Shown here: in pieces, positions 1-64,000 of the stretch
Position numbering within the stretch: the first letter of the stretch is position 1
Layout of the letters: the number at the start of each line of letters is the position of its first letter
Assembly (NCBI RefSeq): GCF_026151205.1
Contig: NC_087072.1
Location: 13,864,169-13,928,168 of the forward strand
Direction of reading: 5' to 3'
DNA length: 64,000 bases
Source of the DNA: Bolinopsis microptera
Taxonomy: Eukaryota; Ctenophora; Tentaculata; Lobata; Bolinopsidae
Made by a program: the position numbers and the translations under genes
The notes under the pieces: generated by a model
What the model was told of the DNA's origin: nothing
What the model saw: the letters and a program-made list of their open reading frames with translations, nothing else
The model's database searches: none

Positions 1-657
1 GGCCCTTCTAGGTTCAAGCAGGAACTGTATTACTTTCCTTTTTGAACTCATAGTTACCTCCTGAGTCCAGGAGTCCTGAGGCATCCTGACGTGACCTCTT
101 CTCGCGATATTGGTTTGCTTCGATCAACTTTACCGTATATAACTATACTTGACACGTGCTGATTTCTCCGGAATAAGATTGGGATCCGAGGAGATTATAA
201 TCTGATCAAGGTAAAGCACTTTGTCTAAAACATAAAACAAAGATGACGCTTTTGTCATGTCACACTCACATGGTATCTTACTATCTTACTATATATAAAG
301 CGAGACGATATATATATATTTATCTGTGCCATTTTACTGACACCACGGCATCAACTTTAACGCAACTTTCCGCAAAAACCGTAAAAGATATACAACTGAA
401 ATTTTTTTGACTGAATCAAATGCTTTTATGCTTTTCAAATCAGCATGAAAAAATAAAAAATTGGCCAAGGAATAATTATTTTAGTGCCCAAAATTTGGAC
501 CCCCAAGTGGTGTCAAAAACGCGAATTAAATAGGTAATAATTATTTTAGTCTCTTGAGTCTTGACACCACTTTAGAGTAATACGGGTTCCTGCTAGTATA
601 TTATAAAGCGAGACGATATATATATATGAAATATATATATATATACATATAATAATA
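1..657. other. gene-free AT-rich stretch with a 26-bp direct repeat
   Basis: No open frame with recognisable content is seen. An AT-rich 26-bp sequence containing AAGCGAGACGAT occurs directly repeated at 294-319 and 602-627. The DNA between contains a repeated AATAATTATTTTAG motif, which suggests a small inserted repeat, but no clean terminal repeats were found. Confidence 0.4.
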
Positions 658-717
658 CAACTGGTTTTCTTCTCTTATAGAAAAAGGGCTCTACTAGCTG
701 TAGCTAGGAGCATGAAA

Positions 718-957
718 TATCGGTACAAAGCAAACTATGCAATTGTCAAACTATAAGTTTCATGTTTGAAAAGCAATCTTCAGTGACATAATTAACATAA
801 AAATGGCAAACATAATACAACACAGTGCTCCTTTATCAAATTTTATAATTAACAATTAACAATTACTCAATACTACTAAACCTATATAAATAACTCCAAA
901 TCCTAATAACTAATAAATACTAACTAAATATGTCTAACTAAGAATTTCCTAGAGTGC
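718..957 (+). repeat. left arm of 240-bp perfect inverted repeat
   Basis: This arm is the reverse complement of 1642-1881 with no mismatch found. It carries the last codons and the 3' untranslated end of the minus-strand GIY-YIG frame. Confidence 0.9.
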
Positions 958-1646
958 CTACATTTAGAAATAATTTCTGATCTTTTATTAATAATGCCTG
1001 GGGTTTTAAGTATGTATAGTTTCTCGTCTAAGCAGAGGCCACAATGCCCCATTCCAGCCTTATATTTCTTCGATTTAGTAATAATCTTCCAGTCTATGCT
1101 ATATTCAATCATCTTCTCCTTGAGGTCCCATATCAATTTTGATAACTCGGTACTCAGTCTGTGCTTAGAATTCTTAAAACTTTGTCGATGATTGTACCAC
1201 CGTGTCTTAAAACTGTTTTCAGTCAATCCAATATAGGCCGTTTCCTTGTTAGATGCCGTTTTAACGGTTGCTTGGTATACTATGCATTTGGCCAGACATT
1301 GTCCTTTGAGGGGGCACTTCGAGGCGTCTCTGCAATTACACTCTTTTTCTGGAGCTTTTTTCTTTTCAGATTGTTTCTCTAGGACTGATTTGTTGTGCCC
1401 TTTGAGTATCCTTCCCAAACTGGGCATGCAGCAATAGCTTATTTTCACGGTATTCCTATTGATGATTTTATGTAACGGTAGGTTTTTCGGGAAATGCTTA
1501 TCGATAAGAGCGAAGAACTTTCTTCCGATGTTGGTTGAAACGTTTGCACTGAATGGGGGATTGTACCATAGGATGTTCCTCTTCCGCGATCTCTTTCTCT
1601 TTTTAGGTGGTGGTGTTTTATAATCGATGGTGTGACTATATGCACT
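924..1646 (-). pseudogene. Penelope-like element C-terminal part: basic linker plus GIY-YIG endonuclease
   Basis: The frame is open from 1646 down to the stop at 924, longer than the part after its first internal methionine (1448). The N-terminal third is basic, with a KKRKRSRKR stretch followed by NILWYNPPFS. A CxC and CPLKGxC cysteine cluster comes next. The GIY-YIG nuclease then shows IVYQATV, AYIGLTENSFKTR and NHRQSF, matching the usual Y-(I/V)G-x-T and R/H blocks. In Penelope-like retroelements this nuclease nicks the target site for priming. The reverse transcriptase expected upstream is absent, so this is a truncated copy. Its stop codon lies inside the left inverted arm. Confidence 0.75.
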
Positions 1647-1881
1647 CTAGGAAATTCTTAGTTAGACATATTTAGTTAGTATTTATTAGTTATTAGGATT
1701 TGGAGTTATTTATATAGGTTTAGTAGTATTGAGTAATTGTTAATTGTTAATTATAAAATTTGATAAAGGAGCACTGTGTTGTATTATGTTTGCCATTTTT
1801 ATGTTAATTATGTCACTGAAGATTGCTTTTCAAACATGAAACTTATAGTTTGACAATTGCATAGTTTGCTTTGTACCGATA
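1642..1881 (-). repeat. right arm of 240-bp perfect inverted repeat
   Basis: This arm is an inverted copy of 718-957. It begins inside what would be the final codons of the Penelope frame, as if a second, extremely truncated copy had been joined head to head. Confidence 0.9.
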
Positions 1882-3165
1882 CATATAATAATATATGTAT
1901 TTAATTGTAGTTGTGATAATAGTTTAAAACTATATTAAGGACAGGAGGAATTCTTTTAGTTTTACGGGAAATTGAATAAAAATTGAATCAAGTAATCAAG
2001 TTTTCTTGGAAACGCGTAGCACCATGAGTATAGACATGGGTTTAAGTATAAGTATAACTTACAAGTCATTATCAGGGTACCAACTACCACATCACGATTG
2101 AGAAATTTAATTATATCTCCCAAAGATTTTACCTGGCGGGACCTCGAGGCATCTCTGTTCATAAACAGATTGAATATATAATCATATTGAAATGACAATT
2201 GATAGGCCGAGCGCCGCCCAGTAACAAGAATTTTGATATTATTAATTTGTTTATAATTATAATTATATGCTCTCTCGTACCACAATTAGAAAGTCTATTA
2301 TTACAAAAATTTTGGCGGCCCTCTCGTAAATTAATGGCACATATAAATGTTTGCATTGCATTGACAATGACACTTTTATTTGTCACTGACACTATACAAT
2401 ATACATGTAGTTAAACTTAAATTATTTCATGTTCAATTCCATTGGAAACAGTTTTCAACCAAAACCCAAAATTGGGTTATAATATAAAGTGCATGGAACG
2501 TAACAAAAGTTTCCTTTTTCCAAATAAAAGGAAATGATATCAATTTAAATTACCGTTTCTGTTTTAAACGCGAAATGTTGCCGAGAATGAAATCGGCCGT
2601 GAATGAATCAGAATAAGAAAAGCGAACGACCAATATAAACTGAAGTGTTTTTTTCACATTATATGGCATCCTGAGGATAGAAATAGCCGCAGAGATATAT
2701 GTTTATCTTAGAAATAAATATGTCAGCAGGCTAGGTTATCGTAAAGGGAAGCATTACCTTACCGTAGATGTTTACTTAACGGCTAGGAAAGATTCGTAGA
2801 TTCCTCTAATGGGTTAACTTCCGGAAACCTGATTAAGATTTGTATGAAATCTTGACCCCCATATCATCGCGTGACCCCGTCACCCCCATACCATTGTCGT
2901 GACCCCCATACCATCATGTCGTGACCCACTTAGTGTCAGGGTGCAAACGTTGAACGTGAGGTAAAGTAAGATCATTTCCAGAAATCCTCCAAAAATTCCA
3001 GAATGTTTAAGGGCTGTTCCAGACCAATTATACAGTCTTAAAATATTTATTGTTTCATTCAATCATTCAGTCGGCTAAGCTAATTTATCATTCGATCCCA
3101 CCGCCAGCTCATTTCCGGACGTGTGTCTTATTTTCTTCGTCCATCAAATTTTCCTGAACGTCACT

Positions 3166-3270
3166 TATTATTGACTTTTTCCGCCAAGTGACCCTTGGAA
3201 ACATCATATACTATAAGTAGAGTTTTCTGTGCCTCCGGCAGACCAAGGATAACAGCTTTTCGTCGTCAAC
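3166..3270 (-). pseudogene. pogo/DDE_1-type transposase remnant
   Basis: The minus strand translates with interruptions to LGLPEAQ, VYDV and GHLAEKVN. The same motifs occur in the better preserved fragment at 40252-40497 (LGLPEAQ, VYDVFRSHLTEKVN). The VYDVF block is the region of a catalytic aspartate in DDE_1 (pogo/Tigger) transposases. Only about 30 codons remain. Confidence 0.55.
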
Positions 3271-3752
3271 ACATATTTACGAATAAAATTAATAAAATAA
3301 AGTTTAAAGCACAATTTAGGTTTGTGGACACATATTAGTTTTATAATTAAACGCGTAAATTTATATAATTGGTATTTGTTAATACATCAATTCCTTTTCC
3401 ACTATCTTTTGTTCAATCAAACTTTTCAAAGTGTTCCCCAAAATATCGTCGTTTTGTAAAGAAACATAACATTTATAATTGTCGAAAATTCGCCTAAGAT
3501 GTGATCACGTAAAATTCTCGGAAAGTAGCCCAAAATTTTGAAATTCGTACCTAGATATGTTTTGTAATTGTTTTACAACAAAAATTTTCGCCGTCTACGT
3601 GCTGTAAAACAAAAATTTACATTATAACGCACAAGTAGTCTGCTCGCCAATTTAGTTGACTTGCGCACCATGTAAGCTCAGGTTGCTCTATTTCTATAGG
3701 GGTTGTGTCTGTCTGAGGAGCTTCAACTGGTGCTTGTGGTTAATTTACTAGT

Positions 3753-3890
3753 ACTACCTTATCGGACCTTATTTGGACGGACATCAAATGAACGGACATA
3801 ATTATGAACGGACATTAATATGAACGCTAGAAGGCACTCAAAACCATCAAAAATCCGTATTTTTTCCATTTTTTTAAACGTTTTTTTATT
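3753..3890 (+). repeat. GGACGGACAT repeat copy
   Basis: It begins TACCTTATCGGACCTTATT, followed by spaced GGACGGACAT and GAACGGACAT motifs and a tail running into AAAACCATCAAAAATCCG. The same unit precedes the second to fifth PAN exons of the modular gene, and an inverted version lies at 43686-43822. It is non-coding. Confidence 0.6.
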
Positions 3891-5439
3891 TCAGAAAATG
3901 ATTTTTAAATCTATTTTTATACAGCTTAAGTAAGAAAAGCAGTCGTTAAGCAGTAAAAATGTTAAAAGATGTGTACATGATCAGTGTCTTATATAAAAAA
4001 TTAACCTTTAAAATTAACCAACGTTGGCCTATAAAATGTTTAAGAACTTTTCATTCACAATCTAAAATTAAATACAACGTTAAAACGCTGTTCAATTTTA
4101 AATGTTGCTCATATCAATTGGTTCATCTTTTTGGGTGTTCGTGTAATGTTTTTCATCCCAGTTTCAACGTCTTTTCAGTTTTAACGAGTCAGCTAGAAAC
4201 TTGATCTCTATTTCCAGACTTTCATAATGACCATTAGGCTCACAACAGCTGGAATAAAATAAGTTAACCTCCTTTCAGACTCACTTGTGGGCTGATTCAG
4301 AAGGCTATACTATATATAACTGTCTAATTGAATAATTGGAAGAGAACTCCATCAGGCCTAGCTGAACCAAGCGGGGAGTTGATACACCTTTCACAAGCAA
4401 GAGCCACTTTGGTCTACTTGCTGTGAGGTGTCTCAGCTATGAGCTACACCTACATGGGTTGGGGTACGGGGAACCCCCTTTTTTTTTGTGGCTTTGCTGT
4501 TTGGTCTGCACTGATCACCATTATTTAGGACTCAACATGATTTAGTGTTTTACAGTGTGGGAGTTTGGGAATAACTCTTAGAGGGAATATCTTCGATCAG
4601 ATTTGCAAGGGTTTTGCTTGACTGTCCTTTTTCCAGTTCCCGCTCTCATTAGCGATTCATCAAGAGCGATTTTTCCATGGGATTTATTTTCGTTGACTTA
4701 CATATTGCGTAGTCTGAACTCTGATATTATTGTGGTAATTTAATTTCCCGAAGCTGCAAGATTTTGCAATTTTTAATTCCCGGGTGCAGATGATTATATA
4801 GACTTAAAATAGAATTAAAGTTGATGTACTAAGCGCTTAAGGGCCGTTGCAATCTATAAATCAATTTTATATTGGAGAAACTCTTTATAGTCTCGTCTAA
4901 TATTATATAATGAGAATAAAATGGGGGTGACAGGCTCTGTTAACTTGGTGAGAAAAAATCGCCATCAGGTCTAAATTCTTCTCTTTCTAAAGGGCTGAAG
5001 GTATAGGTAATAAGATTTCAGTGATGTTTCTAGACGCTAATTAATCATAATTATGACTAAGATCTGTTAGGTTTCTAAACGAGCAGCGTAATACTATTAC
5101 TAACGGACATTCCATCATTATCCGCAATTTTGATTATTATATTAGTTAAGCTGAAGCGTAGATCATGATGCTGTGAGAGTTATAAGATCTCATACAAAGT
5201 TAGGATTTTTATTCTTGCCTTTAATTATAGGTGTAATTGTATTACTACCTCATACCTGCTCCAAAATTCACAAAGTTAATGTTCTGATTTCATTTTGTCA
5301 ATAACCTTTGCCTGCTTATAATACTTTTCAAGTTATTTGTGTTATTATGGTGGTAAATTGTCAAATTGACCAAAACCTTTTTCACCCACTTTTACTGATT
5401 AGTAGCAACAAGTGTTCTAGCGGAAGTTGTTACTCACGT

Positions 5440-6775
5440 TGCCAAGATGGATAAGTCATTTAACGCTCAAGTGGTGCCCGGCGTTAAGTAGGTGTCTCAC
5501 TTTGCCTGATGTGCAGGGGACTGCGCATGAGACACCAGCCATTGAAAAGTATGATGATGTCTTATAATAACACTATGCACTAGGGTTAAAGTCCCTACCA
5601 CTGATTTAGATGTCGGAGGGGACCGGATTGATGACTCTCTCACCCTAAAACTCCCTAGGAGAGGGTTGACAGATGATATTATGCCGGCTCCTTCACCCGG
5701 CACAAAAAATAACATAAAACACCAAAAAAAGGATGGGGATGCATTGGTTTCTTGTTGTGAGGTAGCTCTAGTAGGGACATTCAATGTCCGAACTGCTAGA
5801 GAAGGTTACAAGCGCCTTGAACTCGTGACTCAGTTTCTGGAGAGTGGCATGGAGATCCTCGGGATCCAAGAACATAGGATTGTCCACCAGGAGCCGATCA
5901 AGATCGAACAGTTCAAGGAGGGGGTTAGCTTGGTAACTGTTTCAGCATGGAGGAATGGAGCAGGAGCAGCCACTGGTGGAGTGGGCTTTCTGCTGACTAG
6001 AAGAGCATACAGCGCAATCAGCCTCATTAAACCCTATGGCTCAAGGGTGCTGACTATCTCTTTCAACGGAAATCCCAGACTCACAACTATAACTGCTTAT
6101 AGTCCTACCGAGGCAGCACTAGTTGAAGAAGCGGAGGATTTCCATAACACCCTTAGACAGGCTATGAACGATGTGCCAGCGCACCACCTGCTGCAGATCA
6201 CAGAGGGAGATATGAACGCCCGGCTTTGAAAGGAGAGTGAAGAAGATTCCCGTTGGTACTTTCATACTCGTACCAATCGGAATGGAGAGCTACTGAGAGA
6301 CACTGCCCTGGAGTGCGATATGGAAATTACCAATATCCGCTTCAGAAAGAAGGTCAACAAGAGGTGGAACTTCTTATCCGATGGGACACTTAACAAAGGT
6401 CAGATTGACTATATTCTTATACGGCGGAAGTGGAAAAACTCATTAAAGAACACGGAAGTTTACAACACTTTTCAGTCGTTGGGATCTGATCACAGAATTG
6501 TAGTGTGTAAGATCAAAGTTAGCTTCAGGAATTAAGGACACAGGCCTCCGAAAAAAGTTAACTATGATTATAGTGCCCTGAAGTCGGATGGTGAGCTTCA
6601 AATAAAGTATGCAATTGAAGTTCGGAATAGATTCTCTGGCCTGGTAGAGGAGGATGATGGGGCCACTGAAAGCTACGGGAAGCTTATGGTTGCTATTGAG
6701 GCGGCAAACAAGAGCCTTCTGCCAAAGAAGACTCGACAAAAGCAGATTGACCCCTCAAGTGACCCAAGAGTCACA
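5440..6775 (+). mobile_element. truncated RTE-like LINE, endonuclease half only
   Basis: The region encodes an apurinic-type endonuclease related to the antisense LINE at 8404-11480: VGTFNVRTAR, LGIQEHRIVHQE, GGVGFLLTRRA, SQIDY-like GQIDYILIRRKW and LGSDHRIVV. The frame starts near 5666 and is broken by in-frame stops at 6227-6229 and 6533-6535, after which homology continues in the same frame to about 6770. No reverse transcriptase follows, because sequence homology ends at DPSSDPRV. A short hairpin (GGTGTCTCA...TGAGACACC) lies at about 5490-5537 in the presumed 5' untranslated region. This is a dead, 3'-truncated copy. Confidence 0.75.
5666..6229 (+). pseudogene. LINE endonuclease fragment (187 aa before first stop)
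   Basis: This is the N-terminal part of an AP endonuclease-like domain (exonuclease/endonuclease/phosphatase fold), with TFNVRTAR near residue 40, IQEHR near 70 and GDMNARL at the end. The TGA at 6227 replaces a sense codon, because the same frame continues with clear homology (TNRNGELLRDT, IDYILIRRKW, GSDHRIVV). The frame is plainly decayed. Confidence 0.7.
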
Positions 6776-6912
6776 CACCACTCATCATTGACACCACTAC
6801 ATCATATATAATCACCCTTCACAACATCATCCCCAGCTGAAGACGATTTACACAAGTATTTTGAAAGCTCCTGCTAATAAAATCCTTTCGTATCACTTAT
6901 ATGTTTTAAATA

Positions 6913-7180
6913 TCCCCCTCCAGGTCAGCTAGTCTGTTCAGCTCCTTGACGAAGTTGTTAAACTGCCGTTCTGTACCTCTCCATCTATCCAGAATATCAT
7001 CAATAAACCGTTTCCATAATCTAACCAGACCCCGACCCCATATATTAACTGAAGCTTCTTGAACAATAACCAATGCATTGATATATCTGCAATCTGTCTC
7101 GATATACAGTTACCTTTTGGAATCCCTTGTTTATCAAGGTAGGCCTCTTCCTCAAAGATGACAAATGACTGATTCAAAAT
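6913..7180 (-). pseudogene. Penelope-like reverse transcriptase fragment, frameshifted
   Basis: On the minus strand one frame gives EEEAYLDKQGIPKGNCIS and ADISMHWLLFKK, the block before the catalytic site of Penelope-like RT. A shift then brings in RLWKRFIDDILDRWRG, where FIDD is the catalytic box, followed by QFNNFVKELNRLADLEGD. Only this core is kept. It belongs to a different subfamily from the copies in the modular gene's introns, which have RYIDDG. Confidence 0.7.
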
Positions 7181-7558
7181 AAAGTCACACTATTGGTTAG
7201 TGTGACCTGCGTTACCTCAGTGACAGTCACGTGACAGTTAAGTAGTTGCTCAGTTGCTTTATCTCCCTTGTGAAACTAACGACCCCAGACGCTGGGGAAG
7301 AGTATAACTGCATTCTCATATACTTGTGTAACGATTACCTAAGTTCAATATTCTCTCTAGGAGTATCAGTACCAGAGCTAGGTTCTAGCAGTAAATATAT
7401 AGTAACGGTCCCGTTACTTATTTAATTAAGTGACGAGAATTTTTATTATATATCTACTACTATTTCTAGCTAATGCTCTAACTTGCGATGGAAGTTAGGC
7501 AGTTTGTTCCGTCTCACGGATCACCAGTCTTCTTTACGTAAGAGCAAGTTTCCAGCAG

Positions 7559-7796
7559 GCTGTTAAATTCGCCAAATTTTCGTCAAAAAGTACGGCGTAT
7601 TTAGCGTTCTTAAAAAGTACGCGAATAATTCGCCAATTTACAACTTCAATTTTTAATTTTAAGGGCTGTTAAATTCGCCAAATGCGCGGAAAATTGCGGC
7701 TGTGGGAACGCGCAGCATTCTCGAGTCTATAATCTAGTTGGATATGTGAATATAATAATATATTCGAATATAATACGTTTAGTGCGAATTTAACAG
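7559..7796. repeat. small MITE-like element with inverted ends
   Basis: GCTGTTAAATTCGC at 7559 is matched by its reverse complement GCGAATTTAACAGC at 7783-7796, and a third copy of the end sequence lies near 7673. A 9-bp direct repeat TTTCCAGCA occurs at 7549-7557 and 7807-7815 and may be the target duplication. No coding content is seen. Confidence 0.5.
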
Positions 7797-8147
7797 CATT
7801 GCGTGGTTTCCAGCATTGACCAATAAAAACCGAGGACAATTGTCACGTGTCAAAACAAATTCGGTTCAAGCACCTCCACACCATTATCCAGATCTATAGC
7901 GCAGAAGGTTCAGGCGTTCGGGACGAATGACGCTTTCCCCTGCAACATTCAGACCCACTTAGTGCCTCCCTTTCCCGAGTTTATTCCGTCTGATTTATTT
8001 TCCTTGGAAACCACCACTATCCTTGATAAGCCTAAGGCTAAGGGCGGGGAACAGTTTGCTAAGATCCAAAGACTCAGATGGGGAGGTTTTTACTTTTAAT
8101 AATATAATGAAAGATATTTAGTCGATTTTCCACCACGACGAGGTGAT

Positions 8148-8218
8148 CCCTATATATATCATAATATTGATACAGAGGACATAATTTTTTTACCGTTTTA
8201 GGATGGAGAAATTCTAAA
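8148..8218 (+). promoter_or_regulatory. possible TATA-type promoter and 5' leader of the modular gene
   Basis: CTATATATAT occurs about 65 bp upstream of the first ATG (8219), a plausible distance for a short 5' leader. The window is AT-rich and such strings are common, so this is weak. Confidence 0.2.
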
Positions 8219-8324
8219 ATGAAGAAAAGTTTGACGTGTTTGGTCGTTATCTTAGCTTTCTCGCTTAAGATATGTGATGGTTCAGCAGATTGTGCAGTTG
8301 GTTCAAATGAAAATAATTGCCCAG
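8219..8324 (+). CDS. exon 1: signal peptide
   Basis: The frame starts MKKSLTCLVVILAFSLKICD: a basic start, a hydrophobic core of about 12 residues and a likely cleavage site near CDGSA. The exon ends NNCP plus one base before GTTGAG, giving phase 1. That is exactly what the first PAN exon at 12529 needs: the split codon becomes GAT and the join reads CP-D-WLQC. The exon is only 35 codons, which made it easy to miss. Confidence 0.75.
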
Positions 8325-11300
8325 GTTGAGTATTGATAAACTTACTTATAAACTTTACCCTAAAACGTAAAATTCTGAAATAACATCAATCGACTTACTC
8401 GACTTAGGGCGGCTTCAGCGTCCGAACAGAAATAGTCTTCTTCCAAATCTGTCTATCCAGCATAAGTTTGTTAATCTCTTTGCTGTCGTCAAGCCCCGTG
8501 TCCTTCCGAAGGATGTCAATGTATGTGAGATGTGGTCTTCCCCTTCGACGATGCCCTTGAAGGGGTTCCCAGAAGAGAAGTTGATGACTCAATAGCTCTT
8601 CATGTCTGGCTAAATGACCTGCGAGTCTCATCCTCCGTGCAGCTATCTTATCAGATGCTCTGATGAGGTGTCCATACACCTTGGCGTTAGTCTGCCGCTC
8701 TTTCCAGTTAATGTTCAGTGCCATCCTCAGCATTCTCGTATAACATCCATCAATACGTTTTGCGAGGGTCTGGCTGACAGTCCATGTTTCAGAGCCATAT
8801 AGAAGGATGGCCTCGACTGTAGCCAGGAACAGTCGTATCTTGAGATCTCTACGCATATCCGACTTCCATACAAGCTTCATCTGGTGACACGCTCCCCATG
8901 CCTTAGCTTTCCTCACTTCGAAGTCCTTCTCCGAACTCTTCATTCTACTACCCAAATATACGAAGTCATCGACTTTCTCAATGTTCTTCCCACTCCCAGC
9001 AACCAGAGTCGGGTTATCATCATCTCTTATGTTGATTCCCATGTACTTAGTTTTCCCCTCGTTGAGGTGGAGTCCAACTGAGTTGGCCGCCAGTTCTAGA
9101 CTCCTGAGGAAATCTTGTGCCTCCGCAACACTATCCGTTATAAGAGCAAGGTCGTCAGCAAAGTCCGCATCAGTGACCTTGACTGCCGGATAGCGACGGC
9201 TTCTTCTAGGGTGTAGAGTAAACCCAAAGTCCCTTCCCTCTAGGGACACCCTCATAATGTAGTCAATTACGATTATGAATAGGTAGGGCGCCAAAGTTTC
9301 TCCCTGCATCACTCCTGCTAGAATGAAGAATGCTTCACTCAGACCATCTTCGGTAATCACACGAGCAAATGTATCTGCATACATTATTTGTATCAAGCCT
9401 ACAATCTCCTTGGGAATTCCATATGCCAGGAGGATCTTCATGAGGAGTCCACGGTGCACGCTGTCGAAAGCCTTCTTGAAATCAATGAAGAGCATTAACG
9501 CGGTCAGATCTTTATCCCGGGCTCCCTCAAATACCCTTCTTAGGCCAAGAATATGTCTAGTTGTTGACCTACTCTCTCTGAATCCGTTCTGATTGATCCT
9601 TAAGATGTCTTCCATGGCAGGTTTTATCCTGTTCAGTAACATCTTATTGAGAGTCTTACTCACTATAGATGTCAGTGCAATACCTCTATAGTTATCTACT
9701 TTGGTCAAATTACCTTTCTTTGGAACAGGCACAATGTTTAGGTGCTTCCATTGGTCAGGAACATCGCCATCAACTAGTGCTTTATTGCAGAATTCAAGGA
9801 TCAAATCATCAACATCTACCCTCTTCAGTACTTCAGGGGCAACTCCATCCTCTCCAAATGCCTTACCTTCTTTGATCGATTTCGTAGCCTCCTCCAGTTC
9901 GGTCTTGGTGAACTTATCCACACTGATGTTTTGTGGTGGATGTACGACTGGTATGTCCACTTCTTCGTTTGGAACTACTGGAGGTTGTCCAAGTAGCTTG
10001 TTAAAGTGGTCTTTCCAGGCTCTCAATCTACCCTCTCTACTACCTCCTTCTACAAGACCACATGGCTTCTTCTTTCTCCCACTGACCTCATTAACAAGAT
10101 TCCAGCTCTCTTTGTTCTTGCATCTATCGGCTGCGTTTTCAGCTTTACTTATTTTCTGTTTAAGCAGCTCTTCCTCCACAGTACGGTAGCATGCAGAGAG
10201 AGTGTCTTTCTCCTCGGCAACTGTCTGTCTGTTGTCTTCACATGGATCCAGATGGTAGGTCTCCTTGGCAGCAAACAATTTGCTTCTGGCTTCCTCTACT
10301 CTTGGGTCGTTGGCAGGATCGTCATACCGCTTTTTAGGTTTATGCGGAAGATGCTTCCTATTTGCATACTTCACTGCTTCAATAAACTTTCCATACTTAG
10401 TGGTGACGTCATTAGTAGGACCTAGATCTAGTTGCTCCTCACTCAAGAGTGCACTATCCCTATTTCTAACTTCAACTCCATACTTGATCTGTAACTCTTG
10501 ATCAGTTTTGAGACGACTGAAGTCGTAACGTGTGACCCGTGGTGGACTTATGCTCTTTCGAAGACTGAGCTTTACAGTTGAGAGTACTGCCCGATGGTCA
10601 GAGCCCAGGGAATTGAAAGAGTTGCATGGCTCGGTGTTCTTTATTGAGCTCCTCCACTTCTTCCGTACCAGGACATAGTCAATCTGGCTCCTAGTGAGTA
10701 CTCCATCTGAGAGGTGAGTCCACTGCATACCAGGACTCTTCTGAAAACGATGATTCGTCGCCTCTAACTCTCCCTCCAGCAGTGTATCCCTGAGCAGATG
10801 ACCATTACGATTGGTCACTTGATGCCAGTACCATCCCGTATCTTCACCATTCAACTTGCTGAGGTGAGCATTAAGATCTCCTATTACAAGTAGTAGATGA
10901 TGAGAGGGGACCTCCCTTACTGCTGCTCTCAAGCAGTCGTGAAACTCTTCGGCTTCTTCGACAGTTGCGGATTCCGTTGGACTATACACAGAGATTATGG
11001 TTAATCTTGGGTTTCCGTCCAACGACACAAGCATGCAGCGCTTACTATAGGTCTTGATAAAACTAACTGCATTAAAGGCTTGTTTAGTCAGCAGGAATCC
11101 CACTCCTCCTGTAGACGCTTGTGATCTGTTTCTCCATGCTGAAGTTGTTATTAGGTGGACTCCCTTCTTGTGCCTCTCTATCTTGACTTCTTCATCATGC
11201 ACAACTCGGTGTTCTTGTATTGCAAGGACAGATATCTGACTGTGCAAGAAAAGAGTAACCATTTCAAGCCGTTTAGAAAATCCCTCACAGTACGGACATT

Positions 11301-14300
11301 AAGAGTCCCAATGATACTCTTCTTTGTACAACTAACTACTCCTCCACTATTTTTTTGTTTTTTGATGCTTTCTGTTGGCTTTCTAGGATTCATAAACACA
11401 TCATCAGCTGCCCGTCCACTATGTGGGTTTAGGACAACCGAGTCATAACTGTACTGATCCTCGATAGGCCTGGTAGGGCTTGAACCCTAGTGCTTTTGGT
11501 TGTAACCATATCTGTTTTTCAAAAGGCTAAGTGACCCAGTGAAGTCCCCTTCACTGTGGCAAATGGTCACTAATCCCAATGCCACGCCACCGGAACATTG
11601 GGGAAAACCGCAGGAACATTTTACCAACTCGAACTTGTAAACGTTAACCACATGAACATAACGTTTATCAGGCTGTATCACTAGCACTCAACTTTACTCT
11701 ACTCGATCTTCACCTGCTCCATGCAGGACTTAAGCTTATGACCTAAAGCGTAAGGGAGTTAGAGCGTGAAACAGAAATTTCCGCTTTGACGAGGGCTAAC
11801 TCTCCCTCTGACTACCGGTTACCCTGGCACAGGGAGCTGTATCCTATCTAACAGAGCGTGGTCCAGTCTGACTGGGTCGTAGTAGAATAGGTTTGGAGGG
11901 TAACAGCCTACACCTCTTTAACTACTGTGCAATCCACAGTAAAGATTTATGAGTCGCCGAGCCCCTTGTGAGCCAAGAGTTTAGGAGTCAATGACGTTTT
12001 GTGATTGAGCTCCTCGGGACTCATTGTTTCCCGTCGCCCTTCCTGTATTTAGCCTGGACACAGCCCAGTTTCCAGTCTTCACCACGTGGAGGTAGCAGGG
12101 GAGGACTTGATGTGGAGTGGCTATCATCATGTTGACTGATGATTAACTTGAAGGGGGCACCACAGGGATACCCCTTTTCAAAGTTCTGACAACCTCACGG
12201 CGGCACAGGGTTTCTATCCAGCAGTGAGCAGTGACACTTTGGGCCACCTAACCTTCACACAACCATTGGAAGACCAAATAACATCAATTACAGCTATTAT
12301 ATTTATAATAGTCCGATATTGCTCCCACCATTTCATAATACCAAATGCAATAAACGCAGGGGGTAAAAGTCAAAAGGGAGGTGGGGGGGGGGGAGAGGGG
12401 GGTGGGGGTGGGGGGTTAGAAGGCAATCAAAAATAAATTTAAAATACGAAATTTGTTCGTCTTTTTTTAACGTTCTTGAACCCTTAAATCTAAGAAAACT
12501 TAAGTTAATATTATTTAAAATATTTCAGATTGGCTGCAGTGCATGGAAAACGATACAGACTACCCCGGACAAGACTTATCAAGCGGACCCTCTACTGGAA
12601 TATACGATTGTTACAAGAAGTGCAAAGATCAGGCTGGTTGCCAAGCTTTTATGATGGTCTATGACAACACTCATATTTCGCACCAACCAGTAAACTATTG
12701 CTGGTTGAAGAGTCAGAAATATGGTAACGGAGCAACATCTTTCATCGGTCTAAAAGCAGGCAACATGGATTGTTTTATAGGTTCGTGCCGGGTGCCCATT
12801 TCCTTTGAAACCTGAAACAGAATACCAGTACCGATTACTGAATTAGGAAAATGTAAAACAACTTCTGTGCAACTTTGGATCATGCTCACAGCTACAAAAC
12901 TGATTTATCCTCACTTTACAAGTATAAGAGCACCTAAAAGTTGGGTTTTGGGCATGTTCAGGGTATTTGGCTAAATTGGGCCTAAATTGGGCCTAATTTG
13001 GACCAAATATGGGCGTGGCTGCACTGTTTGGCGGTTGAGGTCCGGGACTCCCTCAAAAATTACTTCAGTATGAAGAAAAAACATAACCACTACAAATTAA
13101 ATTGACCTTTCCCAAAGTTTAAAGAGTATTAGCGCAAAATAAAATCCGTTATTTTTGCTATATAAATATAACCAGTTTTTCAACTTAGAAATTGATGGAG
13201 GATTGAGTGCGTTTGGACAATGGTCAGCGTGCTCAACTTATTGTGGAGAAGGACAGCAGACCAGGGAAAGAATCTGTAATAACCCAGCCCCAGCTAATGG
13301 TGGTGCTGATTGTGAGGGAAGTTTGACAGAAACGCAAAATTGCAACTCCGCGGGTCCTTGTCCAGGTTCGTTAAGTAACCTATTATATATATAAATAATG
13401 TAATACGTTGGATAAGCAGTAAAGCATCACAATTTGGATAATATCTTCGTAGTTCTTTTACATTATAAGTCCTATAAAAATACATGTGTTAGTGTGTCGG
13501 TTAAACATTCTACAAATAGGGCACCTACTAGTTGGGTTTTGGGCATGTTCAGGGTATTTGGCTAAATTTGGCCTAATTTGGACCAAATATGGGCGTGGCT
13601 GCACCGTTTGGCGGTTGGGGTCCAGGACTCCCTCAAAAGTTCGATCACCGGTCCTAGTTTGTTCGTCAACTGCTATCTCGAAACCAAGTTTCACAAAAAA
13701 ATCAGGGTGAATCAGGGTTCATAATCTTTATTTTTTCGAAAATATCATTAATAGAACTATCTTATTTTACATAAAAATTTTTGTACACCTCTCCACATCC
13801 ATTAAAGCATTAAGTACTTTCAACTACAGAGGTCGAGAACATCGCAAGCAAAGGAATGGCAAAACAGACTGATACCATGAATAACTATAATGCTGAATTA
13901 GCTATTGATGGCGATAATAATGGCATCATGACAGAGTAAGAAACTTACTTAAAATAATTTGAATACATTAGTTTCTGAGAGGAAAGGAGTAAACAAAATT
14001 TATAACATTCTAAAATTTTTCAGCAAAAACGTTTCTATTCCTTTGTAGAAAACTTAAATATTGGTTAATTGGAACTTATCATTTTCAGCAATTCTTTAAC
14101 CCACACTCTAGCATCGGGTAGTAACGCCTGGTGGTCGCTGACATACCCTCGCTCAATGTATATCAAGGAAATCCAAATCTTTGGACGAACAGATTGTTGC
14201 GAGGACCGAATTGATGGTGCCTCTGTCTTAATTGATGGCACGGAAGTAGGAACATTAAACAGCAATGATGGACCCCCTATGGTTGTGCCGGTTAATAAAC

Positions 14301-17300
14301 CTGGCTCCGAGATAATGATCAGAAATAGAGAAGGTGGAGACGTGCAATCTCTTGCCGAAGTTCTGGTTTGTTCATTCAAATATTATTATTATCATATCCT
14401 CCAGATGATTGCTTTCCGATTTTTAATAACATGTTTCCGTTACCATTTCTCCATATTACTGATTACGTACTATAGATCAATCAACACTATTGTAACCACG
14501 CACCGGTCACATGAATTATACTAAGTCAGTAACCTGTAAAATCATAACATGTTAACATTGGCACGATCGTATCTCAACTAAGTAAAAATATTTCGAAATG
14601 CAGTTGACGAAGTGAACGTCTTCACTCAGTGTTGAAAAAAAAAATTTTTTGTCGACGTTTCGGCAACATGCTATTGTCATAGACAGGACGTAATAATAAC
14701 TTACATAGCTGCAAAATTACAATGTTAAAATAATCTATCAATACTACGAAATATTACAACAACAAGTAACATCGTAAAACCCATACAATCAACAAGAAAC
14801 AACGCGAATCAACCACGTACTCATCACATAAAATCCACATAACCCAAATACAACCAGCAAAATCACGAAGCAATGATCACAAACTTCAAAAGAAACATAT
14901 ATGGGCAATTCCACGATAACGGTAACCAGTAACAAAATAATAAAGTTTGGAGGTGGTTTGGGAGAGATAGAAAATCTTTAAGATATTTGACCATATTTTC
15001 AGGGGCAAAAAACCGTTTGTTGATATCTAGCCTAGTTTAAAAACTGTAGCGCGTCAAAGTTGGCTTAAATTTAGTGTATCTTTAATGTGAATATCCAGTT
15101 ATTTTCCGAAAGATTTTTGGGAGCTTTATTAATCGTAGAATTCAATATTTTATTCTGTTTATCAACCTAGTGGGCTTCAGATAGAAAGCCAGCCAAATTT
15201 TGAGGGCCAAATTTCTTTACTTTTTGAGTGTCTTATGATCAAATTTTTCCTCTTCGCGTGTGAATTACGCTACCAAATAGTGCAAAATGTTTTACTGTGG
15301 CTACACTATAAGTCTGTTTGATTCGAAACTCTCTCTCTAAAGGCAACTTTAGTCATCTATAAAGGTCAGAAAATTTCATTCGTTTTGTCACACTGGAAGT
15401 GCAAAAAGTAGGGGTAGTTTAATTCACAGGTAGCGTAATTCACAGCTTGGTAGTGTAATTCACACAGCGGAAAATTAATAAAACAAGTGGTTTAAAAGCT
15501 TTGTTGTGAAATATATTGTACTTTCAATACTTCCAGGGCAATTCCAGGGACCTATTTTCAACAACTGCCTGAAAGTGTTGGTAATTTTATCGAAATTAGG
15601 GTTCCGCCAGGGCAAAATGTGCCACTTTTAGACCTTAAATCGCAAAAATAATGATTTTTATATGGATTAGGACATCAAAATTGATTTTAAAGTGTTTTAT
15701 AGTCATTGTTAGGTCTGGGAACACTTATTTAAGTAATTCAAAGGCTTTTTTTTTTCAGAAAATATCAGCAATTTGGGGCTAAAATTACCTTATTTTCTTG
15801 TCACGTAACTAAATTTTGCTCAAAAGAGCAGTGTTTTTGCTCCAAAAAATTCTAATTTTTATCAAAAACCATGTATAGATGTATCAAATTATAGCTCTTG
15901 TTGACCTCTTCACATTAAAAACACAAAGAAGTAGTTTAGAATTGATAGAAGTGATAAAATGGCCTAAAAATGGATTCAAAAAGTTCTAAATTTCACCCAA
16001 TTTCTGTCTAATCATGAACCTTTGAGAGCTCATAAAAAAATCATGCCACAATATTACACTGTACATTTTTCTAGGATTACTCTAAATGTCCTATACTTAC
16101 AGATAGATCAACTTATAGATGCTTACCAAAGTTAATTTGCAACTTATTTTTGTAGTTTGTCCTAAAAAATGGTAAAAAATTGCCAAAAAATGCAATTTTT
16201 GACAAAAAATGGGGTAAAATTGATATTTGAGGTCAAATATCCATTTAATCACTCTAAAAACCTTTTTAAACGTTATTTTGGGGCAAGATATGTTTTGTGG
16301 TATATCATACCCCTTAGTCATGCCTATGTCTTATGTCTACCTCGCATGGGCGCCCGGACCACTGTGGTATGGCAGTAGGGTGTAATCTACACCATTACCA
16401 GTATCTAATTGGACCAATTAGTAGTCAATTTAATTTAAAATCAGTAATAGTCAGTCTACTTCACCATTTTACAATAGCAGCAACCAAATCAAGAACAAGC
16501 AAACATCAATACAACGCACAAACAGAGCAACTGGGCAGAGTGTGAGTAACACTACCTCCAAATGTGAATTACGTTTACTTCCTATATTGTCCCTGTACTA
16601 CACACATTCCACAAATTTATGTTAGGAAGGACATAGGAAGTTGAAAAACTGTGTACTTTATTGTGATCAAGCCTTACTGTAACTTCTGCTATTTATACAC
16701 TGGGGCACGAATTGCAATTTTAAGGCAAGATTTCTAAAACACCAAAATCTGCCTGTGAATTACGCCTACTTTATTAAATGCTGCTCACATAAAAAGTATA
16801 AGAGATAGACATTAAACTTTTGTTGCCACATCATCACAAACGTTTAAACTTCATTCTGACTTTATATTATCATGCTGCTAATGTTAGTCTACAATTAGCA
16901 TGCAATTAAAAGCTAAATTTTGTGCAAAGTGGGAATTACACTACGTGGAATTGCCCATATAACGGCTAAAAGAATCCACACCGCACCAAGCCGTGAACAA
17001 CACAATGAAATGTGAATTATTACTTCACACCTCACTATATTATTCCCAGCCCGGCACGCCGCAGCTCCATATACTTTATGATCTAGCGTCTACTTAGAAA
17101 TAATTTTACTTTTAAACAATAAAATGAATATTAAATTCAGTGACTTAGTGATTACCTAATTTCGTCTTCTATATAGCCAATAACCTGTTTTCAAGATATA
17201 TGTAATAGCAAATAATGCCCTTGGGCACGATGTTTTACTTGAGTCTAAATATTATAAACAATACTTTGCATCTAAACAGCATCAAATATATCTAATCGAG

Positions 17301-20300
17301 TATTAATCTCCCAGGTGATGGGGGCTGAAACAGGAAAAAGTAAGTAACATATTATATTTCGATACTTTATCGGACCTTATTTGGACGGACATTACTTGAA
17401 CGGACATAATGATGAACGGTCATTAATACTAGAAGTAGAAGGCAATCAAAACCATCAAAAATCCGAATTTTTTTCGTCTTTTTTTAACGTTCTTGAACCC
17501 TTAAATCTAAGAAAACTTAAGTTAATATTATTTAAAATATTTCAGATTGGCTGCAGTGCATGGAAAACGATACAGACTACCCCGGACAAGACTTATCAAG
17601 CGGACCCTCTACTGGAATAGACGATTGTTACAAGAAGTGCAAAGATCAGGCTGGTTGCCAAGCTTTTATGATGGTCTATGACAACACTCATATTTCGCAC
17701 CAACCAGTAAACTATTGCTGGTTGAAGAGTCAGAAATATGGTAACGGAGCAACATCTTTCATCGGTCTAAAAGCAGGCAACATGGATTGTTTTTTAGGTT
17801 CGTGCCGGGTGCCCTTTTCCTTTGAAACCTGAAACAGAATACCAGTACCGATTACTGAATTAGGAAATTGTAAAACAACTTCTGTGTAACTTTAGATCAT
17901 GCTCACAGCTACAAAACTGAATTATCCTCACTCTACAAGTAGAGCACATAAAAGTTGGCTAAATTGAGCCTAATTTTGACGTGGCTGCACTGTTTGGCGG
18001 TTTGGGTCCGGGACTCCCTCAAAAGTTACTTCAGTATGAAGAAAAAACATAACCACTAAAAATTAAATTGACCTTTCCCAAAGTTCAGAGAGTATTAGCG
18101 CATATTTGATATATAACACAGTTATTTAACTTAGAAATTGATGGAGGATTGAGTGCGTTTGGACAATGGTCAGCGTGCTCAACTAATTATTGTGGAGAAA
18201 GAGAACAGACCAGGGAAAGAATCTGTAATAACCCAGCCCCAGCTAACGGTGGTGCTAATTGTGTGGGAAGTTTGACAGAAGCGCAAAATTGCAACTCCGC
18301 GGGTCCTTGTCCAGGTTCGTTAAGTAACCTATTATATATATAAATAATGTAATACGTTGGATAAGCAGTTATGCATCACAATTCGAATAATATCTTCGTA
18401 GTTCTTTTACATTATAAGTCCTATAAAAATACATGTGTTAGTGTGTCGGTTAAACATTCTACAAATAGAGCACCTAATAGTTGGGTTTTGGGCATGTTCA
18501 GGGTATTTGGCTAAATTTGGCCTAATTTGGACCAAATATGGGCGTGGCTGCACCGTTTGGCGGTTGGGGTCCGGGATTCCCTCAAAAGTTCGACCACTGG
18601 TTCTAGTTTGTTCGTCAACTGCTATCTCGAAACCAAGTTTCACAAAAAAATCAAGGTGAATCAGGGTTCATAATCTTTATTTTGCGAAAATATCATTAAT
18701 AGAACTGTCTATTTTTACATTTTTTACATGCTCCCCAAGAAAACAGAAGAACTATAAGAAAACACTCTCAAAGAACTTTTCGGATTATTCACCATCTCAA
18801 CAGCTTAGTATACACCGGTTAAGACTATGGTTCCTCAGGAATTGCCGCTACTTGAAGCGTCCTCCCCCTCCCTACGATCTAAAGGAACTACTATCGTAGA
18901 ATCACCGGAAATGTTCCGTAACCTGTCCATCTAGAGTCTATCTAGAGTCACAGAATCTAGAGTTGGCTATCAAAGCCAACGATCTCCAGATCTAGTGATG
19001 AGCCACAACTAACACTACCACCAAACGACGTGAAGAGCCTGAAGAAACACTACATTTCTAAAATAGAGTTCTACAGAAGCCAAAACAACAACAAGTGGAA
19101 ACACTGGCCTAACAAGACCAAAGCTCTCCTCCAAACTTTACTGACACCAGACGTGGGCGCCGCCGCCGGTACGCCGCCGCCGATAAATTCGACACGCCGC
19201 CGCCGCCGATAAATTTCGATCGGCGCGCCGAATGTCAAATTTTTGCCTCAGTTGTGCCGTTATCGTAGCCAAATATCTGCTTGTTGCTGAACAGAGTATA
19301 AATAGTTGCTCTTTCAAATCGTCATTCAATTTTGAAATGAACCTTAGCATACAAATTACAAAGTGTACATTAGCTTATAAGATGTCAGTCAGTGGTACAA
19401 TGACTATGTTGCCAAAAAATTGGTTCCAGCCGCCGATACGCCGCCGCCGCCGAGTGAAATACGGCCTCACGCCGCCGCTGCAGCATTTTCGGCGGCGCCC
19501 ACGTCTGACTGACACAGACTAAGAAGAGGAGGACTTTCAAAAAGCGACAACACCGGAACAACAGGAAAGTCGAGCGTGACGCCAAAAGAGCACTGGATAC
19601 AGAAAGTGTTGTAGTGTTGGTTAACGAAGACATACCTGCTGGGGCACTGGCACTGTTAGGAAAAGGACTAGGCTACATCCCAACCCCAACTCGGGATAAA
19701 ATCGACCTGAGACTTGACATGAAGCTCGTCACCAACAAAATACTGAACTATTCCAATAGAGTACTTTCCGGAGAGACATACCTAACATCAGCAACCTCCC
19801 CGCCAAACTCCGTAGAAAAACTACTCTACAGCAAAACCAAGCAATGAACAAGCAGTCAATACAGCAGTGGACACAATGAGACGAGAACTCGACATCAAAT
19901 TGAAGACTGCCGGAAGCCCACCTAAGCCCACCAACTTATCTTCTTCTGAAATAAAAAAACTCAAATGGTTGGAACAGCGCATTAAAGATGGGACAATAGC
20001 CAATAAGGCAGACAAAGGTGGTGCAAGCCTTATTATCGACCCTGACCTCATCAAGCAACGGACACTGGAGAAACTGGAAAATCAGGAATTATATGAAAAG
20101 TTGGACTGTGACCCTACCCAACAGCTGTATGAGAAACTCTTCAAGCACTGGGTACAGGGAAAAGAAGAAGGACTGATATCAGCAAGGGATGCGAAAGAAG
20201 TGTTGGGTGTTTCTGACAACACCAGAGCAGACCAAACTGGACCCACAAACCGCCCCAGTACCCTCCCACACTATCGCCCTGGCAAGCCGTATTTCTACCC

Positions 20301-23300
20301 TGCTTTTAAAATTCATAAGATGATTAAGAAAGAAGAACTCATATCAGGGGCCAAACCACGAGCAAGACTCATTTATACCGCCCTCCACGAAGGAGCCAGC
20401 ACTCAGCAGACGACCGGATGTCTTCCTAGCTGATAAATACATACGTCAACTAGAAAGGGATTTTTGCGAAGACATTCTTATTGATAATAGAGACGCCTTA
20501 GTCTGGCTCGACAACATCAACAATACCCTGGACACAGAACTCAAAAGTAACATTAAAGCATTCACATTTGATTGCAAAGCTTTATATGATTCATTGAGTC
20601 CCCACCTTACACTCCAATCTTTGAAGGTGGCCATGGAAAAAAAGAGACCAGAATGGTCCGCCAAATTCAAGGAGTGGTTGATAAGAGGTGTTGAACTCAG
20701 CTTTGAGTCGTCTATAGGCAAATTTAACGGAGAGTGGTACAGGCAGAAACGAGGAGTACCGACAGGAGGCAGTATCTGTGTTCAACTTGCAAACATAGCA
20801 ACATACCATGTCACGCGTGAGCAAGTCTATTCAGACACGGAACTAATGGAACCTGTAAGATCGGTCAAGAGATACATAGACGACGGCTGTGGAGTATTCC
20901 ATGGTACGAAAAGACAGTTTTCAAAATTCATCACAACTGTCAATTCAAGGCTAGCAGAACTTGGCCTCCACATTGATGAGAACATCATAGAAGATAACAA
21001 TTTTTATGTGTCATTCTTAGACATCAAATTTTGTTTCGACACCGCAGGTGATCTTCAGACAGACCTCTATGTTAAAGAGACTGATGCTCGCTCCTACCTG
21101 TACTTCGGTTCCCACCACCCAAACCATACATTCAGCAGCATAGTCTATAGTGCATGTCTGAGACTCCACCGAATCATCAATGATAACGACAGACTTCGAT
21201 AACAAATTGATGAATTGAAAAACTTTTTCTTTCAATCGACCTACCCTAAAACTATGGTAGATAATATCAGTGAAAAAGTCAAAGGTTTTGAAAGATGTCT
21301 CAAACCACTGGACAACTCAAACAGCAATGTCCTGGTCCCAAAGTCTCTCTAACCAGCAGTTCGCGTTATTTCAACATTTGGCAGCCACCAAGAGTTGGTA
21401 GAATCAGTACAAAGATTGTAACCAGAACTCAGCAGAACCAGGAGTTTCTCAGGATTATCTGGTTCTCATACAAATGAAAACACCCCAGGCTCCCCTATAT
21501 CATCTAGAGCCGGTACATCACGCCCTATCCTAAAATTCGTCAGACGTACTGGAACATCATTTAGAAGGAAGTTGGTCAAAGCAAAACAGTTTGCGGTTGA
21601 CCTAACCCAACCTCACACAAGACCATGTGGGGGCAGATACTGCGGTACCTGTAAAGTGTAAAGCTGTAACATCATATTTCCACATCCATCAATAACAATC
21701 AATGGACAGCGATCCAAAACAGTGTCTGGTACATGTGTCAGCTACTGCACTGTTGTATACCTCTTTAGTTGCCAACTTTGTTATATGTGTTATGTATAGT
21801 AGGAAGAACGGTGCTGCCCCTCAGGGCACGAGTAAACGAACATCGCGCCTATTACTACAAACTCATTTCTGACAAAACATTTGTCCCTGAAGAAAATGAC
21901 GACGGATTCAGCTTGGGTAAACACCTTGTAGAACTTCACAATGTGAAACAACGTGACAATTTCAACCAGGCTTATAAGGTGTCAATTCTCAGGAATAAGG
22001 TAATAGCTTAGCCCAAGAACTCTAGAAGTGGATGAACACCGTTATATTCAGAAACTAAGAACTATACGTCCACTGGGGCTCAATGCCATGGACCCATTTG
22101 AGATCCCATTATTAGATTTATCTTAGAGGTTTTCTATTGCATTGGGGCACAATCATATCGTTTTTAGTTGTGTCATTTCATTTCGATTGTTCCACTTTGT
22201 AGGAACTGATATTAACCGAGTTTCTGATTCAGGATGTTACTGAAGATAGTAATGAAAATGTTTTAACACCTCAGAACTGTGTATTACTACAGCTCAACCT
22301 GCTCAGTCTGACTAATTGGGAATTTAAAATCTTGATATTTTACATAGCTTTCAGTTTACCCCTCCATCGTGCTTTCGTGAGTAAATGTTTACCTCTCTAT
22401 ATCCATTAAAGCATTAAGTACTTTCAACTACAGAGGTCGAGAACATCGCAAGCAAAGGAATGGCAAAACAGACTGATACCATGAATAACTATAATGCTGA
22501 ATTAGCTATTGATGGCGATAATAATGGCATCATGACAGAGTAAGAAACTTACTTAAAATAATTTGAATACATTAGTTTCTGAGAGGAAAGGAGTAAACAA
22601 AATTTATAACATTCTAAAATTTTTCAGCAAAAACGTTTCTATTCCTGTGTAGAAAACTTAAATATTGGTTAATTGGAACTTATCATTTTCAGCAATTCTT
22701 TAACCCACACTCTAGCATCGGGTAGTAACGCCTGGTGGTCGCTGACATACCCTCGCTCAATGTATATCAAGGAAATCCAAATCTTTGGACGAACAGATTG
22801 TTGCGAGGACCGAATTGATGGTGCCTCTGTCTTAATTGATGGCACGGAAGTAGGAACATTAAACAGCAATGATGGACCCCCTATGGTTGTGCCGGTTAAT
22901 AAACCTGGCTCCGAGATAATGATCAGAAATAGAGAAGGTGGAGACGTGCAATCTCTTGCCGAAGTTCTGGTTTGTTCATTCAAATATTATTATTATCATA
23001 TCCTCCAGATGATTGCTTTCCGATTTTTAATAACATGTTTCCGTTACCATTTCTCCATATTACTGATTACGTACTATAGATCAATCAACACTATTGTAAC
23101 CACGCACCGGTCACATGAATTATACTAAGTCAGTAACCTGTAAAATCATAACATGTTAACATTGGCACGATCGTATCTCAACTAAGTAAAAATATTTCGA
23201 AATGCAGTTGACGAAGTGAACGTCTTCACTCAGTGTTGAAAAAAAAAATTTTTTGTCGACGTTTCGGCAACATGCCTTTGTCATAGACAGGACGTAATAA

Positions 23301-26300
23301 TAACTTACATAGCTGCAAAATTACAATGTTAAAATAATCTATCAATACTACGAAATATTACAACAACAAGTAACATCGTAAAACCCATACAATCAACAAG
23401 AAACAACGCGAATCAACCACGTACTCATCACATAAATGATAAAATCCACATAACCCAATTACAACCAGCAAAATCACGAAGCAATGATCACAAACTTCAA
23501 AAGAAACATATATAACAGCTAAAAAAATCCACACCGCACCAAGCCGTGAACAACACAATGAAATGTTAATTATTACTTCATACCTCACTATATTATTCCC
23601 AGCCCGGCACACTGCAGCTCCATATACCTTATGATCTACCGTCTACTTAGAAATAATTTTACTTTTAAACAATAAAATGAATATTAAATATAGTGACTTA
23701 GTGATTACCTATTTTCGTCTTCTATAGCCAATAACCTGTTTTCAAGATATATGTAATAACAAATAATGCCCTTGGGCACGATGTTTTACTTGAGTCTAAA
23801 TATTATACACAATACTTTGCATCTAAACAACATCAAATATATCTAATCGAGTATTAATCTCCCAGGTGATGGGGGCTGAAACAGGAAAAAGTAAGTAACA
23901 TATCATATTTCATATATACTTCAGTATGAAGAAAAAGCATACCTTATCGGACCTTAATTGGACGGACATTACTTAAACGGACATAATTATGAACGGACAT
24001 TAATATAAACGCTAGAAGTAGAAGGCAATATCAAAACCATTAAAAATCCGAAATTTTTTTCGTCTTTTTTAAACGTTCTTGAACCCTTAAATCTAAGAAA
24101 ACTTAAGTTAATATTATTTAAAATATTTCAGATTGGCTGCAGTGTATGGACACAGATACAGACTACCCCGAACATGACTTAACAAGCGGAACCTCTACTG
24201 GAATAGACGATTGTTACAAGAAGTGCAAAGATCAGGCTGGTTGCCAAGCTTTCGTGATGGTCTATGACGACAGTGCTTTTTCGGGAACTCTAAATTATTG
24301 CTGGTTGAAGAGTCAGAAATATGGTGCAGGAGCAGAAACCGTTACGGGTCTCAAAGCAGGCAACATGGATTGTTTTAAAGGTTCGTGCCCTTTTCCCTTG
24401 AAACCTGAAACTGAATACCAGTACCGATTACTGAATTAGAAAATTGTAAAACAACTTCTGTGTAACTTTGGATCATGCTCACAGCTACAAAACTGACTTA
24501 TCCTCACTCTACAAGTAGAGCACCTAAAAGTTGGCTAAATTGAGCCTAATTTGGACCAAATATGGGTGTGGCTGCACTGTTTGGCGGTTTGGGTCCGGGA
24601 CTCCCTCAAAAGTTACTTCAGTATGAAGAAAAAACATAACCACTAAAAATTAAATTGACCTTTCCCAAAGTTCAGAGAGTATTAGCGCATATTTGATATA
24701 TAACACAGTTATTTAACTTAGAAATTGATGGAGGATTGAGTGCGTTTGGACAATGGTCAGCGTGCTCAACTAATTATTGTGGTGAAAGAGAACAGACCAG
24801 GGAAAGAATCTGTAATAACCCAGCCCCAGCTAACGGTGGTGCTAATTGTGTGGGAAGTTTGACAGAAGCGCAAAATTGCAACTCCGCGGGTCCTTGTCCA
24901 GGTTCGTTAAGTAACCTATTATATATATAAATAATGTAATACGTTGGATAAGCAGTTATGCATCACAATTCGAATAATATCTTCGTAGTTCTTTTACATT
25001 ATAAGTCCTATAAAAATACATGTGTTAGTGTGTCGGTTAAACATTCTATAAATAGAGCACCTAATAGTTGGGTTTTGGGTATGTTCAGGGTATTTGGCTA
25101 AATTTGGCCTAATTTGGACCAAATATGGGCGTGGCTGCACCGTTTGGCGGTTGGGGTCCGGGATTCCCTCAAAAGTTCGACCACTGGTTCTAGTTTGTTC
25201 GTCAACTGCTATCTCGAAACCAAGTTTCACAAAAAAATCAAGGTGAATCAGGGTTCATAATCTTTATTTTGCGAAAATATCATTAATAGAACTGTCTTTT
25301 TTTACTCTCAAAGAACTTTTCGGATTATTCACCATCTCAACAGCTTAGTATACACCGGTTAAGACTATAGTTCCTCAGGAATTGCCGCTACTTGAAGCGT
25401 CCTCCCCCTCCCTACGATCCAAAGGAACTACTATCGTAGAATCACCGGAAATGTTCCGTAACCTGTCCATCTAGAGTCTATCTAGAGTCACAGAATCTAG
25501 AGTTGGCTATCAAAGCCAACGATCTCCAGATCTAGTGATGAGCCACAACTAACACTACCACCAAACGACGTGAAGAGCCCGAAGAAACACTACATTTCTA
25601 AAATAGAGTTCTACAGAAGCCAAAACAACAACAAGTGGAAACACTGGCCCAACAAGACCAAAGCTCTCCTCCAAACTTTACTGACACAGACTAAGAAGAG
25701 GAGGAATTTCAAAAAGCGACAACACCGGAACGACAGGAAAGTCGAGTGTGACGCCAAAAGAGCACTGGATACAGGAAGTGTTGTAGTGTTGGTTAACGAC
25801 GACATACCTGCTGGGGCACTGGCACTGTTAGGAAAAGGACTAGGCTACATCCCAACCCCAACTCGGGATAAAATCGACCTGAGACTTGACATGAAGCTCG
25901 TCACCAACAAAATACTGAACTATTCCAATAGAGTACTTTCCGGAGAGACATACCTAACATCAGCAACCTCCCCGCCAAACTCCGTAGAAAAACTACTCTA
26001 CAGCAAAACCAAGCAATGAACAAGCAGTCAATACAGCAGTGGACACAATGAGACGAGAACTCGACATCAAATTGAAGACTTCCGGAAGCCCACCTAAGCC
26101 CACCAACTTATCCTCTTCTGAGATAAAAGGACTCAAATGGTTGGAACAGCGCATTAAAGATGGGATAATAGCCATCAAGGCAGACAAGGGTGGTGCAAGC
26201 CTTATTATCGACCCTAACCTCATCAAGCAACGGACACTGGAGAAACTGGAAAATCAGGAATTAAATGAAAAGTTGGACTGTGACCCTACCCAACAGCTGT

Positions 26301-29300
26301 ATGAGAAACTCTTCAAGCACTGCAGGTACAGGGAAAAGAAGAAGGACTGATATCAGCAAGGGATGCAAAAGAAGTGTTTGGTGTTTCTGACAACACCACA
26401 GCAGACCAAACTGGACCCACAAACCGCCCCAGTACCCTCCCACACTACCCTGGCCAGCCTTATTTCTACCCTGCTTTTAAAATTCATAAGATGAAGAAAG
26501 AAGAACTCATACCAGGGGCCAAACCACGAGCAAGACTCATTACCGCCCTCCACGAAGGAGCCAGCAGACGACCGGATGTCTTCCTAGCTGATAAATACCT
26601 ACGTCAACTAGAAAGGGATTTTTGCGAAGACCTTCTTATTGATAATAGAGACGCCTTAGTCTGGCTCGACAACATCAACAATACCCTGGACACAGAACTT
26701 AAAAGCATTATTAAAGCATTCACATTTGATTGCAAAGCTTTATATGATTCATTGAGTCCCCACCTTACACTCCGAGCTTTGAAGGTGGCCATGGAAGAAA
26801 AGAGACCAGAATGGTCCGCCAAATTCAAGGAGTGGTTGATAAGAAGTGTTGAACTCAGTTTTGAGTCGTCTATAGGCAAATTTAACGGAGAGTGGTACAG
26901 GCAGAAACGAGGAGTACCGACAGGAGGCAGTATCTGTGTTCAACTTGCAAACATAGCAGTATACCATGTCACGCGTGAGCAAGTTTATTCAGACACGGAA
27001 CTAATGGAACCTGTAAGATCGGTCAAGAGATAAATAGACGACGGCTGTGGAGTATTCCATGGTACGAAAAGACAGTTTTCAAAATTCATCACAACTGTCA
27101 ATTCAAGGCTAGCAGAACTTGGCCTCCACATTGATGAGAACATCATAGAAGATAACAATTTTTATGTGTCATTCTTAGACATCAAATTTTGTTTCGACAC
27201 CGCAGGTGATCTTCAGACAGACCTCTATGTTAAAGAGACTGATGCTCGCTCCTACCTGTACTTCGGTTCCCAGCACCCGAACCATACATTCAGCAGCATA
27301 GTCTATAGTGCATGTCTGAGACTCCGCCGAATCATCAATGATAACGACAGACTTCGATAACAAATTGATGAATTGAAAAACTTTTTCTTTCAATCGACCT
27401 ACCCTAAAACTATGGTAGATAATATCAGTGAAAAAGTCAAAGGTTTTGAAAGATGTCTCAAACCACTGGACAACTCAAACAGCAATGTCCTGGTCCCAAA
27501 GTCTCTCTAACCAGCAGTTCGCGTTATTTCAACATTTGGCAGCCACCAAGAGTTGGTAGAATCAGTACAAAGATTGTAACTAGAACTCAGCAGAACCAGG
27601 AGTTTCTCAGGATTATCTGGTTCTCATACAAGTGAAAACACCCCAGGCTCCCCTATATCATCTAGAGCCGGTACATCACGCCCTATCCTCAAATTCGTCA
27701 GACGTACTGGAACATCATTTAGAAGGAAGTTGGTCAAAGCAAAACAGTTTGCGGATGACCTAACCCAACCTCACACAAGACCATGTGGGGGCAGATACTG
27801 CGGTACCTGTAAAGCTGTAACATCATATTTCCACATCCATCAATAACAGTCAATGGACAGCGATCCAAAACAGTGTCTGGTACATGTGTCAGCTACACTG
27901 TTGTATACCTCTTTAGTTGCCAACTTTGTAATATGTGTTATGTATAGTAGGAAGAACGGTGCTGCCCCTCAGGGCACGAGTAAACGAACATCGCGCCCAT
28001 TAGGCCATTACTACAAACTCATTTCTGACAAAACATTTGTCCCTGAAGAAAATGACGACGGATTCAGCTATTCAGATATTAACCGAGTTTCTGATTCAGG
28101 ATGTTACTGAAGATAGTAATGAAAATTTTTTAACACCTCAGAACTCAATGAAACAAGAAATTTTTCAATGAAACAAGAAATTTAATTTTAGCACATTTTA
28201 CAGAATAAAAAGATTTAAAACAATTCATAAAATATAATGCCCATTTGGTGTATGACTTTTTGTCCTTAACTGCTAGTTTGGTTTTGGAAGGACAGGTAAC
28301 TAACGGGGCAAGGAATGCGCGTGCCTGAAAGCTTTTGCACACACCGAAACGCTAGTTCAGTTAGGTTTTTAGAGACAAGGCTCATATTAGGACTAGAAGA
28401 ATTTTGTTAGTAGACATTAAGGGTTCTGTTTATAGTTGTTACTATAGGTTGCAGTCTTGTTGTGACAAAAAGTCTACACTAAAACATGCTTTAGTTTATA
28501 TTGTGTAGTTCAAGGATATAAAATGCAGCTTCAAGGTAGATATTAGAGAGCTGGCGAAAGATTATGGCCTTTGTATCAATGGTTATAATAAGCTATAAAT
28601 ATCTTAAACTATACAGTGATAATTCAAAATTTCTTTATACTTCATTCTCAGATTAGATTTAGAAAATTCAAAAAATATACATTTATTTTATTAATACTTT
28701 CTCACACATTCTTTACTCACAGGACAAGACTTGGAAAACAATATCCTATGGGAATTTAATTGAGATGCGTGTGTGACCAGCCAGTTATAATGTTTGGAAA
28801 ATAAAATTTGTGCAGTCAAAATATTTTACGGTCCAATCAAGCAGGGCGTGGTTTATTGTGTATTACTACAGCTCAACCTGCTCAGTCTGACTAATTGGGA
28901 ATTTAAAATCTTGGTATTTTACATAGCTTTCAGTTTACCCCTCCATCGTGCTTTCGTGAGTAAATGTTTACCTCTCTATATCCATTAAAGCATTAAGTAC
29001 TTTCAACTACAGAGGTCGAGAACATCGCAAGCAAAGGAATGGCAAACCAGACTGATACCATGAATAACTATAATGCTGAATTAGCTATTGATGGCGATAA
29101 TAATGGCATCATGACAGAGTAAGAAACTTACTTAAAATAATTTGAATACATTAGTTTCTGGGAGGAAAGGAGTAAACAAAATTTATACCATTCTAAAAAT
29201 TTTCAGCAAAAAACGTTTCTATTCCTGTGTAGAAAACTTAAATATTGGTTAATTACTTATTATTTTCAGCAATTCTTTAACCCACACTCTAGCATTGGGT

Positions 29301-32300
29301 AGTAACGCCTGGTGGTCGCTGACATACCCTCGCTCAATGTATATCAAGGAAATCCAAATCTTTGGACGAACAGATTGTTGCGAGGACCGAATTGATGGTG
29401 CCTCTGTCTTAATTGATGGCACGGAAGTAGGAACATTAAACAGCAATGATGGACCCCCTATGGTTGTGCCGGTTAATAAAGCTGGCTCCGAGATAATGAT
29501 CAGAAATAGAGAAGGTGGAGACGCGCAATCTCTTGCCGAAGTTCTGGTTTGTTCATTCAAATATCATTATTATCATATCCTCCAGATGATTGCTTTCCGA
29601 TTTTTAATAACATGTTTCCGTTACCATTTCTCCATATTACTGATTACGCACTATGGATCAATCAACACTATTGTAACCACGCACCGGTCACATAAATTAT
29701 ACTACGGCAGTAACCTGTAACATCATAACATGTTGCATTGGCACGATCGTATCTCAACTAAGTAAAAATATTTCGAAATGCTGTTGACGAAGTGAAAGTC
29801 TCCACTCAGTGTTGTAAATACAAAATTCTTTGTCGACGTTTCGGCAACATGCCTTTGTCATAGACAGGACGTAATAATAACTTACATAGCTGCAAAATTA
29901 CAATGTTAAAATAATCTATCAATACTACGAAATATTACAACAACAAGTAACATCGTAAAACCCATACAATCAACAAGAAACAACGCGAATCAACCACGTA
30001 CTCATCACATAAAATCCACATAACCCAAATACAACCAGCAAAATCACGAAGCAATGATCACAAACTTCAAAAGAAACATGTATAACGGCTAAAAGAATCC
30101 ACACCGCACCAAGCCGTGAACAACACAATGAAATGTGAATTATTACTTCATACCTCACTATATTATTCCCAGCCCGGCACACCGCAGCTCCTTATACCTT
30201 ATGATCTACCGTCTACTTCGAAATAATTTTACTTTTAAACAATAAAATGAATATTAAATATAGTGACTTAGTGATTACCTAATTTCGTCTTCTATAGCCA
30301 ATAACCTGTTTTCAAGATATATGTAATAGCAAATAATGCCCTTGGGCACGATGTTTTACTTGAGTCTAAAAATTATACACAATACTTTGCATCTAAACAA
30401 CATCAAATATATCTAATCGAGTATTAATCTCCCAGGTGATGGGGGCTGAAACAGGAAAAAGTAAGTAACATATTATATTTCGATACTTCAGTATGAAGAA
30501 AAAGCATACCTTATCGGACGTTAATTGGACGGACATTACTTAAATGGACATAATTATGAACGGACATTAATATAAACACTAGAAGTAGAAGGCAATATCA
30601 AAACCATCAAAAATCCGAAATTTTTTTCGTCTTTTTTAAACGTTCTTGAACCCTTAAATCTAAGAAAACTTAAGTTAATATTATTTAAAATATTTCAGAT
30701 TGGCTGCAGTGTATGGACACAGATACAGACTACCCCGGACATGACTTAACAAGCGGAACCTCTACTGGAATAGACGATTGTTACAAGAAGTGCAAAGATC
30801 AGGCTGGTTGCCAAGCTTTCGTGATGGTCTATGACGACAGTGCTTTTTCGGGAACTCTAAATTATTGCTGGTTGAAGAGTCAGAAATATGGTACAGGAGC
30901 ACAAACCGTTACGGGTCTCAAAGCAGGCAACATGGATTGTTTTAAAGGTTCGTGCCCTTTTCCTTGAAACATGAAACTGAATACCAGTACCGATTACTGA
31001 ATTAGAAAATTGTAAAACAACTTCTGTGTAACTTTGGATCATGCTCACAGCTACAAAACTGACTTATCCTCACTCTACAAGTAGAGCACCTAAAAGTTGG
31101 CTAAATTGAGCCTAATTTGGACCAAATATGGGTGTGGCTGCACTGTTTGGCGGATTGGGTCCGGGACTCCCTCAAAAGTTACTTCAGTATGAAGAAAAAA
31201 CATAACCACTAAAAATTAAATTGACCTTTCCCAAAGTTTAAAGACAATTAGCGCAAAATAAAATCCGTTATTTTTGGTATATAATTATAACCAGTTTTAC
31301 AACTTAGAAATTGATGGAGGATTGAGTGCGTTTGGAGTATTGTCAGTGTGCTCAACTTATTGTGGAGAAGGACAACAGACCAGGGAAAGAAGCTGTGATA
31401 ACCCAGCCCCAGCTAATGGTGGTGCTAATTGTGAGGGAAGTTTGACAGAAGCGCAAAATTGCAACTCCGGTCCTTGTCCAGGTTCGCTAAGTAGCCTATT
31501 ATATATATATAAATAATGTAATACGTTGGATAAGCAGTTAAGCATCATAATTTGGATAATATCTTCGTAGTTCTTTTACATAATAAGTCCTATAAAAAAT
31601 ACATGTGTTAGTGAGTCGGTTAAACACTTACAAGTAGAGCACCTAAAAGTTGGGTTTTGGGCATGTTCAGGTTATTTGGCTAAATTGGACATAATTTGGA
31701 CCAAATATGGGCGTGGCTGTACCGTTTGGCGGTTCGGGTCCAGGACTCCCTCAAAAGTTCGACAACAGGCCCTAGTTTGTTCGTGCTTTCGTGAGTAAAT
31801 GTTTACCTCTCTATATCCATTAAAGCATTAAATACTTTCAACTACAGAGGTCAAGAACATCGCAAGCAAAGGAATGGCAAAACAGACTGATACCATGAAT
31901 AACTATAATGCTGAATTAGCTATTGATGGCGATAATAATGGCATCATGACAGAGTAAGAAACTTACTTAAAATAATTTGAATACATTAGTTTCTGGGAGG
32001 AAAGGAGTAATCAAAATTTATAACATTCTAAAATGTTTCAGCAAAAAACGTTTCTATTCCTGTGTAGAAAACTTAAATATTGGTTAATTGGTACTTATTA
32101 TTTTCAGCAATTCTTTAACCCACACTCTAGCATTGGGTAGTAACGCCTGGTGGTCGCTGACATACCCTCGCTCAATGTATATCAAGGAAATCCAAATCTT
32201 TGGACGAACAGATTGTTGCGAGGACCGAATTGATGGTGCCTCTGTCTTAATTGATGGCACGGAAGTAGGAACATTAAACAGCAATGATGGACCCCCTATG

Positions 32301-35300
32301 GTTGTGCCGGTTAATAAAGCTGGCTCCGAGATAATGATCAGAAATAGAGAAGGTGGAGAAGTGCAATCTCTTGCCGAAGTTCTGGTTTGTTCATTCAAAT
32401 ATTATTATTATCATATCCTCCGGATGATTGTTTTCCGATTTTTAATAACATGTTTCCGTTACCATTTCTCCATATTACTGATTACGTACTATGGATCAAT
32501 CAACACTATTGTAACCACGCACCGGTCACATAAATTATACTACGGCAGTAACCTGTAACATCATAACATGTTAACATTGGCACGATCGTATCTCAACTAA
32601 GTAAAAATATTTCGAAATGCTGTTGACGAAGTGAAAGTCTCCACTCAGTGTTGTAAACACAAAATTCTTTGTCGATGTTTCGGCAACATGCCTTTGTCAT
32701 ACACAGGACGTAATAATAACTTACATAGCTGCAAAATTACAATGTTAAAATAATCTATCAATACTACGAAATATTACAATAACAAGTAACATCGTAAAAC
32801 CTATACAATCAACAAGAAACAACGCGAATCAACCACGTACTCATCACATAAAATCCACATAACCCAAATACAACCAGCAAAATCACGAAGCAATGATCAC
32901 AAACTTCAAAAGAAACATGTATAACGGCTAAAAGAATCCACACCGCACCAAGCCGTGAACAACACAATGAAATGTGAATTATTACTTCATACCTCACTAT
33001 ATTATTCCCAGCCCGGCACGCCGCAGCTCCATATACCTTATGATCTACCGTGTACTTAGAAATAATTTTACTTTTAAACAATAAAATGAATATTAAATAT
33101 AGTGACTTAGTGATTACCTAATTTCGTCTTCTATATAGCCAATAACCTGTTTTCAAGATATATGTAATAGCAAATTTGACCAAAACCCATATTCATGGGT
33201 AGAGTGAACCGCTGCCAGTGTCTCTCTTTTCCAAACAAAAGGAAATGATATTAATTTGAGGAACCGTCCGCAAATGCAAATTGATACCGAGAATGAAATC
33301 GGTCGCTCGCTTTTCCCATTCACGGCTTACGAATTGTAATAAAGCTTATTAAATGGGAAAAGCGAGCGACCGATTTCATTCTCGGTATCAATTTGCATTT
33401 GCGGACGGTTCCTCAAATTATCTGGTCAAATATCATCTCTTTATGATTATAATGTCAGGATAATTTACACAGTCGAAACTTCATTAATAAGGAGATAATT
33501 TCAACGATTTCGAAATTCTGCCTTTGAAAACGTTTCCTTGTGTTTAGGTAGGTATATCTGTCGATAACTGACTGAATATGGCACTTTTTACTCATTCAAG
33601 TTGGCATTAAATTCATATATAATGCCATTTAAATATTGTGGGAAAGCAGAATATATTCGAAATCATACATACATATATATACTTCACGACAATCTGTTGT
33701 AAAACAGGGGTTCCAGAAAACCCACTTGCCGATACTGCTGAAACATGAAATTTTGTTTAGTGTCGATTTGGGCGAGGTCTAGACGCCCTGCAAAGTTTCA
33801 GATCTTGATTTTGGGTTTTTTACCTAATTTCGTATAACATGCTGGCGCGTATTTTGCGCAAATTTCTTAAAAACCTCCACATAACTATTTCTTATTCCTG
33901 TCATCTTTAACATTGAATTAGAATGTTTTGAACTTAAATATACCTGCTGAACTACTTTCGATGAGTCTTAATGCCTGGAAAACAATACAGGGGATATAAT
34001 AGTATAGGGGGTAAATAGTATTGTGAATATAAGGGCGACGGTAATGCTTGCCAGCATTGTGATAATGCCCTTGGGCACGATGTTTTACTTGAGTCTCAAT
34101 ATTATACACAATACTTTGCATCTAAACAACATCAAATATATCTAATCGAGTATTAATCTCCCAGGTGATGGGGGCTGAAACAAGAAATTGTAAGTAACAT
34201 ATTATATTTCGATACTTTATCGGACCTTATTTGGACGAACATTACTTGAACAGACATAATGATGAACGGTCATTAATACTAGAATTAGAAGGCAATATCA
34301 AAACCATCAAAAATCCGAATTTTTCCGTCTTTTTTAAACGTTCTTGAACCTTAAATCTAAGAAAACTTAAGTTAATATTATTTAAAATATTTCAGATTGG
34401 TTGCAGTGCATGGACAACGATACAGACTACCCCGGACAAGACTTATCAAGCGGAACCTCTACTGGAATAGACGATTGTTACAAGAAGTGCAAAGATCAGG
34501 CTGATTGCCAAGCTTTCGTGATGGTCTATGACGACAGTGTTTTTTCGGGAACTCTAAATTATTGCTGGTTGAAGAGTCAGAAATATGGTGCAGGAGCATC
34601 ACCTAAAAAGGGTCTAACAGCAGGCAACATGGATTGTCTTAATCTTATAGGTTCGTGCCCTTTTCCCTCGAAACCTGAAACTGAATACCGATTCTTTTTT
34701 TTAATTTAATACTTTTCAAATTTTACAGAGTACAGCAATAGATGAATATAAAATAGAGTTGTTCAAAATATCGCCCCCAACTGTAAAATATGATGGGCAC
34801 CCAAACACGGTAAACACATAGTAAACTATGTCCGCAGTAATTTGGACCCATTACATTGAATTAATCTAAATCCAAAAATGTATGAAAAACTATTTAATAA
34901 CAAACAAATCCATGGTGAATAATTGTCGATATAAAGTTAAAATTGGTATTTCAATACGTCAAATTCCAGATACATTAGATACAGGTCTGATATGGTCATT
35001 AATGTGTGATAAGGTGTGTGGGGGAAGTGTGATATGATGTTGAAAGTATAGGAAGGTAGATAAAAAATTAAAAAATAATAATAATATGGGGAGCAAAGAG
35101 ACTACTAGGCTAGAGTTAGACTGTTGTTTCACTATCCAATAAACATTTCCATAGATGCTTAGTGACCTCAGCTTGGAAAAGACTAGTAGACACAATCTGT
35201 CTTACCTGTAAAGGGAGTCCATTCTACAGTATATGGGTTTCATAAAAAAATTGATTTTGCCAGTGGGCTATTTGAGGTACTTATGGTGTGTGAATTCTGA

Positions 35301-38300
35301 CTTAACTTAGGTAAGATTGATGACACAATAGACAGACTGTCGAGGTGGCAACGTCTTAGTCGAGAAGTGCCCTGATATAAAGAGAGATAGTGAGGCAGCG
35401 ATACAGGAATTAAATTGTTCAGAACTTTGTGGAAAAAAATAAGATCATTCAAGTCAAACTTTTGAGATAAAGGGAGAATGTCGACAAGCTTGCACTTTTT
35501 GACATATTGCTCAGGTGGATAACTTCGGCTCTCTTCAGACAGAATCCTTTTAATAGCTCTTTTTTGGAGACTTTCTAATTTCTAATTTTATCACTAAGTG
35601 ATTTATTACAAGGGCGCGAGATTATGGAACAATTTTCGAATTGGCCACGAAAAAGGGAAAGGTAAAGGGCCCGGCGACGTTTCTGATCAATGACAATATG
35701 GCCATTTCTTCTAACCATACCAAGTTGTTGGCAGGCCTTAGTATAAATTCTGTCGCACTGACTATACCAACTTAGCTTAGGAGTAATATCAACTCCAAGA
35801 TCTTTTTCTAACTCTACATACAAAAGAGGAGAGCCATCAAGATTATATGCGAATGGAGGAGATAAGGATGGTTTCCCCGAAACAACAAGTACCTTACATT
35901 TTGCTGGATGGAACCGCATTTTGTTTCTAAGTGCCCAATCAGAAAGATCTAGTCAATATCCTTTTGCAAATTAGCATTATCAGAAGATTAATGTATTTTA
36001 CGCCAGATTTTTGTATCATCGGCATTCGGCATACAAAACAATATCAGTATCATCCGAAAGGCCAAGGGGAATATCATTGATAAACAATACAAAGAGTAAG
36101 GGACCAAGAATAGAGCCCTGGGGGACACCAGAATTAACTGAAAGGGTAGATGACATCTCATTACCAATAACCACTCTTAGTCTTTGGTAACGGCCTTGCA
36201 GGTAATTGGTAAGGAATTTGAGAAGTGTACCATCAATGTTATATAAGGTCTTTAGCTTATGAAGAAGGATATCATGATTTACAGAATCAAATGCCTTAGC
36301 AAAATCAAAATACACAACATGATTGATAATGTTTTCGTTAAGAGACAATGCCAGGCTATCACAAAAGTCAACCATATTGGTTGTGCATGACTTGTGCTCT
36401 AGAAAACCATGCTGCATGGGATCAAGAAGGGTACTTGTCAAAGAAAGCAGTTTACGTTTAACAATGCGCTCATAAACTTTCATGACTAAGCAAGTAAGGG
36501 ATATTGGTCTATAGTTTTGAACCTCACTTTTCTTACCTTTCTTAAATATTGGGACAACATTTGCAAGTTTCCATTTTTGTGGAATGTAGCCGCTGTTGTA
36601 GGATCCACGAAAAATGCATGTTAGAGGGTAAGCTAAACCTACGGAACAATTTTTTAGAATTTTACCGTGTATGCCATCTGGTCCCTGGGCTTTATTTGAA
36701 TTAATATTTGAAAGAAGCTTACGAACATCCCGATGATCGAAGTCAATATCAAAATCAACATCATTGACATAGGAGATGTCAGTGTCATAAAGTGAAGGAT
36801 CCGAAAACTGGTTATAGAAGAAAGAATTGAACAGTTCAGCTTGATCTTTGGGTTTGAACCGAAGCTGTCCAGAATAACTAACACAATTAGGAATACGGCA
36901 GGAGTTAGATTGATACTTAACATGTGACCAAAACTTCTTAGTTATAAGCGCTGGATCATCACTATTGAAAAGACTGTCTCTTATTTTGGCTGATGAGAAC
37001 CTCTTAAAATCTTTACAGCTAGTAACAAACTTTAACTCATCAGAAATAGAACCAGAAATTTTAAATTTAGCTCTGAGCCTATCTTTTTTACGGCATGAAG
37101 AAAAAAGTTCACTATCGAACCACGGGGGTTGGAACTCTGATTTAATAGTTACTTTAGGAATATGTATATCAACTAAATTCATAGTGCACTCTTTAACTAA
37201 CTTCCAAGACGAAACAGGATCCAGGCATTCTAGGACTTGCCAATTAATCGAGCATAATTCACGATTAATCATGTCCCAGTTTGCTCTCTTAAAATTATAG
37301 ATTTTACGTTTAGGAGTTTTCTTACGGGAAAAGGAGCTTTTAATTGAAAAAGTGACAGGAAAATGATCAGATTTGCACACTGAATGAGGATCACAGACAT
37401 TCAAGTTATCGATTGTGTTATCATAATTACTGAGAAGAATGTCTAATGTATTACCACTTTTATGGGTGGGTGATGTGATCAACTGGGAGAGAGAAAGATC
37501 ACTGAAAGAATCTATAAAGGATTGCTCGATAGATACGGTACTGGATGAAGATAGCCAGTCTGTATGGGGAAGATTAAAATCACCAATATTATAGATTTTA
37601 GGGGGATTCTTTTTGGAAACTAGCTTGCGAATATAACTAACTATGACATCATGATTAGGTAACCCAAGAGTTTCTACTCTATAACTAGTACAGATTACAA
37701 TACTCTCTTTGTTAGGAAAAGCAATTTTAACGGCAAGCATTTCGGCACCTAGGCTAACTGGTAGTCGGGTTGTAGTGGCGTCGAGATCAGACCGAACAGC
37801 CAAAAGAACACCACCTCCATTTTCCCTAAACTTTTTAGGGTTATTAGGATCTTGAGGATGAGTCTTTCTCGTGCGGTCATTGCGGAAGATTTCATATTGA
37901 GAAGAAGGAAAGATTTCGTTGCTAGAAATAGACTTTTTGAGCCAAGTCTCATTTAGGGCAATTATGTCAGGCTGCTCTATGTTAGCAAAGGATTGAAGTT
38001 CGGAAATCGTATTACCATCAAGAATGGGATGGGAGGAGCTTAGGTTACTGAAAGGAATAAGGCCTTGGACATTTTGGTAGAGTACAGATAGGGAGTTGGG
38101 ACCTAGATTAAGCATTGAAGGATTATCAAGAGTTATCAAAAGAAAGTTAAGAGAGAAAACCCAAAGAATGAATAAAGAGACTAGACGCCTGAGGCGGCTG
38201 GAATACTTGACTTTAATCATCTTACCAGGGAGAAGAACATTTCTTATGAACCATGAGGAGATAATTACAAAGAAAAGTTTGATGTGGGAGCAAGCAAGAA

Positions 38301-41300
38301 ATGGTATAAGATAGATAACGTGGGCTGTCAAGGAGTAGAGAGGAATGAATATTAGAATCTAGGGGGAATAAGGTGTTCATGGACCTAGTCGTGGAGAGAA
38401 GAATTGGGAGAAAGTAAGTCATGATGAGAGAATAGAAGAGAAACATTATATGATTATGATAATTGTAGTTGATGTGTGGAGTGCAATGTGCATGGGGACA
38501 TGAATGTGTAAATTTTTTAGGTATAAACGTATTGATATGTATTATATGTGCATTTTTTGACTGTGTGCGAGGCCTTTTGCATGCAAAAAGACCTATTCTA
38601 AGTCTAAACGATTCATTGTCAAACATATTGGAAAATGGGCAATGACCGAATGTACCTGAAATGGGAGGTATAAAATTGAGAAAAAGATTAAATTAGAGAT
38701 TTGTTTGAGTTTTAATTTTAGGCGCAACGTCTTAATCAAAATATTAAATGAAATAAAAGATCAAAGAATTAAATTCCCAGAAGATTATTTACAACCCTGT
38801 CAGAACTGTGTTCGTTTACAACAAACTTAAGCCAAGTGGACAGTAAACCTACTCCTCTCATGTTGAGATGAAGCCAATCATGGTATAGAAGTTCATTACA
38901 GGATCTAAAGTCTCGAGTTAAAAAGTCTGAGAAACAGTCTAAGAACACGCAATTATTCTTTATTAGGCATAAGTCTTTAAGTAGATTGTCAAAATCTAGA
39001 ACATTCTTTGCTATGTAGGAATATAAACACTTAATAGGAAGACAACATTGGATACTTATAATTGCTGCGGGAAATAACTGCTTAGTGGAGTCAATTAAGT
39101 CATTAAGATACTTCCTAAGGAACTGAACCCCATACTTAGAATGTTTTATGTCATTTGTACCAACACTCAATATAACTTTTTCAATATCGTCAGCTTCTGC
39201 AGCTGCATGAGTTTTATGAAAATGCTGAATGTATTCAGTGATGTCTCTAATTTTTGCACCACTTTGAGACACATTGATTACTTTCCTTCCCCGGAATCCC
39301 AACTTATTTGTCCGTACGAATTTTGTCATTGACGTTCCAAACAGGACAGTGGTTTTCCTGCTCTTCGGTTTTCTTTGAGCATTTAGGTAGTAAAGGGTTG
39401 GTGTTGAGGTGGTGGTGGGCGGCATAGGAATTGTAGTGCGGACAATCTGCTCCCTGACTACATTTGTATCTGTCTTCGGTATCTGGCAGCGAAAGGATAA
39501 GCTATACCGTAATACCGAGTCTCCTTAACTGAGCTCTCTGCACGAACCTTGCGAAGACAATATTCCTGACACCCCGGTTTCATAATATACAAACTACAGT
39601 CCTTTGGGGTGATATGGCATTTATTGTTACATCGCTTATCCCCATTTTCTGGAATTATGTCGAGGGTACTCTCAGCTCCAAATGAAATTGAAACTACATA
39701 AATACCTTGCGACTGGTCAAGAGACACCTCGTCGTCGTTGTGGTACCTAGTTGCACAAGAACCAGACTTGTACATGCTTGCTAGGCATGAGTTTAGCTTG
39801 CAGCCAAACTTGGAGTTGATATCATGCATAAGCTCTGATATCCCAGGATGATTTAAAATATCGATCGGCTCCTTAGTCGTGGTGTGGCCATTTGAGGAAG
39901 ACCATACATATTCCTCTCCAGTAGAGGTGAGCCACTTTGTGGCAGTTTTCACAGCAGTTTGCTCGGCCATAAGTGTTTCAAGTTCAGACATCAACGTGCC
40001 ATGTTGAACACTCTTGTTCTGAACAAAATCTGAATGCAACTCCAAGAATTCCTCGCATTTAACTGAATCCCTCTTAAGTTTCGTGACATTCTCAACACTG
40101 AGCTTTCAGCTCATTTAATGAAAACGAGTTTAAAACATTGGTAACAGAATTGAGATCCATAGTGATGGGTGGAAAAGGGAGGAGAAAATGGCGGAGAGGG
40201 AGGAGAAAATGGCGGTGAAGTCAATACTGTAGCCCAGGAAGTGATGCGTTGCTAGCAGTACACACGGTCACTGTTGGCGGGGACTAGCTCATGAACTATG
40301 TTGTTGAGTGCCATAATTTCGTTGACTTTTTCCGTCAAGTGACTCCTGAAAACATCATACACTAGAAAAGTTGTCTGTGCCTCCGGCAGACCAAGGAGAA
40401 CCTTTTCGTCGTTAACATACGGCACTATGATGTTCTCGATAAAACATATTGTTTGTAGATTCATTTGCCCAATGTTTCTCGCTAAAAATAACCTCAAAGT
40501 CTTTCGGAAATGTATAGCTCAACACTCTCGAATACTACTGCCTTGAGTGGGGCTTGTCAGTTAACATATCTAAAACAGCTATCATGGTTTTCAACCGTGC
40601 TGGGAGCATACTAAAAGAAAGCAAAAACTTCACTTACGGCCAAATATCCATCTCCTCTGTCCGAGAATATACCTACCTCGGCATAACATTTACTCTTACT
40701 GGAAGTCTGAAGCTAGCACAAGTGAAATTGAAGCAGAAAGCTATCAGAAGCTATTCTCACTCAAAAGTATGATTGACCTACAGTCAATTAAGAAAACTGT
40801 GATATTTAAGCTTTTCGACGCCTTAGTACTTCCTATCGCCTCTTACGGTTGTCAGATATGGTTACCCCAGACCAAATTCACAACGGCATTCTCTTCCCGG
40901 AACAAGTTCCCTCAACTCAAAGAAATTGCCGAAGATCAGATCGAGAAAGTTCACCTCTCCTTCCTAAAGTGGACTATAATAAGCGTCGGAAAAAGAACCT
41001 CCAATGCAGGAGTGTGGGGCGATACGGGTCGATACCCTCTTGCTATTGAGGCCAGTCCCCAAGTATTTAACTATGTTCGAAGACTAGAAAGCATGGAAAC
41101 TTCCGGATCAGAAGCCCTTGTTCGACATGCTTTCACAGAACAAAAGAAAATGGGCCTATCATGGTACTCCGGCATTACGTCGATGAATCAATTTCTGGCA
41201 GAAACGAACAAAAGGCAACTATCACCCATTCAGAAACGAGATGTTCTCCGTTCTTGCTTTAGAACGCAATGGGATGAAGAGAGACAGCTCAACAGAAAAC

Positions 41301-44300
41301 TTGGATTTTACAATTCGATTAAATCAAGTTTTGGTTGTGAAAAATACCTCTCTCTCTATCTTCAATATAACCAGTCAAAAAGACTAGCCCAAATAAGGAC
41401 TAGCTCTCACCGCCTAAAAATTTTTTTGATAGTTATTTGGCCTAAGGAACAACAGATAAGCCTATTGCCGCAATTATTGGATAATATTTTTGTTTTATGA
41501 ACCGGGCTAATGGACATGTCAGAAGAAACAACATCCTAAATCGTATCTGCCCTACATGTTCCACTAAGGACAAGAACACTCTGGAGTACATGGCAGAGTT
41601 ACCCTTTTTTGATCCCATAATTGAAGATGAGGTTCATGTGCTTAGAACCTGCCCTCTCTACCAAGACAACAGGGACCGCCTTAGCCCTGAAGCTAAAACC
41701 AACCTCTTCGAGGGAATGGATCTCATATTCACTCAACCAAAGCTTTAAAAGAGATTGCTAAATTTTTAATTGATATAGATGCACTTCGTTTCCCGAGAGA
41801 CTTAGCTTAAATTATAATATTTGTTTCTTCACGGTTTTCGTATCTTATTTCTATGTTATGATTTCACTCCTTTATTGTCAAGCCTGGAGTGTTAGGGCTT
41901 CTCTTGACCAATTAACGTTTAATCCGTTTAATCCGTTTAATCCGTTTAGTTAGGAAGGAATGTATACTTAAGAAGAAATTGCTTTGTTTTTCCCTTGTAG
42001 ATCAACTGCACGGGCAAAATTATTTAAATCAATAAGATAGTGATCATGCCATAATGTGATATTTACAATTTAGATCGTTAAAATTTTATAATAACTTGTT
42101 TCTGATTGTTTCTGATTGTTTCTGAATAGACTCAGTGAAGACAGATTCTAATGGAAAGAAATAGCTGAATATCGTATCGACATTTCTACGTCATACTCAT
42201 ATTCTGAAATAGTATTAATTAATAATTAACTGTGCAACCTCATCGAACAACAAGACCCTGACAAACTTATCAAACTAACTGTAGACTACCCTGACAATCA
42301 GAACGACTTTGTTCCCTTCCTCAACACGGAAATAAAGATCAACTCAGATGGAATAGTACATTCTAGACTCTATAGAAAACCACAGAAAAAGCCACTCACC
42401 CTCCACTACAACTCTCATCATAGTCATACAACACGTACAAAGAATGTTACTGTTGAGAGTATGTACAACAACGCAGAGGCAGTCTCTAACAACAGAGAAA
42501 ATGAGAAGTACTCTGAAAAGATGATAGATCAACTTCTCATTAACAACGGCTACACCGATAGAGTCTTAGACACCATAAAGAACAAAAGAAAACGTAGAAA
42601 GAGAATCAATCAGAACAAAGACCAAGACGGAGCGATTCTCAAACTACCTTATGTCAACGAAGCTACTAGTCGCAAATACAGAGATGCTGTCAGACATAGT
42701 GGACTCCCCATAAAAATTGTCGAGAAACCTGGACGGAAACTGAAGGATCTCCTTACAGACTCCAGACCCCTTGACAAGAAATCATGCACAACATCAAACT
42801 GCAGAACATGCGCAGCTTTAACCGATGGAGAATGCACCACAGCCAACACCGTCTACCACATCACCTGCGAAGTAGACAATTGCACCGAAAACTATGGTGG
42901 GGAAACATACAGACCAATCAAGTGCAGGTTCGACGAGCATTACCGTAGTGCGGCAAATCCAACAGCAAAATCTTACGAAGATAAGCCACTAGCAAAGCAC
43001 TACAGGGAAAGTCACCCTCAGCACACAGGCCCCCCAAAGCTAAGACTTCAAATCGTAGATAGAGGAACATCACTCATCAACAGAAAGATTAAAGAAGCCC
43101 GATTCTTAGTTGAAAAGAAACCAACACTCAACGACAAAACAGAGTTGAACAATTCAACACAGTTTTTAGTTGAGTGACGTGTAAATAGTAATATTTTCGT
43201 TTAAATTTCACTCCTCTGCTGTCCATTAATTTCTTTTATCTCTTTTAATATTTTATCTCCTGTACACGTCACGCTATTCGTTAATTTTCAGATGAGCCCT
43301 ATTTGATAAATTTTGTCAGTTTTTTGTTCATATTTGCTCTGATTTCGTTAAAAACTATTTTACAGTAGATAACTATTTTACAGTTATATTTTGTTTGAAA
43401 TTTCGTCGCCAAATTTTTACTGTACACATTGATCGTTATAAATATAATTGAATTAATACTATTTCAGAATATGAGTATGACGTAGAAATGTCGATACGAT
43501 ATTCAGCTATTTCTTTCCATTAGAATCTGTCTTCACTGAGTCTATTCAGAAACAATCAGAAATTTGAATAAAAGAACTTGTTTTCGTTGATTCAACAATA
43601 TAGTTTAGTCTAATGATAACTATTAAAATTGACTGAAATTAAAAGCTGTCATATTCTGGACAAAAAGTTCGAAATGGAAAAATTTTTGGAAAATATTCAA
43701 CGGACTTTAACTTGGACGGACATTAAATGTACGGACTTTATTTGAACGGAAATGAAGATGAGCGCTAGGGCCTCCAGCGTTCAAGTTATGCCCGTCCAAA
43801 TAAGGTCCGATAAGGTATGTACTATGTATATTGTATGACTTGGTACTTTTTTCAGATTCGTGCACGGCAATAACGGTAAATAAAGCTCAGATAACAGGTG
43901 CAACACAGCCAGCCAGTTCAGGACAAACAATAACTATCACCTGTAACAATGGTTACATTATAAGTGGAAACAGCGAGTTGACTTGTGACGGGACAGATTT
44001 TGGAACTTTGCCAACATGTCAGATCCAACAGTGTGCTACTGTGACAGTAGAACATGCGCTGATAACTCCATCTCAACCGGTTAACTTTGATATCACCATC
44101 ACTATCACCTGTAACAATGGATACAGTCTGAGTAGTGGGAATGGTGAGTTGACTTGTGATGGGACGGATTTTGGAACTTTGCCAACATGTCAGATCCAAC
44201 AGTGTGCTACTGTGACAGTAGAACATGCGCTGATAACTCCATCTCAACCGGTTAACTTTGATATCACCATCACTATCACCTGTAACAATGGATACAGTCT

Positions 44301-46182
44301 GAGTAGTGGGAATGGTGAGTTGACTTGTGACGGGACGGATTTTGGAACTTTGCCAACATGTCAGATCCAACAGTGTGCTACTGTGACAGTAGAACATGCG
44401 CTGATAACTCCATCTCAACCGGTTAACTTTGATATCACCATCACTATCACCTGTAACAATGGATACAGTCTGAGTAGTGGGAATGGTGAGTTGACTTGTG
44501 ACGGGACGGATTTTGGAACTTTGCCAACATGTCAGATCCAACAGTGTGCTACTGTGACAGTAGAACATGCGCTGATAACTCCATCTCAACCGGTTAACTT
44601 TGATATCACCATCACTATCACCTGTAACAATGGATACAGTCTGAGTAGTGGGAATGGTGAGTTGACTTGTGATGGGACGGATTTTGGAACTTTGCCAACA
44701 TGTCAGATCCAACAGTGTGCTACTGTGACAGTAGAACATGCGCTGATAACTCCATCTCAACCGGTTAACTTTGATATCACCATCACTATCACCTGTAACA
44801 ATGGATACAGTCTGAGTAGTGGGAATGGTGAGTTGACTTGTGACGGGACGGATTTTGGAACTTTGCCAACATGTCAGATCCAACAGTGTGCTACTGTGAC
44901 AGTAGAACATGCGCTGATAACTCCATCTCAACCGGTTAACTTTGATATCACCATCACTATCACCTGTAACAATGGATACAGTCTGAGTAGTGGGAATGGT
45001 GAGTTGACTTGTGACGGGACGGATTTTGGAACTTTGCCAACATGTCAGATCCAACAGTGTGCTACTGTGACAGTAGAACATGCGCTGATAACTCCATCTC
45101 AACCGGTTAACTTTGATATCACCATCACTATCACCTGTAACAATGGATACAGTCTGAGTAGTGGGAATGGTGAGTTGACTTGTGATGGGACGGATTTTGG
45201 AACTTTGCCAACATGTCAGATCCAACAGTGTGCTACTGTGACAGTAGAACATGCGCTGATAACTCCATCTCAACCGGTTAACTTTGATATCACCATCACT
45301 ATCACCTGTAACAATGGATACAGTCTGAGTAGTGGGAATGGTGAGTTGACTTGTGATGGGACGGATTTTGGAACTTTGCCAACATGTCAGATCCAACAGT
45401 GTGCTACTGTGACAGTAGAACATGCGCTGATAACTCCATCTCAACCGGTTAACTTTGATATCACCATCACTATCACCTGTAACAATGGATACAGTCTGAG
45501 TAGTGGGAATGGTGAGTTGACTTGTGACGGGACGGATTTTGGAACTTTGCCAACATGTCAGATCCAACAGTGTTCCCCTATCACTGTGGATAACGGAGCG
45601 ATAACCCCAAGCCAGCCGGTTAATCACGGGGTTACAATCACAGTTACTTGCAACAACGGCAACGTGATAAACGGGGATTCCGAGCTGATTTGCCAAGGTG
45701 GCATATTTAACGTGGATACCCCGACCTGTACGTGTCCAGGAGGGAGCTACTACACGGAGGAGGGGTGTAAAACTTGTCCCACTTCCCACTGGATGGCCGG
45801 AGGGGACAATGCTGACAGCGGGACCAAAGGTCAGTTTCAACCACCCTACCTTCTCATCACACTCAACTCTTCCATTCAAGTCAACCCTAATGCCCTTATC
45901 GACATTGATATAATTGAATTAAATGGAAAAAGGATCACTTCACAATTTAAAAATATTCGCAATGAAAGATTATTTGGCAATAACATTTTATAATGCGTCC
46001 ACAGAGGAGTCCTGCTATTAACATGTTGTATTTCAGGTTGTAATACGTGTCCAGGTGTAAAGACGTCTAGCGAAGGATCCACCAGTGAGTCAGACTGTCA
46101 CTACAACACCTGCTCTTGTAAGATGATAGAGACAGGGAGTGTGGGAGCTGGTAAATTCAAAACATCTTGCGCTTGTTCGTAG
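8219..46182 (+). CDS. modular secreted protein: (PAN-TSP1-F-lectin)x4, PAN, 11 sushi, GCC2/GCC3-like tail
   Basis: Reconstructed join: 8219-8324, 12529-12780, 13189-13365, 13830-13935, 14089-14365, 17315-17339, 17546-17797, 18135-18314, 22434-22539, 22693-22969, 23866-23890, 24132-24380, 24722-24901, 29013-29118, 29270-29546, 30436-30460, 30699-30947, 31308-31481, 31848-31953, 32108-32384, 34165-34189, 34396-34650, 43856-45829, 46037-46182. Every junction is GT-AG, all phases agree, and the total is 5826 nt (1941 aa plus stop). There is a signal peptide but no membrane segment, so the product is probably secreted. PAN, TSP1, F-type lectin and sushi modules bind proteins or glycans, so a role in adhesion, self/non-self recognition or humoral defence is inferred, not shown. 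Transcripts could skip cassettes, because each is phase 1-1. No named orthologue is recognised. Confidence 0.8.
8404..11262 (-). CDS. LINE endonuclease-reverse transcriptase (952 aa, N-terminus frameshifted)
   Basis: Domains in order: AP-type endonuclease, residues ~1-240 (LAIQEHRVVH, GGVGFLLTKQAF, VIGDLNAH, SQIDYVLVRKKW, GSDHRAV); a charged linker with VNEVSGRKKKP; reverse transcriptase, ~440-740 (WKHLNIVPVPKKG, NYRGIALTS, FIDFKKAFDSVHR, GVMQGETLAPYL, FADDLALITD as the catalytic box); and a C-terminal region with YLGSRMKSSEKDF, LLYGSETWTVS and GHRRRGRPHLTYID. It would nick target DNA and copy the element RNA at the nick. Catalytic motifs look intact. The first ~40 residues of the endonuclease are in another frame, so this copy is probably recently dead. 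Confidence 0.8.
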   Translation of the reverse strand: MVTLFLHSQISVLAIQEHRVVHDEEVKIERHKKGVHLITTSAWRNRSQASTGGVGFLLTKQAFNAVSFIKTYSKRCMLVSLDGNPRLTIISVYSPTESATVEEAEEFHDCLRAAVREVPSHHLLLVIGDLNAHLSKLNGEDTGWYWHQVTNRNGHLLRDTLLEGELEATNHRFQKSPGMQWTHLSDGVLTRSQIDYVLVRKKWRSSIKNTEPCNSFNSLGSDHRAVLSTVKLSLRKSISPPRVTRYDFSRLKTDQELQIKYGVEVRNRDSALLSEEQLDLGPTNDVTTKYGKFIEAVKYANRKHLPHKPKKRYDDPANDPRVEEARSKLFAAKETYHLDPCEDNRQTVAEEKDTLSACYRTVEEELLKQKISKAENAADRCKNKESWNLVNEVSGRKKKPCGLVEGGSREGRLRAWKDHFNKLLGQPPVVPNEEVDIPVVHPPQNISVDKFTKTELEEATKSIKEGKAFGEDGVAPEVLKRVDVDDLILEFCNKALVDGDVPDQWKHLNIVPVPKKGNLTKVDNYRGIALTSIVSKTLNKMLLNRIKPAMEDILRINQNGFRESRSTTRHILGLRRVFEGARDKDLTALMLFIDFKKAFDSVHRGLLMKILLAYGIPKEIVGLIQIMYADTFARVITEDGLSEAFFILAGVMQGETLAPYLFIIVIDYIMRVSLEGRDFGFTLHPRRSRRYPAVKVTDADFADDLALITDSVAEAQDFLRSLELAANSVGLHLNEGKTKYMGINIRDDDNPTLVAGSGKNIEKVDDFVYLGSRMKSSEKDFEVRKAKAWGACHQMKLVWKSDMRRDLKIRLFLATVEAILLYGSETWTVSQTLAKRIDGCYTRMLRMALNINWKERQTNAKVYGHLIRASDKIAARRMRLAGHLARHEELLSHQLLFWEPLQGHRRRGRPHLTYIDILRKDTGLDDSKEINKLMLDRQIWKKTISVRTLKPP
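8404..11480 (-). mobile_element. RTE-like LINE inserted antisense in intron 1 of the modular gene
   Basis: A near-complete endonuclease-reverse transcriptase reads opposite to the host gene. The main frame (8404-11262) is intact for 952 codons. The endonuclease start lies in another frame (VSCTKKSIIGTLNVRTVRD, about 11275-11400), so a one-base indel near 11275 breaks the ORF; across the break the protein continues as SKRLEMVTLFLHSQ. The frame upstream is open to about 11480. The 3' end is short and runs out near 8340. The clade is given as RTE-like because of its similarity to endonuclease-RT proteins often annotated as craniofacial development protein 2-like, so the exact clade is unsure. 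Confidence 0.8.
11481..12528. other. rest of intron 1: no gene, G-rich tract
   Basis: No exon is recognised. 11481-12200 may be the 5' region of the LINE. 12379-12417 is almost pure G on the plus strand, with several runs of four or more (quadruplex potential), and sits where the other cassettes carry the GGACGGACAT repeat. 12421-12528 resembles the DNA before the other PAN exons and ends in the acceptor TATTTCAG. Confidence 0.5.
12529..12780 (+). CDS. cassette 1, PAN/apple exon
   Basis: Phase 1-1, 252 nt. It has six cysteines in the PAN/apple order: WLQC, DCYKKC, GCQAF, YCWLKSQ, GNMDC. It is nearly identical to the cassette 2 copy; visible protein differences are IYD for IDD and FIG for FLG. 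PAN modules bind proteins or carbohydrates outside the cell. The donor is ATAG|GTTCGT. Confidence 0.75.
13189..13365 (+). CDS. cassette 1, thrombospondin type 1 exon
   Basis: Phase 1-1, 177 nt (59 codons). It shows GQWSACSTYCGEGQQTRER, then CNNPAPANGG and six cysteines, the standard TSP1 repeat with a short WxxC core. It shares the EGQQ form with cassette 4, while cassettes 2 and 3 have EREQ and an extra Asn. Confidence 0.8.
13830..14365 (+). CDS. cassette 1, F-type lectin (two exons, 13830-13935 and 14089-14365)
   Basis: The first exon (106 nt, phase 1 to 2) gives NIASKGMAKQTDTMNNYNAE and LAIDGDNNG. The second (277 nt, phase 2 to 0) gives NAWWSLTYPRSMYIKEIQIF, then RTDCCEDR and ends AEVL. 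This is the fucolectin/tachylectin-4/pentraxin-1 type of F5/8C fold. The RxDxxxxR part of the fucose-binding motif is kept, with a histidine 28 residues before it. Protein identical to cassette 2. Confidence 0.8.
14366..17314. other. intron between lectin and linker exons of cassette 1
   Basis: It is about 2 kb longer than the matching intron of cassette 2 because of the insertion at 14902-16957. Before that lies a Penelope-like motif (GTCGACGTTTCGGC at 14651), shared by all four cassettes. No exon is seen. Confidence 0.6.
14902..16957. mobile_element. 2056-bp TA-flanked DNA element, non-coding
   Basis: The element is absent from the same intron in cassettes 2, 3 and 4, which gives exact borders. 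It begins TGGGCAATTCCACG and ends with the reverse complement CGTGGAATTGCCCA. The empty site implies a TA duplication, as for Tc1/mariner-type elements. GTGAATTACG-like motifs recur inside on both strands (near 15258, 15420-15470, 16563, 16751 and 16930). No transposase frame is visible, so it is non-autonomous. Confidence 0.75.
17315..17339 (+). CDS. cassette 1, 25-nt linker exon
   Basis: A micro-exon of phase 0 to 1 between CCCAG and GTAAGT, encoding VMGAETGK. It completes the lectin domain (AEVL-VMGAE) and restores phase 1 for the next PAN exon. It is present in all four cassettes. Confidence 0.7.
17362..17470 (+). repeat. GGACGGACAT repeat copy before PAN exon 2
   Basis: It begins CTTTATCGGACCTTATTTGG, has spaced GGACGGACAT and GAACGGACAT motifs, and ends near CCATCAAAAATCC. 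Copies also lie at about 23939-24045, 30508-30615 and 34213-34320, each just before the next PAN exon, so the repeat was present before the cassettes duplicated. Confidence 0.6.
17546..17797 (+). CDS. cassette 2, PAN/apple exon
   Basis: Phase 1-1, 252 nt. It has the same six-cysteine PAN pattern as cassette 1 and nearly the same protein (HISHQPVNYCW is shared by these two only). This indicates a recent duplication or gene conversion between cassettes 1 and 2. Confidence 0.75.
18135..18314 (+). CDS. cassette 2, thrombospondin type 1 exon
   Basis: Phase 1-1, 180 nt. It has the CSTNYCGEREQ form with one extra residue, and its protein is identical to cassette 3 (24722-24901). The donor is CCAG|GTTCGT. 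Confidence 0.8.
19030..19847 (+). pseudogene. Penelope copy 1, N-terminal region, split by MITE
   Basis: Codons before the MITE (KSLKKHYISKIEFYRSQ...) and after it (NEDIPAGALALLGKGLGYIP, LRLDMKLVTNKI) correspond to one continuous frame in copy 2 (25570-26019). LGKGLGYIPTP is typical of the region before the Penelope RT domain. The frame ends at SKTKQ-stop, while homology continues in another frame (NEQAVNTAVDTMRREL). The same break is present in copy 2. Confidence 0.65.
19148..19507. mobile_element. 360-bp hAT-like MITE, GC-rich ends
   Basis: The termini are CAGACGTGGGCGCCGCCG and its reverse complement, CAG...CTG as in hAT elements. The 8-bp target duplication ACTGACAC is at 19140-19147 and 19508-19515, and the empty site is preserved in the sister Penelope copy at 25680. 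The inner ends consist of CGCCGCCGCCGAT-type repeats, unlike the AT-rich surroundings. No coding frame is seen. Confidence 0.85.
19867..21202 (+). pseudogene. Penelope copy 1, reverse transcriptase with frameshift
   Basis: Two frames (19867-20433 and 20594-21202) cover the RT: ADKGGASLIIDP, PYFYPAFKIHKM, PRARLI, then KRGVPTGGSICVQLANI, RYIDDGCGVF (catalytic YIDD at about 20873-20884), FLDIKF and DLYVKETDARSYL. Against copy 2 it has a 7-bp insertion near 20400 (GCACTCAGCAGACG) that shifts the frame. The catalytic box is intact here, unlike in copy 2. Confidence 0.7.
22434..22969 (+). CDS. cassette 2, F-type lectin (exons 22434-22539 and 22693-22969)
   Basis: The lengths (106 and 277 nt) and phases match cassette 1, and the protein appears identical, including VNKPGSE. 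RTDCCEDR is kept. The exons lie 4.1 kb from their TSP1 exon because of the Penelope-like insertion. Confidence 0.8.
23866..23890 (+). CDS. cassette 2, 25-nt linker exon
   Basis: A phase 0 to 1 micro-exon encoding VMGAETGK, between CCCAG and GTAAGT. Identical to cassettes 1 and 3. Confidence 0.7.
24132..24380 (+). CDS. cassette 3, PAN/apple exon
   Basis: Phase 1-1, 249 nt. The six-cysteine PAN pattern is kept, but the middle loop differs from cassettes 1 and 2: DDSAFSGTLNYCW replaces DNTHISHQPVNYCW. It is very close to the cassette 4 copy. Confidence 0.75.
24722..24901 (+). CDS. cassette 3, thrombospondin type 1 exon
   Basis: Phase 1-1, 180 nt, protein identical to the cassette 2 exon (TNYCGEREQ). 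Flanking intron DNA is also nearly identical to cassette 2, marking the edge of a recent duplication. Confidence 0.8.
25305..28140 (+). mobile_element. Penelope-like element copy 2, in the TSP1-lectin intron of cassette 3
   Basis: It occupies the same intron position as copy 1 and is nearly identical outside private changes. It lacks the MITE, has lost most of the 3' part of the GIY-YIG region (a deletion after 28068), and carries a stop at the catalytic site. The frame break near 26013 is shared with copy 1, so both come from one insertion that was copied with the cassette. Confidence 0.75.
25570..27360 (+). pseudogene. Penelope copy 2, N-terminal region and reverse transcriptase
   Basis: Frames 25570-26019, 26039-26350, 26374-27033 and 27166-27360 together cover the N-terminal region and RT. 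Defects: the shared shift near 26013, a shift near 26323 (CACTGCAGGTACAG against CACTGGGTACAG), and TAA at 27031-27033 exactly at the tyrosine of the YIDD box (TAC in copy 1). Homology continues past the stop (IDDGCGVFHG). The RT reads PFYP-like PYFYPAFKIHK, GVPTGGSICV and FLDIKFCF. Confidence 0.7.
28146..28855. mobile_element. ~710-bp insertion private to cassette 3
   Basis: Copy 1 reads ...CCTCAGAACT directly into GTGTATTACTAC (22275), whereas here about 710 bp intervene. It starts with two tandem copies of TCAATGAAACAAGAAATTT-like sequence and ends near AGGGCGTGGTTTATT. No coding frame, clear terminal repeat or target duplication was found, so the class is unknown. Confidence 0.5.
29013..29546 (+). 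CDS. cassette 3, F-type lectin (exons 29013-29118 and 29270-29546)
   Basis: The exon sizes and phases are those of the other cassettes. Visible differences: GMANQTD for GMAKQTD, VNKAGSE for VNKPGSE, and GGDAQ for GGDVQ. The RTDCCEDR sugar-site motif is intact. Confidence 0.8.
30436..30460 (+). CDS. cassette 3, 25-nt linker exon
   Basis: A phase 0 to 1 micro-exon encoding VMGAETGK with acceptor CCCAG and donor GTAAGT. Confidence 0.7.
30699..30947 (+). CDS. cassette 4, PAN/apple exon
   Basis: Phase 1-1, 249 nt. It shows DTDTDYPGHDL, DDSAFSGTLNYCW and YGTGAQTVTGLKAGNMDC. It is closest to cassette 3 (EHDL and AGAET there). Confidence 0.75.
31308..31481 (+). CDS. cassette 4, thrombospondin type 1 exon
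   Basis: Phase 1-1, 174 nt, the shortest TSP1 copy (NCNSGPCP lacks two residues). GVLSVCSTYC replaces GQWSACSTYC, so the conserved tryptophan of the WxxC core is lost in this cassette. All six cysteines remain. Confidence 0.8.
31848..32384 (+). CDS. cassette 4, F-type lectin (exons 31848-31953 and 32108-32384)
   Basis: The same two-exon lectin structure, with VNKAGSE as in cassette 3 and GGEVQ at the end. The first exon reads VKNIASK. RTDCCEDR is intact. No retroelement lies in the preceding intron, so this intron shows an empty site for the Penelope insertion. Confidence 0.8.
33175..34063. mobile_element. ~890-bp insertion with a perfect 68-bp-arm palindrome, private to cassette 4
   Basis: In the other cassettes AATAGCAAAT runs directly into AATGCCCTTGG; here about 890 bp intervene. 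Its first part is a foldback: arms 33253-33320 and 33352-33419 are perfect reverse complements around a 31-bp loop, inside shorter outer arms (TTTGACCA at 33176, TGGTCAAA at 33423). A diverged relative lies at 2440-2630. The rest (33432-34063) has no recognisable content. Confidence 0.65.
34165..34189 (+). CDS. cassette 4, 25-nt linker exon
   Basis: A phase 0 to 1 micro-exon encoding VMGAETRN, a variant of the GK ending in the other cassettes. The donor is TT|GTAAGT. Confidence 0.7.
34396..34650 (+). CDS. fifth PAN/apple exon
   Basis: Phase 1-1, 255 nt. It shows WLQCMDNDTDYPGQDLSSG, the DDSVFSGTLNYCW loop and ASPKKGLTAGNMDCLNLI, the longest and most diverged PAN copy. No TSP1 or lectin exons follow, so its donor joins the sushi exon 9.2 kb away. 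A phase 1 end and phase 1 start make this join legal. Confidence 0.7.
35240..35919 (-). pseudogene. CR1-like LINE, C-terminal RT part in shifted frames
   Basis: Frame 35575-35919 gives MRFHPAKCKVLVVSGK, LGVDITPKLSW, MVRRNGHIVI and LSLFRGQFENCS, the thumb region after the catalytic site. Frame 35240-35452 continues with MNDLIFFHKVLNNLIPVSLP and RLRRCH, the usual C-terminus of CR1/L2-type proteins. Both belong to the protein that begins in the EN-RT ORF at 38331 and are separated from it by frameshifts and two stops near 35950-36000. Confidence 0.7.
36016..38331 (-). CDS. CR1-like LINE endonuclease-reverse transcriptase (771 aa, ends at broken YADD)
   Basis: The N-terminus has a hydrophobic segment of unclear meaning. 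The endonuclease follows from about residue 80: LSVLYQNVQGL, IIALNETWL, NGGGVLLAVRSDL, NIGDFNLPHTDW and SDHFPVTF. The RT starts near 540: NKAQGPDGIHG, NVVPIFKKGKKSEVQNYRPI, HGFLEHKSC, FDFAKAFDSVNHDILLHKL and SGVPQGSILGPLLFVLFIND. The frame ends LYAECR-stop: a 7-bp tandem repeat (GAATGCC, near 36025) sits between TATGCC and GATGAT and destroys LYADD. The element is antisense to the host gene. Confidence 0.8.
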   Translation of the reverse strand: MTAHVIYLIPFLACSHIKLFFVIISSWFIRNVLLPGKMIKVKYSSRLRRLVSLFILWVFSLNFLLITLDNPSMLNLGPNSLSVLYQNVQGLIPFSNLSSSHPILDGNTISELQSFANIEQPDIIALNETWLKKSISSNEIFPSSQYEIFRNDRTRKTHPQDPNNPKKFRENGGGVLLAVRSDLDATTTRLPVSLGAEMLAVKIAFPNKESIVICTSYRVETLGLPNHDVIVSYIRKLVSKKNPPKIYNIGDFNLPHTDWLSSSSTVSIEQSFIDSFSDLSLSQLITSPTHKSGNTLDILLSNYDNTIDNLNVCDPHSVCKSDHFPVTFSIKSSFSRKKTPKRKIYNFKRANWDMINRELCSINWQVLECLDPVSSWKLVKECTMNLVDIHIPKVTIKSEFQPPWFDSELFSSCRKKDRLRAKFKISGSISDELKFVTSCKDFKRFSSAKIRDSLFNSDDPALITKKFWSHVKYQSNSCRIPNCVSYSGQLRFKPKDQAELFNSFFYNQFSDPSLYDTDISYVNDVDFDIDFDHRDVRKLLSNINSNKAQGPDGIHGKILKNCSVGLAYPLTCIFRGSYNSGYIPQKWKLANVVPIFKKGKKSEVQNYRPISLTCLVMKVYERIVKRKLLSLTSTLLDPMQHGFLEHKSCTTNMVDFCDSLALSLNENIINHVVYFDFAKAFDSVNHDILLHKLKTLYNIDGTLLKFLTNYLQGRYQRLRVVIGNEMSSTLSVNSGVPQGSILGPLLFVLFINDIPLGLSDDTDIVLYAECR
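38332..38768. other. spacer between LINE ORFs
   Basis: The minus strand shows only short frames here. It corresponds to the inter-ORF region of the LINE, and no domain is recognised. Confidence 0.5.
38769..39425 (-). CDS. LINE ORF1-type SGNH hydrolase (218 aa)
   Basis: The three key SGNH blocks are present: LFGTSMTK (serine at residue 32), SVGTND (glycine 89, asparagine 91) and DWLHLN (aspartate 183, histidine 186). All catalytic residues look intact. Esterase domains of this type are established in ORF1 of CR1-clade LINEs, where their role is unresolved (RNP or lipid/membrane association has been suggested). The frame is open upstream of the first ATG and overlaps the end of the AlkB-like ORF (FRCQIPKTDTNVVREQ), so the two may once have been one polyprotein or a frameshifted pair. 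Confidence 0.75.
   Translation of the reverse strand: MPPTTTSTPTLYYLNAQRKPKSRKTTVLFGTSMTKFVRTNKLGFRGRKVINVSQSGAKIRDITEYIQHFHKTHAAAEADDIEKVILSVGTNDIKHSKYGVQFLRKYLNDLIDSTKQLFPAAIISIQCCLPIKCLYSYIAKNVLDFDNLLKDLCLIKNNCVFLDCFSDFLTRDFRSCNELLYHDWLHLNMRGVGLLSTWLKFVVNEHSSDRVVNNLLGI
39458..40160 (-). CDS. LINE-borne AlkB-like 2-oxoglutarate/Fe(II) dioxygenase
   Basis: The longest frame is 39458-40045 (195 aa). The likely real start is ATG at 40160 (MDLNSVTNVLNSFSLNELKA), joined through a one-base shift near 40105 to KLKRDSVKCEEFLELHSDFV. After an N-terminal helical region, an AlkB-type core runs from about residue 85: LASMYKSGSCATRYHNDDEV gives the HxD iron ligands (H102, D104), then VVSISFGAESTLDI and SLYIMKPGCQ, with an arginine at 177 in TRYYGIAYPF. 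AlkB enzymes oxidatively remove alkyl groups from nucleic acids. The second iron histidine, expected five residues after Q160, is arginine here (R165, codon CGC at 39551-39553), so this copy is probably inactive. The family call rests on motif spacing only. Confidence 0.6.
40252..40497 (-). pseudogene. pogo/DDE_1-type transposase fragment (81 aa)
   Basis: The frame shows CFIENIIVPYVNDEK, LLGLPEAQTTFLVYDVFRSH and ALNNIVHELVPANS. The VYDVF block fits the second catalytic aspartate of DDE_1 transposases, and the VPANxxDR context is usual downstream. The rest of the transposase is missing. A more decayed copy of the same piece is at 3166-3270. Confidence 0.65.
40510..41990 (+). mobile_element. 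5'-truncated LINE, 3' part
   Basis: Three frames (40518-40772, 40769-41500 and 41497-41748) form the end of a LINE protein with shifts between them: CLEWGLSVNISKT and MVFNRAG (RT palm end), YTYLGITF, ASYGCQIW (thumb), and a C-terminal zinc-knuckle-like CPTC...EVHVLRTCPLY. The tail at 41927-41950 is a short tandem run of AATCCGTTT, typical of LINE 3' ends. The clade is not assigned, and it differs from the two other LINEs in the window. Confidence 0.7.
42109..42220 (+). repeat. left arm of 112-bp inverted repeat
   Basis: The reverse complement of 43451-43562. The arm ends at AGTATTAATT, immediately before the truncated coding frame. Confidence 0.85.
42230..43177 (+). pseudogene. Penelope-like RT C-terminus plus GIY-YIG endonuclease
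   Basis: The frame is open from 42230, well upstream of the first ATG (42461). The start, DFVPFLNTEIKINSDGIVHS then RLYRKPQKKPLTL, is the end of a Penelope RT. Next come a basic KRKRRKRINQ patch, a CTTSNCRTC zinc-like motif and a GIY-YIG domain (VYHITCEVDNC, YGGETYRPIKCRFDEH, AKHYRESHP). There is no in-frame stop, so the truncation is the only defect seen. Confidence 0.75.
43451..43562 (-). repeat. right arm of 112-bp inverted repeat
   Basis: An inverted copy of 42109-42220. It lies about 270 bp past the stop codon of the Penelope frame, in its 3' untranslated end. Confidence 0.85.
43686..43822. repeat. inverted GGACGGACAT repeat before the sushi exon
   Basis: The left part has GGACGGACAT and TGAACGGAAAT. 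The right part ends GTCCAAATAAGGTCCGATAA, the reverse complement of the start of the copies at 3753 and 17362. This is the only copy with both ends present, so the family is probably a MITE whose other copies are one-sided. Confidence 0.55.
43856..45829 (+). CDS. sushi exon: 11 sushi (CCP) domains
   Basis: One exon of 1974 nt, phase 1-1, between TTTTTCAG and GTCAGT. The first domain (CTAITVNKAQITG) and the eleventh (CSPITVDNGAITPSQP) are diverged. Domains 2-10 repeat the same 57 residues (CATVTVEHALITPSQPVNFD..., ITITCNNGYSLSSG, TCDGTDFGTLPTC). The exon then begins a GCC2/GCC3-like cysteine domain (CPGGSYYTEEGCKTCP). Sushi domains bind proteins, as in complement regulators and selectins. The last visible linker is GGDNADSGTK. 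Confidence 0.8.
44031..45569 (+). repeat. nine tandem 171-bp sushi repeats
   Basis: The period is 171 bp (57 codons). By eye the nine units differ only at one silent site, GAT or GAC, at 44160 plus multiples of 171. The order is T C C T C C T T C. Confidence 0.9.
46037..46182 (+). CDS. last exon: cysteine-rich C-terminus
   Basis: The acceptor is TATTTCAG, entered in phase 1. It encodes CNTCPGVKTSSEGSTSESDC, completing the GCC2/GCC3-like domain, then CSCKMIETGSVGAGKF and ends SCACS before TAG. No transmembrane segment or GPI-type hydrophobic tail is present, supporting secretion. Confidence 0.7.
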
Positions 46183-46402
46183 GAATGTGACACTTCGTAG
46201 GAATTGCTTCCATCAGTGATTACTTTGTATCACGTCGTGACCCCCACGGTCGTTTTCACTATGGTAGAGTTTCTACGATACAGGGGGAGCCGCGCACTCG
46301 TGCACGGCGGGTCATACAACGTATGACAATGATGACTCTGTAGAATTAGATGATGAAACAGACTTTCATGACAGTTGAACGTTCAATTTTAGTGCTTTTT
46401 AT
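46183..46402 (+). other. 3' untranslated/downstream region of the modular gene
   Basis: No coding content. No clear AATAAA signal lies before the MITE at 46403; the nearest are near 46807-46825, so the transcript may run through the MITE. Confidence 0.35.
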
Positions 46403-46783
46403 GGCTCTTACTAATTCGCTCGCCCAAAAATTTCACGTGACTTTGGTTTTTATGATTTTGCAGCCGTACAAAAACGATTTTACATAAACCCTAATCCAAA
46501 CCCTAACCCTAGCGTAACCATAACCCCGAAGCTAACCATAACCCTTACCACAACCCTAACCCCAACCCGAGCCCTAAACAATCGAATTCGTGTTTTACTA
46601 GCCTGTCACGTGACCAAAACGGTTTTTTGCCCATAACTTTCCGTGGAAGCATTTTTACCCTACGTCATAGGGGTGATTCGGAATCAGCGTCTAAAATACA
46701 CCGATTCAGATGAATTTCACACCCTAAGGAATTCCTTTCACAAGAATTTTCTTAAAATTTGGGCGAGCGATTTAGTTGGAGCG
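46403..46783. mobile_element. MITE with telomere-like core, copy 1
   Basis: Inverted ends of about 23 bp share ACTAA-TCGCTCGCCC (left start 46403, right end 46783). GCTTTTTAT flanks both sides (46394-46402 and 46784-46792), a 9-bp target duplication as in Mutator-like elements. The core (46487-46577) is a degenerate run of CCCTAA/CCCTAACC units. A second copy is at 60083-60449. Confidence 0.65.
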
Positions 46784-46792
46784 GCTTTTTAT

Positions 46793-47961
46793 TTCAAGTT
46801 GATTTTCAATAAATTATCAATAAAACGTCAAAATGTTGTCATTGCTAATCCATGTTTGATAAGAAAGTAAAAATAAATCTCTAAACATGCTGAGGATCCT
46901 GTGAGCTACAATCCATGATCCAAGGCATTTTAAATGTAATTATTATTTTTACGACCCTAATTATAATATCCAGGACTCACTAGGGGGCCCCTTTTGTGTT
47001 GAAAAATTCTTTAGTTTCTTTTGGTATTTTAAAATTGAAATTTTACTTGGTTGGTGGCTGTTGTACGTTATTTTAGTTATTATTTATATCATAATCATAT
47101 CATCTTTATAGCCATTTTCCTTACCATGTTCACATTTCAAAGTCATGTATAATTTTAGTCAATATTTTTCTAGCACGCATTAACAAGCCACTTTCAGCAT
47201 CTGTTCACCTCACAAGCATAATCCATTGTTACCTAGGAGATTGCACTGCACTTTTATTTAGGCCTCTCACGTGCCACATCACAACTGCAAAACATCCAAT
47301 CATTTAATAAGCTTCATACCTCATGTTGTAAATTATTTGTCACGTGCCTTAACATTTATATAGGAAAGTTAAGAATTATCTGGCAGTTCTCTTTTATCCT
47401 TCCCCTAGTATATATGAGTTATCAAGTTTACTATATTCCTTCCTCATACATACTCCATTTCTTTTATTCCAAAGAGTTTCAATTCTAAGAAGTTTCCTAA
47501 AACATTGGCGATTTATGCTTTGTCAAAGTGAAAGCTTTTAAAAATGAAAGCGAAAGTCTTTAAAATGCGCGTTGGTTATATGGCCCAGGAAACCTTACTG
47601 ATAAGGCCAAGGCCTAACTTTGGAAGTAAAAGAAATAGAAAGTTTTGGTTTTCAAAAAAATGTTCGTTTCGTAAAACTAAAGTTAGCTCACCAGGAGGCA
47701 GGAGCAGAATTTGGAAAATTATAAATTTTGAATTATCGCGAAAAGTATGATTTTGGGCCAAACAAAAGTGCGCAGCTTCAACTTTGCAGATTTTTATTAT
47801 TTGAGTGGCTGACTTGTATCACGTGGTACGTGGCATGCAATTGCATTTTTGGAATGTTTGAAGCGTGTAAATGCAATGAACTTATGAGCGCGCGCAGAGT
47901 TCAGCAAGCTGTGAAGACGCTATCACCTCTAGTAATATCACCAGCCAGTAACAAGTAAGAA
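46793..47961. other. no gene recognised
   Basis: AT-rich intergenic DNA. Short frames (for example 47544-47750) have no domain-like content and overlap an antisense frame of equal length. Confidence 0.5.
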
Positions 47962-49200
47962 TTACGGTAGGGGGTGTACGATAAAAAATAAACTTGCCCG
48001 GATTTTCACAGTACCAAATTTGTTATACCTTTTTGGAATGATCCGTGAGTTTGATCGCCTAAGTGCCTTGATTCACGATGTCAATCCTTCGCAGCTCGGT
48101 GAGGCACAGTGGTGCATCTCGCCGATCTACCGAAGGTTGCGAGAAGAATTATTTGATGCGCGGCGCGACCCAGTAGTGCATCGCGCTACAACTAAGTGCC
48201 ATATTTGATGGAGCGTGCCTTTTGGAGCAAAAGTAGGTGTAAAAGTCGCGTAATCAGTAATTTGACGAAATTCGTTGATTTTTGTTGTATTATTCTGTCG
48301 GTCATATCTTCGGTTTTTTGAATGAGATCACTATAAAAATTCAAGGGAGTGCACGATTAGGTAGTGCGCCATCGACAGTGAGCCGCGCGTGCCGACTGTA
48401 GGATGGTTTTTTAGCGCTAATTTCGGCCAGCACAATTTTCTTCAAACAAATAGATATTAAGTATCCTTCCCGACCTCCAATTGCAACAAAAATTGGTAAG
48501 CTAACTCATAGACTTACAAAGAATGTGTCCGAAAAGTTTAAAGCATATCCAACCATCAGACATTATGTTACAGCTAAAAGCAGCGTATTTTGCCCCATTT
48601 TGATCACTATATCAACTCCGATATCCACCAAATTTTTCGGACAGTTGTGAAAGCCCTATTGGAAGGTCGTCGCCAATTTTCAGAATGATCTCATTCAAGG
48701 AACTGAAAATAAATCCAAATAATACGACAAAAATCAACGAATTTGGTCAAATTTGGTCAAATTACGCGACTTTTACAGCTAATTTTGCTCCAAAAGCCGC
48801 GCACCATCAAATATGGCACCTAGGCGAAACTCACTGATCTTTCCAAAAAGGTATGACAAATTTGGTATTGTGAAAATTCTCACAGTCTCTAGAAAACAAT
48901 GGTACAAAAATTTTTAAAATCCGAGCAAGTTTATTTTTATGGAGCACCCCCTAGCACGATAAAAATAAACTTTAAAATGTTTGTACCATTGTTTTCTAGA
49001 GACTGTGAGAATTTTCACATTACCAAATTTGTTATACCTTTTTACCTATTTTGGAAAGATCAGTGAGTTTCGCCTAGGTGCCATATTTGATGGTGCGCGG
49101 CTTTTGGAGCAAAATTAAATAAGCTGTAAAAGTCGCGTAATTTGACTAAATTCGTTGATTTTTGTCGTATTTGGTATTATATTATCACCGCGCCAGAAGG
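47962..49200. repeat. nested copies of the TAGGGGGTGCACC element family
   Basis: 47962-48350 begins TAGGGGGTGTACGATAAAA and is a recombined or partial copy. 48954-49180 is a further 5' portion (TACCATTGTTTTCTAGAG, AAGATCAGTGAGTTTCGCC, GCGCGGCTTTTGGAGC). A complete inverted copy sits between them (48358-48953). 48070-48190 also shares GC-rich DNA with 59010-59120 in reverse orientation. Confidence 0.6.
48358..48953 (-). mobile_element. 596-bp DNA element, copy A (inverted)
   Basis: It runs from TAGGTAGTGCGCC to GGAGCACCCCCTA, flanked by the 7-bp duplication GCACGAT (48351-48357 and 48954-48960). It matches the copies at 57439-58034 and 58238-58839 in reverse. It is non-coding. Confidence 0.8.
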
Positions 49201-50960
49201 AGTTGGGACCTTTTTCGCGTACAATTGGCAAAATTTGGGGTTTGCGATAGCAAAATAAGTGTTTGGAAACAGTTATGAAGGTTTTAGCAAAAGTGGAATG
49301 TAAAACATGAAATAAAACGTTTAATTAAATGATTAGTGAAGGTTTGATAAAAATTGAAGAAAAATGTAAAAAATGGTACGTGTCAGAGCAAAAAAAGTTG
49401 GAAAAAATCGCAAAAATATGAGCCAAAAAAGGTGTATAAAATTGTTCATAACTTTTTTTCTGATCATGATAGGGAAAAAAATTGTTTAATTGCAAAAAGC
49501 TGTAAATTTTTTGCGCGTCATAAATGCAATCTTACGCCGCGCAAGACATTAGGATATAAAATATAAGTCCTTGTTTCGCGTTGGATTGCGACACGCGTTG
49601 GATTACGACACGTATTTTTTTCCCTGCTCTTGCCGAAGGCAAAAAGATCGTAGGGAATAAGTAATCGGGTTTGGATATATGAGGTGGCCCGACGGTCCTA
49701 CGGTGATGACAAAAGTCTGCTCCTTCGCAATATAGACCACTCCTCTATAATTATGTGTATAAAAGGAGTCTATTTTGCGCGCGCGACGCCTGTTATGTGT
49801 TAATTAATTACAGGCATAGCAACCAGTTTTTGGTGCTTGACGACTGTTACACAGGTTTCCATCGGGTTACAATTCACTCTTATTCATTAATATTATAGCA
49901 TATTAGTCATCAGAGCGGATCAATCATCAATGTAAGTGTTATTTTGGTGAAACAAGCTTAATAAATTACCGAGTGATAAAATTCAGCAAGTCGAAACAAA
50001 TTAAATTATGATATCAGCTGATAAACTCGTTGCTGATTACTTAACAGTTGATCGACACTTAATGGTAAAAAGCGAAAACATAGTTGACAAAAGATGTTAC
50101 TTTACTGTTACATTTACATTCAAGGAGCAACTAAGATCAAGATTGCGGTATGCTTTTAAAGAATCCTATATAAAATCAAAGGCTCGATAGTCGATAGTTG
50201 ATGGTGCTGTAGATGTAAGCATCAAACAGAATAGTTGATTACAGTCAATAAAGTTGGCATACGATGCAATAATATGACGTGACATGATACGCATCGTTAA
50301 CACGAAACAAAACCGCGCAAAAATGAAATGATCTACAACCAAACCACATACAGATCGACGGCGACACTTCAGATGCGCGCAGAATTTTACAAGTTCTGCA
50401 CGCCTAATATAATATAAACGATTATCACGTGCGCCAAACACCACTCTGGATACAATAAAGTAGAACAATTACATTGTAGGCAGTAGGGAAATTTGATCGT
50501 GCGTGGTGTTACCGCGGCGAAATTCTTGTATCGTCATCGTTTTAGTCATACAGCAGTCGAACGATCACATTTCCTGTTTCCGTATTTAGTTGTTTTTGTT
50601 ACTTTTAAAAGATGTAAGTGTAACTTATAATAAAAACTTTTTTTTTTTTTTTATAGCTAACAAATTAATTTAACAGATTTTAATCATTAATGAATTTGTA
50701 CTGCATGACTGATAACAGGGCCTTGGACGTCGTTCGGATATTAGGTTTACATTTCTTGATTGTTGAACCACAGTTTTGCGAGACATAACACATTTATATG
50801 TTTCAAACAACCCCATGTAAGAGACTTAAAACATTCATGCGTAACTTGTAACATGTCAGGTAGATCAACATATCTTTAGCTAGGAGGTGGTCCGCAGATT
50901 GCGTGATGGCCGTGAAGATGCCCACTTCTAAACCTCTCAATAGGTTCAATAGGTAGGTTC
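49201..50960. other. no gene established; TATA-like element at about 49753
   Basis: TGTATAAAAGGAG near 49753-49765 is a strong TATA-type string, followed by a possible 5' leader ending in a donor-like CAATGTAAGTG near 49930. A 60-codon frame at 50008-50190 has no recognised domain. GTAAGTG donor-like strings also occur near 50611. These may be the start of an unrecognised plus-strand gene, but evidence is thin. Confidence 0.25.
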
Positions 50961-50963
50961 CCC

Positions 50964-51044
50964 AAACTAGGTGACACTGGGAATCGAACCCTTGACCTTC
51001 TGTTCAAATGGCGACAGCTTAATTTCCACTCGGCCATCTAGTTT
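50964..51044 (-). repeat. tRNA-like, SINE-type sequence
   Basis: The minus strand shows an A-box-like TGGCCGAGTGG and a B-box GGTTCGATTCC, with complementary ends AAACTAG/CTAGTTT. The T arm lies about five bases too far from the 3' end for a real tRNA and the D stem is imperfect, so a tRNA-derived SINE head or pseudo-tRNA is likelier. Confidence 0.4.
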
Positions 51045-51594
51045 TGTTACATAGCGTCCCTTCGTTTTCGACCACTACTTAATTTTGTTTGCATCCAGCA
51101 CCCCAGAGTAATACTTTTGTAATATTGTACACTGTAGCTTACTTCTTTTTTAATCTGACCGCTAATCAATCACGATGATTAGTTTGAACTGATCGAGTTG
51201 TAATCTTTTCTTATAGTTATACAAGTTATATTAGCAGTTTTATAAGCAGCAAATAAGTTATATGAGCAGTTATAGTTATACAAGAAATGAAAAGTTTGAG
51301 ATAAATATTAGCTCTTGTTAGAAAATTGATTATTCTTTGATTACAAGTTTTAACAATAACAAACTGAATAGATTAACGTATACTACCAAATGAACATTTT
51401 AAATTGCACTAAAATTAGTTATATCACACCGCTGTTATCCGTATAAACTTGTTTAATTCCATGCTGTTCTATAATGGCTCCCTCGTTTTTACAAGTTCAC
51501 TGTATTATCAACATCGCTAAATAATTTCACTCAATGGTCACAGTTAACTGAGCTTGTCAGTTCTCCTCGTTTGCCCTGTGGCACCCAGCTGTCC

Positions 51595-54582
51595 TCACTG
51601 GTAGTGCTCCCCTCGGTGGCTCGTGTAGTAATCTTGGTACCTACAGCCTGAAATAGTATATTACAATTCAATTATCGAGACGTAAGTCATAGCCTTTTTT
51701 CATATGGTGGATAATTTCGATATAATTTTTAATACTTATTCGGAAATTGGAATCAAATGTTTACCTCTTTGCTTCTGTTTGACCCCGCGACTAAATCAAA
51801 TCTGCAACTATTGAGAATAAGCCGCTGTGAGATGTTGACCCGCAGTCATTGGGATTGTCATAATTACATCGCTCTTTGCAATTATATGAGTCATCTGCGT
51901 ATCTCACTATCGTACAGATAAAATAATCTAAAGTCGAAATAACCAGTGATACTCAGTCAGAATTTCTCATTTTATCTTCCCCAACCTATGTAACATGCCA
52001 TGGAAATTCTCCGTGTCAATACTGGAGATTTCTCGAGCAACAAAACCTTCGGGACAGGCGCCATACAGCTGGACCCTGGCCTGGATGGCCGAAAGTGTTG
52101 CTTCGAACAATTCCTGATGATAGTGAATTACTTATAACACTTATAAATCAAGAGGCTTGCATATAATGAACATATTGACACGGGTGCAGAGTTGAGTCTG
52201 TACGGAACCTAGTAGTTTCAGATCCTTGTTTAACTTGCCGTACAGCAAGGTCATCCACTACTTTAGCCCGGCGAGGCACATAACTCCCTCTACAACTCCA
52301 TGACAAATGTTTCATATATACTAGCCGAGTTCACAAGTTATATCCTTGTGTTTGAGAAGAGCTCGTTAGAACTGCTTCCTTTCCCTTCAGTATCCCACAG
52401 TCTCTCGAGTTTCGTAACTGCCAGAGAACTCTCTTAAACAATTACTAGACTCGGTGATTATAAATCAAGAGGCTTGCATATAATGAACATATTGACACGG
52501 GTGCAGAGTTGAGTCTGTACGGAACCTAGTAGTTTCAGATCCTTGTTTAACTTGCCGTACAGCAAGGTCATCCACTACTTTAGCCCGGCGAGGCACATAA
52601 CTCCCTCTACAACTCCATGACAAATGTTTCATATATACTAGCCGAGTTCACAAGTTATATCCTTGTGTTTGAGAAGAGCTCGTTAGAACTGCTTCCTTTC
52701 CCTTCAGTATCCCACAGTCTCTCGAGTTTCGTAACTGCCAGAGAACTCTCTTAAACAATTACTAGACTCGGTGATTATAAATCAAGAGGCTTGCATATAA
52801 TGAACATATTGACACGGGTGCAGAGTTGAGTCTGTACGGAACCTAGTAGTTTCAGATCCTTGTTTATCTCACTCAGCATATTTTAATATTTTACCCGTCA
52901 ATTTCAAAATAATTATTTATTGCATCATATTTCTGTTATCAATTTATCAGGGCCACAAGATTTTCTGAATCATAGTCATGTCAAGTTTCCCGACCTCTAT
53001 ATCTCATCCAACTATTTAGCTACAGAGGGAACATCCTAAATTCATGATACGTCACTTAAACTGATAACCCTTTACTCGATATTTGCTTCCTGTTTGACAA
53101 GCTAGAAACTGCCTGTATTGTTTGCTCTGTTCGCTTATTTTATGTTTTACTTTGCGTTAGATTGGATTAAATACAGTACTTCACGGTATTTGGTGCTTGT
53201 AATCATTGTATAAAATCAATAGATGTTCAAAATATTGAATAAAATTGCAATGCACCTAAAGTAAACACCCATAAAAGCTTATTGTAATTACATTGGTAGT
53301 ATAAATTATTATCTGCTTTCAGTACCTACTACATAAAGATATATAAATACATTATACAAGCTATTGAATCTAATTTTTTGACACTAATTGTTCAATAAGA
53401 GGGACAGGGTCAATTCAATTATTATTGACTTAACAGTAAAAAGCTCACCATCGGTAGTCCGTTCTCGGCAGGTTCACTATCACCGGTTTTAAACAGTGGT
53501 ATTGTTGAACCACATGGTGGGAACGTTGGAATTGCCGTCCAACTGATAAGCTCATTCCAAAGAGCCACCCAGCTTCTCACTCTATTTTCTGCTGTTATAT
53601 TCCGGTCGTCAACCGATATAACCTATGTTATACATTTTGTTGGGAGTACGACAAATATTTATACTAAGATGTTGTCATTTAAAATTGGCCCTCCCCTGCA
53701 TTTATTGGGAGTTACCTGGGGACTCAAAGCTTAGAGTTCATAAAAAATTAAAGATATGGCGAGTAAAAGTTCGAGCTGTTCGTGCATTTATGATAGATAC
53801 ATGCTGTGATCTTATTGACTCTAACGTACTTTCTACTTTTAAACGACATTCAAGATTCAACTCTCACTTAAATGGATTGCTGACTATATCTTCTCAGGTC
53901 ACTTCAAGAAGACCATTTTATCTAAACGTACCCATCGATTCTCATCACGTTTTGAACCTTAGGGGAGAAATAGACTCAAGTTATAAACTAATTTTAACTA
54001 TGTACTGCTGTAATAACTTAATATATAATATATAAATTATATTTCACTTCTCGCCGTCAAACTGATTGTCAGTTGTCACACTGTCACAGTAACATGAAAC
54101 ATCGTATGGTGTAATGAAGCTTTCGGCTTACATTTTTAACGAATCTATCCTACTTGGGTAATACGTCACGTCTGCTAGTTCACGCATGACGTCAGCCAGC
54201 GTGTACACCATTACTGTTGAAGCTTTGATTTGTGTGTAGCTCCAAGCGTCCTCTCGCGATTGTTTTATCGCCTCAATGAGGTACTTTCTGCTAAGACCTA
54301 TGAATAAAGAACATTCAATAATTTTTCAAAATAATTCAATTCAATAAGTAATTTTGTGATATAGCTGTTTCTGCTGGCAACACAATATATTATTCAAATT
54401 ATTCTTCTAAGATCTCACCCAGTTTATCAACTAATGTCTTAGGGCAGTAATTATTGTAATTATGGAATCCATAAATGGATGTTAAGACTTAACCTCAATT
54501 AATATTTGACTTACGTGGTGGTGTCACTCCCATCACTCGCTGTTGTGCTGACTGTTTATTTTGACTCGTGTCTTCCAGCTTC
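51595..54582 (-). CDS. unrecognised host gene, 3' part (five exons)
   Basis: Exons on the minus strand: 54582-54515, 54297-54132, 53581-53449, 52113-51986 and 51640-51595. All have AG acceptors and GT donors, and phases agree throughout (180 codons including the stop TGA). The protein reads KLEDTSQNKQSAQQRVMGVT, then YLIEAIKQSREDAWSYTQIK, MVYTLADVMRELADVTYYPS, VRSWVALWNELISWTAIPTF, LSAIQARVQLYGACPEGFVA and ends HRYQDYYTSHRGEHYQ. I do not recognise the family. It looks mostly helical and cytoplasmic, with no signal or membrane segment in this part. The 5' end was not found and may lie beyond the foldback element at 54678. The most upstream exon is the least certain. Confidence 0.55.
52141..52867. 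repeat. 317-bp tandem duplication, 2.3 copies
   Basis: Units start at 52141, 52458 and 52775 (TTATAAATCAAGAGGC). Two full copies and a partial third of 93 bp are identical by eye. They lie in the last long intron of the minus-strand gene. Confidence 0.9.
52868..53448. other. intron remainder, no feature
   Basis: AT-rich intron DNA of the minus-strand gene with no recognisable element. Confidence 0.4.
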
Positions 54583-54677
54583 CTATACGGACATACTAAC
54601 TATCTAAATGAAATTGACATAAAGATTACTTGGGATCGCTGACAAATTATATGAATATTGTATTATATAAACAGCTG

Positions 54678-55278
54678 GGGAAGTTGGTCGTTTAGCTCCG
54701 GCCAGTCCCTGCACGGTCTATGCAAGGTCCCTGCACGGTCCCTGCACAGTAACATATAAACACCGGCTACTAGCCGGCTAGTAGTCACTTTTGTCATAAC
54801 AGCACCTCAACTTCACATTACCAAACCGGCTACTAACCGGCACTTAAAAAGTGGTCACTAGCCGGCTACTAACCGGCTACTAGCCGGCTAGTGACCACAA
54901 AATGGCTACTAACCGGCTACTAGGCGGTCACTAGCCGGCTATTGGCTGAGCTCTAAAGCAGACCTACTTTCTCGAGGTGCCAAACCGGCTACAAGCCGGC
55001 TACTAGCCGGCACTTGAAAAGCGGCTAGTAGCCGGCTAGTGACCGCTTTTCAAGTGCCGGCTAGTAGCCGGTGTTCATATGTTACTGTGCATGGACCGTA
55101 CATGGACCGTGCATAGACCGTGCAGGGAGTGTGCAGGGACTGACCGTGCAGGGACCGTGCATCAAGTGTTCATTGTGCAGGGACCGTGCAGGGACCGTGC
55201 ATAGAGTGTTCTTTTGTTGATGCATGGACCGTGCAGGGACCGTGCATAGACTGTCCGGAGCTAAACGACCAACTTGCC
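54678..55278. mobile_element. 601-bp foldback element with subrepeats
   Basis: The outer inverted ends are AAGTTGGTCGTTTAGCTCCG and its reverse complement. AACAGCTG at 54670-54677 and 55279-55286 may be an 8-bp target duplication. The inside is built from two short motifs and their complements: CCGGCTACTAG/CTAGTAGCCGG near the centre, and GGACCGTGCA/TGCACGGTCC near the ends. It could form a long hairpin. No coding content is seen. Confidence 0.75.
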
Positions 55279-55286
55279 AACAGCTG

Positions 55287-55700
55287 TTGGGATACTAAGT
55301 GCAACAATATGTTTAACTCAACAATTAAGATCATATCCGATGATATTTTGCTGTTCAAGTTTTACTTTTCATTTATCTTTATTACATGTTACAGAATCCT
55401 GAACGCCAATGTTGCTGGAATTCAGCCGAAGTAATAATCCAATTATCACATCCACATTTCTTGATCTCGACCTACACTCGACTACAGCAAGTTAAATAAA
55501 AATTAAGGTGTGATCTGTTTGATATGTCACCTCAAATTATGTTGGACCAGCAAATCTCATTAGGTAGGACTATAGCATAGGAGGCAGTCAGGTAGAGCCT
55601 TATAATCAAATGATCTTACTTAATAAGCCGGCTTAATAATGCATTTGAATTTGAGATAACGGACCGGAAAAAATTGATGTCACGATATAACGTTTTTTAT
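55287..55700. other. no gene recognised
   Basis: Short frames only, with no motif or repeat of note. Confidence 0.4.
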
Positions 55701-55799
55701 GGTGACGGCTACATTTCCCAAGGGAGTACCAGACACAGGGGGACTAAAGTGCAAAGAACTAAAGAAACTGCTGCTAACTACTGCTCACTGCTAAGTGTG

Positions 55800-56309
55800 T
55801 CGCTGGAGATTGGGGAATTATCAAGGGCAAGCAAGGACGTCCAGGTACAATTATTTTTAGCGTTGTATGGCGGAATATACTGTCCGGAATATTACGGTTT
55901 TACTCTTTTAGTAACACTTTAAGAAATTTACGAAATGTATAACAAATACATTTTCTAATCGTGTAAAAAATCGTGTAATCGTGTAACTGTAAATGTACGG
56001 CTCTCTTTCCACAAATGTGTTTTTGGCACAGATGAATGAATATTCGTCGAACTGCTTACAATAGAAAGCTTACATTTCTTAAATACTAGGCGAGGATGGT
56101 GTTCTTGGAGCTACTGGTATGCCAGGTTCGTCCAGAACTGAAGTGACAACGGAGAATTTGGTGCTATTGGAGTGTCTGGTCAGTTTCTGGCGATAGGGAA
56201 CCATTGGTGAAGCGGAGCAAAATGGAGTACCCGGAGACGATGGTAAAAATGGTGCAGATTGAGGAGATGATGGTGACGATGGAAATATTGGAGAGGTTGG
56301 TGTTCAAGG
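55800..56309 (+). pseudogene. decayed collagen-like exons
   Basis: Around 55806-55842 the plus strand reads GDWGIIKGKQGRP before a donor-like GTACAA. 56090-56309 reads GEDGVLGATGMPG, then in shifted frames DNGEFGAIGVSGQ, NGVPGDDGKNGAD, a TGA, and GDDGDDGNIGEVGVQ before GTAAAC. The Gly-X-Y spacing, acceptor-like TACTAG before and donor after resemble a collagen-type exon that has picked up frameshifts and a stop. The parent gene is not in the window. Confidence 0.45.
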
Positions 56310-57033
56310 TAAACGCTTATATTGAGTTCTCATATTTTGAAACGATGAATCTACTTGCAACAGTAAAACTAAAGGCACGGACAAGCATTCTATCGAATGG
56401 TAACATTTTAACATAGTCTAAACTTCTAAAGCCGTTCGAAATTTACCCCATTTTGCATTTTGCTCCGACCAAATACAGGAAAAGCGGTATTATTGCTATA
56501 AAATATATGATCAATCAACAACTTGCTGTGACTTCGAATGATTATTTAAGTTCAAAAATTAACAGGGAAGAACAAATATGTTAACGCAATTTTAACAAAA
56601 TCAATGTTAGTTTAAGTTAGTAAATTTCTCTACGGTCAAATTTTACTATGCACTATGGGCTTTACCATTTTGGTTGACTGGAAGCGGGACCTTTTGCGCG
56701 CGCGATTTCTTGGAGTCGGAGTAGGGACCTTTGTGATTTTTCGGAATCGGGACCTCTGACACCTGTCATTTGTGCTCTGTACACAGGTTTTCCCGCCTAA
56801 TTTCAATGCAAGCCCAATTATCATAAAACCATTACACATTACTATTCTACACTTTACTCCATCTTGACATGTACTAATTGGATACCAGTTTAACTGTTTA
56901 TACTCTGACTCCTCTTGTTTACACTTTTAACTAATGTCGTACATATCTTCAGTTCCTCCAGTCGTCAACCGTGTGACAGTCGATGGGTGATAATTGAAAC
57001 CGGAATATTCCACAGTGTATTCCATCAGCAAGT

Positions 57034-57201
57034 ATGGTAAAGCACCAAACGACGATGACTGAATCTGATGACATGGCATATGGAAATTATGTTTCTAATT
57101 CAGTGAATAACCCATGCAATGAAGATACATCGGACAAATCTAATCAAGTCTCTGCCGACAAAACCAAAAACTCAACTTCATTTTATCTTTTCGTATCATA
57201 A
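57034..57201 (+). CDS. possible small ORF (55 aa)
   Basis: It starts MVKHQTTMTESDDMAYGNYV, is rich in Asn, Ser and Asp, and ends FYLFVS before TAA. The composition resembles a disordered N-terminus more than random AT-rich DNA, but there is no domain, splice evidence or neighbour to support it. It could be a first exon whose continuation is lost. Confidence 0.2.
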   Translation: MVKHQTTMTESDDMAYGNYVSNSVNNPCNEDTSDKSNQVSADKTKNSTSFYLFVS

Positions 57202-57438
57202 GAGTCAACCAAATAAACATTTTTTTACTAAAATGTCAAAACTGCCAAATATCAATTGTATAATATAATATTATGCTCATTTGGAAAAATAAAGACCTTA
57301 TAATTTGTAGAAATTGATGTTAAAATCCAACAACGATTAAGTGAGATATATTTGCGCCAAATACGTCATATTTTTATCGGCGGACTGATTTTACTATGGC
57401 ATCTATTGTGATTTAGGATATCAGTTTTGGGGAATCAT

Positions 57439-58034
57439 TAGGGGGTGCACCTTAAAAATAAACTTGCTCGGATTTTAAAAATTTTTGTACCATTGTTTTC
57501 TAGAGACTGTGAGAATTTTCACAATACCAAATTTGTCATACCTTTTTGGAAAGATCAGTGAGTTTCGCCTAGGTGCCATATTTGATGGTGCTCGGCTTTT
57601 GGAGCAAAATTAGCTGTAAAAGTCGCGTAATTTGACCAAATTTGACCAAATTCGTTGATTTGTGTCGTATTATTTGGATTTATCTTCAGTTCCTTGAATG
57701 AGATCATTGTGAAAATTGGCGTCGACCTTCCAATAGGGCTTTCACAACTGTCCGAAAAATTTGGTGGATATCGGAGTTGATATAGTGATCAAAATGGGGC
57801 AAAATACGCTGCTTTTAGCTGTAACATAATGTCTGATGGTTGGATATGCTTTAAACTTTTCGGACACTTTCCTTGTAAGTCTATGAGTAAGCTTACCAAT
57901 TTTTGTTGCAATCGGAGGTCGGGAAGGATACTTAATATCTATTTGTTTGAAGAAAATTGTGCTGGCCGAAATTAGCGCTAAAAAACCATCCTACAGTCGG
58001 CACGCGCGGCTCACTGTTGATGGCGCACTACCTA
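57439..58034 (+). mobile_element. 596-bp DNA element, copy B
   Basis: The ends are TAGGGGGTGCACC and GGCGCACTACCTA (imperfect inverted repeats), flanked by GAATCAT (57432-57438 and 58035-58041). It has the same content as copies A and C. No frame longer than about 85 codons is seen. Confidence 0.85.
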
Positions 58035-58237
58035 GAATCATTTTAATATGTACGGTTAGGAAATCATTTTAGCTATTTATACTTAATTGCACAATTTTTG
58101 TATTGTGTCTATCAGCCAAAATATTGTTTAGTAAAGACAAAAATTATGGGCGCAAATTCGTTCAATATTTCCAAATGCGCGGAGGTTTCTGTTTACCATT
58201 TTAACAGAATTTATCCGATTTAAAAAATTCTTTCTGT
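58035..58237. other. unique spacer between two element copies
   Basis: AT-rich DNA with no recognised feature. It ends in the target duplication of the next element. Confidence 0.4.
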
Positions 58238-58839
58238 TAGGGGGTGCACCATAAAAATAAACTTTCTCGGTTTTTTAAAATTTTTGTACCATTGTTGATT
58301 GTTTTCTAGAGACTGCGAGAATTTTCACAATACCAAATTTGTCATACCTTTTTGGAAACATCAGTAAGTTTCGCCTAGGTGCCATATTTGATGGTGCGCG
58401 GCTTTTGGAGCAAAATTAGCTGTAAAAGTCGCGTAATTTGACCAAATTTGACCAAATTCGTTGATTTGTGTCGTATTATTTGGATTTATCTTCAGTTCCT
58501 TGAATGAGATCATTGTGAAAATTGGCGTCGACCTTCCAATAGGGCTTTCACAACTGTCCGAAAAATTTGGTGGATATCGGAGTTGATATAGTGATCAAAA
58601 TGGAGCAAAATACGCTGCTTTTAGCTGTAACATAATGTCTGATGGTTGGATATGCTTTAAACTTTTCGGACACTTTCCTTGTAAGTCTATGAGTGAGCTT
58701 ACCAATTTTTATTGCAATCAGAGGTCGGGAAGGATACTTAATATTTATTTGTTTGAAGAAAATTGTGCTGGCCGAAATTAGCGCTAAAAAACCATTTACA
58801 GTCGGCACGCGCGGCTCACTGTCGATGGCGCACTACCTA
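58238..58839 (+). mobile_element. 602-bp DNA element, copy C
   Basis: The same ends as copy B, flanked by TTTCTGT (58231-58237 and 58840-58846). It is almost identical to copy B, with a small extra TTGATTG near 58293, so insertion was recent. Confidence 0.85.
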
Positions 58840-58899
58840 TTTCTGTGTGATCATGCATAAACCTGTATGAATACATTGGTGTACTTCATTTGTCAAATA

Positions 58900-59960
58900 A
58901 AAACAAATAAATACACCAATAAAGCTGTTTAGGAGCGAGATGGCCGTATTTCCCTATTTGCGAGTGAAAAGGTCCCTACTCCTTCTGGCGCGGTGATTAT
59001 ATTTATATATTTTAGCGCGATGCGTTACTGTGCCGCGCCGCGCACTCAATGAGGCTTCTCACAGCGACAGATCGGCGAGATGCGCTACTGTGCCGCGCCG
59101 AGCTGAGATGAATTGACATCGTCAATTAAATCTATATATAGAAGATATATCCGAAAAATATTTATATAATATTTATATATATATAAATATATATGCCCCG
59201 CTTACTAGTTTAGCTCTTTCTAGTCCCCTGCTACACGGCATGTAAACAGGGATTGGCTAGTTAGAGGCGGTCCGTGTAGGCCTTACACTGTGCTTTCAGC
59301 AATACTCATAAGTATTTCCGTGGCTGTGGTTGCAATGCGCCTAGTCTACTGGAATGATTCTTCGGAATTTCGCTGGATTGTACAACTTTCGTCTTGGTAG
59401 ATTCCAAACACAAGGAAATTTTCCTTTTGGTTGGTAATATACTCAATGATGGAAGTATAGTGTATTGGCTATGCCCCGCTTACTAGTTTAGCTCTTTCTA
59501 GTCCCCTGCTACACGGCATGTAAACAGGGATTGGCTAGTTAGAGGCGGTCCGTGTAGGCCTTACACTGTGCTTTCAGCAATACTCATATAAATATTTTTC
59601 GGATATATCTTCAATCTTCGGTTCCTTGAATGAGATCATTCTGAAAATTGGCGACGACCTTCCAATAGGGCTTACAGAACTGTCCGAAAAATTTGGTGGA
59701 TATCGGAGTTGATATAATGATCAAAATGGGGAAAATGCGCTGCTTTTAGCTGTAACATAATTAATAATGTTTGATGGTTGGATATGCTTTAAATATTTCG
59801 GACACTTTCCTTTTAAGTCTATGAGTAAGCTTACCAATATAATTTTTGTTGCAATCGGAGGTCGGGAAGGATACTTAATATTTATTTGTTTGAAGAAAAT
59901 TGTGCTGGCCGAAATTAGCGCTAAAAAACCATCCTACAGTCGCACTCCTGCGCGCAGTGT
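58900..59960. repeat. mosaic of repeats
   Basis: 58960-58995 (AAGGTCCCTACTCCTTCTGGCGCGG) is an inverted match to 49187-49220. 59010-59120 is GC-rich and shared in reverse with 48070-48190. 59141-59612 is a separate inserted block. 59613-59940 is the inner part of the TAGGGGGTGCACC family (AATGAGATCATTCTGAAAATTGG) without its left end. Confidence 0.55.
59141..59612. mobile_element. 472-bp block: direct repeats inside 27-bp inverted ends
   Basis: A perfect 27-bp inverted repeat (59141-59167 and 59586-59612, GAAGATATATCC...) encloses two direct copies of a ~118-bp sequence (59193-59310 and 59471-59588, starting ATGCCCCGCTTACTAG). The block interrupts a copy of the TAGGGGGTGCACC family. It is non-coding. 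Confidence 0.65.
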
Positions 59961-60082
59961 TGTGACCTCCCTTCGTCGTAATAAGCTCGTATTCAGATTG
60001 AACAATTTTAAATTAGTCAAATAAATGTTGTTTCTTTTAGATTTGAATAAACAATATGAATTTAGTCCGAAAGTAATTTTTT

Positions 60083-60449
60083 GGCTTTTACTAAATCGCT
60101 CGCCCAAAAATTTCACGTGACTTTGGTTTTTCTGGTTTTGCAGCCGTACAAAACGGTTTTACATAAACCCTAATCCCAACCCTAACCCTAATCATAACCC
60201 TGAAGCTATCCATGATCTTAACCACAACCCTAACCCTAACCCGAGCCCTATAAATAATCGAATTCACTTTTTACTAGCCTGTCACGTGACCAAAACGGTT
60301 TTTTGCCCATAACTCTCCAGGGAAGCATTTTAACCTTACGTCATGGGGGGGTGATTCGGAATCAGCGTCCAAAATACACCGATCTAGATCACTTTCATGC
60401 CTTTTCACAAGAATTTTCTTAAAATTTGGGCGAGCGATTTAGTAAAAGC
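60083..60449. mobile_element. MITE with telomere-like core, copy 2
   Basis: Inverted ends GCTTTTACTAAATCGCTCGC and complement, with the same internal order as 46403-46783 (TTTCACGTGACTTTGG, CCCTAA-rich core at 60162-60250, CTGTCACGTGACC, GTGATTCGGAATCAGCGTC). No clear target duplication was found here. Confidence 0.7.
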
Positions 60450-60650
60450 ACCATATCACATATGCCATACATGATACAAATTTTATTTTCTGAATTGAAA
60501 AGTAATTTACAATGCTTTTTATTTAAATTGCAACCTGGCGGGCGATAAGTTATGTGCTTGATCTTGCTCTATCCAGAGCCCTTGCGCTTGCAGTAGCGCG
60601 CGCCCGCCTCACGGCGGTAAAAAGGGCTCTAGCCATTAACCCACCCAACG

Positions 60651-60682
60651 ATTTTGGCACCACTGTACAGTGGTGCCAAAAT
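60651..60682. repeat. 32-bp perfect palindrome
   Basis: ATTTTGGCACCACTGT followed directly by its reverse complement. It may be a foldback hairpin or a dimeric protein-binding site. Confidence 0.7.
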
Positions 60683-60843
60683 TTCCCGCGCTTTTGTCCT
60701 CATATGCAACGTGTGGAGCCTTTCAGACATTGATTGCGTAAACGAGGTGTCGTACGTCACCTCAAGATCGGGTGACAGGGGGCTGACCATGCCCGAACCT
60801 TTTCCTGACTTGTGAAACAAGCGCGCCCGAAGTGGCGCGAAAG

Positions 60844-61100
60844 CACACACAGGGGGGTCTGAAACCAGGTTTTCGATCAAATGCTGCCATTTGTAGTCAA
60901 ACGTCGCCAACAGTTGCTCTCGTCCAATGAAATCGCTGCATTTTGCAAGTTAGTATGCATAATTGAATTACATATATTCATTTGCGGAGCTTGGCTTACA
61001 TAATGCAGCGATTTTATTGGACGAGAGCAACTTTTGGCGACGTTTGACTACACATGGCAGCGTTTGATCGAAAACCTGGTTTCAGCTCCCCCTGTGCACA
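60844..61100. repeat. foldback element with ~100-bp arms
   Basis: Left arm about 60844-60947 (CTGAAACCAGGTTTTCGATC...TTGCTCTCGTCCAAT) and right arm about 61000-61100 are reverse complements with few mismatches, around a loop of roughly 50 bp. Confidence 0.75.
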
Positions 61101-62291
61101 TGGTTAGGTGAATGCTTGATCATTAAAATTTTGCGCGCGAAAAAAAAACCGTTGCGACGTGTGTCAACATTTAACATGATCCTTATACTGTATACTTGGC
61201 GCGCGCGCCGTCAATCCCTAGGCGCGGCGCTCTTTTTGCGAGCTAATTGCACTCCTCGCATATTTGTAAAAGAAGCTAGCAAATACAAAGTAGTAGCAAG
61301 CTAAGCAATTTATTTTAAAACTTTGTAAGATATTATTAAAATTATTCAAACAATATACACATAATATAGCAATGACCCTATATAAAATCAACCCTTTAAG
61401 AATTCAAAAATGTCCCTTAACAATCAAAAATGACCCTTGGCCTTGTGGCTCCAAGTTAAGATCTAGACTGGTTATATCAACAAACTTTGTAAGATCAGCA
61501 TTATTTCACGACTTGCGCAAATCGGTGATGTTGTTTTAATTGCTTTAACTCTATAAACCTGATCTCGTGATCATATTAGCAGTATGCAGTAGCATGTGAC
61601 GGCCATACAATGGAAAAAACAACAATTGCGTTACGCAGTTTAACATGTCATACTTGTCAAGCTATTTATTTCTAGTTCTATATATGACGCCTTTAGTTTA
61701 TATTATAGGACATTCGCATTTGGCTTATATACTTGTACCTTAACATTGGTACCTCTCAGTATATATAGTTATCTACATGTTCCTGTGATAATACTTCGAA
61801 CACACTTTCAATCTACTCAATTGTGTATCATTGCCCTGGCCCGGACTACAGGCTTACAATACTCGTATAATATATGTTTCCTCTTACATTTATTTATTTT
61901 CACAATTTGGTGAGAAGAGGGGGACATGGTCGAAATAAAACCCTAATTCTTTCGCTGTAGCAATGCACTGGGTGGTAGGAATGAGGGACTGCCCCCCCCC
62001 CCCCATAAAATCTGGACAAGGGGTGGAAAGGTGCCAACTTTTTTGGCCTCATTTGGCCAATCACATCCTGTCTAACTGTAGTCTAACAGCACGATAGTTG
62101 CCCCTTATAGTCCAAAATTACATTACTCATTGCTAGAATTCTTTTTTCATCTTGAAACTGTGTTTGAAAATGATCTCTATTGCCAAATTGCTCAGCTAGG
62201 CCTTTTGCAAAATCCTCCCTTCAATTAACTTTTAAGTTTGCTTTTAATTGATTGATTTAAATAATTACACAGATATCGACTGTCAAGTATA
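61101..62291. other. region upstream of the NIF3-like gene
   Basis: No gene is recognised. A run of 13 C lies at about 61992-62004. TTAAATAATTACACAG just before 62272 resembles a 3' splice site, so a non-coding first exon further upstream is possible. No clear promoter element was seen. Confidence 0.35.
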
Positions 62292-63116
62292 ATGAAAGTA
62301 AAAGAACTTGTTCGACAGTTGGAATTGTTAGCTCCTCTGAATTTGGCCGAAAGTTGGGACAATGTTGGCCTTCTGATTGAGCCTTCTACTGACTCAACAG
62401 TTAAGAGGGTCTTAACAACGATTGATTTAACTGAACCTGTTCTTGAAGAGGCAATTACAAAGCAATGTGAGTTTATCCTCAGCTATCATCCACCAATCTT
62501 CAGCAGTTTCAAGCGGCTACTGCAAAGCAATGCAAAAGATAGGATAGTGATGAAGTGTATAGCTAACAATATCAGCATTTATTCTCCGCACACATCTTGG
62601 GATAGTATTGATAACGGGGTAAACGATTGGATCGGATCTTGTTTTGATTGTTCATTAAAAGTACCTATAACACCTACTCCATCTGTGTTAAATGCTGGTA
62701 TGGGTCGAATTATCACACTATCAACTCCCTTACCTCTTACTAAAATATGTGATATTCTCCGAGGCCACTTAGGTATAAAATACCTGCGTCTAGGACATGC
62801 AGACCAGGAATGTTGGGCTAGAAGACTCAAGTCTACAAACCAACAATATGACATTATCAAAACTATTGGAATATGTGCTGGATCAGGAGGGTCTCTCCTG
62901 AAGGGTGTTGACACTGACCTCTACATCACTGGTGAGATGTCACATCATGAGGTGTTAGCAGTGATTGCAGAGGGGCGAAGTGTGCTGCTGAGCGAACACA
63001 CTCACACTGAGAGAGGGTTTTTAGTGTCGGTAGTGAAGATGCTTCATACTGAAGTCGAGGGTGGGGTGGAGTTTATAGTTTCTGAGGCAGATTGTAATCC
63101 TATTGAAACTATTTGA
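62292..63116 (+). CDS. NIF3L1: NIF3-like protein (NIF3/YbgI family), single coding exon
   Basis: 274 aa, close to the short bacterial YbgI form and shorter than vertebrate NIF3L1. NIF3 proteins are conserved toroidal metal-binding proteins of uncertain biochemical role; GTP cyclohydrolase-like and transcriptional links have been proposed. Motifs: AESWDNVGLLIE near residue 20, SYHPP with H66, SPHTSWDSIDNGVNDW with H100 and D104, GICAGSGGSLL at 194, ITGEMSHHEVLA at 212, and SEHTHTERGF with H236 and E240. These cover the metal ligands, so the protein looks intact. It starts at the only sensible ATG, two residues into the conserved N-terminus, and has no targeting peptide. There are no introns, although nearby genes have many. 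Confidence 0.9.
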   Translation: MKVKELVRQLELLAPLNLAESWDNVGLLIEPSTDSTVKRVLTTIDLTEPVLEEAITKQCEFILSYHPPIFSSFKRLLQSNAKDRIVMKCIANNISIYSPHTSWDSIDNGVNDWIGSCFDCSLKVPITPTPSVLNAGMGRIITLSTPLPLTKICDILRGHLGIKYLRLGHADQECWARRLKSTNQQYDIIKTIGICAGSGGSLLKGVDTDLYITGEMSHHEVLAVIAEGRSVLLSEHTHTERGFLVSVVKMLHTEVEGGVEFIVSEADCNPIETI

Positions 63117-63469
63117 TTGTTGTGTGGTATCTTTTAACATCTTGTATTATTTTTCCTACATTATTGATATGATGTTTTGTAAGTAACATGGTTCCTGTTA
63201 TTTTAGAAGCGTTTCCAATAATGCTTCAAAAAGTATAACTTATCTCTGCTTATAATTGTTTTAACCAAAACTCAGTAAAACAAAATTAAAATTTTTACTA
63301 AAACAACATTTTTATTTACCACAAAACAATCAATACATATTTAATATTATTATACATTTATAAATAAATTTAAATTTAAATTCAGCTATATACACAATAC
63401 ACAGCCCGCCGCGCAGACAGCCACACATTGCTGAGAGATTCTCAGGTGCAGATGTAAGCGCCGCGCGCG
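63117..63469. other. 3' flank of the NIF3-like gene
   Basis: AT-rich DNA. AATAAA-type signal at about 63362 (ATAAATAAATT), 245 bp past the stop codon. There is no other feature up to the tandem duplication. Confidence 0.4.
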
Positions 63470-63470
63470 T

Positions 63471-63990
63471 GAGGTTTGTTATCTTACAATTACATGTCAC
63501 GATATATTATTAATTATCAGAGAATTTTAGAAGCAAAATAATTATTGCACATTGGCAAAATTTCGGTCGTTAACGCAGTGCAGGGCGTGGACACTGCAAT
63601 GCTAATAACGGAAAATTCTGTGGCACAAGTTTCGTTCAGCTACCCAATTTATATGTGACATGTACAATGTAATTGTATTAAATTCAGATAAATGTTAGTA
63701 ATAATCGACGTTAACATTTTGCAATTTGTTTGAGGTTTGTTATCTTACAATTACATGTCACGATATATTATTAATTATCAGAGAATTTTAGAAGCAAAAT
63801 AATTATTGCACATTGGCAAAATTTCGGTCGTTAACGCAGTGCAGGGCGTGGACACTGCAATGCTAATAACGGAAAATTCTGTGGCACAAGTTTCGTTCAG
63901 CTACCCAATTTATATGTGACATGTACAATGTAATTGTATTAAATTCAGATAAATGTTAGTAATAATCGACGTTAACATTTTGCAATTTAC
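63471..63990. repeat. 261-bp tandem duplication
   Basis: Units start GAGGTTTGTTATCTTACAAT at 63471 and 63732 and appear identical. The second runs to about 63988 near the window end, so further copies may follow outside. Confidence 0.85.
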
Positions 63991-64000
63991 AATTGCACTT

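Follow-up and report, generated by a model that had tools for sequence, protein, structure and literature searches.

A 64,000-nucleotide stretch of the genome of the ctenophore Bolinopsis microptera (contig NC_087072.1; hereafter the window) is likely to contain one intact-looking gene for a secreted recognition or adhesion protein that, judging from its sequence, would bind fucose in a multivalent manner. The encoded chain combines four cassettes of PAN, TSP1 and F-type lectin domains with a sushi array, and its first exon, its micro-exons and its introns retain traces of how it was assembled. Of four glutamate-receptor ORFs from the same genome compared with the PDB, L014 matches the solved Mnemiopsis leidyi receptor ML032222a (9.1e-121), L013 and L016 give no hit at 1e-85, and the 60 of 387 hits listed for L011 include no entry named as ctenophore. 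Searches of the genome for COX1 and GFP gave no match, with controls responding in 8 of 14 cases for COX1 and in none for GFP, so that the GFP result carries no information.

Gene model and domain order

Rebuilt exon by exon from the window, the gene model extends over positions 8219-46182 of the forward strand and comprises 24 exons, which yield 5826 nt with the stop codon and a protein of 1941 amino acids (Table 1). In order, the predicted protein consists of a signal peptide, a vestigial half of an LDLa domain, four repeats of PAN, TSP1 and F-type lectin, a fifth PAN domain (PAN5), eleven sushi modules and a cysteine-rich tail, so that F-type lectin and CCP (sushi) modules occur together in one in-phase predicted gene model. 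Beyond the signal, no transmembrane-like stretch was found (highest 19-residue mean 1.08).

The single frame with consistent phases that the first-pass annotation had proposed was reproduced: all 23 introns are bounded by GT and AG, internal stops are absent and every exon phase agrees with its neighbors. Exon borders were placed by motif, and because the cassettes are tandem copies, the 23 junctions reduce to eight independent types, all eight of which agree in phase. Eight junction types in phase, combined with paralogue support for exon 1 and the micro-exon, indicate that the agreement of the exon model is better than chance. Overall, support for one secreted mosaic gene is good between exon 1 and PAN5 and fairly good for its continuation into the sushi exon.

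A Pfam scan of cassette 1 and of a shortened protein running from PAN5 through the sushi modules to the tail placed TSP_1 (3.8e-13) and Sushi (2.4e-12) above the cut-off, as it did the lectin and PAN5 (see below), whereas PAN1 fell slightly below it.

Table 1 Features of the gene and its surroundings, given as positions of the window
Feature	Position	Strand	Basis
Shared 5' module (promoter region, 5' leader, signal-peptide half of exon 1)	7780..8275	+	paralogue DNA identity
Exon 1 (signal peptide fused to LDLa 3' half, phase 1 out)	8219..8324	+	model and paralogue DNA
Non-LTR retrotransposon (RVT_1, endonuclease), intron 1	8378..12288	-	13-nt duplication at both ends
PAN1 exon	12529..12780	+	model, Pfam
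TSP1 domain exon, cassette 1	13189..13365	+	model, Pfam
F-type lectin exon a, cassette 1	13830..13935	+	model, PDB match
F-type lectin exon b, cassette 1	14089..14365	+	model, PDB match
25-nt micro-exon 1 (last lectin strand VMG and linker)	17315..17339	+	model, paralogues
PAN2 exon	17546..17797	+	model
TSP1 domain exon, cassette 2	18135..18314	+	model
Reverse-transcriptase element, cassette 2 TSP1-lectin intron (ends approximate)	18764..21913	+	ORF scan, self-comparison
F-type lectin exon a, cassette 2	22434..22539	+	model
F-type lectin exon b, cassette 2	22693..22969	+	model
25-nt micro-exon 2	23866..23890	+	model
PAN3 exon	24132..24380	+	model
TSP1 domain exon, cassette 3	24722..24901	+	model
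Second reverse-transcriptase element copy, cassette 3 TSP1-lectin intron (ends approximate)	25304..28069	+	self-comparison
F-type lectin exon a, cassette 3	29013..29118	+	model
F-type lectin exon b, cassette 3	29270..29546	+	model
25-nt micro-exon 3	30436..30460	+	model
PAN4 exon	30699..30947	+	model
TSP1 domain exon, cassette 4	31308..31481	+	model
F-type lectin exon a, cassette 4	31848..31953	+	model
F-type lectin exon b, cassette 4	32108..32384	+	model
25-nt micro-exon 4 (differs from micro-exons 1-3 at 3 positions)	34165..34189	+	model
PAN5 exon	34396..34650	+	model, Pfam
Sushi exon (array of 11 modules, beginning of Cys-rich tail)	43856..45829	+	model, Pfam, Cys count
Last exon (Cys-rich tail and stop)	46037..46182	+	model, L001 homology

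Origin of exon 1

Exon 1 had been described as a 35-codon signal exon. The exon itself is upheld by paralogues, but its nature is different: by homology, it is a fusion of a signal-peptide exon with the 3' half of an LDLa exon. The shared 5' module is 90.2% identical to a segment at C9:12.967 Mb (L021, 722-1220) and 84–85% identical to three copies at C1:23.44 Mb (L024). A genome peptide search with exon 1 matched residues 1-23 at four other loci (87% at C9:12.967 Mb, 78–83% at the three at C1:23.44 Mb), and residues 17-35 matched several further loci. The second homology covers positions 8273-8387, where the sequence shares 92–94% identity with LDLa exons of loci L022, L023 and L025, from their 3' half through the donor into the next intron; the exon in L022 is a Pfam LDLa domain (4.4e-9). 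Within exon 1 the promoter-signal and LDLa homologies share an overlap of three bases, and TSP1 exons lie downstream of the LDLa donor, on the same strand, in all three loci read (L022, L023 and L025). Given its homology to the C9 and C1 signal modules on one side and to LDLa exons on the other, exon 1 therefore takes a putative signal-peptide start with its upstream region, plus a predicted phase-1 donor of the kind that precedes TSP1 exons. This fused origin is the strongest support for exon 1 at the sequence level.

The related loci have architectures of their own. Tandem arrays of discoidin-like (identified by eye), LDLa and TSP1 exons occur in L021, L022, L023 and L025, although the one discoidin-like copy scanned gave no Pfam match. 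The C9 array sits behind the same promoter-signal module as the window gene, and at C1:23.44 Mb the three module copies lie amid sushi exons.

F-type lectin domains and the micro-exon

Matches to known structures and conserved motifs identify the cassette lectin as a true F-type lectin, for which fucose binding is predicted. It matches striped-bass FBP32 (6.5e-16), the fucolectin-related 2j22 (1.5e-8) and eel agglutinin 1k12 (1.3e-7) in the PDB, and F5_F8_type_C_2 in Pfam (28.6 bits; cut-off 27.8). All four cassettes carry the fucose motif THT ... RTDCCEDR (family pattern His ... RxDx4(R/K)) and the calcium motif AIDGD (family pattern h2DGx); both motifs of F-type lectins are described in the consulted part of PMC5712786. 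When aligned to 1k12, with residues counted by hand, THT coincides with His52, RTDCCEDR with Arg79-Arg86 and AIDG with the calcium motif. The glycan-recognition or adhesion role suggested in the first-pass annotation is thus backed by the fucose triad and the calcium motif in each of the four lectins, with binding itself a prediction.

Relative to the family members AAA (1k12) and FBP32 (3cqo), the window lectin has the same domain and the same fucose triad of H, R and R with RxDCCxxR and AIDG. It differs in one extra residue between His and Arg, in having no Cys at the Cys50 position, in the placement of its last strand on a separate micro-exon and in its setting within PAN-TSP1 cassettes. 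The His-Arg spacing is 27 in the window lectin and 26 in AAA by our own count, corresponding to one inserted residue; the consulted part of PMC5712786 prints it as 24. Cys50 of 1k12 is aligned to Leu and its partner Cys146 seems absent, as no Cys precedes AEV (judged by eye, the alignment ending short of Cys146). By this comparison the Cys50-Cys146 disulfide, which is common in the family but not defining for it, is missing.

All four 25-nt micro-exons previously reported were found again (Table 1). The micro-exon codes for VMG, which completes the last lectin strand, and a linker, and is therefore needed for the domain. Its counterpart in the paralogues at C1:14.106 Mb (L003) and C10:0.131 Mb (L005) opens with the same acceptor and GTGATGGGGGCT and, in both loci read, continues into a second F-type lectin, while in the window the exon is ended after 25 nt by a GTAAGT donor. 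From this comparison the short form appears to be derived, a newly arisen splice donor having shortened the exon. Another 25-nt candidate (17177, 23728, 30298 and 33139), likewise conserved and compatible in phase, was dropped because it supplies no VMG, and it is also disfavored by L003 and L005, which start the exon like the chosen one. Visual inspection of cassette 1 also suggested an in-phase 21-nt alternative between the two lectin exons, which was dropped as well, since direct joining gives a normal lectin.

Upstream of the lectin paralogues lies a common Cys-containing ORF (ILCTGFPTKIAGC...; L003 5923-6102, L005 4997-5182, L007 4069-4269). Near the C10 paralogue there is also a long integrase/reverse-transcriptase-like ORF, recognized by eye, of an LTR-type element (L007 5206-7998, reverse strand).

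The sushi exon and its connection to PAN5

The frame of the sushi exon contains 47 cysteines, 44 of which are assigned to eleven modules of four, confirming the number of sushi modules counted earlier. Differences among the eight middle repeats are silent only (16 silent and 0 changing, summed over pairs). The 171-bp repeats are near-identical across most of the array (43963-45630), and copy number may vary between animals. A 666-amino-acid open frame runs antisense to the array (43918-45918, reverse strand) and is probably a by-product of the repeat. The naming of the tail as GCC2/GCC3-like was not sustained: the cysteine-rich tail has no accepted Pfam match, with Ephrin_rec_like at 13.2 bits (cut-off 23.1). 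Tandem matches to the tail with about 43% identity occur at C8:9343625-9352348 and C8:18134796-18137095. A closer relative is the sushi-tail paralogue at C2:16.005 Mb (L001), to which positions 45731-46177 are 94.4% identical; upstream of it lies a papain-like peptidase exon, identified by eye (L001 6710-6928, reverse strand).

Whether the sushi exon belongs to the same gene as the cassettes depends on one intron of 9.2 kb, across which we consider it quite probable that the join to PAN5 holds. The two exons are on the same strand and would be joined from phase 1 to phase 1 at a good acceptor. An analogous arrangement exists at the sister locus at C1:4.71 Mb (L010), where, downstream of a related PAN exon (about 55% identical, below the Pfam cut-off) and on one strand with it, come a weak TNFR-like exon, one sushi exon, two Ephrin_rec_like exons and three more sushi exons; both Ephrin_rec_like exons and all but one of the four sushi exons score above the Pfam cut-off. 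Of the nine exons scanned for splice sites at this locus, five have a phase-1 acceptor candidate (PAN, three sushi and one Ephrin_rec_like) and the other four have no convincing one. The basis for the join is thus phase, strand and analogy with this locus, rather than homology.

The alternative is a pair of adjacent genes, one with PAN, TSP1 and lectin domains whose end would follow PAN5, the other a sushi-tail gene with its own first exon within the 9.2 kb. Cassette homology does stop at 34689, and within the intron there are a non-LTR element and numerous poly(A)-signal words (16 AATAAA or ATTAAA, compared with 3 in the 1.3 kb past the stop). In addition, no PAN match was found in the 19.8 kb read at the C2 sushi-tail paralogue, which is mildly against the join. 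Two genes nevertheless seem unlikely, considering the matching phase and strand, the good acceptor and the PAN and sushi exons sharing one strand at C1:4.71 Mb; moreover, an unsystematic look revealed no terminal exon downstream of PAN5 and no signal-peptide exon ahead of the sushi exon. Of six ORFs scanned in the intron, three gave no Pfam match, one belongs to a non-LTR element and the remaining two encode GDSL or 2OG-oxygenase domains. The GDSL-lipase and 2OG-Fe(II) oxygenase (AlkB-like) ORFs (38769-40105, reverse strand) lie next to the non-LTR ORF and are probably transposon accessory domains.

Cassette duplication and transposable elements

The cassette segments, exons and introns together, are 85–99% alike. 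The non-LTR element in intron 1 has a copy of a 13-base duplication at each end (8378-8390 and 12276-12288); intron homology resumes at 12276, and the intron is uninterrupted by such an element in L022 and L023. In their TSP1-lectin introns, cassettes 2 and 3 share a reverse-transcriptase element, 96.6% identical over 2.4 kb, and for this reason the element was probably copied together with the cassette. Elsewhere in the window, exact direct duplications of 409 bp and 258 bp, 100% identical, are present at 52141-52866 and 63470-63988.

Such similarity might also be expected of a decaying or artefactual array, that is, recent duplicates or an assembly error without a product. Cassettes 1 and 2 have only 4 differences in 676 intron positions of the lectin region and cassettes 2 and 3 only 1 in 262 in the TSP1 region, the sushi repeats are near-identical and transposons occupy several introns. 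However, all 24 exons are open, and the other segment pairs are 3–9% apart in introns but about 1% in lectin exons, which makes decay or artefact very improbable. The lower divergence of the lectin exons relative to introns (4/383 vs. 26/682 differences between cassettes 1 and 4, p 0.011; 4/383 vs. 21/679 between cassettes 1 and 3, p 0.036) argues for a working product. This constraint is not general, as differences in the TSP1 exons are about equal to those in introns and PAN1 and PAN3 diverge more within the exon than in its flanks (see below).

Divergence of lectins and PAN domains between loci

Lectins were compared in five pairs drawn from cassettes 1 and 4 of the window (w1 and w4), L003 and L005. 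Amino-acid-changing differences exceeded silent ones in rate between w1 and L005 (45 changing vs. 5 silent, dN/dS 2.73, Fisher p 0.016) and between w4 and L005 (p 0.011), with p values of 0.066 for w1-L003, 0.13 for w4-L003 and 0.18 for L003-L005; the pairs share branches and are not independent. In the columns of the AAA loops CDR1, CDR2 and CDR4, changes affect 12 of 24 positions in L005, compared with 16 of 107 elsewhere (p 0.0005), and 9 of 24 in L003, compared with 14 of 107 (p 0.008), the loop limits having been set after the differences were seen. Between the window and L003 and L005, the intron separating the lectin exons differs by 0.059 and 0.072, near dS (0.054 and 0.060). By contrast, divergence reaches 0.13 and 0.17, the level of dN, in the 70 bases that follow exon b, and 0.12 and 0.39 in the 60 bases preceding exon a, so that the neutral yardstick is uncertain. 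Taken together, the lectin sequences suggest, at a marginal level, that changes between loci are mostly amino-acid-changing and clustered in the glycan-specificity loops.

Positive selection is known in oyster bindin, and the lectins of the window gene could similarly serve gamete or self/non-self recognition and diversify under such selection. The excess of dN over dS in both comparisons with L005 and the clustering of changes in the three loops would be expected in this case. Nonetheless, we regard this role as quite unlikely: three of the five lectin pairs do not go below p 0.066, the pairs share branches, the loop limits are post hoc and intron stretches adjoining exon b have diverged to the level of dN. 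Furthermore, there was no significant excess of amino-acid-changing sites in either TSP1 (8 pairs) or PAN (10 pairs).

Among the PAN domains, PAN5 passes the PAN_4 threshold of Pfam (27.9 bits; cut-off 27) and PAN1, the other copy scanned, lies slightly below it (26.0); a fold prediction from the five window copies is of very low confidence (pLDDT 44). Exon differences exceed those of the flanks between PAN1 and PAN3 (35/249 vs. 21/254, p 0.047), but the direction is opposite between PAN1 and PAN2 (2/252 vs. 17/260) and neither direction holds between PAN3 and PAN4. Two pairs with PAN5 also differ less in the exon than in the flanks, because homology ends just after PAN5. In the tandem PAN genes at C3:1.99-2.00 Mb (L008 and L009), PAN exons differ at 40 of 249 positions, compared with 22 of 587 in the following intron bins. 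Since silent sites are raised too (dS 0.21), this divergence suggests gene conversion from divergent donors, which fits better than selection.

Proposed role and relation to known proteins

Modules of the PAN, TSP1 and sushi types commonly serve as protein-binding spacers, a function that they may also have here. Four fucose sites on one secreted chain would bind fucosylated glycans multivalently and provide avidity for fucosylated surfaces, and the protein might accordingly work extracellularly, much like an agglutinin, in the recognition of mucus, microbes or prey or in adhesion to them. A complement-like role, as initially proposed, finds no support beyond the sushi modules: Pfam matched no protease or thioester domain in cassette 1 or the shortened PAN5-to-tail protein. 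Mucosal defence, tentacle adhesion and gamete recognition are candidate settings, among which the present data choose none.

Tentacle adhesion in its specific form would make the protein part of the glue secreted by colloblasts, used for prey capture rather than for recognition of microbes. Colloblast candidates of Mnemiopsis leidyi are enriched for sushi/SCR, vWD, MACPF and lectin terms, and TSP1 is among four domains common to the colloblast, tentacle and ToxProt sets, according to the consulted part of PMC6278862. The domains of this protein are, however, common in many kinds of secreted proteins, and a place in the glue is a possibility that we would take seriously while thinking it the less probable case. 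The preferred reading stays the more general one of a multivalent fucose-binding recognition or adhesion factor.

Mosaics of F-type lectin and sushi modules are known from sea urchin SpCRL, Drosophila furrowed and CG9095 and a Nematostella protein (PMC5712786, consulted part), and the likeness to the predicted window gene would lie in the combination of an F-type lectin with complement-control (sushi) modules. Unlike this type, the window gene is without C-type lectin (CTLD) or FIMAC domains, neither of which Pfam matched in cassette 1 or in the shortened PAN5-to-tail protein, and without a transmembrane-like stretch; PAN and TSP1 alternate with the lectin, and the host is a ctenophore. Oyster sperm bindin likewise has repeated F-type lectin domains, with variable isoforms, but the consulted part of PMC5712786 does not mention PAN, TSP1 or sushi for it. 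Mega-TSPs and sushi-TSPs of the thrombospondin superfamily have TSP1 or sushi modules in common with the window gene, and mega-TSPs are given as the only TSP-related proteins in ctenophores (PMC6526912, consulted part); no thrombospondin C-terminal region was matched by Pfam in cassette 1 and the shortened PAN5-to-tail protein.

Rhamnospondin pairs TSP1 with a lectin. The cnidarian TSR repertoire to which it belongs resembles the window gene in that an early-branching phylum has many TSP1-repeat proteins with new architectures (PMC5446238, consulted part), although lectin family and phylum are different here; sushi, F-type and fucolectin are absent from the main text of that paper. The literature searched, mostly outside subscription journals, contained no protein with the domain order of the window gene and nothing on a ctenophore F-type lectin; a single paper, on apicomplexans, combined three of the terms F-type lectin, PAN domain, thrombospondin and sushi. 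The order therefore stands as previously unreported in that literature, with the qualification that its pairing of F-type lectin and sushi has precedents.

The gene belongs to a within-genome family put together by shuffling of phase-1 exons. A more far-reaching scenario, which we consider rather improbable, is that a portable promoter and signal-peptide module, present at five loci, was joined to differing phase-1 exon arrays (discoidin-like/LDLa/TSP1, sushi, or PAN-TSP1-F-lectin), once inside an LDLa exon, and that this gave rise to a fast-changing fucose-recognition family of this ctenophore's own with its specificity loops under selection. If true, this fucose-recognition family would follow a logic similar to that of the immune or allorecognition repertoires of invertebrates. 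The construction of a modular extracellular gene can be read unusually clearly from the locus: a fused first exon, a micro-exon that appears trimmed, cassettes duplicated along with a transposon and lectin loops that seemingly change faster than the rest. Should the product bind fucose as predicted, it would provide a concrete test of glycan recognition in a lineage that arose early among animals, whether the role is an immune, an adhesive or a gametic one.
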